Positions 1 to 64,000 of a DNA stretch of 64,000 nt are shown piece by piece (position 1 is the stretch's first letter; each line of letters opens with the position of its first letter). Both the position numbers and the translations under genes were made by a program. The notes under the pieces are model-generated. The model was not told the DNA's origin. It did not search any database and saw only the letters and a list, made by a program, of their open reading frames with translations. Where the stretch lies: NCBI GenBank assembly GCA_004123355.1, contig SCHM01000003.1, positions 2,356,001-2,420,000 of the forward strand. Reading direction: 5' to 3'. The stretch comes from Amphirosellinia nigrospora. Its lineage: Eukaryota > Ascomycota > Sordariomycetes > Xylariales > Xylariaceae.

Positions 1-1172
1 ACCCCGACCCGGCGCCACCATGCTCGCCCTTATTGTTGACGACCACACTCTGCACGTACTTCTTCACCATACGTCTGACGGCGTCTTCAGCTGCTGCTTG
101 GGGAGTCATGCCTAAGCGCAGGCTTTCGACTGCCTGGTAGCACGGCAGGAACCGCATCATGACGTCTCCGTCCCCCGTGGCGCCGCATCCGCCCACGTCG
201 CCGTCTACATACGACCCGCTGCCCGTAATCGGACCATCTCCCACGCGACCCGGCACCTTGCGGGACGCGCCGTTGGTCGAGGTGCCCGCCGCCATGGCGC
301 CGGAGCTGTGCAGCACGATCATGGAGATGGTGTCGTGCCCCTGGAGTTTGGACGTGTAATCCCCGGAGCTCGAGTTCACCGGAGACGGGCTGTATGGCCC
401 GCACGACGACGCCGCGTCCGGCGTCGTGTTGATGCGGTAATTGGTTGGCACCCGCCCGCCTTCCACGCCGCGCACGATGCTGCCGATTCGGGCGTCGTCA
501 GGTTCTCTGCGACGAAGCCGTTGCTGATTGCAAAGTCCGTCGCGAAATCGGCAGCTAGCACTACAATACGCGGAGTCAGTTACTGCCAGTTAGGGCTCAT
601 TCCTGGGAGTTTAGAAGCTTCTGGACACTCTCTTTCCCTGAAAAGGAGACTTGATGCACTAAAAGTTGCCAAAACAAGAAGAAAATGGTCCCGAGAATTA
701 CGTACTGGTGTGCGTCGTGTGCTCTAGCACGGCCCGCGCGACGCCTATCGCGTTCTTGATGCGACGGAGGGCTGCGACGCTCCCAGATTTCATAGTCGTG
801 CCGTCCATGATCATGGCGTCGAGAGTTGTCTGGTCGTCGCGGTCAATCCCTGCTGCCTCTATCTCGATGCTCTACCACTCTCACCTCGCAATTCTCATCG
901 GGGGAACCACCGTAGCCGACGCTGCCGTCACATTGGTTCGCCTCGCAGGTGCGACATCCTAGCTCGACGGCGTCCAGCGCCGATGTCTGCGCCTCGAGCA
1001 GAGAAAGGTATGCGGCGTCCGTGGCCGCGGTGAATGGGCCGCCCCATGTGTTGATCACCAGCGGTAGGCCCGGCGAGTTGCTGCCTGTATCATTTGTATT
1101 GGCTAAAGCAGCCGGCAGAGCGAATGCGAATGCGGCGAGCGAGCCCAGGCCAAAGCTACGCAGTAACGCCAT
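1..1172 (-). CDS. N(4)-(beta-N-acetylglucosaminyl)-L-asparaginase (aspartylglucosaminidase), 3' end cut by window edge
   Basis: An Ntn hydrolase that cleaves the GlcNAc-Asn bond during lysosomal/vacuolar glycoprotein breakdown. Exons are 1172-885, 829-706 and 560-1. The introns are 884-830 (55 nt) and 705-561 (145 nt, an introner-like element). The start at 1172 opens a signal peptide ([18 protein letters not shown]), followed by the family motifs [47 protein letters not shown] and, in exon 3, the autoprocessing site GHDT with the nucleophilic Thr and the substrate loop [14 protein letters not shown]. Splicing the 55-nt intron joins DENCE to TTLDAM exactly. One base is missing near 441, within a codon run reading [10 protein letters not shown] in the family, so the frame breaks there and then stays open to base 1. 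The homopolymer context suggests a sequencing error rather than a dead gene. The C-terminus lies outside the window. Confidence 0.9.
561..705 (-). mobile_element. Introner-like element, copy 1 (intron 2 of aspartylglucosaminidase)
   Basis: A 145-nt intron with donor GTACGT and acceptor TTGTAG, phase 1 (ACC A|TG). In transcribed orientation it shares its 5' block (ATTCTCGG, then TTTTCTTCTTGTTTTGGCAA), its central AGAAGCTTCTAAA and its 3' AACTGACTCCGCGTATTGTAG with the YIP1 intron at 21329-21474. The two align over nearly their whole length, which unrelated introns in unrelated genes do not do. The exon junction CCA|TG does not match the usual MAG|R proto-splice site. Confidence 0.8.
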
Positions 1173-2484
1173 GGTGAACGTTATGGTTAGGATAAGCGAG
1201 ATGAGGCGCCAATTCCTCGTGAGGGGATCATCTCGTTCGGTGCCTGCGGCGGGGTGGCCCGACTCGGCGGTTGCATTGCGGCCGTTTATTGATCGAGATG
1301 CATTTTCGGGTATGGATTTCCTATCGAGGGAGGTATGAGAATCCAGTCCAGGGGCCAACAGCATGCGCCACACTCGCCGAGTCCGGATAGTGTAGGGCTG
1401 TAGTCAGGGACGCCAAGCGACGATATAAACCCCGCATTCGACCCTGGATGAACCCCTTGTTGTGTGATATCTTCACCCTGGTTGAAGTCAGAATATCTTA
1501 CTCATTTGCTCGCTTCCATAACTCATGTACGAAGGTGTCGCGGTCGTGTGCGTGTTACAACAGCGTAGCATTCGAAGGATGCGTGAGGAAGTTACTGCAG
1601 AGTCAAATGGCGGACTCACCAACCAGCGAAACCTAAGCGACGAGGCATAACGCTTCACAGAATCTTATCAAGCATTTCTCATGAAGTGCATTGTGAGTTG
1701 TTTTGAGGCTATAATTAATAAATTTAGCTCGTCAGAATTCCTAAGGACACACGAAGTTGTCATGAACCTTATATCTACAGTAGAGGTACGAATGAAGTGG
1801 TTTATAAGAAAGAAGACAACCAATCGTGGTTATTCAATGTTCTCGACATCAAGATCCACGGGCGATGTCTGTCTAGATTCCTACACGAGGTACCATGCCG
1901 GATAACCGAGGAGGCACAACATTCGATTTTGACATGTCTATTGATGCGAACTGTGATATGTCCTGCGTCTTACAGGGCCTCGGGTCAGCCATACATTAGG
2001 TATCTGTGCCTGACTCGATGAAATTCTTGGGGTGCATCGCTTTCAATTGCCCGCCGACTCAGCTCTTGGCCGAATCGGGCAACAATCGATTTCCCAACTC
2101 ATCCTAATTGGCACTATTAGCCCTAAAAAGCTACGCTAGGGACGCCGTCTCATTAAACCCATCTATATTGCCACTATTCTACGTCCCGGGTTGCGGCTGA
2201 GAGAGATCATCTTCAGGCTTCTCTCATTCCTACTATACAAAGGTGGCCAGTCGCAATTCCCACCATGGGCAGCCTGCCATGGGCGGCGCCGTGAGCATGG
2301 GTTTGTTACTAGTGTGGTGTTCTATATGCCGTTGGTCGGTACACGGTCTAGAAAGCCCTACATCGTGTCTCGTGTTAACGGTGCTATTTTGGTTCCCAAT
2401 AAATACCCGCTCATGGACCCCCTTGCTCAACATACCGCTGGTTTCTGATCTGTCCTTGCCGTCGAGTGCGTCCTTGCTGTCAAG
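1173..2484. other. Intergenic region between divergent aspartylglucosaminidase and GH55 genes
   Basis: No convincing gene. Short open frames here have no recognisable domains and no splice support. It presumably carries the promoters of both flanking genes. Confidence 0.6.
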
Positions 2485-5228
2485 ATGCGTTTCGCTAGCA
2501 TCATCGGGCTTGCCATCCCTCTTACTTTAGCAGAGAAGTTGGTAATCCCAGCAGTCGAGGAAGCCGTCAGTTTACAATTGGCCCAGTTCAGCGAGTATTA
2601 CGTCGATGCAGCCAACGGAACCTTTGATTCCCGAGATGCTTTAGAGTCTCGGCGTATCAAGATACCCAGGTATCGAGGAGCGTCAGACCGGCAGCTATTG
2701 GTATGAGACTATAGCTCACCAAGCATCTCGGCTTTCAATGATAATCCCACGACGTACAAGGTGTACCGTAATGTTAAGGACTACGGCGCCAAAGGGTACG
2801 ATACACCGCCAAGCTCCAAATTTGAAGATACTAACATCAGGTAGTGATGGGAAAACTGATGATACTGCTGCAATTCAGCGCGCTATCAGTGATGGGAATA
2901 GATGTGCGCCTGGTGCTTGTGCTTCGAGCAGTACAACTAATGCCCTTGTTTATTTCCCTGCCGGTACATACCTTGTGTCTTCGTCAATTATCAGTTACTA
3001 TGCAACACACCTGGTTGGGAACCCTAACGATGTGCCTAGTTTGAAAGCAACTGCGGTCTTCTCCGGTTCGGAGTTATCGACGGCGCCCAGTATCAAGCAG
3101 GGGGCGCGTTGCCATATGGTGCTACCAATATCTTCTGGCGACAGATTAAAAACTTGATCATTGACATAACTTCAATCCCTGCGAAAACGCTGCTACTGGA
3201 ATTCACTGGCCGACGTCTCAGGCCACCAGTTTGCAAAACGTCGTCTTCAAGATGTCTAGTAATGCTGGTACTCAACATCAGGGGCTCTTCATCGAAGATG
3301 GTTCTGGAGGCTTCCTGAGCGACCTCACATTCTACGGCGGTAAATACGGCGCCGTGTTCGGAAACCAGCAATTCACCGTGCGGAATCTCTCGTTCTACAA
3401 TGTTGTCACGGCTATCAATCAGATATGGAATTGGGCTGGACGTTCCAGGGATTCTGGTGTCTAACTGTACAGTCGGTCTCGACATGGCCACGCGAGACGA
3501 AACTAACAAAGAAGTCGTGGGCTCCGCGACTTCTTGGACAGCTCCTTCGTCGACACCATGATCGCCTTCAACATCTCCAGAAGTGCGAACTCGACGCCCC
3601 GCACAGGCGGCAGCTTGGCTATCGAGAACGTCTCGCTAAAGAAGTCGGCACGGCAGTCCAATATGGGCCGACTGGGGCTGCTCTACTCGCGGGGACAACT
3701 GGCTCTAGTACCATAGCTAGCTGGGTGACCGGACAAGTTTACCACCCTAATGGACCCAACAAGGTTGCGGCCGCTCAGACAGCGGTCTCCCGACCTGCCT
3801 CGCTCCTAAACGGCGTCAAGTACTACCAACGGTCAAAGCCTTCATATGGCGAGTTGTCTTCCTCAACCTTTTCGTCCGTGCGAGCCGGTGGCGCCAAAGG
3901 CGACGGAAAGACAGATGACACAGCGGCCCTGCAGAAGGTAATCACTGCCGCGGCCGCCTCGGGCAAAGTCGTGTACTTCGACGCCGGCACTTACATCGTC
4001 ACTTCAACGCTCTTCATTCCCGCGAAGAGTAAGATTGTCGGCGAGGCCTATCCCGTGATCATGTCAAGTGGCGCTTTCTTTAACAACATTAACTCCCCAA
4101 AGCCGGTAGTGCAGGTTGCCAACCCGGGGGATTCCGGAATCGTGGAATGGAGCGATATGATGGTATCTGCGCAGGGGCGCAGCCCGGCGCTATCATGATC
4201 CAGTGGAACCTTGCCTCTCCTTCGGGGTCACCCAGCGGGATGTGGGACGGTAAGTTGATTCTTAGAGTTATTTCTCGCCTGATACAGTTTTTACGAAGCG
4301 GCAAAGGCTCCTATTAGGGACGCAATAGATATCAAAGGCTTTCGTTTTCAGAAATATGACAGATCCCAATCCAGATACCAATTACTGACATTGAATTCTT
4401 AGTACATACCCGCATAGGAGGAACAAAGGGGTCGGGCCTCTCATACGCAGACTGTCCCTCGGCACCCTCGTTGACGGCCGTAAACAACAATTGCAGAGCT
4501 GGCAATATCGCTATGCATGTTACGACATCGGCCAGTAATTTATATATGGAGAATGTTTGGTTGTGGGCTGCAGACCATGATATAGACGATCCCCAACTAC
4601 GACAGATTACGGTCTACGCAGGACGCGGCTTGCTTGTTGAGTCAAAAATTGGCAATATCTGGCTCGTGGGTACCTCCGTGGAACATCACGTCCGTTACCA
4701 ATACCTATTCCGCAACACCCAAAATATACGCGGGACAGATCCAGACGGAAACCCCTATTACCAGCCGAACCCGTCCGCGAGATCTCCCTTCCCACTCAAC
4801 ACCACTAGCGACCCCAATTTCGACGTCTCGTGTCCGAAAGACACCGCTGCGCCTAACTGTGCCGAAGCCTGGGGCCTCGTTGTGAGTGCTAGTAAGAACG
4901 TGCTTGTTTACGGTGCTGGTAAGTTGTTTTCCTCCCAGGGAGCAATCTCCTATAATTTTAGGGGTTCAAACTGACTGGCATACATCACAGGCTCTACTCA
5001 TTTTATAGCAACTACAGCACGTCGTGTTCTGTCGCGGGCGCGGCTACCCTCTGCCAACAGGGAATGGTGATGTACGATGCTGCCGGCACTACCAATTTTC
5101 GTATCTACGGTTTGAATACGGTCGGAGCCTATGGCATGGTATACAAGGATACAACGAGGTTGGCGACTTACGACTATAACATCAACGTTTTCCCGAGTTC
5201 GATCATATTATTCGACAATGCAGCCTAA
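2485..5228 (+). CDS. GH55 exo-beta-1,3-glucanase (pectate-lyase-like fold), many single-base frame breaks
   Basis: A secreted glucan 1,3-beta-glucosidase of family GH55, acting on laminarin and fungal wall glucan. Exons are 2485-2795, 2845-4249, 4403-4918 and 4991-5228; introns are 49, 153 and 72 nt, and the first has a TACTAAC branch point. A signal peptide (MRFASIIGLAIPLTLA) is followed by SYWYETIAHQG and then two right-handed beta-helix halves, each opening with a GDGKTDDTAA motif (about 2845 and 3899). Later motifs include FIEDGSGGFLSDL, NVWLWAADHDIDD and a GLLVES segment, as in the family. About eleven base losses (near 2670 twice, 2730, 3070, 3190, 3434, 3452, 3526, 3645, 4182, 4991) are needed to keep the family frame. 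With them the coding length is exactly 827 codons, normal for GH55. The breaks could be assembly error or real decay; this gene has the highest density in the window. Intron 2 may be a worn introner-like element. Confidence 0.85.
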
Positions 5229-5531
5229 CATGTATTTAGTTTAGAAACCCGTCTGTCATTTTTACAAGTAAATTTAGTGATATTCTGAATCCTTAGCGAA
5301 GTTCACCAGCTATTACTTGGGTACAAGGTCTGTTAAAGGGAAACTCTACAATACCACTCTTGAGCGATCGCACACACGATAGCATAGAATCCAAATAAGA
5401 CTGTATTGATCATGACGAAAACCATCCTAGTAGTAAAATTATCTTGCGCCCAGGATACATATATAGAGCTACATAAGCAGGATTGCCTCTGCTAAGGTTC
5501 CCTCAAGGCTGTACGGCGTGTGCACTACCAG
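5229..5531. other. Short intergenic region, convergent gene ends
   Basis: About 300 bases between the ends of two converging genes. I see nothing in it beyond probable 3' untranslated sequence. Confidence 0.6.
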
Positions 5532-6387
5532 TCAATTCTTACTGTAGCTCCTGACGAAGATCGATACAACTAGCAGAACCCCCCTAAACCCAAGGTGGCG
5601 GTGGGATTCCATTTCGGAGGTCATACATCGACCTCGGCCCAACCCAATTGTGGTATGCTGAACGCGCCCCACGCCCAGGTCCTGGACAGAAAGGAGGAAG
5701 TAGCGGATAAGGGGGAGGGGGGGAGGATGAGGAGGAGGTGGTATTGGTGAGTTGTAGTAGTGATGGTACCAATTGTAATAACGTCCAGATGGTATGTTAT
5801 ACGGGAAACAGTACCACGGAGGATGGTAATACATTTGCGGTCTCGGGCCCTGCTGACCAAACCGCCCTGTGTTCTCTTGCCGAAAGGCTGCCTCCAATCT
5901 TCGTTGGCAGTGCCCCTCCTCGTATGTTACGGGTTGTGCCGTACCATCTGGGCCCTGGGCGTTGTCCTTGTACAATTCGTTATACCTTTGGTCGTAACTG
6001 CGGCGCTTTTCTGGGTCCATCAGTGTGCCAAAAGCCTCGCGTAACTATGAATCTCGTTAGTAGTCTGCTCACTTATCTCCTGTTCCGTCCTCTGGGTAGC
6101 GTTGAAAATGTCGTCTTCTTTGCTCTTCCGGACATCGGAGAAATTCGACCGAACAGCATGCTCAGATTAGATCCCCAAACGTATATAAACGTCAGGTGTA
6201 GATGGCGAAGATTAGTTACATACCTCTTGGAGCTTTGCAATTACTGCCTGCTCGTTTCCTGGATTTATATTTGGCTGATGAATACGAATATGTATGAGAC
6301 GGTGATGATAAGAGGTTCGAATCTCTTCCTCCGAAGCTTTTTCGTGTACCCGAGGATAGCATAATAGTTTGGAGTTTCCGAAGACAT
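5532..6387 (-). CDS. J-domain-like protein with degenerate HPD motif
   Basis: A short protein with an N-terminal DnaJ-like domain. Exon 1 is 6387-6224 and exon 2 is 6044-5532; the 179-nt intron 6223-6045 has a CTAAC branch point. The start MSSETPNYYAILG opens helix I, then comes VHEKASEEEIR, and after splicing LREAFGTLMDPEKRRSYD, a typical J-domain helix IV. The loop that should read HPD reads Q-P-N (HQPNINPGNEQ), so the Hsp70-stimulating tripeptide appears lost. The downstream part is Pro/Tyr-rich with repeated PPPP near 5700. One base is missing near 6350 (a C run); with it restored the frame is 226 codons. The last 60 residues are uncertain because an alternative frame stops at 5584. Whether it works with Hsp70 is unknown; J-like proteins lacking HPD usually act as adaptors. 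Confidence 0.7.
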
Positions 6388-7090
6388 GATGACGTCGGAT
6401 GGTCTCACAACCTCAGATATGTCAGACTTGTAGCAATGAAGTTCTTTATAGTTACTGGATATTTCCCAGCCTGATGTAGATAGAATGGGATTGCAAATTG
6501 GATAGGCAGAAAGACCTATTTACCACGACGTATGGCCCGAAAGCAGTGAGGGGAATGGTGTGAGAAGTATAAAATATTATGGCCGATCGATACGCAGGAT
6601 ATAGACTTAAATAAGAAGAAAAATCGAAAGTTTAAATGGGGTTCCAACTTTTTTCCTGTTTAATAAAAAAAGGTAAGCTTTGACTTTGTTGGGTTATTGT
6701 GTTGAGTAAGTTTCCCTAAGCCGACATAGACAACCTTGTCAGAAACCTTCATTTTATTACTAAGTCCTGTTTTTATTCCTCTTCGGTATATTTTTGCACC
6801 GAAAATGAAGAAGTCCAAGTAAACGTTAACTCTCCTCTGTAGCTATCCTATTAGATTATACATGAGTGAGACACTGGGCTCTTGAAATTGCTCTTTGTTA
6901 CTCTAGATACAGCTTGGAATCTAGCAAAAGAAGCATCGTCGACAATGATCTATGAATTTGTCAGGAACTCACTAGTGCTATGTCATAAGCTAGTATATCG
7001 ATCATTATACAAAACTCGCATTGATTGCGATGCAACAACCTGATATTAGCTTAGACCAGACTGCGATCCCGAGGCGCCTACCAAGCCAAC
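6388..7090. other. AT-rich intergenic region
   Basis: About 700 AT-rich bases upstream of the J-like gene and downstream of the NLR gene. I see no open frame with recognisable protein content. Confidence 0.6.
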
Positions 7091-10000
7091 TTATTCTGAT
7101 AAGTAGAGTCGCTTCAATGTCTCCTTCCACTCTTCTAGCGTAACCCATCTCTTCGGGTCATTTGCAGGCAATGGCAAACAACCCTCGGCAAATCCTTGAA
7201 GCGCTCTGCATCCCAGCTCGGGATCTCGATGAACTTGTGCTCTTTCTTGCAATGGAAGCCCTTCATATCAAGTTGATCGTTCATAAGTAAGGCGTGGCAT
7301 CGACGATCAAGTTGAATATTACCAACGCAGTCGACGCAATTCATCAATGGCTCGTCCATCACGGTCCACTGCCCGTCGCATCCATCGCAGCCGACGAACC
7401 AAGTCGGCTTTGGGGGCGCGTCATCCGGAGCAGCCTCCACGATATCTGTCGAAATCCTTGCAGGGGGCGCTTTAGGTTGAACCTCTTCATCCTTGTGCGT
7501 TGGCTCAGGAGCCGACAACGCTGTGGCCGTCCTGATGAGCTTCCCGTTTTCCTTCACTGCATCACTGTTTGGGGACTGCGTACTTCCCCTACTCCCGCTG
7601 TGTCCGGCGATCGACTTTTCTCGGTCTTTTGTTACGACCGACGTATTGGAATTCGCTCGCGAGAGGCTTGCTTCTAACCTGCTATCGATTGAATCTTGTC
7701 GTGGCACTTCCTTCTTAATTGGAGACGCGATGGGCGTGGACACCCATTCCTCCCACTTGGCTACGTCATATGCCTGAATCGCATTCCACATATTCCACGT
7801 TAACTACAACACTCGCAATTAGTTTTTCCTGTTTATAGCGTGAATTTTGAGCGTTTCAGAAGCTTCGAGACATCATCACGTCCCAAAAAGAAACGTCGTG
7901 CTCATAAAGGGCCAGAGCAGGAAGAAAAGAACTACCATATGGTTCTGTTGGTCTTCGATGGTAACGAAAAGCCTGCCAAGGAGCCAATAGGCGTAGGTGT
8001 CGTTATCTGCGGATGGAATCCGTTAGCACGAGCTCACGCATTTGGGGCTGAGTCGGATAGTATTTAGTTAACGTACCATCATCTGAATCAGAGAGAAGTT
8101 CGAGTCCAGCACGCACAATTCTCTCAACCCAACGTTTCGCAATATTGGACTTCGTCTGGCGTCTGTAGTGGTACCTAATGATACAGCAGATTGTTATGAT
8201 ATTGCCCCAGGCATCCATACCTTCGTTTACGTCCGGCAACAACGCAGTCAATGACGATCCAAGCGACTCTACTTTCTCTTCCGACACATTTGGTTCAAAG
8301 GCCTGGTTGAGATAGATTTGGGCTAGCAAATTTGTCATATCATGAATTCTGTTTCGAGGAAGTGTATCGCTAGGGTGGGCTTGCATAGACTCGAGGGCAG
8401 CGACACGAATACCTATGACTGTCTTTTCATCAACTACACGATCAGTGAGTTCCAACGTTCTTGCGAATGCCTCTCGGAGGAGGAATAGCAATTCGTATGC
8501 CTGTTGGCTGCTGCCTATTTCCATGGCAATTGTGAAGAACGTCTCAATGGCGTCCCATCTATCGGTAACGTCGGCCGCTTCTGCTAGTATATCGGAGTCC
8601 TCGTCAAGGATGGGAATGATGAATTCATTAACGAGCTCATCAAAGTACGCGTCCCATATTTCGCTCGTCTGATTTAAGGTCTCAATGAACGCGATAAACT
8701 CCCCCCATTGCGCGCTGTCCTGATAACGGCCGAGGACTTTAGCATACGCACTAAAGTGAACGTAATCGTACTTTAGACTTTCGCGATGGGTGCGGGCCGC
8801 AGAGGGAAAGTCGCCTAACTCCCATAGCTTATTTCCCAAGTCAAGGGTAATCCTAGCCAAGAGGGCCGTGTTAGCAGAGTCGTGCAGCCAAGTCTCATCT
8901 TTAGCGCAGATGTCATCCACAGCGCTCTTTGCCCGTTTGAGTAGTTCAACGCCCTCCTCTTTGCTGGTAGCCGGTCGGCCAGCGACGAAATGGCATGCAT
9001 GCCAGTTCTGAGGGTTCAGTTCAAGAGCTCTCTTCGCTCGCCGCTGAGAGATTTCCTTCTTTTCCTCTTCGTTGTTACATAATTGGAATGCTTGAAGAGC
9101 ACCGTGAATCTCCCAGAGGGATTCATGGGTTGGCGTAGACTTGGAGTCGGCTAGTTCTTGGAATGCCCAAGCCTCGATCCTCTCCAGTTCGCTTGAAGAA
9201 AATGCAGTGCTCTCCCATTTTTCATACTCGTCCGATTCAACGTTTCGGTAGATAGCGGGGTCATCCGGCATTTCGTTCCCCTCCAACTTCAAAATGATTT
9301 TAGTTTAGTGGGCAATGTTATACTTCGTGGGGAAATCTTACCCTGGCCAGGTATCCTCGTAAGAAACACGTTGCAGCTAAGAAGTGACGCTTCAGAAACT
9401 CTATTTTGATAAATAGATGCGTTGCCATACGTCTAGCTGCATGTGATAAGATGGCCTGGTGTAGATTCGTTCCAGGTGCTTTTATCGCAGCAAGAAAAGA
9501 CTGGCCGGCTTCATCCGTAATGCACTTTGTTACCATGGAGTCGCCAAACCAGCTAGATTATGAGTTAATGCTTGATATTTTGGGGAAGTTGAAAATTTCA
9601 AAACATTCCGACTAAAGGATCGAACGTTATAGTATGCCGACAGGGGGCGGGGTATAGTAAATCAAAATGTACATACCGTTCAATCTCGCGGACACCAGCT
9701 TTCGAATATACCCATTCGTTTCGCGACTCGCGTATATAGATAGCTTCGCCTTGCTCCCAAGTCTTCATACTGACATTAGCATCTATACGAGCAGAAGTCA
9801 GCCATTGATCTTTGAGTTTGAGTGAGGCCGCGATCCTCTCATAGCGAAGCCTGTGCCATGCCACAGAAACTATTATCTAGCATCTAGCTGGCGATCTCTC
9901 CCCTGGACATATTACCAGCCCCTCAATAGTTTATGCTAACAAAGGAGGAGGATGTAGATAAAGCGCAGCGCGAAGGAGTCCGCTTCCCTTATACCCTTCG

Positions 10001-12663
10001 ATAACTCAATAGAAGATAACATGATTCCTTACCGAAGCACCAAAACAACGAGTCTATACCACAGTCCTCTGTGAAAAGTCGTACAAGCAAAGGTCCAACC
10101 TGCCCTCTAAGCTTTCTGTCAGCTGCGGATAGGTCGACAGCCTGCATATGTTCCAAAAGCCAATACATCGCGTACTGGCGCAGTATCTCTTTACTACTCA
10201 ATACTTCGTCATTCAATATCACGAGACAAGTCAACACGATCTTGATGTCTGCATTTTCTGGATCGAGATGTATGTATTCCTTAAGCCTGGCGCCCATCTT
10301 TTGAAAAAAAAAGTCCTCGAATTGAAACCGGTTGTAAAGCTCTTTGGGGCAGACTGTGCTTAGAAAGTGTCGAACGATGTTGATCTCCGACTCCTGAATG
10401 AGTTGTGATCCTGATGATGGCGCTTCAATGTTCAATGTGGTATCCAGTGGACCCTCTCGCGTAGGTATCTGACTCTTGATCTCAGGATTGCGCCAGTCAA
10501 CTACACCCGAATCCGTGACACTAAATATCGGATATTTCTCTCTAAGCTTCTGTGCGAGCGGAAGTAGAGAGATAGTCGTTAACGCAGGGGACTCTTCGAC
10601 TTCTTCAGCTTCCTTAGCATGCGCTATCATACTAGATGTTTGCCGTCGCAGTAATGGTGGTGGCTGTTGCTCGCTTCGAAGTGTGAGGGAAGGGTCTCGG
10701 TGCTTCACAGTGAGAATCGCATCCATCATCTCGACAGGAAAGTAACGGCGACCGTTGTCGACCCAAAGAATGATCTCGTTGATCTCTTGAATCTCCTTAA
10801 TAGTACGGATGTTATTGAGACGGAGAAGCTCGGCTTTGATCTGGTCCATACGGGGTTTACCAGCCTCCTTTAAGACTTCCCTGATATCTTCAATGAGATC
10901 TACCTTGGCAAGCGCAGAGAGACTTGTATTCAGCGTGAAGTAGTCGCCAGCGCACTTATCTCGTAGCCCGTCCATGATGACTTGTCTCCATTCGGAAATT
11001 CCTCGTCTTCTCGTGTCTCGCAGCATTGGCATGGTATCCATCTGGGAAACGATGTACTTCTCAACATCCTGACCACTGTGCTTCGTGATTGGAACGTCCG
11101 CAAAGCTTATTCCACTGGCTTGGCCCAGGTAACCCGCAACTATTTCGGGTCTTGCTGTCAAGAATAGTCGTACTTTCGCTCGGTCAGCTTGCTTGGAGTA
11201 TTTTTGAAGCAATACCATAAGTTCCGGGTCTATGGTATCGATAAAAAGATAGAATGTTGTGTTTGAGTTTTGGAGTTCTTTATTGTTGAAAAAGAGTTGA
11301 TCCCAGAGATCGAGTGCTCCGTCAAAATTGTTTGCTCGTTCCACTACCCACGCTACCGATTTGGTCATTGCTTCGTATGATGTAGCGAGTTGCCAAAGTA
11401 ATGTTCTCGAGACCCGCTCCAGACATCCGCTCTCATCGTCATCATCGTCTGGCTTTCGCTTGTCGCCATCGGCGAAGTAATACGCCGCTACTACACGAGA
11501 CGATGGCGCTTCTGAGCCGAGTCGCCTTATTGACTTAATTGTATTGGCCATCACTACAGGAGACAGCCATATCAGATCAATATTCCATAGGTAATCGCAT
11601 ATAACATTTCACGTAAAGACTTACTTGATGTTTTCCCGGTACCTCCCGTGCCGCTGAGGACAAGGATGGATTCCTCAGGGTACTGAGCTGTAGCCCAGTG
11701 GGAGAACGTGTCCCGCCACCATGTACCCGTCCCCTCGACCAGCGAGTTCAAGCGGGTATCAAACGCTCTTTGCCAAGCGGGCACGGGCTCCCCATCACTA
11801 TCCAGTGCCGTTCCAGGGAAGCCTAAAGCCTTGGCTATAGAGCGGCGCCATCTTTTAGCTTCATCTTCGCGCTTCTGCTCCTTTTGCGTCTCGAGGATCA
11901 ACTTAACATCTCCGGCGCTATCACTGACAAGCCTGTAAGTTTGGGCGCTGACGAGCAGCGCCTCTTTCGAGTTAAGCTTGTCCATCATGCCCAATAGATC
12001 TTGGACGCCATCATCGTTGAGAAATAGCTGCCTCGTGAATAGGAGCATTTTATTGTGTTTGTGGCGCAACTTGATCGTGCGTTCACAGATTGCAACGAAG
12101 AGCCTCAGATTCTGAGATGCGAGGCGGGTTAACCTGCCATCCATTTTACCCTGGTAAGACTGCAGTCTCTCAAAGAAGTCAACACACTTTTCCAAAATCT
12201 CGGAAAGGTTAGCGAACGCCCCCTGATAACCTTGCCATGCTTGGATCACAAATGTGAAAGCATTGTAGCACATGCCTGCTGGAGCGAAGACCTATTGATA
12301 TATGTCAGCCGTTACTAGTCGAATAAAGGGCAGCATGGCACATACGTTGGATACGCCATCGGTGACAATACCGCCTATAGTACCTACGCACTGCAAAGTG
12401 GTCTCGACAATACTTTTGAACGTGCTATACTCTTCTGCCCTTGCCTCGTCCGCTTTTTGGACGCCATCGATATACTTTAGGACATCTTTAATAGACAATG
12501 TCTTTTGCACGTTTTTAGGATCACCACCCGCTAGCTCTATGACCTTAGCATGGACTTCTTTCCAGATAGCTTCGATTTCTTTCTGGTCAGCCAGATCTAT
12601 CTTGTTAGACTCGGAACCGGCGCTCATGCCACTGGTTGAGGGTTGGAGCGAAGCTGGTGACAT
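7091..12663 (-). CDS. NLR-like STAND protein: Goodbye domain, NACHT NTPase, TPR-like repeats, Cys-rich C-terminus
   Basis: A signal-transducing NTPase of the type used in fungal non-self recognition. Eight exons: 12663-12346, 12291-11625, 11553-10033, 9869-9677, 9611-9342, 9286-8077, 8006-7936 and 7803-7091. Domains in order: an N-terminal Goodbye-type helical domain (IWKEVHAKVIELAG, then FAPAGMCYNAF after splicing); a NACHT core with P-loop GTGGTGKTS at the exon 2/3 border, Walker B FYLFIDTID and sensor RLFLTARPE; a winged-helix-like part; a TPR-like region (about 9286-8077, with KRALELNPQNWHACHFVAG); and a C-terminal Cys-rich domain (CDGCDGQW, CVDC, then KKEHKFIEIPSWD) as in other fungal TPR STAND proteins. 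Bases are missing near 7194 and 9534. With both restored the exons sum to 1655 codons with every splice phase consistent. The seventh intron is an introner-like element. The ligand and any cell-death role are unknown. Confidence 0.85.
7804..7935 (-). mobile_element. Introner-like element, copy 2 (intron 7 of the NLR gene)
   Basis: A 132-nt intron, phase 0 (CAT ATG|TTA ACG), with the weak donor GTAGTT and acceptor GTGTTGTAG. Relative to the YIP1 copy it lacks about 14 bases after the donor but keeps TTTTCTTCCTGCTCTGGC, TCTCGAAGCTTCTGAAA in the middle and TGCGAGTGTTGTAG at the 3' end. The NLR reading frame is intact only if it is removed. Confidence 0.7.
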
Positions 12664-13616
12664 TTCGTCTTAATGGTAAAAAGACGGCAACTTTGTCTCA
12701 GAAGGCCAAAACATGGCACAGCACACAAAGATATCATAAGACGGAGAACTTCACGACGAAAGCCCTAGCCGAGATCTAAATTATTAATAGCTCGCTAGAA
12801 CGGAGACCCAATGTTTTGCGGCGAGAATCCATGTTGCTTGACTGTTAGTGTTAGTACTGTACATAGAATCCTGTGTTCCACACTGTCGGTGCAGCGAGAT
12901 GATTTGCTATGCTTTGACCGTTGGCAGTTAGCGTAGAAGGATGCTTCTTGCCGAGCAGGGGTTGTATTGGGGGCGGTTTTTGGGACAAGATGGAAACCCC
13001 ACTGCGAGCTGATCTAGGGCACCATTCCACCACCACCAGCACGTTCTATCGAGACTAATATTGGAGCTTAGCTCGGCGTTTGTTCCCCATTCATACATCC
13101 AGGTGTCATGACGTCCGTTTTCTGCAGATCATGGAAATACATCTGCTCAGCTAGTAATGGCAAAGGCGTGAGCGAAAATCGCAAAACATGAAGGCTTACA
13201 ATAGTCCGAGCTTTTCTTAATGCATCCCCTGAAACCGAGGACAGAGATGTGGCGTTTGTTTCACATGCCAGGAATACTGCTTCTCTAACACAGGATCAAT
13301 GATACCTTCCAACTTAGTCATAGAACTTAATGATTAAGTGGTATTATAGGCTTGTGGGTAGGGCTGAGGCTACCAGTAGTGTAGTCCCAGCCATACCTAT
13401 CCTTGCATCTCATTCAGTCAGCTCGGTTCTTCTCGAACGCTGTGCACACCATTGTTGAACGATTAATACATGGTTGGATTATGACAATGAATTGGCAGCC
13501 TTGTAATCAACAAAGTATGTACTATGGTCCGCAATCCGACGACGATGACGACGACGACGACTAGCCGCCGAGTCACACTGTGCTACTCACGTGCTGACAT
13601 GACTAATACCTCATCT
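12664..13616. other. Intergenic region, NLR promoter side
   Basis: Upstream of the NLR gene and downstream of the AA9 gene. Apart from a short GAC-type microsatellite I see no gene. Confidence 0.6.
13537..13561. repeat. CGA/GAC trinucleotide microsatellite
   Basis: About eight CGA units with one interruption (GATGAC) lie just beyond the 3' end of the AA9 gene, in non-coding sequence. Confidence 0.8.
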
Positions 13617-14482
13617 CTAGCATTTAATGACTGGTACGTTTCCGGGGGCGTTGTATGTCTTGCCACCGTTGTCAGGCTGGCCCATAGTTCCGTAGATGTT
13701 AATCAGGATGCTCGGGTCGCTCTGCTGGTAAGCGCCTGGGAAGCTGACGGTCTGGCTGGGCGTGAATGTGCCACTGCCGCTGATCTTGAGCTGGGCACAC
13801 GACATCTGCGACACATCGTAAGTTAGTTCATGACACCTTCATGTCAATACATCTCAAAATGGCTTACATAGAATTGAGCGCCCATGCTAGACTTGGCCGA
13901 GTGCAGTGCCAGGATCTCAACACGCATGAGGTAGTCGCCGGGCGCAATGCATTGCGGCATCTGGAACTTAACCCAACCTTGGTTCGAGATCATGTTATCA
14001 ACACCCCACACCTTGGATGAAGGGTTGAAGGTGTCTTCCCAAATCTTAAACCACTTCAGTCCGGTCTTGCTCGCCGTCGCAGCATTGTCAACCTTCGCAA
14101 GCCAAGCTGTGATGGGACCCTTGTGAGATTTGGCGATCGGGTTGTCGGGGTCGTTGGCGAATTGAGCACCACCAATGATGTGCCCAAAGTATGCGCCAAG
14201 GTTGTCTCCAGGGTTCACGTTGATAACCTTGTCGGAAGTTCTCCCCTGCTTCTGGCAGATAATGTCTTGAGAGCTGACATCGTAGACTGGGTTGTTGTCG
14301 TTCGGCGCACGCAAGCCAACCAGTGAGCCTTGCTTTTGGTCATTGACTGAGACTTCCTAGAGGTTTCGTTAACTGGGAGTGGCGCTCCGATTGCTAGCAT
14401 AGTTCTCATGACCTACTTGGAAGATACAGTGGGCCTCGGCTGAAATGGCAAACGCCAAAGTCGCAATGTAAGAGAGCTTCAT
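13617..14482 (-). CDS. AA9 lytic polysaccharide monooxygenase (GH61)
   Basis: A secreted copper enzyme that oxidatively cleaves cellulose or related glucans. Exons are 14482-14417, 14356-13868 and 13805-13617 with introns of 60 and 62 nt, giving 247 residues and no frame break. The signal peptide MKLSYIATLAFAISAEA is followed directly by His (HCIFQEVSV), the N-terminal copper-brace histidine. Other family residues are visible: the GAYFGHI region with a second His, LALHSA with the conserved His, and GAQFYMSCAQL with the Gln and axial Tyr. There is no linker or CBM1; the protein ends shortly after the core (NVPVIKC). An ACCTACCT motif lies about 55 bases upstream of the ATG. Substrate specificity cannot be read from sequence alone. 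Confidence 0.93.
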
Positions 14483-15088
14483 TTCTGCTAGGCTTGATTC
14501 GAAACCCCAGGAGCTGTCTTGGTGCTTGTAGGTCAGGTAAGCTACCTACCTGAATTCAGGGGGTGTAACTGGTGATTTATAGAAACCTCCATAGAGTTCG
14601 CCAATATCTAGGTACCATGGTCATAGAACCACGCCGGATAGGAATATGATACGCATGGCCATTTGCCGAAGAGCGGTGATAGATTACATGATACTATATC
14701 TATCGGGCCTTCTTAACTACTACATGGTATTCTTTTGGCCTTAGGGCAGGTTTGACAACATTCAAGGCCCTGCCTCTTCAGTCAAGCATAAGGGGGCGGC
14801 CCGGGAGAGCGAGGTAATTTATCCGGGTATTTGGAGCGCAACAAGTTGACTCGCTATTGATGCCGTGTGACGCAACCAATTCGGGGTCACACTACCGTAA
14901 TTTTCTAGGTCAAACATGATTGGGTTTTGCATTGCCCAAGGTTGACATGACATTGGTTCTTCGGTAGATTGGGCTGCCTTGGTACACTATGAGGCTATGG
15001 CGCTGATTGGTAGAATGGACGTGGAGGTCTCGTGTTTATGTAGTGAAAATCCGGGGAGCATGCACATCCCGTGGGGTCTAAATGAGGC

Positions 15089-15108
15089 GTTCGGCTACCG
15101 AGCCGAAC
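15089..15108. repeat. Short perfect inverted repeat, TTCGGC type
   Basis: GTTCGGCT and its reverse complement AGCCGAAC flank ACCG. Its outer half-site TTCGGC..GCCGAA is the same as in the longer palindrome at 60183-60208. Confidence 0.5.
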
Positions 15109-16476
15109 AGTTCATGCGATTCCCTATCTTGGAAGGTAGACTCTACAGCTGGTAGCACGCTAATTTATAATGTTTGGATAGCACACAAGAAAGCTGATGT
15201 TGACTCTGGAGAAAGGGGGAACACACACGAGTGGAAGGTGTCTGGCAATCAACGACTCGGAACCAGTATTACAATTAGCTCAAAATGATTGTGGGAGGAG
15301 GCGCCAAGGATTATGGCTTGTAAGACGGCATGTTGGATTATAGGGAGCCTCATCCTAACAGCTAATCATGGTTGTAGGAGGAAAAGTGTGGGGAGAGGTA
15401 CCAATATATTAGATTACTTTATTGACTGTCTCAAACTCCGCAAATACTGTCTATGAGTGCCAGGAACAGGGATCAGAGATCAGTTAGACAAAGAGACTCC
15501 TCGTATATAGCCATATGGTCACGTAGAGCCCACGGAGATGACTTCACTGGTCCTCTGTGCAACAACAGATGTTTACACCCTACCCTTGCGTGGATCGTGA
15601 CAATGAGTAACCAATATCAGGCACCCTATTCCACTTGACAACCCTTCAGGGTAACATAGTCCTTGCGGCGAGTATTTAAACTATAAGCTTTGTTGTTAAA
15701 AGAATTTAATAGTCCTAACACAATCTGGTCATTTAGTAGTCAGCTTTAAGTGTTATATTTATATATAAACTAAGCTATTTTTGTAATGGTAATATTTTTA
15801 GTTGTTCCCTTTTTCTTTTACTGCCTTTACATATATTTAGAGGATACAGTAACTAGTATTCAATATCGATACCTCTCCATTGTTTCACCTACATAGCTTG
15901 AAAAGTTGCCAATTCCTTGCCATGTAACCTTTAGTACAAAAGCACTTTCCCCTTCGTCTTTGATAGACGAACATATATACTATTATTAGTACTAGTTACG
16001 TTAAATATTAAGTCCTATAGCTTAAGCATTGAAATTTACCTTCAGCTTGATAAGCTAGTGTCACGTATTTGTGGATACGATCTAGCATAGGAAGTGAACC
16101 AGTGCACTCTCCAGAGGGGCTCAAGTAAAGTGTATTCAGATGATCTAAGGTAGAAGTTCTATATACTTGGGATAAGTGTGTCAAGATCCTATATATAGTA
16201 AACGATCACTCGGACTATAGTTAGGGCGAGCCCCAGTCCCTGGGCTCACCATAGACCCACTTATCCGTGACAGCTAGCTATATCAATAACAACAAGATAT
16301 TTTTTCCGGCTTGACATAATCTCAGCGAAGACGAGAAAGAACCAAACACCTCAAATCTAGGAGCCGATTCAAGTGTAACTTACTTAGACGTGGTTGAGCG
16401 GTATGCTTTAATTACAGCAGTTGATTAATCAAGTTGCGTTGCTTCCAAACACGGACCGGCAAATTAAACTTCAAAT

Positions 16477-16698
16477 ATGTTTAAATTGCCTATACGGCGG
16501 AAGAGCAGAAAGGGCTTCGGAATATCGACCATAGCAGCAAAAAACACCCCACCAGCAGTTCTATTTGCGGAATCCCCAGTGTACCATTGTGGTCAAGTAG
16601 TTTTCCAATTAGATGTTCAAGTCGACTACGCTGTCAACCGAAGACTGCTGCTGCTGCTGCGCGAAGCGGCCCAAAACATCTTTGTAAGCTGGTCCTAG
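16477..16698 (+). pseudogene. Possible SET-domain gene relic
   Basis: A 73-residue frame begins MFKLPIRRKSRKGFGISTIA and continues to LFAESPV. This resembles the entry of fungal SET domains (x-GKGxFAxxxIPxGTxIxxESP). No NHSC or other catalytic motif follows. The surroundings are AT-rich and non-coding. The match covers only about 30 residues, so it may be chance. Confidence 0.28.
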
Positions 16699-16978
16699 AT
16701 GTATACATCTTACCTTGGTTCTACACAACCACTCTCATAAAACATGGGGCCTTAGTATCCGACGAACAAGTTCGACTCTGGGCGGGTCCCTAAACATTGT
16801 GTGTTTACAGATTGCAGCGAGGTGTAAGTATCCCAAATAATTACGAAATTAAATTTCAAGCAGTACATAATGAACATCCAGCTGATGAGAAGAAAAAGGA
16901 ATGTCCCGCTAATCCGCCCCCATTCTTGACAGCGACAATCACAACACGGGCTAAAAAGAAGGGAGCCCCTCCGATAAC

Positions 16979-18678
16979 TTAAGCTCGCCAACGGAAACGA
17001 GGGTGCTTCCACTCAAGTCTCTCGAGCTCTACCTGCGAGAAGCGCTGCAGTTCAGCCTCGACATCCTTCGCGTCCCGTCTGTTATTATCCCACTTCATCC
17101 ACAGCACCTGAAGAGCCGAGATGATGAGGATCAGACTCGCCGCCGCGAGGTTAAGGCCGTTCCCGATCTTGTAATCCGGGGCGTCGAAGGGCAGATACGA
17201 CCACGTGGCGATGAGCCCGCCGATATTACCAAACATGACGTTCGTCCCGATGGCGATGCTTCGACTGCTATCGCTGACGACGACGGCCGAGGCTTGCGCG
17301 TTGGCGAGAGGCCCTACCGCGAAGCAGCTGATGGCCGTGAGGAAAGCCGCCGCGTACCGCACGTGGGGATCGTGGCTCGCCAGAAATAAGATGTACCCAA
17401 GCATGGTGAAAGGCGCGGTGGCGACCATGAAGATGGCGCGACGGTCGAAGCGCCAGCTGGCAAGCGAGAGCCCGACGACGAAGATGGCGCCTAGCACATA
17501 AGGGGGCACGGTGAAGAGCTGCTTTTGGATGGTCGTCTTGTCCGGGTATATGGTGGCGACGATGGTGGGGGTAAAGAACGACAGCCCCTGCACCGTGATG
17601 TTGTTAAGAAGGAAGATGAACGCTGTCGATAACACGATTGGGTTCCAGACGCCGAGCCACAGCTTCTTCCTGTCCGGCGTGTCGAGCACGCTCGTCTGCG
17701 ACATTCGCTCGGATTTCACGCGCGCGATGGCTAATTCCTTCTCCTCCTGCGTTAGCCACCGTGCCGTCTCGGGACGATCCGTTAGCGTGAAGAAGGCAAT
17801 GATGGATAGCCCGATTGTGATGATCCCCTCGATCCCGAAGATCATTCGCCACGAGCGTAGGCTGCCGAAGTGGTCGAGCGTGAGGATTGCTGATGCCAGG
17901 AGACCGCCGAAAGCACCGGCGAGAGGTGCCATGACGATGAATAGCGATAGTCGGAAAGTCAGCTCTGATCTACGGTACCATCGTGATAAGTAATAGGAGA
18001 TGCCTGCCCGTAGTTAGTCCCGCCCGCGTATTTTAATTCCGTTGTCGGTAGCTTCTTATTTGAGGCGAACATACCTGGCATCATCCCAGCCTCGAAAATG
18101 CCGAGCACAAACCGGACCCCGGAGGCCGAAGCGCTGTCGTGGACGAAGGCTGTTCCCAGAGAAGAGATTCCAAAGCCGAGAGATATGGCGGGTAGAAACC
18201 AGCCGGGACCTATCCATTTGCAAGCAAGATTGGAGGGAATTTCGAAGACGATATAGCTGATGTAGAAAATGGACAAGACCGAGTTGTAACCATCTCCAGT
18301 CAGACCAAGGTCCGTCTCGAACAGCGAGACGGCATTTCCTATATTCTATCGTTAGGGGTTTCGCTCAAAACTCTACGAGGAGGTAGCAAACCAATATTAG
18401 CGCGGTCAATGAAGCAGAATAGATATAGAATCGACACGGTTGGGACGATCATATAATCAAGTTTCTTCCGCAGTTTCCTCTCGGCTTCGGGATCGATTAA
18501 TACGAGAGACTCATCTTGACTGTAGATTTGTTAGCCCATTCGTAGTTAATCTAATTTCGTGGTTTACTCACCTATCTATTGCTGTGAGATCCTTCTCCGC
18601 AGCACCCTTCTCTATATCGGGCGCCGTCTCCACCATCTCCGACTGCGCCCTATCGCCCGAGTCGTCGCGCTTAGACAT
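16979..18678 (-). CDS. MFS permease, anion:cation symporter family (Dal5/Tna1-like)
   Basis: A plasma-membrane transporter of the allantoate/nicotinate type; the substrate is unknown. Exons are 18678-18572, 18519-18392, 18338-18075 and 18003-16979; introns are 52, 53 and 71 nt, giving 507 residues with an intact frame. A charged N-terminal tail is followed by RKKLDYMIVPTVSILYLFCF and IDRANIGNA, the hallmark of the family's first helix. The loop 2-3 region has FEIPSN, helix 4/5 has GIFEAGMMPGISYYLSRWY (formed across the third intron), and DRPETARWLTQEE marks the central loop. Roughly twelve hydrophobic segments are seen. The start at 18678 (MSKRDD) is preferred over upstream in-frame ATGs at about 18693 and 18765; those would add up to about 29 residues. 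Confidence 0.9.
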
Positions 18679-20836
18679 GCTTGTCGCAACCATTGTCGAA
18701 TTGAAGTTCCTGATAGGCCCGCGCGATGAGACACGATTGATTGACTTGGAGACGCCCTCAAGCAAGCTAGATTGGCTCGTAACCCAAGGGATGTCTTATA
18801 TTAACATCGAGCGCGATCTTCTATCTCGAGAACCACGTTAAACGCCGGAATTATAATCCCCCACCAAACGCACGGATCAACGGCATTGGTTACATAGCGT
18901 ACGCGCGGAAATGTCCTATCTGGGCCTATGACCGCATTCCAGCCACTGAGAATTTGTCAAAACGAGTGACGAAGCCGGGAGCCGGGGTGAGGCAACTAGG
19001 GTCCGAGCCGGGGTTAGTTGGATGACTTTTGGAGTACGCGGGGGAAGATCAATCAGACGAAACTGAGAGGTCGACCACTCATCCAGGACAGAAAACACTG
19101 CACTGTACAGATCCAGGCAGAATAATGGTTATTTCTTTGGAAATCTGGTGATTACAACGTTTGTTGTGCACTGTAGCATTATACACTACGGTCATTCTAG
19201 CTAGGGACGTCGAAACATCATGAGCTTAGTAGGAAACCCCCCATGACGGCATTAAGTTGCACACTGCGATGAACAAGGGGAATATTGTCAGATTCGGCAG
19301 TAAATATCGGGATGATTGTGCCTCGATTTACCCTTTACCGCTGGCATATGTAATGGCCGGTATAATTGGCGGCCAAGACTTGAGGCTCTGGTGGGCAGCT
19401 TCGTCATCAAACCAAGCAAGGGTTGGAAGTATCATACATCTCTTCACATTTATGTCCAGTAGTTCCCGGCCGTTGACTTTGTCATCCCGTTGTTGTTCCA
19501 GCGATACCTTAGTCAGACGGTACCACTATATAGGAGATAACTCGGTCATAGGCAATCAGTCACCTCTAATTCCAAAATAGGCTGGCTAGACGTATCTTAG
19601 GTTAGGCATAATGGAGAGCTAACGGCTAGCGATGGGCACATTAGATGCTCTCTGAAATTACAACTATCACTCCGTGTTGCTAAGTGGCGATGGGGTTTCT
19701 TGGAGTGCCAATCTGTATGACAAGGGCTTGTGCTCAAGTGGTTGGAACTTGGTGTACTATTCAGCTAATAATCTCTTTGAGGTCTTTGGTTTCCTATTTC
19801 TGACTTCAATGTAACCTTGCCCAGAGCTCCTTATTTATAGACAGTACTCGAGGCCTGGCTCGCGGTCTCGTAGCTAGTGGCTATGTGGCTTTTCCATTCA
19901 TCGAGTATGATTCTTCAACGAAAAGATCAAGATGCCACTGACGATTGAGAGAGAGAAGCGAGTGAGATGAGGGATACGTATCTGCATGCTTCTGTGAATA
20001 TTTGCTCAAGAGATTCGGAAAAAACCCTCTGAAGGGCTCTTTCGCAGCCGTTGACCACAAGACTCGGACATGGCAGTTTTAAGGCCTCATTTTTTGGGTA
20101 GCATCCCATCAATAACAAGCCTGTTGCCTGTGATTGATGTTCTGTTTTGAAAGACACGCTTAGCAAGAGAGAGGAGCTCATTTTATTAGGTGTGAAACCA
20201 AGCTTAGCTCGTGCAATCGCATAGTGCGGAGAACATCTTTTATTCGTATCGCCCAATTAGAATTCTAGTCTCGCTACATTTTCGTAAAGGCATGTGCGGT
20301 ATTTCGTCGCTTGGACGTTGGGTGTGAAGGCACACTGAGTCTGGCTTACCTTTCACCTACTATGATGCTATACTGACGAACGGCCGTCATTGAATGCGTT
20401 TCGATACCGACGCCAGATTACTATGCAGGGGAGGCGAGGCGATGTGTTGTGAGCAATGAAGAGGGGAGTTTGGGGACGAGGGTGTATAAATTGTTGCTTG
20501 ACGATGACAGGGGATATGCGGGGTCTAAGCACTACCTTGGAGCCGCATCTTGGGATATATGCTATCCAACATTCTCCCTACAACATAGGACGAGGGTAAG
20601 ATGATTTGATAGTATCAAGCCATCAGCTCCGAGTGCCTGTTGCTGATTTGTGATTTTGTCTTGGGTTCCACAATGGGATTAAGGCCAATCATAACCATTT
20701 TGGTTGCAGTGACTCTATCACACATTTTGAACCCACAATGCCAACGCTGTCGTCATTTACAAGGGTGGGTATGTTGCTATATCCAGCCGGGCCAAGCGTC
20801 GCAAGCTGTTTCGCCGACAAGAGGCATTGCTCTGCC
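18679..20836. other. Intergenic region without recognisable genes
   Basis: About 2.1 kb between the MFS start and the YIP1 stop. Open frames of about 100 codons occur at 19257-19580 (+) and 19927-20256 (-), but neither shows a known domain, splice support or family motifs. Confidence 0.5.
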
Positions 20837-21980
20837 TCACGATAAATTGGCTGCCTTCGCTAGACTGCCTGATCCACGGCTGCTGAAAATGCTCATGATC
20901 CCAAACCCGACGTAAAAAAGTGCGAGAGGGTAGGCTACCAGTATTCTCATTTGCCGCATTCTTCCAACCGCGCAGAACAAGCCACTGGCACTGGTTGTGC
21001 ACCACATAATGGCCGCGGTCGTCAAAATGTACCCAAAGGGGCTATCCATAGGCATCACAATGCCCACCAAGCTGACTAGCACAAGTGGTAGAAGGCAATA
21101 TCCGAGTACGCTTGCACTCCTTACAAATGTCAAGGTACTACTGAGGTGACCCTTGGGGTCGTCATGGCCGCCAGCGGTTGGGTCGCCAGGATATCCCGAC
21201 CCTGGCGCATACCCTGACGATGCATGCCCAGTCGATGTAGAATCCGGACCGTCTGGAGACATCAACGATAAGATTGTGTGTAATGCGATGGAACCCATTA
21301 ACGCTAATCCGTAGATGTAGCCAAAATGCTGCAACACTCGGAGTCAGTAATTGTCATTTGGAGCTGATTTCCCAGGGTTTTAGAAGCTTCGGGATACTCT
21401 CTTGCCCCAGAGAGTAAATCTCGCGCTTTATTATTTGCCAAAGCAAGAAGAAAACAATTCCGAGAATCACTTACCACCTTCCCACTGAGAAGCAAGAACG
21501 TGCCGAAAAGGAGGAAAAAGAGAATAGGTCCCGCCAGATCTGAGTCGTCCATGATGTGCTGGTCGATGCGCGCAAACGGATTAAGGACAGCTATAGTCTA
21601 CATTCCACGTTAGTCTCATGCAAACGCAAACGTTGGGCTGTGTCGTTCTCAGATCTCACCTTCATTTGGATATGCCCCCAGTTCACACCTAATTCTTCTA
21701 ATAACGGCGGTTCGCCATCGTAACCCTCTGTCGAGAAAGCAGCGATCCAGCCGGTCCGTAATCCGCCCTGTTCTCCCATACGCCCGCTCACACCCTGCGC
21801 GCCGCCAAATCCGCCATAGCCGCTTGGGCCTGGTGGAGGTGCTCCGTACCCGTAGGGTTGTGCGCCGGCTCCTTGTGGTGGGACGCCTGGAGAGTAGGAG
21901 GATGGGTAGAATTGTAGGTTTTGGGCAGGAGCACCGCCACCATATTGATTTGTAGGAGGCGCTCCGTAGTACTGCGACAT
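20837..21980 (-). CDS. YIP1: YIP1-family Golgi/ER membrane protein
   Basis: A Rab-interacting membrane protein needed for ER-to-Golgi vesicle transport. Exons are 21980-21660, 21597-21475 and 21328-20837, giving 311 residues and no frame break. The N-terminus is a Gly/Pro/Tyr/Gln-rich cytosolic tail ([16 protein letters not shown]). It is followed by the conserved [15 protein letters not shown], then [21 protein letters not shown], the Yip1 signature preceding the membrane part. The C-terminal half holds about five hydrophobic helices ([28 protein letters not shown] and others). The first intron is 62 nt. The second (146 nt) splits KV|HFGYIYG and is the best-preserved introner-like element of the window. 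The gene is divergent from PAM16, with 716 bases between start codons. Confidence 0.93.
21329..21474 (-). mobile_element. Introner-like element, copy 3 (intron 2 of YIP1), reference copy
   Basis: A 146-nt intron, phase 0, donor GTAAGT and acceptor GTGTTGCAG, with branch point TTACTGAC. Blocks shared with other copies: GATTCTCGG after the donor, TTTTCTTCTTGCTTTGGCAA, CGAAGCTTCTAAAACCCT, and ATTACTGACTCCGAGTGTTG before the acceptor. It also holds a possible hairpin, ACTCTCT...AGAGAGT with a six-base loop. The junction GTG|CAT is not a proto-splice site. Confidence 0.8.
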
Positions 21981-22696
21981 CGTCTATAGCCGGTCCGACT
22001 ACTGCTTAACACGGCGTGGCGTAGGAGGTCAAGGTCGAAGAGAGGGAGCGCTGGGTTGTGACGCAGGTGGCCAGATGTAGATGCGACGAGCCGATCGGAA
22101 GCTGGAACGGACAGCCAAGACGATGGTCCGAATGTAGAGTATCTCGGTATCGCCAGGTTATAGGCTGTGTCTGACTGTGCTGCTGGGCGATCTTGGCTTG
22201 GGTGTTATCGTTCTTTGTTCTTTACAATGTGTCTTCATTGATTGTGGTTGTGGCAGGATTGCCTGGCAATGATGAATGGTTTGTGTGTGCATGGGTTGGA
22301 GCTTCCCTTCCCCCTGCATCCAGGCGGGCAATGGTACGCTAGTAACATAGATGGCTTGGCATGTGGCTTACACTGTCGCCTTACGAGTAGGTAGCATCAG
22401 CTAGAAATTGTGGCTGACTCGCCATCTAAGTAGGTACTAAGTAACTTACCTAACCCCACCCTGACCCAGATCAGATCCACCGGATACAAATCGATAAAGT
22501 CCGGACGGCGGCGAACTTAGCAATTAATTGACCGATCAAGAAATCGACCAACAATTTTTAGTTGCGACGCCTTCTTTTTGTTGCCCATCACGCCGACATC
22601 GTCCTCCACCCGGCTGACGCACAGCCCAAGCCCGGCAACATCACAAAACACCCGCCCATACTAGCATAACTTTGGGGAACCATCATATAAATAGAG
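21981..22696. promoter_or_regulatory. Divergent promoter region between YIP1 and PAM16
   Basis: A 716-base region between start codons of two housekeeping genes. It contains TAGGTACTAAGTAACTTACC (about 22431-22450), part of the TACCTAGGTA-like motif class seen upstream of several genes here. No open frame of note. Confidence 0.5.
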
Positions 22697-23237
22697 ATGG
22701 TGAGCTCCTCTGCATATTCTTCATATCTTCCGTTCGCATATCCCCGCAGAATGCTGCGAACCAATGATTTTTCCACAGGAATATCGGAGCCAAGGCTGAC
22801 CATGACCACAATGTCAGGCGCACCGAATCATAACGAAGATAGTCCTCACCGGTAGCCGAGTCCTCGGTCGTGCCTTTACCGAGGCCTATAAGCAGGCACA
22901 AGCCTCATCCAACTATGCGCGAGCGCAAGCGAAGATGAACCCTGACGGCACCTCGGCACGGGGCGGTGGAGGCGGCATGACCCTCGACGAAGCCTGCAAG
23001 ATTCTTAATGTCAAGCCACCCCAGGGCGTGAATACAAATGTCGAGGAGGTTATGGAACGCTTCAAGAAGCTCTTCGACGCCAACGATCCACAGAAGGGCG
23101 GCAGTTTCTACCTGCAGAGCAAAATCCTGCGGGCGAGGCAGCGCATAGAATCAGAAGTAAGACCGGCAATGGAAAAGGCTGCGGAAGAGGCCGAGATTAA
23201 GGAAGGGTTTAAGCCAAAGGTGTATAAGGATCGGTAG
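22697..23237 (+). CDS. PAM16: PAM16/TIM16, J-like subunit of the mitochondrial presequence translocase motor
   Basis: A mitochondrial inner-membrane protein that pairs with Pam18 and restrains its stimulation of mtHsp70 during import. Exon 1 codes only the ATG (22697-22699). The 118-nt intron 22700-22817 has donor GTGAGC, branch CTGAC and acceptor GTCAG. Exon 2 resumes GCG CAC CGA, giving MAHRIITKIVLTGSRVLGRA, the family N-terminus. Then follow FTEAYKQAQA, a Gly-rich linker, and the degenerate J-like domain GMTLDEACKILNV...EEVMERFKKLFDANDP, GGSFYLQSKILRAR. Total 140 residues with intact frame; HPD is naturally absent in this family. Without the intron the reading frame from the ATG in GACCACAATG would not give the conserved N-terminus, which decides the start. 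Confidence 0.92.
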
Positions 23238-23667
23238 TGGGGCCAAAAACAAGCACGAGAGTGATATCAATCCTCTCGACTGACTGGGAATTAATGACAC
23301 GCATCCCTTCAGGCTTGTTGTCCTCAATCAGGGGACGCTTGGGAGTACGGATTCGGACACTGGGATAAAAGCATCTTCACTCGACTATTGCATGGCCCGG
23401 CGTTTCACGGTGTTTCAATTGTTTAAGTAGGTGTATGAGGATATTTGGCGGCAGCACACACATAGACAGGTGCCCACTGTACCACCATAGACATTGTACA
23501 ATTTACTGACGAAATCATTCAAATTATTGACAGCCCGGCCACTGGCGTTTTATCTGACTGATATGGTTATCGGTCTTTATATGGCTAGATGTGCAGGTAA
23601 CCAAACACCAGCATGTCGTTTGCGTAGAAAGGGTGTGAGCAGGATGCAGTGACTGCGATTCTCAAGG
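23238..23667. other. Intergenic region, convergent gene ends
   Basis: About 430 bases between the 3' ends of PAM16 and the DUF4385 gene. I see nothing beyond probable untranslated sequence. Confidence 0.6.
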
Positions 23668-24180
23668 TCAACTCTGATCTTGACTCTCACTCTTCATCCA
23701 CTCCCTCTGCTCTCTCAAAAAATCCTCTTTCCTCCTCTTGTAACCCTCATGGGCACGACACCGTTCCCAAACCTCGCGAAACACCAAACTCGCGCGTTCC
23801 TTCTCTTGCTTGTCCTTGTGATTCTCACTCTTGGGCAACTCCTCTTTTGTGTCTTTTCTATACTTGCGGCCCCCGGCGTGATTCGCATATCTCTTCGCGC
23901 GCGTCATCCCCATCTGAATGAATTTGCGTGCCATGTCCATGCCCACGAAGTCTTCATCCCGCTTGTCAAATTCTACGAACTTATTCCATAGATCGGCTGC
24001 GCTTTTCTCTGCAATGGGAACGCTGCGGAATCGCCAATATGGTAGTAGGAAAGATTTATACGGCTCAAAAGTCAGCACGCCTTGCTCGCCGCGCCCGATT
24101 CGGTAGCTGAGCCATTGTGCGTGGGGAATCGTCTGCTTGAGTGAGAGTGAGGGTTGTGGTAATGCGGACTTAGATGTCAT
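23668..24180 (-). CDS. DUF4385 family protein
   Basis: An intronless 170-residue protein of unknown function, in a family shared by fungi, algae and bacteria. Recognised by LSYRIGRGEQGVLTFEPYKS, LLPYWRFRSVPIAEKSA, DDFVGMDMARKFIQMG-type spacing (here DEDFVGMDMARKFIQMGMTR), RYANHAGGRKY, and a charged C-terminus with LVFREVWERCRAHEGY. No signal peptide or membrane segment is visible, so it is probably soluble. The start MTSKSALPQP at 24180 is preferred; an upstream in-frame extension (MLLFHLLRIYNA) looks like leader sequence and is unlike the family. Confidence 0.85.
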   Translation of the reverse strand: MTSKSALPQPSLSLKQTIPHAQWLSYRIGRGEQGVLTFEPYKSFLLPYWRFRSVPIAEKSAADLWNKFVEFDKRDEDFVGMDMARKFIQMGMTRAKRYANHAGGRKYRKDTKEELPKSENHKDKQEKERASLVFREVWERCRAHEGYKRRKEDFLREQREWMKSESQDQS

Positions 24181-24799
24181 GGCGTTGTATATCCTTAGTA
24201 AGTGAAATAAAAGCAAAATAGAATGAAAGTTAGAAGAACGAGGTCAGAGCGTATTACACTATATACATGACTTCGCAAGTCCATGATGTCATTGTGTCTA
24301 ACCAGCAAAGGACTACTTTTAATAATGGCTATGAAATGATTATACTTTTCATTCATAATAATTTAATCGGCAGTTATACGACGAGTTGGGCTTCTATTAA
24401 TATCTGCTTAATGTTACGCTATACGGCTAGCTATATCAGCAAACGGGAAAATATTAGTAGTGTAGAAGTATATATTAATAGCCTCACTCTCGGTCCGATC
24501 ACCGCACCTCCGCGACAGACAGGCTGTGCTTATATAAGTACTAGTCTTCCCCGACCTTCTTCATATTCTTTTCCTTTTTCCAAGGTTTTTTTACATAGCG
24601 CAGCACCCAGACCGAAGGCACATTTTGCGAGGAGATCGAAGCCTTACGGATTTTTGGAAGCGCCACACATGGTTTTGTGACTCTTCCCAATATGATCGAA
24701 CTTCTGTTGACCAAGACGGGACTGGTTTGGCTGGTGATCCCAGAACCACATGCGAAAGTGCCGGAGTACTGGTTTTGTACCAAGTGGTTGTAGCAATGT
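24181..24799. other. AT-rich intergenic region
   Basis: AT-rich upstream region of the DUF4385 gene, from 24,200 to about 24,500. The last 150 bases may be a broken upstream part of the coiled-coil frame described next. Confidence 0.45.
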
Positions 24800-25075
24800 G
24801 TGCAATCGCATGACTCGACTCACCTACACAACTGCGACGAGGTCCGGAATCTTCGGCAACAGATTTCTGAATTGGAGTCAATCAATCATCCCTATGAAAT
24901 AAAGATCGCTGTCCTCAAAGCTAACGAACGCTACCTGACCGAACTACTCAGAGGAGAAAGGACTACAGTCGAACGACAGAATAGGGAAATCCAAGAACTT
25001 AAAGATAAATGCAGAACTCTCCGAGAACAAAAAGAAAAGTTAAACGATCAGTTACTAGATTATATTCTGCAGTAG
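24800..25075 (+). CDS. Hypothetical coiled-coil protein, possibly a broken gene
   Basis: Not recognised. The frame from 24800 to 25075 has a short His/Cys stretch (SHDSTHLHNCDE) followed by about 60 residues of strongly charged heptad-like sequence (ISELESINHP, LKANERYLTELL, REIQELKDKCRTLREQKEKL), which suggests a coiled coil. It has no ATG at its start: the first codon is GTG. Just upstream in the same frame lies a TAG that separates it from a segment ending EYWFCTKWL. Reading through that stop would bring several Cys and His residues together like a zinc-binding head. This could be a real gene with an unseen intron, a decayed gene, or chance. Confidence 0.3.
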   Translation: MQSHDSTHLHNCDEVRNLRQQISELESINHPYEIKIAVLKANERYLTELLRGERTTVERQNREIQELKDKCRTLREQKEKLNDQLLDYILQ

Positions 25076-25255
25076 ACGAATTCGCTAAAAGGGAAGGAAA
25101 GGGAAAAGGGGGAAATCCCTGTGCTATTGCTTATCGATATCTAGATTGTAAGGACGGGAAATCGTGTAATTAAAACACTTCCATTCTGGCGGTGCCATCA
25201 GACCTAGTATAAATCAATTTTCTACCCAAATGGCAAGACCTAGATAGCTTCATAC

Positions 25256-25618
25256 CTAATACAACACCCTGGCCATTGGTTCATGGTCATCCACCTTCTG
25301 GCCTAGCCAGGTCAGAAACTCGGCAGACTTTCGCCGGCAAATCCCAGCGATCATTCCAAGCCTGTCGCGCCATTCAGCCCCGTCGAGGCCGCAAATAACC
25401 GATGTAAAGTCATCGATGTGATGACCATGGCAACAACCCATCCATACTGCAATAAGGAGAAGTATCGTAGCCCAGATGATAGTGCTTCTGATTGAGTTGG
25501 TTTGCCGAAGGGTGGCCTGCCGGGGATCCACGACTTTCCGCTCTCGTTGCACATTCATCATTCGTCCAGGATGGACCGGGCCGGGAGAGGTCGTCAATTG
25601 ATGTTCTGCTCGCACCAT
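25256..25618 (-). CDS. Hypothetical single-pass membrane protein
   Basis: A 120-residue frame with an ATG start and no recognisable family. A basic N-terminal half (RKVVDPRQATLRQTNSIRS) precedes one clear hydrophobic segment (TIIWATILLLIAVWMG) at about residues 47-62, followed by a mixed C-terminal tail with three Cys. The topology would be a type II membrane protein. Its start codon is only 30 bases from that of the plus-strand frame at 25649, so both cannot easily be normal genes with separate promoters. Support is limited to coding look and length. Confidence 0.35.
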   Translation of the reverse strand: MVRAEHQLTTSPGPVHPGRMMNVQRERKVVDPRQATLRQTNSIRSTIIWATILLLIAVWMGCCHGHHIDDFTSVICGLDGAEWRDRLGMIAGICRRKSAEFLTWLGQKVDDHEPMARVLY

Positions 25619-25648
25619 CCTACAGCGTAACAGTTTCAGTACTTCAAG

Positions 25649-25858
25649 ATGACAACCACAGGCCGTAAACCAGACCCGGCGGCGTCCGCCTCAGGCACAG
25701 ATCAACCATTGACAACTGAGAAGGAGTCTGCCGTTATACTATCTAGCGACTCAGATGCTGGCATCCCGGCCCAACAACCTAAGACGCAACAAGTGCGACA
25801 GGACGACGTCGTGGATGAAGACGACGTATTTCAACAGGATCACGTATCATGTAGTTGA
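25649..25858 (+). CDS. Hypothetical small acidic protein
   Basis: A 69-residue ATG frame, Thr/Ser-rich then acidic (ILSSDSDAGIP, DDVVDEDDVFQQD). No known domain. It looks like a disordered N-terminal exon rather than a finished protein. The frame ends in CSS-like sequence followed by AT-rich DNA, and I could not identify a downstream exon with confidence. Confidence 0.25.
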   Translation: MTTTGRKPDPAASASGTDQPLTTEKESAVILSSDSDAGIPAQQPKTQQVRQDDVVDEDDVFQQDHVSCS

Positions 25859-26754
25859 TTTTTATGCTCGAATATCTTCGTATCTGCATTATTTCCGTTA
25901 GCTCTATGCCATCCAAGTCTGCGGTCTTGATTTTGTGCTGGAGGTCCTCCAGCTCGCTTCTCCAGGTCTTCAACACCTTTTGTGTCCGTTGGCACATATT
26001 TCTTATTGCTGCCCGGCACTTCGTATGCGATGTCGATCTATGTGTCATTTGATGAGATTGCCTCCCTCCTGTCATCTATATCAGAAACTACATGCGCACA
26101 GCTACAAATAGTAATCTTCCCACAACATTAATTAGATTTAGTCAAGAAAATTAACACTTATCTTCCTGCTCAACCGTTGGTCTTTACCAAGGCATTCTAA
26201 TTGTGGATTACATAGCATTACAGTCTATATTATTAGTAGCAGCTTTTAAAGCTCCTCTTCGGAGAAACAGCTTGTATACACGGACATGGAGCTTTCTTCG
26301 ACTCTTTTTCATACTTAGAGTTTCTAAAGTGTATGGTATTCGTTAGACATAGACTTAGCTTATATAAATATGATCGTGAGTAATCGTATTGTGGCGATGT
26401 TCTAACATTTGGTAAATTAACTAGACCCCTATACCGATGGCACGAAAATAAGGTGTCTATCCCCGAGAATCGTAGAATCATATTAAGTTCCCACTTAGTA
26501 GGAGACGAAAGGGTCTTAACTTCGCGCTTGGTAGCTGAGATAGAAATAAGTTAAGCAGTTCCTAGATGCGCAAAAAAGTCTGCTGTTGTTCTAGCAAATG
26601 AAGTAAGCCTCAACTTTTTCTAATCCATATTAGAGGCTGGTTTATTGGATAAAACAGCTCCCGAATGTGACTAGTTTTAACCATAAGGCAACAACAGTTT
26701 TCTAATTACCATATCGGCGCACCCCTTTTTTTTAACCGTCTGCCACGCTGTGTA
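25859..26754. other. AT-rich intergenic region
   Basis: About 900 bases downstream of biotin-protein ligase. A minus-strand frame at 25779-26075 has a charged helical look (ELEDLQHKIKTADLDGIEL) but no family. Otherwise nothing. Confidence 0.45.
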
Positions 26755-28783
26755 TCATATCTTCCGCTTCACCAACCCTCTAAAGAAGTCAAAGCTATTC
26801 TCGTCGCTCTGCAGAGCCCACATCTTGCCAGTCGGCTTGTCGTCCCTGCCGAGCTCCTCAGCTTTGAGCATGCCCCAGTCGGAGGTAATGCCGACGATAC
26901 GAGCCTTAACGCCCCCCTCCGCTTCAAGGGTGACGATCTGACGGCCGTGTAGCCAATCATTGTAATAGGCACGCTCTAACTCCCTCGTGAAACCATAATG
27001 GACAAAGGTCTTGTACAGTGTCTCAAGCCGAGTTAATATGTGAGCTGTAAGCTTCTCGATTCTAAACGGCGGGAGATGGGATGGTAGAAGGGCGTCGAGA
27101 GAGGTCGTCGGTCGTCCGTTTGTTGTGTTGATGCCTATTCCTAGCACAATCTGGTACGATCCTGAGGAATAGACGCAGTTGGATAATATGCCGCCAATTT
27201 TGACGTATGTTGGCTCAGAGGATGAGTTTCGAGGGTCACGGGCGTAAATATCATTGGGCCATTTCAGTTTCACGGGCAGTTGGTCATATCCAGTATCGTA
27301 TGTTTTGATAGCCTGGACGATTGCAACCGCAGCCAAGTATTGAATAAACACGATAGGACGGCTCGCAGCCAGATGGCCCGGGTGGTTGATCACTGTAGAC
27401 ATGAGTAACGACCCCGGGGCGACACCCAGACGTTAGTACCACGACCCCGTCCTGCCACTTGGGTAGTGGCAGTGAGGGTGAAGCCAGAGGGAGTTTGGAA
27501 AGAAGCTTGAAATTCTTTTCTAGGATTGTGTTGGTGCTTGTCAAAACCTCGCCGTACATCAGGTAATTCCCCCACTCCTCGGCTTCGGTATCTTTCTGGC
27601 GGTAATCTCTCAGACTCGAGAAGAATGCATGATGGTTAAAATAAGGGGTCGCCTTAGCCTCGGGCCATTCTCGTTCATGAGCGACAATGCGTTTGACGAT
27701 CGTCGTGTAATCAATCAAAGCTTCATCTTTCGAACTAGACGGGGTTGTAAGCTCTCCCGTACTTCCATTACCAGTGAGTGTATCCTTCAATTGGTTCATA
27801 GACCATCTAGTCTCGGTCTTTTCCAAATGAAATGTATCATGTTCTGCTCTGATATATTCTTCTCCGTCTTCCTTGCTGATAATCTCCTCCCAGGAATATA
27901 ACAAATCATCGATGTTGCCGCTGACGATAGAGGATAAATGAAGACGGGACAGGGAAGGCACACCTGATGGCTCCTGGCTTACTTCAAGACCAAGTTTTGT
28001 TAGGCAAGCCTTCAAAAAGCTTACCCGATCACCATCGCCCGCTCGGAGAGTAGCGATTAATGCGTCGTACCCATCAACGCCATGATGGGGACTAAGATTC
28101 ACCGCGGCGAATTCGGGGTGAGGCCCAGTAAGGATAGCAGCTCCCTCGCCGACTCTACAATAGACTACTGCTGCGTCTTCCATTGCCCCGTTGACATAAA
28201 GTTTATCATCATAGCTAGCCAAGACCTCGACATCATGTTGTCTTGAGCATCGACAAATACGCCGCCGCCATTGTAATATGACATGACAACCTCAGGCACT
28301 ACACCTGCACCCTTGAATGCGATCTTCTCGACGTTAATCCGCACCGCCTTGGCCCCTTTCTCCGCTGTTGTATTGGAAGCCTTTGAAAGCACCACCTCGG
28401 CAGGTGCCGGGGAAGAAGGCAAGTTCCCTCGACCCGATGACTTCCATAGGTCTATTGCCGACCTCAAACTCGCACTTTTTCGATCCATAATAGGCGCCGG
28501 CACAGAAGCCGAGATACTTTCCACCACGGCGTACATACTGGGAAATAATGGAGTTCCCCTCGCCGTTCAATACACGGCAGTAACCAAGGTCTGCACCGCC
28601 AGGAAAAACCAAGAGTGCACACGACGGAGCCCACGGCTCCTTGAGCAGGACGTTATCGGCGACAGGTATGACGGCATAGTTCGGGGACAGCAGACGCCGC
28701 AGGGAGTAGATGGCGTGTTTCACCGACTCGACCGTAGTCCCCGTGCCATTGTACACGAGGACATTCAGTTTACGGGATGTCAT
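26755..28783 (-). CDS. BPL1: Biotin--protein ligase (holocarboxylase synthetase)
   Basis: Activates biotin to biotinyl-AMP and attaches it to acetyl-CoA and pyruvate carboxylases; an essential housekeeping enzyme. Intronless. The N-terminal BPL_N glutamine-amidotransferase-like domain is clear (NVLVYNGTGTT, LLVFPGGADLGYC, GGKYLGFCAGAYYGS). The catalytic half carries the biotin-binding loop ATTQVAGRGRGTNVWVSP, followed by LMSTVINHPGHLAASRP and the LKWPNDIYARDP segment with the conserved Lys. The BPL_C domain ends in SDENSFDFFRGLVKRKI. The frame is broken near 28362 (one insertion or two deletions), 28234, 27492 and 27416. Restoring it gives 678 codons, the usual fungal length. Because the gene is essential, these are probably consensus errors. 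Confidence 0.9.
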
Positions 28784-29048
28784 CGCTGCTCCCTTTGGAC
28801 AAATTGCCTTCTGGATTCGGACTGAAGCGGGGTGTAAATAGTGCCGCGCAGTATCCGGAATACAGCTCAGAAGAAATGGCCAAAGGTTGCCGGGCTTGTT
28901 ACCGCCCGTGATTGCACTGGAATAAGGTTAGGTACTTACGGAAGCCTATCAACTGTAGCCCACTAAAAGTTCGTGGACTGCACCGGACATCCGTTTCTAT
29001 CAGAAAAGCTTCCAATAGCTCAACCCAGGAGCAACAAAAAAGTACACA

Positions 29049-29509
29049 ATGTCAAAGAAAGAAGATTTAGCTCAGAAAAATCCACCTAAACCAGTAGAGG
29101 ACGATGAACCTGACGAGTGGTATGAGTCCAAGACTTTATGTATGCATGCTGGTCTCAGAAACTGACACAGCCCTCGACTTTATAGGGACAAGAGAATCTT
29201 CAGTACAGGCTGCGCTGGTATGTCAGCGAGATCAAACCCTTCATGAGGGATTTTCTCTTCCTACTTGCGCCAATTAACAGGAACTGACAAACTGGCCCGA
29301 TAGATGAAAATGCCAATTTGACCGACTGCTACTGGCGGAAGAAGGACTGGCGCGCTTGCACGAAGGAGGTATGCTCTTCTCTTGTCATGTCCCTCAACGA
29401 ATAGCCGTGATAACTAACCCACTCGCAGATGGAAATCTTCCGGGCATGTTGGAAGAAAAACAACAATGACGAGAGGACATCTACCAAGGATAACACTGAC
29501 AGGAAGTAG
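29049..29509 (+). CDS. COA4: COA4-like twin-CX9C protein, mitochondrial intermembrane space
   Basis: A small CHCH protein of the cytochrome c oxidase assembly type, imported and oxidised by Mia40. Four exons: 29049-29119, 29186-29217, 29304-29368 and 29429-29509. The introns are 66, 86 and 60 nt, all GT-AG, with phases that fit exactly, giving 82 residues. After an acidic head (PVEDDEPDEWDKRIFSTG) come two CX9C pairs, C-ADENANLTD-C and C-TKEMEIFRA-C, joined by YWRKKDWRA, then a Lys/Asn-rich tail. DEWDKRI..TGC followed by DWR.C is the pattern of Coa4/Cmc3/CHCHD8. The gene is too exon-split to be seen as a single frame. It is divergent from BPL1, with 265 bases between start codons, and GGTTAGGTACTTAC lies between them. 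Confidence 0.8.
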
Positions 29510-29971
29510 AAGACGAATTGGAGGGAAATCAGAAAGAAGATTTAAATGCTTTACCGCTTACTTCTCGGCTCATTCCCCTGTATTTATAGGTCGTAAAGGG
29601 CCAACTGTTTAAAATTATCAACAACCTGTCAAAGATACCCATGGTTAGTTCACGTATAGCCCCGAAAGCAACAGCTCATCAAATTTACAGAGCTGGATGA
29701 TTTAAGTAGAAGAAAGAATATCGTGATTCAATTCGCCATAGCTAGCTCTGTACAAGGAGAGCTGCACTGATGAAGAACTGAGTGAGGCCCACTAGACAGA
29801 CTCATTACCTTAGGTAGACAGCTACCTGTTAGCGCCTTAAGTAGCCGCCGCCAAGAGAGCCAATAGCGAATACCTATCCCACCATGAAATTTCCCAACCG
29901 CCAAAACATTGATACAGCAGCTTCCTCACTTACATCACCACCATAACCCAAAAGATCTCCAGACCGCCACG
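29510..29971. other. Intergenic region with MGM101 promoter
   Basis: About 460 bases between two genes on the same strand. TACCTTAGGTAGACAGCTAC at about 29806-29825 is a member of the TAGGTA motif class and lies about 150 bases before the MGM101 start. No other feature seen. Confidence 0.5.
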
Positions 29972-30946
29972 ATGGCCTCCCGCACCATGTCTCCGCTGCA
30001 AGCAGCCAGCCGACACATATCCCTAGCATCCCGGAGTTCAAGATTAGCGACCCAATGCGTCGCGCGGAGGCTCGTATCAACATCGAAAGCAAAGCCCTAC
30101 CCAGCCTCCTCAACCCCCAGCTCGTACCCCGCCACGAAGACAGCATCACCACCCATCCCTCCACGATCTGCGGCACGGCCATCTTACACGAGCGCCACTC
30201 CCGCACGAAAGCCCATACCCGCCGTATCGGGGGAGCCGCTCCCCGACGCACCACCAGCCACAGCGCCAGCCACGGCTTCGACGACGCCGAGTAATGGGAA
30301 CGGGAACGGGAACGGGAACGGGGGCCAACAAGCCGCAGCCAACATCAACGAAGATGGGGCGCCGATCGACTGGACGAATTCATTCCACGGCCTGGGGACG
30401 TCCGCCTTCGGGCCCGAGACGGCGACGATCCTACAAGCTCGGCTGGACCCCGACGACATCGAGGTGAAGCCCGACGGCATCATCTACCTGCCCGAGATCA
30501 AGTACCGGCGAATTCTCAACGCGGCCTTCGGCCCGGGCGGCTGGGGTCTGGCACCGCGGGGGAGTTGATGGTACAGGACCGGCTGGTGACGAGGGAATAT
30601 GCGCTCATAGTACACGGCCGGTGAGTTACCACACTCTACCACACCCACTTCTTCCCCCTCACTGACATAAATCTCGATTTAGATTCGTAGGCCAAGCGCG
30701 GGCGAGCAGCAGTACTTCAGCGAAGACGGGGTATCGACGGCAGCTGAGGGGTGCAAGTCAAACGCACTAATGCGGTGTTGCAAGGACCTGGGGATCGCGT
30801 CGGAGCTGTGGGATCCGCGGTTCATCCGCAAGTTCATGAAGGAGCACGCCGTCCAGCAGTGGGTTGAGCACGTCACCACCAAGAAGAAGAAGCAGATCTG
30901 GCTGCGCAAAGACGACGAGGTCCGCTACCCGTTTAAGAAGTCGTAG
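29972..30946 (+). CDS. MGM101: Mitochondrial genome maintenance protein MGM101
   Basis: A Rad52-like single-strand annealing protein of mitochondrial nucleoids, needed for mtDNA repair and retention. Exons are 29972-30620 and 30683-30946 with a 62-nt intron. The first 60 or so residues are Ser/Ala/Arg-rich with few acids, a typical mitochondrial presequence. A Pro/Thr-rich linker holds an Asn-Gly repeat coded by a hexanucleotide run. The core starts at [15 protein letters not shown] and includes [54 protein letters not shown], and the C-terminal [15 protein letters not shown]. One G is missing at each of two sites (near 30560 and 30701). With both restored the frame is 305 codons and matches the family throughout. 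Confidence 0.93.
30293..30323 (+). repeat. GGGAAC hexanucleotide repeat within MGM101
   Basis: Four to five units of GGGAAC (GGAACG in other phase) encode an Asn-Gly run in the disordered linker before the conserved core. A likely site of length variation between strains. Confidence 0.8.
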
Positions 30947-31386
30947 CCACCTTCTCCCCTCTCACCAGCAAGCGGCCAAATAATCTTTTGAGATGAATGC
31001 TGGGATAGTAATAAATGATGGCGTCTGGGGCGGACAAAGGATTGTATGATATATGAGTCTACGTATGTATAAACACTAGACGCCGCATCAAATGGTTGGT
31101 GGGATATACCGACGAAACATGTACATCTCGGTCTGATCAAGGCACAGCGGACACCGACGATGCCTATCTCGCACAGCCATGCCACATCTGGATAGCACCA
31201 GCACATGGCAAATTAGTCATAGATCAGGCAGCTTGAGGATAGAATAATCAGAAGTCGCCTAGCGAGGTGCGACTCCCAACTCAAAAAATCATTGAGCGCT
31301 TCAAGTCTTACGACGAGAATAGTTACAAGAAAACTGCGCTGTCTGATCCTGCCCCTTGTAGAGCTTCGTCTAATAAAGTGATATTC
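30947..31386. other. Intergenic region, convergent gene ends
   Basis: About 440 bases between the stop codons of MGM101 and the HVA22-type gene. I see nothing in it. Confidence 0.6.
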
Positions 31387-32583
31387 TTAACGCCGCCTAA
31401 TGACCCATGTTACAGTAATCCCCAAACTCCTTACGTCGAGTCGATGCCAGCAGTCATGAGTATCACTCTTGCCGATACCGGTGCTCTGACCTTGACTCGG
31501 ACTACCAGCCGCGCCCCAGCCAAAGAAATTCCACCCGGCTCTCGCAGCTCCAGCATCTTCTTCGTTGTTCACTCTTCGACGAAGACTCCCATCATCGTCT
31601 TCACCCCCGCTTGGGGTGTCGATCTTCTCGAAGTCAACCTCGCTCCGGCTCTTGCTCAGCCCACTACCGATGCTATACCCACTCGGCGGCCGCGAGGGTT
31701 CCTGTCCGTCCAGACTCATGCTGCCTATCCTTCTCGATTGCTCGGCTGTTCTGCGGTGCTCCTCATTTTGTTGCAACTCGGCAGCCTCGCGATCCAGTGC
31801 ACCCATCATAAAAGCAAGTCTATCTCGCTGCGCGGCGATAAAAGTAATCTTCTCCTGCACCCCGCCAATGTTCTCCGGGATCACCGTCTTGCTCGTCATC
31901 GCACCGCCGCCAGTGGGTGTGGACAGACCACCCGCGGCCGCGTTGACGGCACCAGCTAGCAAGTTGTAAAAGTCGTGGCCAGCAGTCCCGGCATTGTTGG
32001 CGGCCCACCGGGCAGCCGGCACGCTGAACCTAGCAAGCAACGCCTGTGTGTAGCCCTGGGGTGCCGCGGCGGCCCTGGTCTCCTCCTGTCTTTCGGATGG
32101 AGGTAGGTTGAAGACACGTGTGCGGATCAGCTCGATGGCCTCCTTAAGATATCGAATGCCAGCAGCTCTGAATCTATCGTGGGCGCTGGCGATGAAGTCT
32201 TCGATCGCGAGTTCGTTCTCCTCAAGGTAAGGGTGGAGGTAGCCCTCGTATAAGAGACGCGCGCCTTGCGTCGACGGGAGCACCAGCCATAGCAAAAATC
32301 CAAGTCGTATCCACGAGTAGAACGGGATCCAAGTGAGGATAAACTCAGTCCAGGACTCGGCGAGAAGTGCGCAAGATAACACCGACCAGTACATGAGCCA
32401 TGGTGTCAGTTGTGCCGGGTCGGACGTCTTAAGCGCTTTATAAGAGGCGAAGAGTGGGAAGAGGAAGGATGCTATGGAACTACAAGATGAGTAGCCTAGT
32501 CAGTAAAGTCACAAATTCAGCATGATGCCGGCATATGACTCAAGATTCGCTTACGCAAAGAAGTGTGCTATGATGTTGAACAT
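31387..32583 (-). CDS. TB2/DP1/HVA22 (REEP) family ER-membrane-shaping protein with long C-terminal tail
   Basis: A reticulon-like hairpin protein that curves ER membrane. Exon 1 is 32583-32555, a 75-nt intron follows, and exon 2 is 32479-31387, giving 373 residues with intact frame. The N-terminus MFNIIAHFFASIASFLFPLF and SYKALKTSDPAQLTPWLMYW is the family signature (KAxxS...DxxxWLxYW). Then come hydrophobic hairpin segments (TEFILTWIPFYSWIRLGFLL, then LVLPSTQGARLLYEGYLHPY) and the helix LEENELAIEDFIASAHDR. The remaining 230 residues are Ser/Gly/Glu-rich and probably disordered, ending in two Trp-rich stretches. The long tail is more like REEP1-4/Hva22 (S. pombe Yep1, Magnaporthe Rop1) than the short Yop1/REEP5 type. 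That subtype call is inference. Confidence 0.85.
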
Positions 32584-34319
32584 GGTAGCGGGTTGTCTCG
32601 TAATTATGGGCAGCTGTGGCAGACACAATACAAGGCGCGGATCTGGATTTCAACCCTCGCAATAATCGCCTAGTGTACAAAGATTTTTGAGGATAGTGGC
32701 AGATTCAGCTGACTCGCGTAGAATCATAGGCGGAGTGGTTAGAAATGGGATGGTGCGACGACGGAGAGCTGGTCGATCGATTTAGTCACTAAGGCCAAGA
32801 CGACCCTAGCAAGGCTCGGTTTTTCCAAAGCACGAAGTGTAGATAGTGCCGGAGGTAGGCAGGTAGATGAAGAGGTGGTAGTAGAATGGGTGCAGCGTTT
32901 GTGGGATTTGAGAGGTTTCATAGGAATGACAATGGGAACAAAGTGTGATGGTGAAGGTATGACGAAGGTCACTGCCCAACAAGGCCCCACATGGATGATA
33001 GCGGGTGACCCCGCCAAGCTTGGACCTGGACTGCCCTGGACTGCCCAATGCAGCAGGCAGCTGCATCAGCTGTGCCGGTCAATTGACGAGCGAAGACGGC
33101 CGCACAGCTGCGCAGTGGGCTGCGGCTGGCTGGTGCTTATCCACGCGGGGTCTTAGCGGGGTTGGGGCGGCTCCACGCTAAGTGCGGGCAGGTTGCGGGG
33201 TGATCCATCGAGCTCCTGCTAGGCTGCTGTTGGTACCTGCTGCGTAATTAATTTAACTTAAATAGACCGCTAAAATCGGAGAACAAGGAGCAACGTCTCA
33301 TTACTTCGTAATGATGAAGTGTTCAACACATGGGCATCTAATTGATGGTGCTGCATGCCTTCCCAACATATTGCATGATATCATAGCTCCTACGAAGCCA
33401 GCTACTAAGTAGCCCAACTGACTCAGCTAAATCTGATCACATTTCAGTGACTTACTATATCTAAATACGAACTTTAACATAATACAATAAACCCTCAGAA
33501 ATAAGTCGGATAGGTTAGCAGGATGAAGACGCCATGAGATCGCGAAACCAGGCACACAGTTCGACAAGATATTTAAGAGTCCTGTATTTCTTATTCTATA
33601 TTCAAATATTTTTCCATATTTTTATTCAAAGCGTAGAATAGTGTCCTACACAATGCGTAGCGCTGAAAAAGTTTGCTATTCTTTACGGCAACTTCCGCAA
33701 CTAAGAATATGCTAAAATGTCAACATCATGAAGGAAATTATAGCAGTCAGAGAATCGGACTAGACAAAATCTCCAATGGCCAACGACAGGACGTTGATTC
33801 TTGCAGTCAGGTAGGCTTATCCACATACACCTTCGCAATTGATTGTTTACATAATAAGCGAAGATTTCCCAAGCAGTAACTAAATCGCCACAAGGCATAC
33901 ACACCTAGACCGATGAACCCCTGTATTTAGTCAAATAGCCGGGTCTTCACATGCATCAAGGAACTAAGGTTGCGAATTTGAGTCTGGGAAGCTCCCTGTC
34001 ATGTATATATTATTATATGTGTGTGACCTTCCACACGTTGCCTCGACTATTCCACCTATCCCACGCACCTCCAACCTCCAACCTCCGAGACATACTATAC
34101 GAAACGGAGCAGTCCCAAACGCGAGGCAAAGCAACTAGCAACCAGGCTATTCCACTACATAAAATACCCTTCTCCTATCGCAAAGGAGCGAGGGAGAGGA
34201 CATTAACGGCCTACCTAAATATATGGAAGATAGATCTTCATGGCAACTTTGGCTCCATATATGATTAGTAGCCAAATTGAATCTATCCCAAACCCTCATA
34301 CGAGCCCTTATTACAGTAA

Positions 34320-34415
34320 GTCAGGGTATAAGGTCTATGTTGATATATGTTGTTGTGCAGAGAGTCTAGGAGTCCGAAGGGCTGGACCCTGGATATACAT
34401 ACAGACCCTTTGTCC
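34320..34415 (+). repeat. Degenerate dispersed repeat, copy
   Basis: Contains TGTTGTTGTGCAGAGAGTCT, then ATACATACAGACCCTTTGTC. These are the two halves of a repeat also seen near 34.62, 39.00, 40.37, 55.93 and 56.02 kb. Copies are diverged, so boundaries are approximate. Confidence 0.5.
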
Positions 34416-34618
34416 CTAAGGTCTCATATCTCATGGAGGCTACGTGAAGCATAGTTCTAAAACCCCCGCACAATGACAAGTGCCTATTACTGACCTCAAA
34501 TCCAGGGCTTCGAACACATTTACCTCTGCAGTCGTAAAGTTCAACAGATCGGTGAACTAAATAAATATACTATTCAATATCAGACTCAAGCCATGATATC
34601 AGATTTAGTTGTACTGCA

Positions 34619-34730
34619 AGGGTCCCCTGGAGTAGCCGACCATAATGGTAGATAAAGATGATTGTTGTTACGCGGAGATGTCTGAACCATCTTCGTAAGC
34701 TAGTCCTAGTTACATACACGTTTATGCGTT
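34619..34730 (+). repeat. Degenerate dispersed repeat, copy
   Basis: Contains ATTGTTGTTACGCGGAGATG, TCTGAACCATCTTCGTAAGC and TAGTTACATACACG, matching the other copies in the same order. Confidence 0.5.
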
Positions 34731-34928
34731 GCCATCAGAATAGTATCGCGCAATTTTCCACCTCTACCTCTGACAGCTCAGTAGGCCATCCCTTGAGCCT
34801 GCCGAGCCCCTTCGCATCCCGTGAACCAGCTCACACGATCCTCAACAAAATGCTCCGTCTTCGGTCGTAGCTTAGTCTGTTTGAAATCCAAGAGTTAATA
34901 AAGTTTTAATCACGGTCAAATTCTCCAT

Positions 34929-35687
34929 TTATTGAGAAAACACATGAGCATCTACGTGTACTGGTCTGTACACGGGGATGAATGATTTGAACATCCTTAC
35001 CTCGACCAGATTGAAATCGTCGATAGTGCCGAGACGCGCGACTTTGACACCGGGAAACCTCTCACTAGTCCGATACATGAGAGTGCCGCACGTCTGGCAG
35101 AACCAGTTGGTCATGTTCTTCTTCGATGCAATCGTCGTCGATTGGCCGAATGACTTGAGGTTTTCTTGGCCTCTAAGATGCCTCACACTATAATACTGGG
35201 TGTTAGTTGTCACCATTTGAAGTGTGATATGTGAGGGTTTCAGAAGCCGAGAGGCACTATCGGCCCAAAAAGAGTAAAAGGGTTCCGTACGCTTCATCTT
35301 TGGCAATTATATTCGATGCGAACATCGATGCTGTGAGCTTCCGACAATCTGAACAGTTACAGATAAAGACGTCCACAACACTTGGGCCTTCAGTTGGCTA
35401 TAAACACATTAGCATAACGGGTATTCTCACCATATCGCAAGACTGATGGGTGTTCGGAATGGTATAATGGTCGGAGGATACCACTGATAGCAGATTACAA
35501 CCACTAGCCAGTCTAGAAGACTAGCTATAATATCAAAATTTGCAGGCTGATGATCATGACCTACCAAAACTATCTGCACAGTGCCACAGAAACATGTAGC
35601 CGTTGCTTCAGTATCGTTGGACCAGCCGTCCTGTTGAAGACTGTTATGAGGGATGTATGGCTTGTTTCTGTCCGCAGTTGACGCCAT
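34929..35687 (-). CDS. GFA (glutathione-dependent formaldehyde-activating enzyme/CENP-V type) zinc protein
   Basis: A small zinc-binding protein of the GFA fold; the substrate is unknown, and most fungal members are not proven glutathione/formaldehyde enzymes. Exons are 35687-35565, 35397-35291 and 35187-34929, giving 162 residues with intact frame. Zinc ligands are visible: CFCG in exon 1, CNCSDCRKLTASMFASN in exon 2 and NWFCQTCGTLMYR in exon 3, as in the family, followed by KVARLGTIDDF. Intron 1 (167 nt) is ordinary. Intron 2 (103 nt) sits between KDEA and VRHLRGQENL and is a shortened introner-like element. The gene stands alone at the edge of a gene desert. Confidence 0.9.
35188..35290 (-). 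mobile_element. Introner-like element, copy 4 (intron 2 of the GFA gene), shortened
   Basis: A 103-nt intron, phase 2 (GC|T), donor GTACGG, acceptor TATTATAG, branch AACTAAC. The 5' third of the element is missing. The rest matches the YIP1 copy: TTACTCTTTTTGGGC with TTACTCTCTGGGGC, CGGCTTCTGAAACCCT with CGAAGCTTCTAAAACCCT, and TCAAATGGTGACAACTAAC with CCAAATGACAATTACTGAC. Confidence 0.65.
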
Positions 35688-36171
35688 GTTGATGTGGATG
35701 AAGTTATTCGTTCACAAATTGAGAAGATGAAGGTTGAGTCTCAAAAGTACCTGGTTTAACAGTTAAGCATGTCAATACTCCAACTTTAGGATCATATACT
35801 GCCCTTTTATAGACCTGAGGTCGGAGTTGTCGAAACTAGAAACTATGTTATCACCTTGCCATCAGCTTGTTAATCCATGTCGTCATGCAAGATAATTCAC
35901 CGGCCCCGATAATTTCTCCTGTTTAATCGTCTATCTTTTGCATCTCAAGATCTATGGGGTTGCGAAAAAGTGGTCCGACTTCATATTCGGTCTTTTATTC
36001 ATCCATCATACAAAGAGGTGCTGAGTCAGGCTAAGGGTGTTGGCTTACTCCGCGGCTCCGGAACCTAACCCATTTGACACGAATCAGTCGATATTCCCCA
36101 AACCTCCAGCTCCGCGACTCCACGAATGCACCCCGCGGAGACCCGCTCCTCAGGATTAGACCGCTTGCGAA

Positions 36172-36250
36172 TCGACGCCGTGGTAGTGTAACGGCGCCTT
36201 GGTCAGCTTTCGCACCAGGCTACCGTTTCATGGTAGTCCGGAGATAGGCG
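36172..36250 (+). pseudogene. tRNA-Glu-like relic (decayed tRNA or SINE head)
   Basis: TAGTGTAACGG matches the D-arm/A-box of tRNA-Glu. CTTTCGC in a GGTC...CACCAGG context resembles its anticodon arm (TTC). The T-arm region reads ACCGTTTCATGGT instead of GGTTCGA, so it is not an intact tRNA gene. Confidence 0.35.
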
Positions 36251-39002
36251 AGCATGATGTGAAGAAGCATCTGGAATAGTGAATACTCGCCTACCAATCA
36301 ACACTAGATACAATACCCAACTACCTTGAGCCAGGTGGTGTGTCCCAGGATGCCATGCCGCCTGTAATTCTGACACATTTCATTGAAGTTGGCTTATTCA
36401 GCGTTGTTACTCTTTTCGTGTCCAAACTACGGTGAGAGTTCCGCTATAAAATAATGTCGTAATATAGAAGGTTGCCAGCGACGACACCTGTCATTACGTA
36501 TTACGCGAATATAAGAAGTTTAAATTATGAGTTCGAAAATGGACGCATAAAGCAGATAAGTCTACGTTAGCTCAATTGGAATGTCTACCTAGGTAGGTAG
36601 GAACCTGAATGATTTGATGATGGCGGCGTAACCGCCTAAAATATCATTGATCATATCTGTACCGAGCAGGATAATGTGCCTTTTTGAATTGAACGCCGTG
36701 GAAAACAATACTCTAAACAAGTAAACATGATCCAACCACTTCGCCACTTCAACTGTCTAGATAACAACGCCTCCAGCTTCTGGATGGGAACTATGTGGCG
36801 GCATAGACCAGTTCAGAGCCAAAGACAATAGTTATTACGATACGACTACCGTAATAATCTAAGCCCACTCTATGAAGAAGATTAAGACATATTTACGTAA
36901 CAGCGGCTGCCATTGTTCGCCCGCATACTTAAAATACGAAACTCTGACAAATAATAAGGAATAAACTGAATGCGTGATAGGCAATTCTAGCAGTAACTTA
37001 TCTCGAACTAAACTGTAAGAGAAATAGATTGTCGTAATGATTGAGATAATAAGATTACTACTCTAACATGGATTCCACGACGGCCCTTGGTTATGATTTG
37101 TTGGGTTAGATGCAGGTTTCCGCAAAAGGTCTGAGTTGGCAGCTATCTGGGAGAGGCTTAGGAATCAACAATCTCCGCGGAAGACAATACGATCGATATC
37201 ATAGGTCGAAGATTCTAGGATATAGCGCCAGCAAAGACCTACATACGACTATGCCAGATTCTTTCATCCAGGTTGCAGGTTACGTCACTCCTTTGACTAA
37301 AGTAGAGCTTCACAAAGATATTCATGCGTGCTATAAGTCTCCCAGAGCCCACCTACACTGAGTTGGATGAACATAGCTTTAAGCCATAATCCCTATACTT
37401 CTACGAAACAGTGATCTATCTATCACGCCTCATCACCTTAGAGCATTTCATACGTCACCAACAAGCAGAGTTTTCTAAGTCTCAATTAATATTGGGATTA
37501 GGACGGTACTTAGAGAAGTAATAGACGGAAGAGGGCCGAAGTTATCACGTATTGAGCAAAAGATATGCCATTTTTAGTGGCTGGGAATAGAAGGCAATAG
37601 GAGGACACCTAGCTTCAATCACTTTTTTACTGCTTCCTCACTCAATTTCTTATAGACTCGATTTAGTTTTCTTTCTTTGCGAAGTCCACAATTGGTTCTA
37701 ACAGATCATATTCTACATTCGACGAGTATCAGGAAGTCCACCCCCTAAGCTACGGTCTGCCATCTCTTTAAATAACCAATCAATACTGGCATATTCCTTC
37801 AGCTGCTTTCAGACAACAAATTTTCTGCCCCCATATTTATATCTTTTCTGTTAAGCCCCCATGCCATCACACCAATCGTACGTTGTTTCCACCCCCGTTC
37901 GGCTCCCGACCACTGTTTCACTGACCCAGTTCGCCAACAAGGATGTTCAAAAAAAAAGTTTAAGCATGGAAGAATTCGTCACATGTAAACAGGTTCGATC
38001 TTCCATCTTCTGTATTGAGTAATTCGGGGACCTATTAGCATCTCATGAGAAAAGCATACCCTATGTACTACGGGCATGCCTATTCTACCATGAGGGTGTT
38101 AGGGTCTGAGGCAGACTAATTGAACGTTGTACCAAGAAGCAAAAACGAGCGGCACAGGCGCAGTGTTGTCTGCTTTTTATAGCTTAACTGTAGTTGTACT
38201 GCTCACCTCCACTGCTCCTTGATGGTCTATCTATATTTGTTACCAGTTCCAAACTTGCGATGATATCACTACAATAAAACTATGTATCTCATCACATCAA
38301 CATAAGTTCTGTAAAGCCTTAGGTGTCTCTGACATGATATACTTTTCAATCCAACATAATCCAGCTAAGATTTATATTATAGGTACAATTCCTTCTAAAG
38401 CAATCTGAACGCGGCCGAAGCCCATGCTCTTGACACGATATTGTTTGAAGGATTTCCAACAGCCCAAAAATCTTGTGTACGCCATGAGGAATGTGATAGC
38501 AGCTTTCCCTGACGCATAGACGCTCGTAAATATCAGCTTATGCCAAATAGAACGAATCAGGATGAACTAGCCCGAAGAGCGCAAGTTACAACGATGAAAA
38601 ACAAGGCAGGAGGGCCAGCCCGAACTGAACCCCTCGTCATCGGTGACGATTTGCTCATATTCACGCACGTGCCGTTCAAACAGCCAAAATATGATTCGAA
38701 TATCCTCTCTATACGAAGCTCTCTCCTACTTCTTGAGACTATCTCCTGTGATACTAGATTTTTGTGCAACGGGAAGCTCTTTGGCGCAGAGCTAGCATAC
38801 AACGGGCACTGAAGCCACTTCGTGCTGGGTTTAAGTTAGGATAAAGGGAGGAGTATATCTGGGCTGATGTTATATGCGTTAATCAGATGGGCCTCGCGAA
38901 GAATACAGTCGATGTTTACCTAGATCTCGGGGATATACAAGTCATGAGATCTCAATGGTTGGTTTCGCCCTCTAACTCCATATGTCAAGATATCCGTACA
39001 CG

Positions 39003-39115
39003 GGTGTGATAAGATACTTGTTGTCATGCAAAGGTCTACAACCCCTTGTGCCGTAAGCTAGTCTCCTATCTCTGACTATATACACACATCTTCTTCTTTG
39101 TCCCACAAGAGCCTG
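39003..39115 (+). repeat. Degenerate dispersed repeat, copy
   Basis: CTTGTTGTCATGCAAAGGTC, GTGCCGTAAGCTAGTC and TGACTATATACACACATC correspond in order to blocks of the copies near 34.62 and 55.93 kb. A weak copy. Confidence 0.4.
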
Positions 39116-39448
39116 GGCGACAGCATCGTGATGCCTTGCACTGGGAGGCATATGTGCCTAGGACACATCAACGGGAGTCAGACTACCCGGGGCATCCCTT
39201 TTATTATAAAGTAGCCCTCCCACCCCTTTATCAGCCGTAGTTTATTAAACATAGGCCATACAGGTCATGACCCTAACCAGCTTGGTCAAATAAGCATGCT
39301 CACTCATAAACACCTACGCAGCATCCTCAGCCAGGATGTCATTGTAAGAACCCCGGTCTGTCAACAAGAACTGATAAGAGACAATTGAGGCATGCCAGAT
39401 TGCATGAATTAATAGAAACTGCAACGTATCAAGAACTATAGAAGTAAG

Positions 39449-39942
39449 ATGGACTCACTGCAGCTGATCCAGCCTACACGAGGCTCAAGTGACAACAAGA
39501 TTTTCCGGCTATCTAGACTCATGAGCGATGCTGATTGCGAACCAACTAGATCCTGCTCGCGATCAGTAGAGCACATCTCCAGACGCTTCCCCGCGTCGAA
39601 AATCCGGCATGGTCAAGCTATTACCTTGGTACCCTCCGCCATGTGCCTTACTCAGCTTCTAGCGCAACGCAATCGCATGTTCAGCCTGTCGGCAACGTCG
39701 CAGGCACAGGTGGGACCAGAGTCCGCGGCCTGATTGTTGACACTATCAACACCATAGCGTATGTGCACACTGCATCCATAACCCTGAGCGGTTAACCAGG
39801 CTTTCAGGTTTTCCACGAAGATTCTGTGCCGCCCTCGACAAGCTCGTCAATGGACGCAGGTCCGTGTATATTAACAACGAGGAAGCATTCGCCGGCCAGA
39901 TGCTAATGGATGAAATGTATGCGGACCGTACCAAGTTTATAT
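39449..39942 (+). pseudogene. Unidentified coding relic split over several frames
   Basis: Three consecutive plus-strand segments in different frames have a protein-like composition: MDSLQLIQPTRG..., GGTRVRGLIVDTINTIAYVH, then LVNGRRSVYINNEEAFAGQM ending KFI and a stop at about 39942. The last segment looks like a real C-terminus. I do not recognise the family. It may be a frame-broken copy of an accessory gene. Confidence 0.3.
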
Positions 39943-40363
39943 AGTAGTCCCATCACCAATCAGTAGCGACGTGCCCTGTGTACTAGTTTCTTAGAAAGGA
40001 GATAACAGAGCAAGCCAGCACGGGCAGGAGAGAGACGAACTCTGTGTAGACGTATAAGATACAGGCGAGAACTGCTGCTGTTGGGCGTGGTTTCGCGACT
40101 ACGTACATCTGCGACCAGGTTGTAGTGACTTTTGGTGCTATAGTGCCATATGTGGTACTTAAGGTATATCGGTTAGATACTCGTTAGCGATGCCTTTCTG
40201 TACGAGTTCAAGTATGGTGAAGCTTTGACGCAGAGGAATCTATAGCTAGTAGATAACGTGCTTGTTTAACTTTGTATCTGGAGAGCTTTCACAAATGTCC
40301 ATCTCAATTATTTGGTGACGGAGTTTACATTATGAATTAGAGGATGTATGCTTCCTTTTTACA

Positions 40364-40490
40364 GGGTGTCAGGGGCCTTGTGATGGGGTAGGTCATCTAT
40401 ACTGTTGTTGCGCGAAAGTCTCTAAAACCACCTTCGTAGACGTAACTTGGCTACATACAAATGATCCCTTTGTTCGTGGCTTGCGTGTGA
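40364..40490 (+). repeat. Degenerate dispersed repeat, copy
   Basis: GGGGTAGGTCATCTATACTG, TTGTTGCGCGAAAGTCTCTA, AAACCACCTTCGTAGACG and GGCTACATACAAATGATCCC follow in the same order as in the copies at 55.93-56.14 kb. Confidence 0.5.
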
Positions 40491-43400
40491 CTCTATGGCC
40501 TTGTGGTTAATGGTTTCGTGGCTTCATGACGATTAGAAAGGGTGGTATATCGCGATAAAATATCACTTTCAAAATAATCTCTTGGACTTGTATATTTGGG
40601 TACGTGATGTGCCTACGACGGGCACCCGGTCAGAGCTTTTTCGACTGAGATGAATAGTATCATGGGCAGAGTCTGTAACCGGTAATTGAATAACACTATG
40701 AAAGGAAGCTCGAGTTATCTCTATATGAATTATCAGTTGATATTAATGTATCCACAACAACTTGACTAGCCAATATATTAGAAAAGATGGAAGGATACTG
40801 GGCCGTTGGGGCCATATCATTCAGCTTGGGTGTTTGTTGTGCTACTAAAAGGCGACGCCGCAGCTCGGTTCGAGATAAAATCGTGAGCATAATCGTACGC
40901 GGCCGTTAACTTACATTCTCTGATCTTCTATAGCCCTTGAGATATTTAATAGCACGTACACATATAAGACTATAGATATTCAAGCGCCCGACTTGACTAC
41001 GCTCTATCTTTTAATCGTGTCGTGGTACAATGCTACAGTTCGGCCCTACGACAGGGCAACTATGTGAACCGAAGTAGACAAATTGAAGCGAGGTTATTCA
41101 ACGTACAGGCCATCGATATGCCACAAAGATCAAAGTGGGTTAAGTTATTTAATGCTCCCTAGACTCCATAGAAGATTCTTTTTATAAAAGTGCACTTCCA
41201 AGTCTTTGGTCACACCCTTGTTACAGGTGACAATAATAGGAGGTTTTATATCGGACGCTAAACACGCCCGAATTTCCGATGGATGTCTTCTCATTCAAAT
41301 TAGTCGACACCTTTTTCAATATTACGGCAATAAGACGCGACCGGCCCTGGCTCTGGTGGTTGGTAATACCCGGGGTTACGACACGTATTATAATGCTTCG
41401 CCCACCTGAAAATATTGGTAGACGCTCCACGCGTCCGAGGTTTTGGGTTTCTGAAACATAACCTGATACATCTCTTACACCTCGCATACAGAATCAAGTA
41501 TTGTTCCTTTTGGTTTACGACAGAGAGTAGAATTTTGTCCAAGAAAGAGATCTTTTGCAACTTTGCACCGCATGCAATATTAGATGCCGGCCCAGGTTGC
41601 GGTGTCACATCACGGATTTGGTTTAGTGATGACGAGGTATTGCCAAGGCGATATAGGGTATACACTCACATGGCCATCAACCTTGCCCTGGTATGAGAAA
41701 CGGAACTTTTGGTTATTTGTACGATGATGTAACTAGCTGTTAGACGAGGTCTTTTTGTTTTTTAAGGTATCGGGATGTGGGCAGCGGAATGGGAGGTTAT
41801 TATGGCAATCTTTTTTATATGTAGCATTTGGCTGGGACCGAGTCTCCTGAAATTCAATGTAACCATTGTTGTCACATTTAGCCTCATTCAACAAACAGCT
41901 CTGACTTGTGGTCTAAGAAGTTGGCTTACGGTAGGACGATACAGGGAAACTATCAGATGAACCAGGCTTCCAACCTAAATTTTCATGTGTCCTTCTACAT
42001 TGCGCAACTCTTATCAACGTTGCCTTTGGAGATCTCGATCTACTACAAACTTCGTGCTTCTTGGATTCGATGTTCGTCCATTCTCATTCGATTAGTGTCT
42101 TGATAGGAAGACCCGTGCATGTGCTACAAAATTATCCAATGGTGACTAGACGGTGACATTTCATATCTTCATGACATCCTCGGTCACTAATTGGGCCATG
42201 CAGGTGTTTGTTGTCAATCCCACTGTTTGATAGGAGTTGCTATACACATTTCGGCGTGTGTAATACCTTGAACTTTAAACGGGGTACACATTTTGATTAT
42301 AACGGCTCGCTACCTAGGTGGTATTAATATCGGCTCATTGCATAAACATAAAAACGTCACGAGAAGTACGAATATGAAGAAACTCGCGATGTCGCCGCCG
42401 CAGATTAGGATAAGGGAACATGAGCCGAAGGCTCTGGCGATGGCTTCTCATACACGTCACGTGGATATCAACTAATTAACCATGTGAACAAGTCTAGACC
42501 TATGATCCCTATCTAGTGTCTTCCAACTGCAGCATTTTTGCCCATCTGCATACATATGCACCTACTACTAGTTGCTGTGGCAGGGGCTTAGTGTATACAT
42601 GTAGAGCGTCTAAGTAGCCAGTCAGTCTACTTAGTATTAGGTGGCTAGCTAGCCCGTCAGGTAGGGCACTCATCGAACGTTTTGGGAACCGTTTCGCATG
42701 GTCACTTACACATCCTTACACATCCTTGACTGAAAATGGTAAAACAGCATCAGGCCTATGCCCAAACGAGCGTCCGGCAATAGAGTGTGAGCCGCACTGT
42801 GGGCAAAATCCTTGTTTTCGGCTCGCGGAAGCTTGCCTGATCCCTCCGTGCTGGCCCCGACCTCTGCATGGGATCGTCTCAATAGACCCTCTTTCCCTTG
42901 CCATCCGAGCCCCTTGTGAGTGGGGATATCAGAGACGCCATTGTATTTTGGCGTTTGACGTGTCACCATCCCCCATCGAAAGAGGAGCCAAAGGCAAAAG
43001 CAAAGGGGCAGGCCCGGCTCTTGATCTTCCTTGCAGACTGGCCTGACCCTTTGCGGCATCTTGCCTCGAGCATTGAAGTGGTATCAGCCGTATTTCGATA
43101 TAATACACTGGAAATGGAGCGAGTGGGGGAGAGGGCAAGTAACCTTGAAAGTGGCCCTCCGTTGGGGTTTAATCCTCCGATGAGGGGTGTGCATAATGCA
43201 GCTTTGACAGGTTGCAGACACGACCCTCCACTACAACGTGGGCCACAAAAAGCAAGGTGAGCGGTACAGTGGGAATGCTGCCGCTCTCATACGTCGTGTT
43301 ATTGTGTTCTAAAAAGAGAAGTTATAAGTACACTACAACTTGTCCAAGTATTCCACGGTCTCATCTACCCGAGGTGGCTTCATGCTCTCTCTATGATACG

Positions 43401-46400
43401 AGTGACATGAGGCGTGTTATTGTAGAGTACGCGCATCTCAGAGGACAGACAACTATTAGGCATGCGCCTGGGCCGAGAGCGCTGGAGTTGAGAAATCGTT
43501 GAGTTGATGAATTCGGACATGATTAACGCTCTCGAGGCTATTGCGACCCACAGAGGTGCAGATATATGTACTTATGTGCTCGTTCGTCACATAGCGTTGA
43601 AGAAGAGGCGCCTATGGTAGTGGAACTGTATACTGTAGTGTAGACAGCGAATACTCATGTATGTACTGTTTTGGGCTTTCTGCTTCTCGAGGATTCTCGG
43701 CCTTGGGCCGTGCTAGTGGGCACTATTGCGTTTAGTGTAGCTACAAGCCGTGAGCTAATTAGCTTGATTTGCCCTAGGTAGAAGGATATCTCCTCAAGTG
43801 GTTTGCCGCGACGTGGGAGGTATGCAAAGTACCAATAGAACTTTTGTTACAGTGTTCTCCACGGCTTGATATGCTATGAGCTCGAGGCTAGCCAGGGAGT
43901 AATCACCCGGAATTGTACACTACACATGGCTACATGATTGGGACTCTGGGAATCAAGGGTGTCCTGTGCCATGTCAACATGGGTTACCGTTCCTCCCGGC
44001 AATAATTAAGATGCAACGATAGATATGGGCTCTCGGGTAGTAAGTAGTACTGTTGGCGGGAACTAGCGTTGTTTTTTCTGGTGTACATACACTAGTATCA
44101 TATTACATCAGATGTGATTGATACTCATTTATCTCATGTCGCCTGATGCTGAAGCGAGATGCGCTGTGATTTCTTACCAGGTCTCTGTTGTGCCAAGACC
44201 ATACACGCATGAGACATCAAATATTTACGCCACAGCAAGGTACGAAGTACAGTTACCACACTGCTCTACTCCCCTGTGTTTACATCCCGTATGACAATCA
44301 TTATCGCTCCTTTTCCTAAGGGTCGGAAATTATGCGGTTACCCCAAACGGAGGATGTCAAATGCAAATATCGGGAAACAATATCTGCCCCAAGGCTAGAC
44401 GCAATATCCTGGCAAGCGATCTGATCAGTAATTAAGTTAAACTTCAAGCCCTTGTTAGCCCTGTACTGAGTCCAATATAGCAGTAAAATGGCCTGGAGAT
44501 CGATTCAAGCTAGGTATCGCAACGCCGTGGAAGATAAGGGTCCAACGGATAGCATGGAGGGGCAGTGCTCATAGACCCTCGACTCCCCATTACGTATGTA
44601 TCCGGTAGTCACAGCCGCCGAGGATTTATCTTGTTTGTTTGTATATAAATGTATTGCTACAAACAAATTTGTTACAATATCTCCCCGTACAAGTTACACC
44701 CTCTTCAGGCAAGTTTTCAACAGTGGGGACTCAGAGGTATGAACTTGTCGTCATGCTGAACGCCCTAAAATGATTGAGTTGAGTAAAGGTACTTGATGGG
44801 ATAGATTTGCCAGAATGAACTTTGCTTTTTACATACACTGTGTAGATAACATGTACTTTTGGCACAGCAGTCCCGGCGGGGAGGCTTAGCTCAATATTAT
44901 TATTTGTCTCCTTTTACGATTAAACTTTGATATTAGGATCGTGTATGGCTGATATGAAGCTATCATGGCCTTGTATATCGGATGAAGTTCAAATAGAGTT
45001 ATAAATTCCCACTGCTAAGACACGAGGTGCACAAATTTATCACTAGTAGGTGAGGTCGGCAGTTCTTGAACCCTGAAAACCAAACCAAGGGAAGTGGTAA
45101 ACTCTATTCTACAATGATACCGGAAACCCGTGGTACTTGGTTGAGACGGTGGGAATTAGCCTACCAGATCTACAAGCCCAGGGAGGTTCAGGGGAGTAAA
45201 TATTAGCGCACCTAAATTCGTGTGATAACCGATTTGTATGTATGTAGTACCTATCTATACCCAGTAAAGTGTTAGGCACCCAAGATAGAACACGAGCTAA
45301 GTGCTTCGAAAACACCCCGCCTAAGCTACAGGTAAAAGGCGAGTCTAACCCAACGTCTTCTGAAAAGGAGACTTAATTTATAGGATTGTATACGTGTTTG
45401 TTAAAGTTCACGGCTAGTAGAAAGCAGTCTAAGAGTCTAAAACCCCTATATGAGTACTGTCTACTCGGTGAATGTCTCTGATATACCATAGATAACTGGG
45501 TTCATCATGTGATTGATCCAACACCCCTTACTCATGCACTTCACCAAGTGTTGGGCGCTGATACTTCCCCACGAATGCATTGTGATGGAGGTTTCATCAT
45601 CGAATGGGAATGTACCCGGGCAGATGTCGCCATGTAGGGCTGCTCTATGCTGACTTGGCGAGCTAGGTGTACAACACGCGTCGAGTCGGCTTGCGCCCCT
45701 TTGTAAGCGGCCCTCTCAGATAGAGCCGGCCAGAAGCAATGGTCCACTCTTTTCTTGAAGGGCTCTGTCTCTCTGGCGTGATGTTGTTGGTACTATCTAG
45801 GTATGTTACCGAAGACGGCGAAACAGGGGGTTGAACTAGGCTAGTAAATAGGAGCTGGCCCTGAATATCAATCCAGATCATTAATTCCATGTCATATAAG
45901 CAACAGGGTCAACACGAACTCGAAACGCTCGAAAACATGGCTCTGGGCCCTCTCATGCGGAAATTTGTCCACTACGGTACCGTAGGGCTACGGGGGCGTC
46001 CAAGGGCTTGATCATAGTGTCGAACTAACGCCTGTCAGTTCTCCTGACCAAGGGCTGCATGAATACTCGTACGATTATTGGGTTACCAAAGAGTCCTAAA
46101 TACCCTCTAACCTAGAATAGCTACGTGAATAAACACCTGAAGTGGTGCTTGCGGTTGCTGAAGTTTAACTTCCGCGTCTAGGCGCCGAGATAAAAATCCT
46201 ACGGTGGGCCGATATCGCGACACAATTTACATGGAGCAAAATCTGTAAGTTTCTTGCGGAGGGTGGTGTTAGAGAATGTAGGGAGCTTCAAATGGATCAT
46301 AGGTTGTTATAAGTCGTAGCTCACCTGAACATGGGGCGGTGCTCCGTGGTATTTCGCAAGGAATCCATTACTTCTACATGGTGTAGCTTTAGATACTGAG

Positions 46401-47201
46401 ATTGGAGTAACTGTAGTTAGTAGATAGTTATGCAATAGTTGAGTTTACTAACACTGCCGCCACATTCAATGGAGGGTCATGTCTTTCGGACGTTATCACA
46501 CTTTACAAGCTCCATCCACAGCCTCCATCCGGCTCGTTTCTAACGTCATACACACACTGATCAAGAACCTAGGTAGCTGAGTAACTCACGTATATATCCG
46601 GAATAGAGATTTATGTGTCAAAACTACAAGTAACTATCCTACATTTTCAGCAACTATTGGTAGTAGTGACTTAGAGTTTCTGAGCCGAGCCGAGCCCACC
46701 TAGCCTGGGCGATATTGAATATTGAGAAACAACTTTAGCGCTACTGCCAAAAGTCTAGGTCTACTATTATCACGGCTTTCTAATCAAGCATCATCGATGA
46801 TCAAGTTGGACGCAGAATTTCGGTGTTTTGATAGTATTATTATTGTTTTCGTATCGCTATTTAATCAATGATAGTAGTGCATGGGTTTGTGTTGGTGGGT
46901 AAAACAGAAACGACCGCCGTGGGGTATCTTTCTTCCAGAACAATGCATTCCAACCTCCGGTTAAGGGGAAAATAACTATAGAATGTAAATATCCTTTACT
47001 TTCCGTACTTCAATCTTCGTAGATTAGTTCCTTTTTATTACAATATGAAGCAATCGTCTCTTGACAATGCCATTAACGTTAAGGGGGTTTGTGGGCCGTT
47101 TCACGATTGGCTGCCCACTGCCGGCTGGATATCAGCGCCTTTGCGCTTGGGATTGGCTATCACATTAATCTGCTTGCAGATATTTGCTCAGGACTCTAGC
47201 C

Positions 47202-48926
47202 TTACTCGGATTTTGCGGAAACTCCATTGAATACGTCGTTATATCCGCCCTTCAAACTGTCAGGCGGCATATTTCCCGTTAATGGTGTACTCATCCCGTG
47301 TTCATGCAAAGTGCTATGATCATACGCATTCGGCAAGGCGTGATATGTTGGTGTGTTGTACGAAAGCTGTCGAGGTTGCGGCGGCGCGGATGCCTGTGCT
47401 GCTGTCGCATATAGATTCACCCCTATGGGAGATGTTGCAGTAGCCGAATGAGCATGTGGTCGGGGCGACGAGTTCGCTAGACGAGGGGTATTCATCGCGC
47501 TTTGTGTGTGAGCAGCAACAGGTGCAAGATTCAATGGCTGTGCATTGTTATTCTGGCCCATACTCGTCCCATAAAGATAAGCCATAGAGGAGTTCTGTGA
47601 TCCAGCACTACCAAAGGGAGAGTGGTGTACGGACGAGGGAGTAACCGGCGATTGGCGGTCACCTACCGGCGAATGAAACATGCTTGAGCCAGTGTGGAGT
47701 GAGGAGAAATGGGTATCGAGCCTTGTGGTTGGCGGCGGCATGTGAGGAGCACCCATGGATGCCGAGGGTGGTCCGGTGCCAATCGAGCCCATAGATCCAT
47801 GATTTGCAAAAGCTGAGTTGGAACCGGATTGATATGGCCCCCAAGGTCGTGCTTCAAGACCATTTTCTGTTGTTTGCAAAGATGCAGATCCCGTTCGGTG
47901 CCGTTTGCCTGCCTGTTCATTTGCAAATATCTCTCCTTCATAATACTGATCTGAAGACTCTAATGATGGTCTGTGCTGGATCGATGGTCTTCGCCCCTGC
48001 CCAGGCGAATCTATGGCCAATCTCTTTCGGTCGTATTTCTCGATCACCTTGTCGTTCGTCCTTTTTCGATTCAGACTTAACCTGGAATCCTTTCGGACAC
48101 GCAGCCGGACGCCTTGGTCACTAAAGGATCGGGTCAAGAATGTGGATTCATTCTTCTGCTGTTTGGGGAAATTCTTTTGGGAGTAAACTCGAAAAGGATT
48201 GCTGGTCACGGATGTTACCGTAACTAACGAATCGGGGTCGGAGCTGACACCAAACTCCATCTGCAATAAGTCGAAGCGAAGGCAGTAAGTGCCCTCACGC
48301 CTGACCGTCAAGTCGCCGAACACGAAAAAAGCACCTTCTTGGTCGCCGGGATCTTTGAGGCGATGTAACGACGAGACCATAGTACCTGACATCAAGTTTG
48401 CCGGCGGCATTGTATCAGGACCATGATCTTGGCCCGGGCCATACTCAAGGTATGCAACGACAATAAGATATGGGCCTAGAATCAGGTTAGATTTGGGTCG
48501 GCCTCTCTCCGAGTAAGCGAGCCGTCAACTTACTTTGTTTATAAACTCCGTCAGGATCTTGATCCGTGGCGACTTCCAGCTTCAAAATAGGTGGGGGTCT
48601 ACTGGTCTTCGATCTTTCGTTTTGCGCTTGTCAGACAAAAATTTCGGCTAGTATAGCAATGACGGTTCTTACCTTTGTCCTTCCCATTCGCAGCCTTTGC
48701 ATGTAGTGGTTGTTGCATAAATGAAAGCGTGTATTTTTCTAACCTAATATTATGTTAGAGAACATTTATCATCTGACGGCTATTGTAGACTGAAATGTGA
48801 CATACTGTTTGCTACTTGCTTCGTGTGAATTTGCGTGCGCCTGAGATGGGGCAAATTCGGCATGGCCGGATTCATCATTGGCACATAATGTGGCATCTGT
48901 GCCCATGGCGGTTGCTGGTACGCCAT
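47202..48926 (-). CDS. Velvet-domain regulator, divergent
   Basis: A nuclear regulator of development and secondary metabolism with an NF-kappa-B-like DNA-binding fold. Exons are 48926-48806, 48738-48673, 48626-48534 and 48475-47202, with introns of 67, 46 and 58 nt; this gives 517 residues with intact frame and phases. The N-terminus (MAYQQPPWAQMPHYVP) is Met/Pro-rich. The velvet domain begins KKYTLSFMQQPLHAKAANG and continues RPPPILKLEV, SPYLIVVAYLEYG, GTMVSSLHRLKDPGDQEGAF, FVFGDLTVRREGTYCLRFDL, NPFRVYSQKNFP and FLTRSFSDQGVRLRVRKDSR. The usual ARMCG..DKDRRPIDPPP motif is absent or strongly altered. A basic NRKRTNDK segment could be a nuclear signal. The tail of about 270 residues is Ser/Pro/Gln-rich. 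It is nearest to VosA/VelC types by feel, but its class is uncertain. Confidence 0.85.
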
Positions 48927-51900
48927 TTTGTCGGCCGCACCTGATTGATTGTCCAATCAAGTATAGCTGGGATAGACAATCTCGACGATAGCCTGCGCTC
49001 CTAGGACAAACAAAGGCTGAAAGTTAAGTAAACGTATCCACCCCAAAACCGAGATTTCCGAGGCACTGTCGTCTGCCAGGAAGAATTTCAAACAGAAACC
49101 TGCGTGTAGTCAGGCTAAGGGAATCGAGATGATTTCCCCTGGATTGTTGATGATCTATCGTTTGGATTGTGCCAGACCACTCTCCTGTTTCTAATCCGTC
49201 GCTTGGTGAGGCTAAGAGGCAATCCCATCGAAGGCCCAGAGGTACTAAATGCCGAGCGACAACAGAATATATTCGGGAGGAAGTGCCCTAAAAGACACAG
49301 GTCTGACTGCTGATTGTTGAAAAGTGGCGAACAATAGTGCAGTCGCAGTAGAATTGTAGTCGAGGCTCCAACACGCTGGTAGGAACTAGGACCAATACCA
49401 TCAAGGGCTAACCAGTCCTCGCGTGATTCTCTTCTTCTTCTTCTTATCCGGCCTGTGTGAAATAACACCTCGAACGTACTATGCCCTTAAATAAAGGATA
49501 ATGTGGCTGGGAGATGGGTCTGGTAATCGTTGCAACGACCGTTATACTCGGGAGCTAGGTAGTGTCCGTTCTTCTATCGGATGTCAAACTTCGTGCAAAC
49601 TATAAACGAATTAAGAGCCTTGTCTCGAAGTGTAGCCAACTATTTTCTTTCCAACTTCGGCTAGAGAGCATATTAGCACTCGTGAGATTTGACGATCGGC
49701 TTAGGATGTGACTCATAGTCTCCAAGGAAAGCGAACAAAGGCGGCGAACCCACCCTTTCTCTTCAATGCCTCCTCACATGAATTGCGGAGGCGGCATCCG
49801 GATTCCAACTCTTCACGTGGTAGATAGTTGTAAGAGTAAACGTCCCCAAAGCGCTTTTCGCTCCCTCTACGCCAGCCCTCGGTTCCCCTCCAGCTTTGAT
49901 ATGCGTAAGCACAACTTAAGCCGATGCTGTGGTAACTTAAAATGGAAAGAGCCGAGTATTTGGGCAGCGCGTCTCAGGGTGGCCACAAATCGGTAGTTTC
50001 GGCTCTGACGCTATGGATGCGGGATGACGCAAAGAGTCGACGAGGTTCCTGATGTTAATGGCTTAAAGTAGCGCTTGACTGGCGACGAGATTAAAACGTT
50101 GGAATTCCGGTGCTATCTCACGAGACCGGTTCTAGGAGATTGCTATTTTGGTTTCTAAGGCTCAGCAGCTCCCGGCTATTTCTGTAAACCAGTACTCTGT
50201 ACTGATTGTGACTATCTCTGCAGTGCTGTATCGTCGCGTTGATGGAAAGATTTCGAGATGGGCAATACGACAGAAAGACGGATAGATACAGTAGCTTGCC
50301 AGGCGAGTGGAGATGTTATGTCAGTCTCCTACGCTGTCATGGGTGTATAGGTCGGTACTTGTAGTGTAGATGAATATCCTAGGTAGTCTGGGGAGGCATG
50401 ACAAAAGCATACGGAAACTATTGATGGTCTGACCACAGCTATAGCTTCGAAGAATAAGTTCCAACACAAATCCCCAGAGGTGATAAGAACGCGAATTAAC
50501 CAGGTCTAGGCGGACATACCAACGGGGTATGTCACTCAACCCTCAAGGATTGATTTTGACTGTCCAGAGTACACTGACTGGCAAGGTGGAATACCCTGGT
50601 CGCCATGTACGTCGGTACAGATCTTGTACCTACAATATTCTGTTCGTGGACAGGGTGACAGTTGCTACTTGGCGTCGATCACTCATGCCATGGTATGGTG
50701 GGATGCCTAGTATACCTACATCAACAAACAGGGATTAGACGGGACGAGTACCTGAGAGCGCAGTACCCCCCAAGCAGACCGCTTATGGATGTTAGGTCTG
50801 CCTATTGAAGTAAAAAGGACAGGGGTGTGGCTTTATCGTTCACAGTACAGTATATGACAGTACCTTTTACGAGGTGTACAGCCATACATGTGCGTTGGGC
50901 GTGTTTGTCTGTGCGGCGGAAGTCGAGGCGTTCATGCCCTCCGCGTCATGAGTTTGCAGACCTTCAAAGGAGGATTCAATCGTCGACATTGTCACATAAG
51001 AGAGCACTGGAGAGTCCTGGAGAGTCCAACATCCGAACCCTTGCTCCGGAACGGCAACGGCAATGCTAACACGGGAAGACCCATCCCAGCCAGAAACAGT
51101 CGTGGATTGGGATAGGACTGATGGAGCCGTCGTTAGCGTTGAAAGGGCTACTTGTAAAGCTATATACTTTGAACATGTAGACTAAATGGTATTATAATCA
51201 ATGTATCGCAATAGTACAGTACGAGTGAGCTTGTGACAGGGCTGGGTAACAGAGATGAAATGCCTATCACACTATTACACGTGAGAAATATTCGAGCATA
51301 TGCAGGTGAGGCAGCTTGCGTTCGTCAAAGCAGAATAATGGGGCTTGATGGAGCCAAGTTACAATATCAACAAAAATTTCAGGCCGTTCTAGGGTTAATT
51401 ATGACAGCTTATGGAGAAGCCGGGCGCAACCTACATGACAATAGATTACGACGCTGTGGCTAATGCAACTTAACACTAACTATCACATAGATGCGAAATT
51501 TGTTGACGGACAGCTTTGAATAGACACGCCAAAATGATTGGCCCCGTTCGTTAGAGTAATAACTTACTATCCATGATCAACATTGACGACTATTGGGTAG
51601 GGCTGGAAATGGAAATGAGAAATGTATCCAAATGCAGGGGCCTGTTCATCAATGGGACCGAAGCCACCACTCACCCATGCGAGCCCCGGAGGAATATTCG
51701 AGAGCTCTAATTACATATCGGATGTCTTTTGGGGCCATCTCTAATGCATATTTCCGGTAGCTGGCAAGCAGTCTTGACCATAAGCCAAGAAAAGCAACGG
51801 CGATAATCGCATTGTTCCACCTCCTCTGACGATGAGGGGTTCCGGCAGCCAACTCGAGCTTGGCAGCAAAACACAGAGCTCTGCGTGGCAGCCATGTCAC

Positions 51901-52139
51901 GTTTTTTATAGAAGTATTGTTACTCAATCAGCATTACCAGAGGGCTATAATTTTCCTAATGGTTAAGAGAATTAGGCATCTAACGGGCTAAGAAGGACAC
52001 ACGAGAAGATGCTGCCCATCTGAGGCTCCCTTGACTGTTTGGAGACAGCACAGGCTGCTAGTGCCACGGAGAACTCGACGCTACGTTATCATATACGTTA
52101 GATGAACAGATATGTCAACAACTCGCAGCCTTGATGAGG

Positions 52140-52406
52140 CTAGTCATGGGCGAAGAAATGAGCCACCGACCATACCATCATCAGCGGGCCAAGTAAGGGC
52201 ACACGCGCTTTGAAGCAGAGCCGCAGAGTGCCAGAAGAAACCAATTCTGTAAATACTCGTAGTGCCGTTCGTCCAAGACAGGCAATGGCGGCCAAGGTCT
52301 GTGCCGTCGACATGACCGCATACAGCATGTTGGAGGTGAACAACACACCAACTGAGCATGTAGCCATCCCCATGCATATGCTAGCATATGCTACACAAGG
52401 ACACAT
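52140..52406 (-). pseudogene. Hydrophobic frame, possible membrane-protein relic
   Basis: An 88-codon frame with long hydrophobic stretches (VLFTSNMLYAVMSTAQTLAA, VPLLGPLMMVWSVAHFFAHD). It would span the membrane two or three times. No family recognised and no flanking exons found; it may be chance. Confidence 0.22.
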
Positions 52407-53313
52407 GACATGACAGCAGCCAGGGGTTCTCGGAACGTCCCTGCCAGTGGGGTGTATTCCGGTATCACGTACCAGGTACTACACGATGTACACTACTTAC
52501 AGGACTCCAGGAGGATGTACTACGTAGCGCGGCATACGCTACCGAATAGCCACTGTCGAATACTGTACGGCGAGCGGATTACCGGGAATGATAATTGACA
52601 GGCGGACTATGAGACTCGGACGATCGCATTGCCAGGTTCTTGAGGGTCGACGCGAGAAGCCGGCGGGAACAATGACCGAAGACGAGGAAACGGATGAATT
52701 ACACGTCCTAGGAATAGAAACAGAAGAGGAAGATAGAAACCATAATGGTCTCAAGGCATGATGGATGAAAAGCTTCCGTAGTGTAAGATCTACCGCATAT
52801 ACCGCGTCGAGCACGTGAACTAGTCCAAACCCTGGCCCTGAACTGTCACGATACTTATAAATACGCTATGTATACCTCAGAAACCATACCCACTCTCGGT
52901 CTTTTTACTACGTTTTACTAGCAATACTTTCACAGTACGCATACGTTATAAGTACCTCAAAAGTAACAGGCGCCAGCACCTTTACTCAGGTACTTCTTTC
53001 ACACGATTCCCTAAAGTACCCTGCCTTATACGTAATTAAACTACCTAAGTGTAGTAGGCTGACTCGGCATCTTCGTCTCTCTTATCCGTCCTGATCATCA
53101 TCCTACGAACAGCTTAACTTATGCTAAGTATGTGCAGTGCAATTAATTGTTGATCGTTTTCTAAAACTCATTATTGGCCGCATCGCAAGATCTCACCTTG
53201 GACTCAGCTACAAGTGGGCAATTATACACAGCCTATTTCATGATTCATAGTTTTCAGCTCATGCGGCAACAGACCAATTCGCTCCCAGGTGAATTCAGAA
53301 CAGGATCGACGTC

Positions 53314-53680
53314 TTAACGCGCACTGCCTCCTCTACCATCCCCATAATGCTGCATATGTGTGCTGTAAACCGACGCCTGGTCCCTGTTACCAATGATGGA
53401 GGATGCTCCGGACGCCTCCTTGCAGAGATGTCTGATGTTGATAGATGATGAATGATAGTCGATGTCGCGTTTGCCCAGAACCTCGGTCAGGCAGTCTTGA
53501 TCTCCAGCCATGCATGCATCACTTAACGTGCGTTCGCTTCCAACAAAACTACCCGGCTGTTACCCCTCGTTGGGTGGATCGGTTCCAGCCAAATGCAGTA
53601 CTGTAACGATGTTATGATCTTGCTGAATCGTTGACCAGACCAGGTCTTGAAGATCAATCTGACCAGAGGAGCGAGTACGC
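53314..53680 (-). pseudogene. Possible ankyrin-type gene relic
   Basis: Two minus-strand segments in different frames look coding: GQIDLQDLVWSTIQQDHNIV with TVLHLAGTDPPNEG, then ARTLSDACMAGDQDCLTEVL and RHLCKEASGASSIIGNRDQA. The LSDACMAGDQDCLTEVL pattern is reminiscent of an ankyrin repeat (A...GD...V..LL). Joining them would need a frame change. Family assignment is weak. Confidence 0.25.
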
Positions 53681-55929
53681 TGCTATCCGGTCTTGCCTGA
53701 TCTAGGGTTCGTGACTCTTCGTCCCGTCTGCCGTCCCGTTCGTCCCATCATTCACAATCCAGACACAATCAAGATCGCCTAGCATAACTGGTGGTGTCGG
53801 TGGTCTTGCGGCCGCGTGCCGGCTATTCTAGCGACAAAGATCTTCATGCGTTAGCTCGACCGTTTTACGACCACCTACGTGGTGCCTTGGGTATGAGTGT
53901 CCATCTTCATGTAGGTACAGCGGTAGTCAACTACCGAACCGCTTACTCACCATTCCCAAGCCGAAGCTATTGGACCTCAAGTGATGACGTACATATTTCT
54001 TCAACAAAGTGGTCTCAGTCCATGGTGTCTCATCTTGAATTGATATTCAGTTAGGGGAACAATTTCCGTCGATTGGTCCAAATTTAGGTTGCTGCTTAAT
54101 CGGTCCACGTATAATGATTAGTTCTCGTGATAGTGTCCGCATCAGAAAACTAGCACTCTCATAATTATTGCGCCCATCTCACGCTAATGAGAGGCATTAG
54201 CATTAGTGGCCTGGCGCAGCTGAAATTGATCATCACAGCCACGCGAAGCCGTGGCCTGCGCCCTCTTCGCATACGAGATAGACATTGATACATCGTGCTC
54301 AAGAATTACAACGGGTCGAAGGTTTTAGTCATGAAGCCCTACAAGCGCTACCTAGTTGTGCTCATAGAACCATCTCGCCCACTCGTGCCAGTCTAAAAGA
54401 TGCCCATGTAACCTGCCCGCATTAGATTCGGCACTGAAGAAAGTCTTCGGTGTGAGTGGAATTATGCGAACGCACAGGCCGGGTTTCGCCTAGATGAATA
54501 CGTCTTGTTTCTTACCTATTGCTGACAATTCATACACATACCTAGCATAGGATTTTGGAATTCTGGGGAGGCGTCGCTGAATAATGCAAAGCCTGTGCAA
54601 TATTGGGAAACTCATTACATTCGAGCACATCAAGTCCGTGCGATCAGACTCTTGCCTATCTCGCTTATACACTAAGATCTCATTTTAGGCCAATCGGCAT
54701 GCTGCAGTGACTAGGACGAAGATTGCTGCTCCTAGCCTGGGACCCCCGTCCACGTAACCCGGCACATACAAGATGACAACAATTTCCTGTGGATTACCTA
54801 GACACTAAGTATCGGTACCTATCCCCCCAGATCTAGCGCAAAAGTTCCGGAATTCTTCACCTGAAATGCCGAGGACGCTAGTCTAATAGTTCCTCAAAAG
54901 AAAGAGGGAGAAAAGCGGCGCCTTTGCCAGCCCTGTATGCGTGAGATGCGACTAAGTCTCTAATGCAATCTTATCTTCACGATGAATGGCCACCGTTCGA
55001 GGCCCTCTCCTTCAATGCATGTGAACTACTCCGCCAAGGAGAGGTACATTTTCCCGGTCAATGCCGTCTGAAAACCCGGCGCCAGCTGTTCCTCATGCCA
55101 TACCGCGTGATACCGAGCTCAGCATGCCGAATTGTAGCCCTATGATGAATCTGTAACGAACAAGAGAATGCAGGAAAACCGGCATAGGTTACTACAAGCC
55201 GTGGAAAGTCAACATGCGCTTCCTGAGCACAGCTCTTTTGTCTCTTGGTGCTTCGTATCAAAACTTCTTGCCAGAACTGTTCTTTCCGCCCTTGTAGATA
55301 AATAAGGAAACAGAGATGTTAGCAACAATTTACCTCGGTACGCCGGAGTTATACTTACACAACCGGGAAATTTCATGGTGTTTGTTGATGACGTAATGCT
55401 TTAAAGGCTCATATATGTGGTTACGTCAATGGCTGACAGAACCGTCACAGGAACCTCTCACAAGGGTATAGCATGACTGCTACCATTGCTCAAAGGTTCT
55501 CTGAATAGTCAAAGCAAGGCATTCGTAGCAATCCGCTAAGGTGGTGATAGTATTGCCAAAGCGGTGTGCCTAACAAGCATGATACACAAATCTGCACGGA
55601 CTATGTATGCCGGGTCGTTGATGTTGTCACACGTTACAACGCCTGGCCTAAAAGGTCTCAGCTTATCTTCTAAACTCTATTCAGGACTCAAACTTGAGTC
55701 ATGGTTGACAAGACCTACGCTCAAACGATATGTTATGAGTACTGTCATCCTACTAGATTTAATGAGTAATCGATCTTCTACAACATCAGCTTCAAGTTAG
55801 CAGTACCAATTACGTTTTTGAACTTATCAGTTAAATACAAAGCAAATTGCAATGAATAGGTGACCTTCTATGTTCTTACTATGAACTACCCCTTAATGGG
55901 TGAAGATTATAGTCATGAACCCAGCATAT

Positions 55930-56140
55930 GGTAGGTAATGGACACTCGTTGTTGCACGAGGCTCTAGAACCATCCTAGCGGATGCTATCTGACTATATAC
56001 AGGAGTCCCTTTGCCCATGTGTCAGGGACCTCGCAGGGGTAGGGTGTAGACATTTATTGTTGCACGGAGAACCAGTGAAGCCATCTCCGTGGGCTCTATG
56101 TGACTACATGACTATATACAGAGAGTATCTTTGTCTGGTC
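55930..56140 (+). repeat. Two tandem copies of the degenerate dispersed repeat
   Basis: Copy one: CTCGTTGTTGCACGAGGCTC, TAGAACCATCCTAGCGG, TGACTATATACAGGAGTCCC. Copy two: TTATTGTTGCACGGAGAACC, GCCATCTCCGTGGGCTC, TGACTATATACAGAGAGTAT. Each is about 100 bases, in the same order and orientation. A further weak copy may lie at 56826-56915. Confidence 0.6.
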
Positions 56141-58307
56141 TGATCCTCATACCTAGATCCCTGTTCCTGGCAACATGTGTTATATTATGTATAGATCAGT
56201 CTATGTTAAATATCGTTTCCTGATGATATAATTAATGGCACTATGGTTATCGTTAACATCACTAAGGACTCCAGATGTCTAGATTAGGTTAGTTTATATC
56301 GTAGACATATCAAGTTTTCTACATTTATTGTTCGGAGATTATCTCCTTGAGAACATATGTATATTCCTTTCCGAGTTCGCAAGAAATTTACAGCTGTCAT
56401 GTTTGTGCATGGTACGCCAGGTAGCCGATAAAGGCCTAGTAGTTACCGACTAGTAGTTAGGGAACAGAAAAACCGATATAGTTTAACTACCTAGGTAAGG
56501 AAGAAATGTTGTAGGACCCGAGCTACAGACCAATTCCTGGGTCGTCAAAACGAACGGCTGACTGAGAATGTAACTTGAAAGCTCCATCCCGTAATTCGAG
56601 ATCCAAATTTCTAATATAAAACCTGGAGGTAGATCGAACGGCTGTGACTGTGATCAAGTTGATAGAGTCTCTGTGATTTATGTTAACATTACCCTCCGAT
56701 AAACAGCGGGCGATATGCAAGGCATATCCAGTCACTTCTCTGAGCAACGAGGATGTGGATAACATAAAATAGACAGCTCTGCGTTTCGATAACGAGAAGA
56801 GAGGTTGTTGCTAGAAACCTTAGCTTCAGGAAAGTAGATATTAGACACTTATTATTGCCTGAAGGCTTTGAAGGCATCTCTATAGGTTAAACATACTACA
56901 TCTAGAATGACTTGGGTTGTACAGCTCTAGGTATGCTCTGCAACAATCGTGAAGGACAAGGTTAGTAGTTTCCTGTGTCTGGCCAAAGCCTGTTGGAGAA
57001 TTAAGGTTTCTGAATGATGTAGGCCAGGGGAAGAGCGCTTTGTAATTCTAAGACGCCCTTAGGTCAAAAAGGACAGTAGTTCTCGAGACTTAAGCTAGTA
57101 GGAAATATATAACGAAAAGGGGTTATTTCGAGCTTAGGTATTTCGTAGTAGTCAAGAATTGGATTCATCTATGTTAATATTTACAAATATATGTTATTAT
57201 TATTATTTAGGTCGTAATTTCTTTAACAATTATCACATCGTTGCCATCGTCTTTAGTTATTGATAGTGTAGCATATGCTTTTTGATATACTGCCCCCGGC
57301 GCGGCGACTAATACACGACTGACACACTCACCAAACGGAAGGACTCCAGCTGAGGTAACTCCGGATCTCTTGTCTCCGGCTCATCGAACAGGACAGTTAT
57401 AACTGGGGGACATATTACCTGACCCAAAAAGCGCCCAGAAATGTGCTCGCAGCCACTAATGCGATCTCGATCACAGCTAACCTAGCCCACAAAGGGGGTG
57501 CCCTATATCGTTCCTGTCAACAAAGGGTCTCCTGTTCCTGCCGCTTCTCGTTTAATGTCTCCATTTTAGGGAATGGTGTATACTACGTCCAAGAATCCGG
57601 GTTGCGTGCCATCTGAACGAGTGCAAGACATACATGCCTAGGTCATCTGAATATCTAAATCGAGCGGGCTGCTGGATGTGACTCAAGACTCCAACCCTGA
57701 AAATTTAATATAGACGTAATCCTACGTCACAGACTATTTTGGTAACATTTCTATATACAGATAGACGCGATTCAACACCGCAAAGAAAACGTAGCCGAGT
57801 ATCAAGCCATAGGGAGCACAGGCAGACGATCATTGATCGTCTAACTCGCTCGTTACAAAAAACTACGGACCCTATTAGTGATAAGTTAAGAGTAGTCACG
57901 ATGATTTGATATCACGATAGCCTTTCTCCATCTTGTATTCTGTTTTTTTAGGATGCCAAGCATGAGAGGAACTGACAGCAAGGGCATGTTACATTGTCTG
58001 CCGTCTCGTTACTCGGCAAGTGCCCATGTCCATCGAGCGATCACCACACGAACGTTCGGGAGATGCGGCCTGTCACATGCCCAGACGCCAGATCATTACC
58101 CCAATGAGTGGAATGTTGGCTGTAGTTTGCATACAAGTCACGCCGCGCACTGCCAAAGGGCAGTGCTCAGAGCCCTCTGTTTGCAGGATGTATGTCTGTA
58201 TGTGCGGTGATATGTAAGAGACTTTTCTTAACCTGCACCATCCCTGCACCTACATATATATATATATCTAAGTATATATGTACGGTTGGATCAAAGAGAA
58301 GAATGCG

Positions 58308-58526
58308 CTATTTCGGTAAATCTGCAGGCATCGGTACCAGTTCGCATCCTTCTCCGGAAATAGCGGAGTTGGAGGCCTTGACAGCCGAACCAGCGATGTC
58401 AATATCTTGATTCGGCAACAAAGTGCATCTCGCATCGTGGTCCGCAGCGAACGTTTCACTGTTATAGTCGTGGTACTGGGTTTTATATGCGTCCTTTCCC
58501 CGCGCCCATCTCCTCCTCCTCACCAC
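58308..58526 (-). pseudogene. Coding-like fragment, unidentified
   Basis: Frame with a basic start (VRRRRWARGKDAYKTQYHDY) and a Ser/Ala/Asp-rich end (IDIAGSAVKASNSAISGEGC, then LVPMPADLPK and stop). It has the look of a cytosolic C-terminal tail, but I found no upstream exon and no family match. Confidence 0.25.
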
Positions 58527-59103
58527 AGAACCAGTACCCTCGTTACCCCATCTGAACGAACGCCGGGTCCAGGAGATGCGCGTGGATGGTACGACGGTCG
58601 TGCCTCACGGCCCGGGACGGTTTGCTCACCGTGCGCCGAGGGGAGCGAATCCCATCCGACGATCCGAGAAGCCTGGATCTGTGCAACGCGCGTAGGGTAG
58701 CATAGAGTCCTGCGCATCTGGCGTGCGTAGCTACATTAGGAATTCTAGGGTGACTGAAAAGCTGGCGAGAGGGGGAGGATTAAAGGACCTAGTGCTCCCA
58801 CCTATCCTAGTCCATATGTGAAGATATCTATTGGGCTCCTACACCAATTTGTCCAAGAAGAAGCTCCTGTCCTTCCTGATTCTAAACCCCAGATCTTAAG
58901 GTGTATACTATATCGGGACAGCAAATGCCCAGACATCTCTTGCCGTGTCTGCTGTGTCTAGATTGATCTATGCGCGCGCAATGAACGACGATCCTAGAAT
59001 GGGGCCTCCTGCCATCCGAACACACAAAGGAAACACAACACGACACAACAACACCACCGTAACCGTGACTGCTACCCCTTTTCCGGGCGAAGCAGGACCA
59101 GTC

Positions 59104-59589
59104 TTAGTTGGGCGGTTCGCGCATCTTGACGTACTTCGTGTGCGTGCCGCTCGCGACGACGGGGCCAGCTGCCCCGTCGACGACCTTGGAGATGACGATG
59201 CGCGTGAAGGCGACCGACCCCCCGACCTTCTCGGCGGTTCCCTCGATCTCGACCTCGTCGCCCTCGCGGGCCGATGACAGGTAGCGCACGTGAATATCGA
59301 CTGAGACGCCCGTCTTGGCTCTCAGATCCCAGGTTGCGATGGCCATGCCCCCGGCCCAATCGGTGATGGCAGCCGACACGGCCCCATGGATGCCTCCGCC
59401 CGAGTTGATGTGGTTCCGCGTGAGCGTGAGCCGTGCCTTCACGGTCCCCTTGGTCGCGAACACGATTCTCACGTCGGATAGTAGGAAGTTGTAGATGGCC
59501 GAGTTGGGCAAGTTGGTGCATACGAGGTGCTCAATATGCGATTTTATCTCCTCATCGGTGTGGTCGCTTGATTCTGTATTGTCACCCAT
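59104..59589 (-). CDS. PaaI/ACOT13-type hotdog thioesterase family protein
   Basis: A 161-residue intronless hotdog-fold protein, likely an acyl-CoA thioesterase; the substrate is unknown. Seen: ATKGTVKARLTLTRNHINSG, then GGIHGAVSAAITDWAGGMAI (the HGG-like segment before the central hotdog helix), TGVSVDIHVRYLSSAREGDE, and EIEGTAEKVGGSVAFTRIVI with a terminal HTKYVKM strand. This strand order is typical of PaaI/THEM2 proteins. No targeting peptide is evident. The gene is GC-rich, in contrast to the desert on its 3' side, and diverges from the Fax/GST-like gene with 946 bases between start codons. Confidence 0.88.
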   Translation of the reverse strand: MGDNTESSDHTDEEIKSHIEHLVCTNLPNSAIYNFLLSDVRIVFATKGTVKARLTLTRNHINSGGGIHGAVSAAITDWAGGMAIATWDLRAKTGVSVDIHVRYLSSAREGDEVEIEGTAEKVGGSVAFTRIVISKVVDGAAGPVVASGTHTKYVKMREPPN

Positions 59590-60535
59590 TGTGGCTCTAG
59601 GAGCAGGATCCCTACTTGATCCTTCAGCAGTTATTGCGATGTGTGATGAGACAATCTCCGTGAGTATAATTACGCCAGGATCGGGGGTCGGGGGCCACTC
59701 GATAGCGATAGCAAAGCCACAATCAATTTTGAGCTAGATCCCTAAATATCTCTGTTACATGAGTAAGCCGCAATGCTCCACCGATTCATCGATATTATCC
59801 CACATTCCCGATGATTTACCATTGCCACGATAACCTCGACTATTGATTTCAAGAATACGATAGAGAAGCACCGCACCGCAACAACGCTATTGTGGCGTTG
59901 AACTAGCATTAAGATTAACGCCTTATTGCTTACTATAGGCATCATCTACTGCTTCAATCTATTTCAGACCATATAACGGAAAAGAGTTTCTCGGTGATGG
60001 GCTGAATAACCCCGCTGCAGTCCAGGTCCCTTGTCCCTTGTCCCCTTCGGCCGACACACGAAAAGTCCGAACTACCTAAGGTACGGATTCCTCTCCCCAC
60101 TACGCCTAAAATTGAGTCATTCGGCAAAGATATAGTTGCCTGCCGGAAGCAACTCTTCACTTATCTCCCCTCTGAGTGCCGTTTCGGCACCGTGCCCACG
60201 GTGCCGAATGGGATAGAAATCAATTAAACGGAGGATTGCGCGCTAAGGCTTCGGACTTCGCGTCATATGGATTTTTCGGCTGAACAAGCAAGTAACACGC
60301 CCTGTAACGCGTCGCAAGATCTCGACACCGACGTAGGTGGTGGTGTTGTTGGCAGATGGAAAAGGCATTTTTAGTAGAACTACCTACCTAGGTATATAAG
60401 CATTGGTAGGTATCTTAATTGAAACCACTTCTTGCATACTCTTCCTACCTAGATCATAATTGACCAGCAATCCTACCGAGTATCCCAGCCTGTTTTGCTT
60501 CCACTATCTAAACACAATAGGTAGCAACCACGACC
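59590..60535. other. Divergent promoter region between the thioesterase and Fax/GST-like genes
   Basis: No gene seen. It contains a strong palindrome (60183-60208) and the motif TACCTACCTAGGTA at 60381-60394, about 145 bases before the downstream start codon. Confidence 0.55.
60183..60208. promoter_or_regulatory. Perfect 12-bp-arm palindrome, possible regulator binding site
   Basis: TTCGGCACCGTG, then CC, then CACGGTGCCGAA. Position in a divergent promoter fits a dimeric transcription factor site; that role is inference. A shorter palindrome with the same TTCGGC/GCCGAA half-sites lies at 15089-15108. Confidence 0.5.
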
Positions 60536-61472
60536 ATGTCCTCCCCAACCAACACCCCAAGCATAACCATATTCCGCGGGTTCAAAGACTTCGGAAACTT
60601 CGTCTGGTCGCCCTACGTAACAAAGCTCGAAGCGCGCCTGCGCTTCGGGGGGCTATCTTACACAGCCGACGCAGGCTCGCCTCGCAACGGGCCCAAGGGC
60701 AAGATCCCTACGTCGAGATCTCGCACCGAGGAAAGACCGAGACGCTCTCAGACACGAGCCTCATCGCCAAGGCGCTATGCGAGAGCGGCGAGCTGGCAGA
60801 CCTCAACGCCCGCCTGACCAAGGCGGAGCGCGCGCACGATCTCGCGCTGAGGGCGTTGCTGGAGGATAAACTGGCCTTCTATCACGTAAGTTGCCCGTCA
60901 TCTCTCTCACTCACGATTAGCAAAACCATGCTGACGAAAAGCCACGCCCGCAGGTCTGGGAGCGCTGGACGCAGAACTACTACACGATGCGCGACCACGT
61001 ACTCTGGGCCATCCCGTGGCCTATCCGCGCCTTCGTGGGGTCGATGGCTTACCGCAACACGGTAGCGACGCTCCACGGACAAGGCACGGGGCGGCTCACG
61101 GCCGAGGAGATTGGCGCGTTCCGGCGCGAAATTTGGGAGAGCTTTGCCGACCTCCTGCTCGAGTCACGAAGTAAGACGCGTCCAGCGGCTGGGGAACCGT
61201 TCTGGGTCCTCGGCGGGCCCGAGCCGACCGAAGTTGATACCTCTCTGTTTGGATTCATTAGTTCGACATTGATAGTTGCCGCGTAAGTTTCTTTCCCTGC
61301 CGCTGCTCTTCACCTGGCTTGAATACCATCGTGCAAAGTGGGAAGAAGATGCTAACACACTAGAAGTGGCCCTGATTCGCGGGCTGACCTCAAGTGCTTT
61401 CCGGTGCTGTCAGATTATGCACAGAGAATTCAGCAACGGTATTTTCCGGACTATGACACGTTGCCTGCGTGA
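60536..61472 (+). CDS. Fax/metaxin-like glutathione S-transferase fold protein
   Basis: A GST-like protein of the failed-axon-connections type. Fungal members are common, and their activity is mostly unproven. Exons are 60536-60885, 60954-61282 and 61364-61472, with introns of 68 and 81 nt. The N-terminal thioredoxin-like domain reads ITIFRGFKDFGNFVWSPYVT and LEARLRFGGLSYTADAGSPR, with NGPKGKIP before the conserved cis-Pro region PYVEISHRG. The helical C-terminal domain has WERWTQNYYTMRDHVLWAIP, TLHGQGTGRLTAEEIGAFRR, EPFWVLGGPEPTEVDTSLFG and the terminal RIQQRYFPDYDTLPA. One C is missing near 60718, at GKIP|YVE. With it restored the frame is 263 codons and all splice phases fit. Confidence 0.9.
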
Positions 61473-62009
61473 GAGCGGCGAGCAAACGGCCAATTATATG
61501 CGGCCCGACTGAGTTGTTGGACGTGGCGAATAGGCCGAGAGACTTATATAGCACAGGATTGGTTGAGAAGACCAATGCATCGCTTTCCGTGTAACGATCG
61601 ATCGATAGTAAAGGACAGCGACTTCAGACGTAGGGCCAGTGGAGGCCCACATCCATGAGTTACGACGAGGAAGGAAGAAAAGTACAGATAATGGCGGATT
61701 CCTCATTTTATATTTCTACCGGAATCGCTGTATCATACATTACTAACTACATGTAATGTTGATATATCCCTTACCAGCTGTGTCCTGAATTGTCGACACG
61801 GCATGGAGAAGCAACTCTAAAGTGTCCGAAATACGTTTTCGGATCATAGCCGTTAGCCCAGTGAATGCCGTCATAAACCAATACCCTTCCAGGCCAACTC
61901 CTTGTTGGCCCCTTCATTGAACCTTTGGCTTAACTGCCAATAGTTGTTTTCTATAGGCAGCGTTCATTTCCTCGTACTTCCAAAAATTCTACAGTTTCCT
62001 GTTCTATCA
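61473..62009. other. Intergenic region, convergent gene ends
   Basis: About 540 bases between two converging genes. I see nothing in it beyond probable 3' untranslated sequence. Confidence 0.55.
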
Positions 62010-64000
62010 CTACGCAAAGTAACTCTTCCAGAGCACACCTTCAAGGTCCTCGAGCTGGTCGGGGAAAAGTACTGTGAAATATTAGCTTGGAAATTATCCG
62101 AAACACAATTTTGATTTACTAACCTTTTGGTCAACTACCCAACTGTCCTGTCTTGTCTTTTGAACTCGGACAAAATGGATTTCGTAGCCTGCCCTACTAC
62201 CCGGGATCGCTGGCAGCGCGCCGTGCCAGAAGCGCCAATACCTCGGGCATCCAATCCGGAGGTGGAGTTGCGTAGGGGAACGCTTCAATTAAGGCGCCCA
62301 GGCCCAAAACGGCAGCATGTCTCTTGATGACCTTTTGCGTGTCACCTGACGGTGTCTCGGTGCCAGGGACTCTTTTCTTTGGCATTGGGTTACGCTGCAA
62401 CTGACTCTCGAAACGTGACTTTAAAGTAGCAATGATGGGATTGCGAATGGCCACGGGGGAACATCGAATCATACCCGCCAGGGTTGCACCAGCCACAGTT
62501 CGCACCTCGAGTTGAGTATCTCCCAACATATCGCCGACCGCATCAAAGAGCAGTTCTCGATTTGAGGTATCCAGAAGAAACAAGCGCCTAAAGTATATAA
62601 CTTGCATGTTGACAAGAGCACGTAGCCGCTGATGCCAGCTTGAGGATGATGTACCAAGACGGATCAATGCCGCAATGAATCGGCCATCCTCTCCAGTGCG
62701 GAAAGGGATATTCGGTAAGTGGCGATACACATGGTATGCCAATCGCATCAATTCTGGGTCTTCCTTCACATCCATCATATGCAGTAGTTGGTCCACGAAT
62801 GGGTCAGGAAAGAAAGGTATTAACTGTGTGCATTCTTGCGACGACAATGTGTTGTCTAGCCACGTGAGCACTGTTTTCGATCCTGACGTATATGGCGAAG
62901 GTGTCTGTTGGCCGGGGGTGCGCTGATGCCGCCAGGCCTCAAGGCGATCAAACACATTCTTAATAGTCGTCTCAAACTCTTTGGTTGGTTTGTATGGCCG
63001 AATACCGATACTAGACTCTGCTTTGTTCGCCTCAAGCAGGGTGTCGACATTCTCGAAGGATTCATGGTATCGAGTGCGATATATCGTAGCAATGACGCGA
63101 CCCATTGCCTCACGAACGGACTTATATGGATGATCGATGTGTGTGAGAAAGTCATCGAGGATGGGTTGCTCAGCTCGAAAATGCCAACCACTGTCGTTGA
63201 TCATGAACTCTAGAAGCTGTACCTTGGAAGATTCTTTAAAGGCCGCATTAGAGTTCATATCAAGTCGGAATGAACTTAATTTGGTGACAAGCTCGTGTGC
63301 CCGCCGAGGATCCTTACTATCCATAAGAAAATGGAGGAAAGTCACCCAGTAAGTTTGGTTTTCGGGGGTCAAATTATCGGCAAAGATGTTCAGGATTAGC
63401 GGCAGTGTGAATTCCCATACTAGATCTTTAATCTCAGGAGGAGAATCAGCCAAGCCAGCTAGCAAAGCTCCTAATATCTCTGCGGTTGCTCTATGCTGAT
63501 GCTTGTCGCTGCCATCACCATAGACCTCAGTAGTCAACGCTTTAACGTCATCAAACTTGATTTCAGTCTCGCCACAATGCATGAGATCGAATACATGCAT
63601 GAGCAGCACGACATTCGAGCTTCGAAATCGGTCTGCTGAAGTGTCTCTCGGCTCTTGCTTCAAATGATCGAAAAATTTGGCGATCCATTGCCTAGTGAGC
63701 AAAGAGCCGATCTGCCTCCGAGTAGTTCTCTCTAAATCGTCGTAATCATCAAACCTCTGGGACTTTACTTTGAAGGCATGAAAACTCTTTCCCCAAACAA
63801 GCCAGCCGGGATGATCTGCGTCTACCAAATACTCCGCATTCTCTGGGTGCCTGAAACCGTTTAGATAGTTTGTGGTAAAATCAGCGTCACCTTTTGGTAC
63901 AGGCACAATGATCTTGTTGTTTCGCTCTCTTTTTCAAGAAGATAGCCACGGTAGCTATGCTTGTAGACGGCTCGCTGGTCGATAGCAGAGAACACCAAAG
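62010..64000 (-). CDS. BLM10: Proteasome activator BLM10/PA200, C-terminal part; 5' end beyond window
   Basis: A giant HEAT-repeat protein that caps the 20S proteasome and opens its gate in the nucleus. Only the last third is present. Main exon from the window edge to 62124, a 52-nt intron 62123-62072, and a last exon to the stop at 62010-62012. Recognised by IDQRAVYKHSYRGYLLEKES, VPVPKGDADFTTNYLNGFRH, many HEAT-like helices, VLGLGALIEAFPYATPPPDW, MPEVLALLARRAASDPG and KKTRQDSWVVDQK. The end, EDLEGVLWKSYFA, carries the Tyr-Phe-Ala C-terminus that docks in the 20S pocket (Blm10's Tyr-Tyr-X/YFA type). The frame breaks near 63921, 62201, 62160 and 62062, each consistent with one missing base in a short homopolymer. 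Confidence 0.92.

Follow-up and report, generated by a model that had tools for sequence, protein, structure and literature searches.

Four introns that interrupt unrelated genes within a 64,000-nucleotide stretch of the Amphirosellinia nigrospora genome (the whole stretch analysed, hereafter the window) are very probably (about 0.93) introners, or introner-like elements, that is, copies of one non-autonomous family of about 146 nt. Judging by sequence similarity, the family has hundreds of copies in this genome.

Introner Copies in the Window

The four introns, which the original prediction had aligned and assigned to one family, were recovered by a profile made with 29 copies from elsewhere in the genome, those of the window being excluded (30 copies had been aligned, and one was left out). 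The profile found them with E values of 1e-34 to 2.5e-13 and scores of 45.8–115.1 bits, while the best score in 20 dinucleotide-shuffled windows was 9.7 bits, with E no better than 0.65. All four are on the minus strand, have GT..AG ends and leave a frame open on both sides when the exons are joined (4/4); the predicted coordinates and phases (1, 0, 0 and 2) are correct, and MAG|R is missing at all four junctions, as had been claimed.

Two of these copies are full-length, matching profile positions 1–147. The first (561..705, 145 nt, phase 1, 114.7 bits) lies at a CA|TG junction in the aspartylglucosaminidase gene, where an Asparaginase_2 match crosses the junction, and the second (21329..21474, 146 nt, phase 0, 115.1 bits) lies at a TG|CA junction in a YIP1 family gene, with the Yip1 domain running across it. 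The copy at 35188..35290 (103 nt, phase 2) has suffered an internal loss, matches profile positions 60–147 only (45.8 bits) and interrupts a GFA family gene, again with the domain across the junction. The copy at 7804..7935 (132 nt, phase 0) is shortened at its 5′ end and matches positions 16–147 only (93.9 bits). Pfam domains cross three of the four junctions, and the predicted host label NLR is unconfirmed because the joined exons at 7804..7935 have no Pfam match. A likely fifth, decayed copy of 153 nt was found on the plus strand (4250..4402, phase 1, joined frame open); its profile match at 4257–4389 scores 12.2 bits (E 0.0058) versus 9.7 bits for the best shuffled sequence.

In pairwise alignments of the four introns, five of the six pairs scored above all 300 shuffles; the exception was the aspartylglucosaminidase/GFA pair (20 versus a shuffled maximum of 25). 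Apart from this pair, the comparison with shuffled sequence proposed in the original prediction placed the window introns far higher. A search of the window against Rfam at gathering scores gave no match.

The Family across the Genome

The proposed search for further copies in the 48.1 Mb genome found many, and neither this check nor the shuffle comparison refuted the original prediction. The 3′ motif gave 236 matches versus 9 in the control, the 5′ motif gave 750 versus 276, and the introners were read at 143 distinct places, 128 of them at E<1e-10 and 94 full-length. An earlier count had given 142 places with 87 full copies; the recount joins four split hits and handles duplicates otherwise. 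The junction statistics given below include only the copies with a single profile hit over positions 1–147 (87 of 142). All 87 have GT..AG ends and a length of about 146 nt.

The identity to the nearest neighbour reaches 95% and is at least 90% in 22 of the 87 copies, which fits the suggestion that the family may be active now or was recently. The flanks are unrelated: in seven close-copy loci (six places), blastn similarity between places was confined to the introner, overrunning it by a few nucleotides at most. The hosts represent different Pfam families, and domains cross 14 of the 20 tested junctions (7/10 and 7/10) in proteins selected for long open flanks, to which the four of the window were added. 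Four sequence strings of the element had no match in the literature searched.

Structure of the Element

The introner carries the donor GTRMGY, the branch-point motif CTRAC and the acceptor YAG. Having its own splicing signals, it would be able to act as a spliceosomal intron when landed in the sense orientation, and the copies are presumably removed by splicing. The ends are of the CTRCAAYACTCGGA type; the element reads GT...YAG on one strand and CTR...AC on the other. In the family consensus, the ends form an imperfect near-terminal inverted repeat of 12 nt, in which 9.7 of 12 positions pair, compared with 4.5 when the ends are slid. In the YIP1 copy, the 5′ arm (donor nt 5–16) is located at 21459..21470 and the 3′ arm (the 12 nt preceding the terminal AG) at 21331..21342, both on the minus strand with hand-derived coordinates. 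A predicted branch-point motif, CTGAC, occupies 21343..21347 of the same strand; CTRAC occurs in this region in 79 of the 87 full copies.

In the end helix named by hand, 93.1% of the cells are paired, and no pair has compensatory changes, none being altered on both sides. RNAalifold applied to 29 copies placed its only eight pairs close to the 3′ end, without any helix joining the two ends. The folding of single copies was ordinary (mean z −0.3, 59 copies), and that of the GTRAG subfamily consensus was unremarkable (z −0.37). The sets of 59 copies used here and in the scan for target site duplications (TSDs) predate the fetching of the last 40 loci.

Insertion Point and Genic Location

The base after the insertion point (+1) is T in 67/87 copies and the base before it (−1) is A in 51/87, A|T flanking the insertion in 44/87 and MAG|R in 0/87. 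CA|TG (YA|TR) is the preferred insertion point, with no visible target duplication; the CA|TG target is its own reverse complement. The TSD scan of 59 copies revealed no within-copy match at equal positions. A lone signal at offset −2 (z 2.7) was treated as chance, since many comparisons had been made. Base pairing between the flanking exons found no support as the cause of CA|TG: the bases were complementary at 5 of the 43 non-A|T sites, and at −2/+2 in 31 cases versus 28.8 expected.

Based on codon scoring, the copies lie mostly in coding exons and on the sense strand. The first run assigned 60/73 copies to the sense strand versus 48.5% at random points. Codon usage favoured sense in 92 of 104 copies, 55 being strongly sense and none strongly antisense, with 25% each at random points, and a stricter strand test gave 73/86 sense copies (30 strong sense, one strong antisense). 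Codon scoring had been substituted for a stop-free ORF test of 57 copies, which was weak (median of 39 codons when joined, 35 when mis-joined and 24 in antisense).

Route of Spread

We lean slightly, at not far from even balance, towards a transcription-coupled, RNA-mediated route over TIR-type DNA transposition with loss of antisense insertions. In this route, pairing between the arms would keep the two ends of the excised intron RNA together; the RNA might then undergo reverse splicing, or capture where the DNA is nicked or broken, before its conversion into DNA. The inverted-repeat ends and the palindrome at the target run against this lean, as they point towards transposition of DNA. The lack of compensatory changes in the end helix also counts against it, and single copies fold in an ordinary way.

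The strongest competitor, at somewhat less than even odds, is a miniature TIR DNA transposon (MITE) doubling as an intron, for which a transposase would cut bluntly at CA|TG and leave no TSD, antisense or harmful insertions being lost later. The inverted-repeat ends and the self-complementary target are in its favour. However, strongly antisense copies are nearly absent (0/104 and 1/86), though non-coding insertions should be tolerated in either orientation, and no TSD was seen. A search of the genome with DDE_Tnp_4, a family that we take to cover the Spy transposases, gave no match, and DDE_1 gave just four matches, whose ends are unread. No longer element with introner ends was present among the sequence read. 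Spy transposons (PMC4482050) combine TIRs with TSD-free insertion into the middle of a palindrome, as a MITE of this kind would; Spy favours AAATTT, whereas the introner favours CA|TG, and the genome lacks a DDE_Tnp_4 match. According to PMC9860276, most introners outside the ascomycetes carry TIRs or TSDs. We entertain only tentatively, as less likely than not, that this is an ascomycete introner moving as DNA; in that case, its inverted-repeat ends, the symmetric CA|TG and a blunt insertion without duplication would be the marks of a site-specific, TSD-free transposon with a complete intron.

Origin of the Junction Bias

An improbable reading is that CA|TG arose through selection on splicing after insertion, with no choice of site. 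The scarcity of G at +1 (2/87) and the single AG before the donor (1/87) could indeed reflect the avoidance of shifted splice sites. However, 80 candidate ordinary introns, collected by a motif search and surely including false ones, show no such bias (+1 G in 18/80, +1 T in 20/80), and the introners show it whatever their conservation, with T at +1 in 34/43 of the better and 33/44 of the worse conserved copies.

Insertion into Coding Exons

Where relatives can be aligned, the introners are inserted seamlessly into otherwise continuous coding exons. In the Spb1 gene, the introner is located at LAKEKG|YRAR, and four of four aligned PDB relatives are gapless there. In an Abhydrolase_3 gene, the introner breaks the gene's own match, while eight of nine other genomic matches span the point unbroken, one with an in-frame stop; of four paralogues read, two were ungapped at the junction and two had a one-residue gap beside it. 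The same-genome paralogues that serve as empty sites read through the insertion point without an intron, at an identity of just 30–43%. New copies presumably enter the exons of expressed genes by precise insertion.

It is very improbable that the elements are repeats that landed in pre-existing introns and created none. Repeats do often survive best within introns, but in 87/87 full copies the GT and AG are formed by the ends of the element itself, the compared places share the element only, with no shared or ordinary leftover intron sequence, and the paralogues are intronless at the insertion point. Gene duplication or chance, for which only the one window pair that fails to beat its shuffles would speak, is already refuted as an explanation of the whole family by the unrelated host genes, the non-aligning flanks and the scores far above shuffles.

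Comparison with Known Systems

Helitrons insert between A and T without a TSD and have the ends TC...CTRR. The introner resembles them in its A|T insertion (44/87) and lack of a TSD and differs in its GT...YAG ends. Helitron_like_N had no genome match, the control genomes being equally silent.

Like the introner-like elements of Dothideomycetes (PMC4457414), the family consists of repeated spliceosomal introns in unrelated genes, with hundreds of copies and decaying families beside younger ones. The Dothideomycetes elements, compared here by description only, are cited in PMC8469720 as preferring AG|GY sites, whereas AG precedes 1/87 and G follows 2/87 of our insertion points and YA|TR dominates. 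The sister stwintrons and cropped sister introns of Xylariales (PMC8469720, PMC12403724) share with the family proliferation, seamless TSD-free insertion and near-terminal inverted repeats that begin with the fifth donor nucleotide and take up the stretch from the branch point to the acceptor. Unlike the Xylariales [D1,2] stwintrons, which start with GGT, the introners read as single ordinary introns, and G precedes the donor in just 15/87. The arm and palindrome sequences are also different (the Xylariales NTIRE-10 arm is GTATAAAAAC), and the CA|TG bias contrasts with the random insertion sites described for the stwintrons, which have terminal repeats (PMC12403724). The published Xylariales 5′ arm with its donor had no exact match in the genome; one-mismatch matches numbered 39 versus 15 in the control.

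As in the DNA-transposon-type introners of algae and protists (PMC9860276), inverted-repeat ends lie at or near the splice sites and the copies are enriched in genes; unlike them, the present family has an ascomycete host and lacks both a TSD and a splice site derived from one. The ascomycete introner families covered in that source are reported without TIRs and TSDs. Relative to these, two features of our family are unusual: the preference for CA|TG without a TSD and the 12-nt near-terminal inverted repeat.

Significance

For the published ascomycete introner families, an RNA route has been proposed, and the transposon marks of other lineages are reported missing. The family described here is a good case for the study of intron birth, since a single well-assembled genome provides hundreds of copies. 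Given this copy number, the sharp target rule and the inverted-repeat ends, the routes through RNA and through DNA differ in predictions that can be checked, namely those on intergenic or antisense copies, on a partner transposase, on the dependence on splicing and on insertion at CATG. If the family does move as DNA, it would provide a link between the fungal introners, read until now as RNA-borne, and those of the DNA-transposon type in other eukaryotes.

Introner Copies in the Window

The four introns of the original prediction, located at 561–705 (aspartylglucosaminidase), 7804–7935 (first annotated as NLR), 21329–21474 (YIP1) and 35188–35290 (GFA), were recovered at these positions on the minus strand, with joined frames open in the proposed phases 1, 0, 0 and 2. 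Three of the four junctions were crossed by Pfam domains. Their supposed homology was borne out by a profile of 29 copies from elsewhere in the genome, window copies excluded, which gave 114.7 (aspartylglucosaminidase), 93.9 (7804–7935), 115.1 (YIP1) and 45.8 bits (GFA) versus at most 9.7 bits in 20 shuffled windows. The GFA copy was the weakest, and its alignment exceeded shuffles with two of the three other window copies.

A further decayed copy, absent from the first list, likely lies at 4250–4402 on the plus strand, where the surrounding frame reads GMWD|VHTRIGGTKGSG. Downstream of the aspartylglucosaminidase introner, at about 430–460 (minus strand), there is an apparent one-base frame shift: the phase-1 frame soon stops, and the homologous continuation is in another frame. 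This appears to be a sequencing error or a pseudogene.

Genome-Wide Distribution

The assembly comprises 48.1 Mb in 11 contigs, and the window corresponds to C5:2356001-2420000. The search for many copies that the original prediction called for gave 143 distinct places in 137 loci plus the window, 128 of them at E<1e-10 (142 and 124 by a simpler count). With the YIP1 intron as the query, 40 places were scored among 43 candidates; a second copy gave 40 scored among 95 candidates, the nearest other copy being 95% identical among those scored. At up to two mismatches, the 3′ end motif had 127 + 109 genomic matches versus 3 + 6 in the reversed control, and the 5′ end motif 389 + 361 versus 135 + 141. 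A profile match was found at the motif in 58 of 60 exact-motif loci (a few partial), some of these loci being one place reached from both ends. By crossing the two end motifs, the number of recognizable copies genome-wide can be put, very roughly, at 490 to 840, a figure for which the decay of the two ends is not independent. All 87 single-hit full-length copies had GT..AG ends; their nearest-neighbor identity had a median of 0.845 and a maximum of 0.952, reaching at least 0.90 in 22 copies. Matches to the HET domain numbered at least 151 among the candidates scored; filamentous ascomycetes typically show HET expansion.

Strand, Clustering and Phase

Codon usage favored the sense orientation in 92 of 104 copies, strongly in 55, with none strongly antisense; random points in the same loci were strong in 25% of cases for each orientation. 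The stricter joined-frame test gave sense in 73/86 (30 strong sense, one strong antisense). In addition to the window, 17 loci each held between two and four same-strand places in a stretch of about 3 kb (E<1e-8). At C4:9169570-9172702 (L017, fifth place at E 5.6e-05), C1:10816238-10819379 (L016) and C1:608406-611532 (L021), three to five places clustered on one strand inside 3 kb, which suggests that one gene or neighborhood was invaded repeatedly. Among 30 copies whose flanks stayed open for 40 codons or more, phase 0 was seen in 11, phase 1 in 13 and phase 2 in 6.

Insertion Site and Boundaries

In the 87 full copies, the site had T at +1 (67), A at −1 (51), a pyrimidine at −2 (69) and G at +2 (45), and YA|TR occurred 26 times versus 1.4 expected. 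The absence of MAG|R noted for the four window introns extended to the full copies (0/87). Candidate ordinary introns did not show the pattern (T at +1 and A at −1 each in 20/80). The preference was similar whether copies were better or worse conserved, and flanking-base pairing does not account for it. No target duplication at equal positions within a copy was found in 59 copies scanned. In blastn between different places (seven loci, six places with close copies), similarity was confined to the introner copies, overrunning by a few nucleotides at most.

In a Spb1-type rRNA methyltransferase gene, the introner lies at LAKEKG|YRAR, where none of the four PDB alignments listed is gapped; a second copy follows in that locus, on the same strand. 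An Abhydrolase_3 gene has its own match interrupted at the introner, and eight of nine other genomic matches cross the point unbroken, one with an in-frame stop. Of four such paralogues read, two were ungapped at the junction (for the closest, GGGLVAGGVDI versus GGGMVAGG|IDI) and two had a one-residue gap beside it. A GFA paralogue (30% identical) is also continuous through the insertion point. As judged from these alignments, the PDB relatives and paralogues show continuous exons in relatives rather than the recent empty site itself.

End Structure

Across 87 copies, donor nucleotides 5–16 and the 12 nt before AG paired at a mean of 9.7/12 positions (6.8/12 by Watson–Crick pairs only); after sliding, the mean fell to 4.5. 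An alignment of 29 copies had 93.1% of its cells paired, versus 27 to 54% in slid versions; because no pair had changed on both sides, it indicates conservation, not covariation. Minimum-energy folds joined the ends in 42/59 copies versus 80/295 shuffles, and overall stability was ordinary (mean z −0.3, 59 copies). In the more homogeneous GTRCG subfamily (51/87), the consensus pairs over a longer stretch at its ends (z −2.8); that of the GTRAG subfamily (36/87) does not (z −0.37).

Comparison with Known Systems

The family belongs to the introner class. In the available text of Gozashti et al. 2022 (PMC9860276), ascomycete introner families are described as without TIRs or TSDs. Near-terminal repeats are shared with the Xylariales stwintrons, which, in the sections available, insert at random sites (PMC8469720, PMC9024468, PMC12403724), whereas a site preference exists here. 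The stwintron donor-plus-arm sequence had no exact match in the genome; at one mismatch there were 39 matches versus 15 in the reversed control, a weak, unrelated surplus. The AG|GY preference of Dothideomycete ILEs (PMC4457414), as cited in the available part of PMC8469720, contrasts with AG| in 1/87 and |G in 2/87 copies here. Four element strings were absent from the open-licence papers searched, and within the literature examined no family was found to be described as having both such ends and such a target rule.

Possible Mechanism of Spread

We lean toward an RNA-borne route, at roughly 55%. Sense bias, genic placement and seamless insertion with no duplication fit it, and the arms would hold the ends of the excised intron RNA together, as argued for stwintrons in the accessible portion of PMC12403724. 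The insertion site is identical on both strands; reverse splicing into a single strand would not obviously lead one to expect this symmetry. A DNA-borne route, to which we give a little under even odds, would explain the ends as inverted repeats and the target as a palindrome cut in the middle, as in Spy transposons (PMC4482050). No partner was found among the searches made: DDE_Tnp_4 had no match in the genome, DDE_1 had only four, on contigs C9 and C10, identified by their domain, and a Helitron search had none, the control genomes being equally silent. The most novel form of this route, an ascomycete introner that is itself a site-specific, duplication-free transposon, is rather unlikely, because a new, blunt, site-specific transposition would also be required. 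A candidate mechanism, a site-specific break at CATG capturing intron RNA, would fit both the RNA and the DNA facts.

The branch motif CTRAC occurs in 79/87 full copies. By supplying its own donor, branch motif and acceptor, the element would allow splicing to restore the frame exactly, which would explain its tolerance in coding exons.
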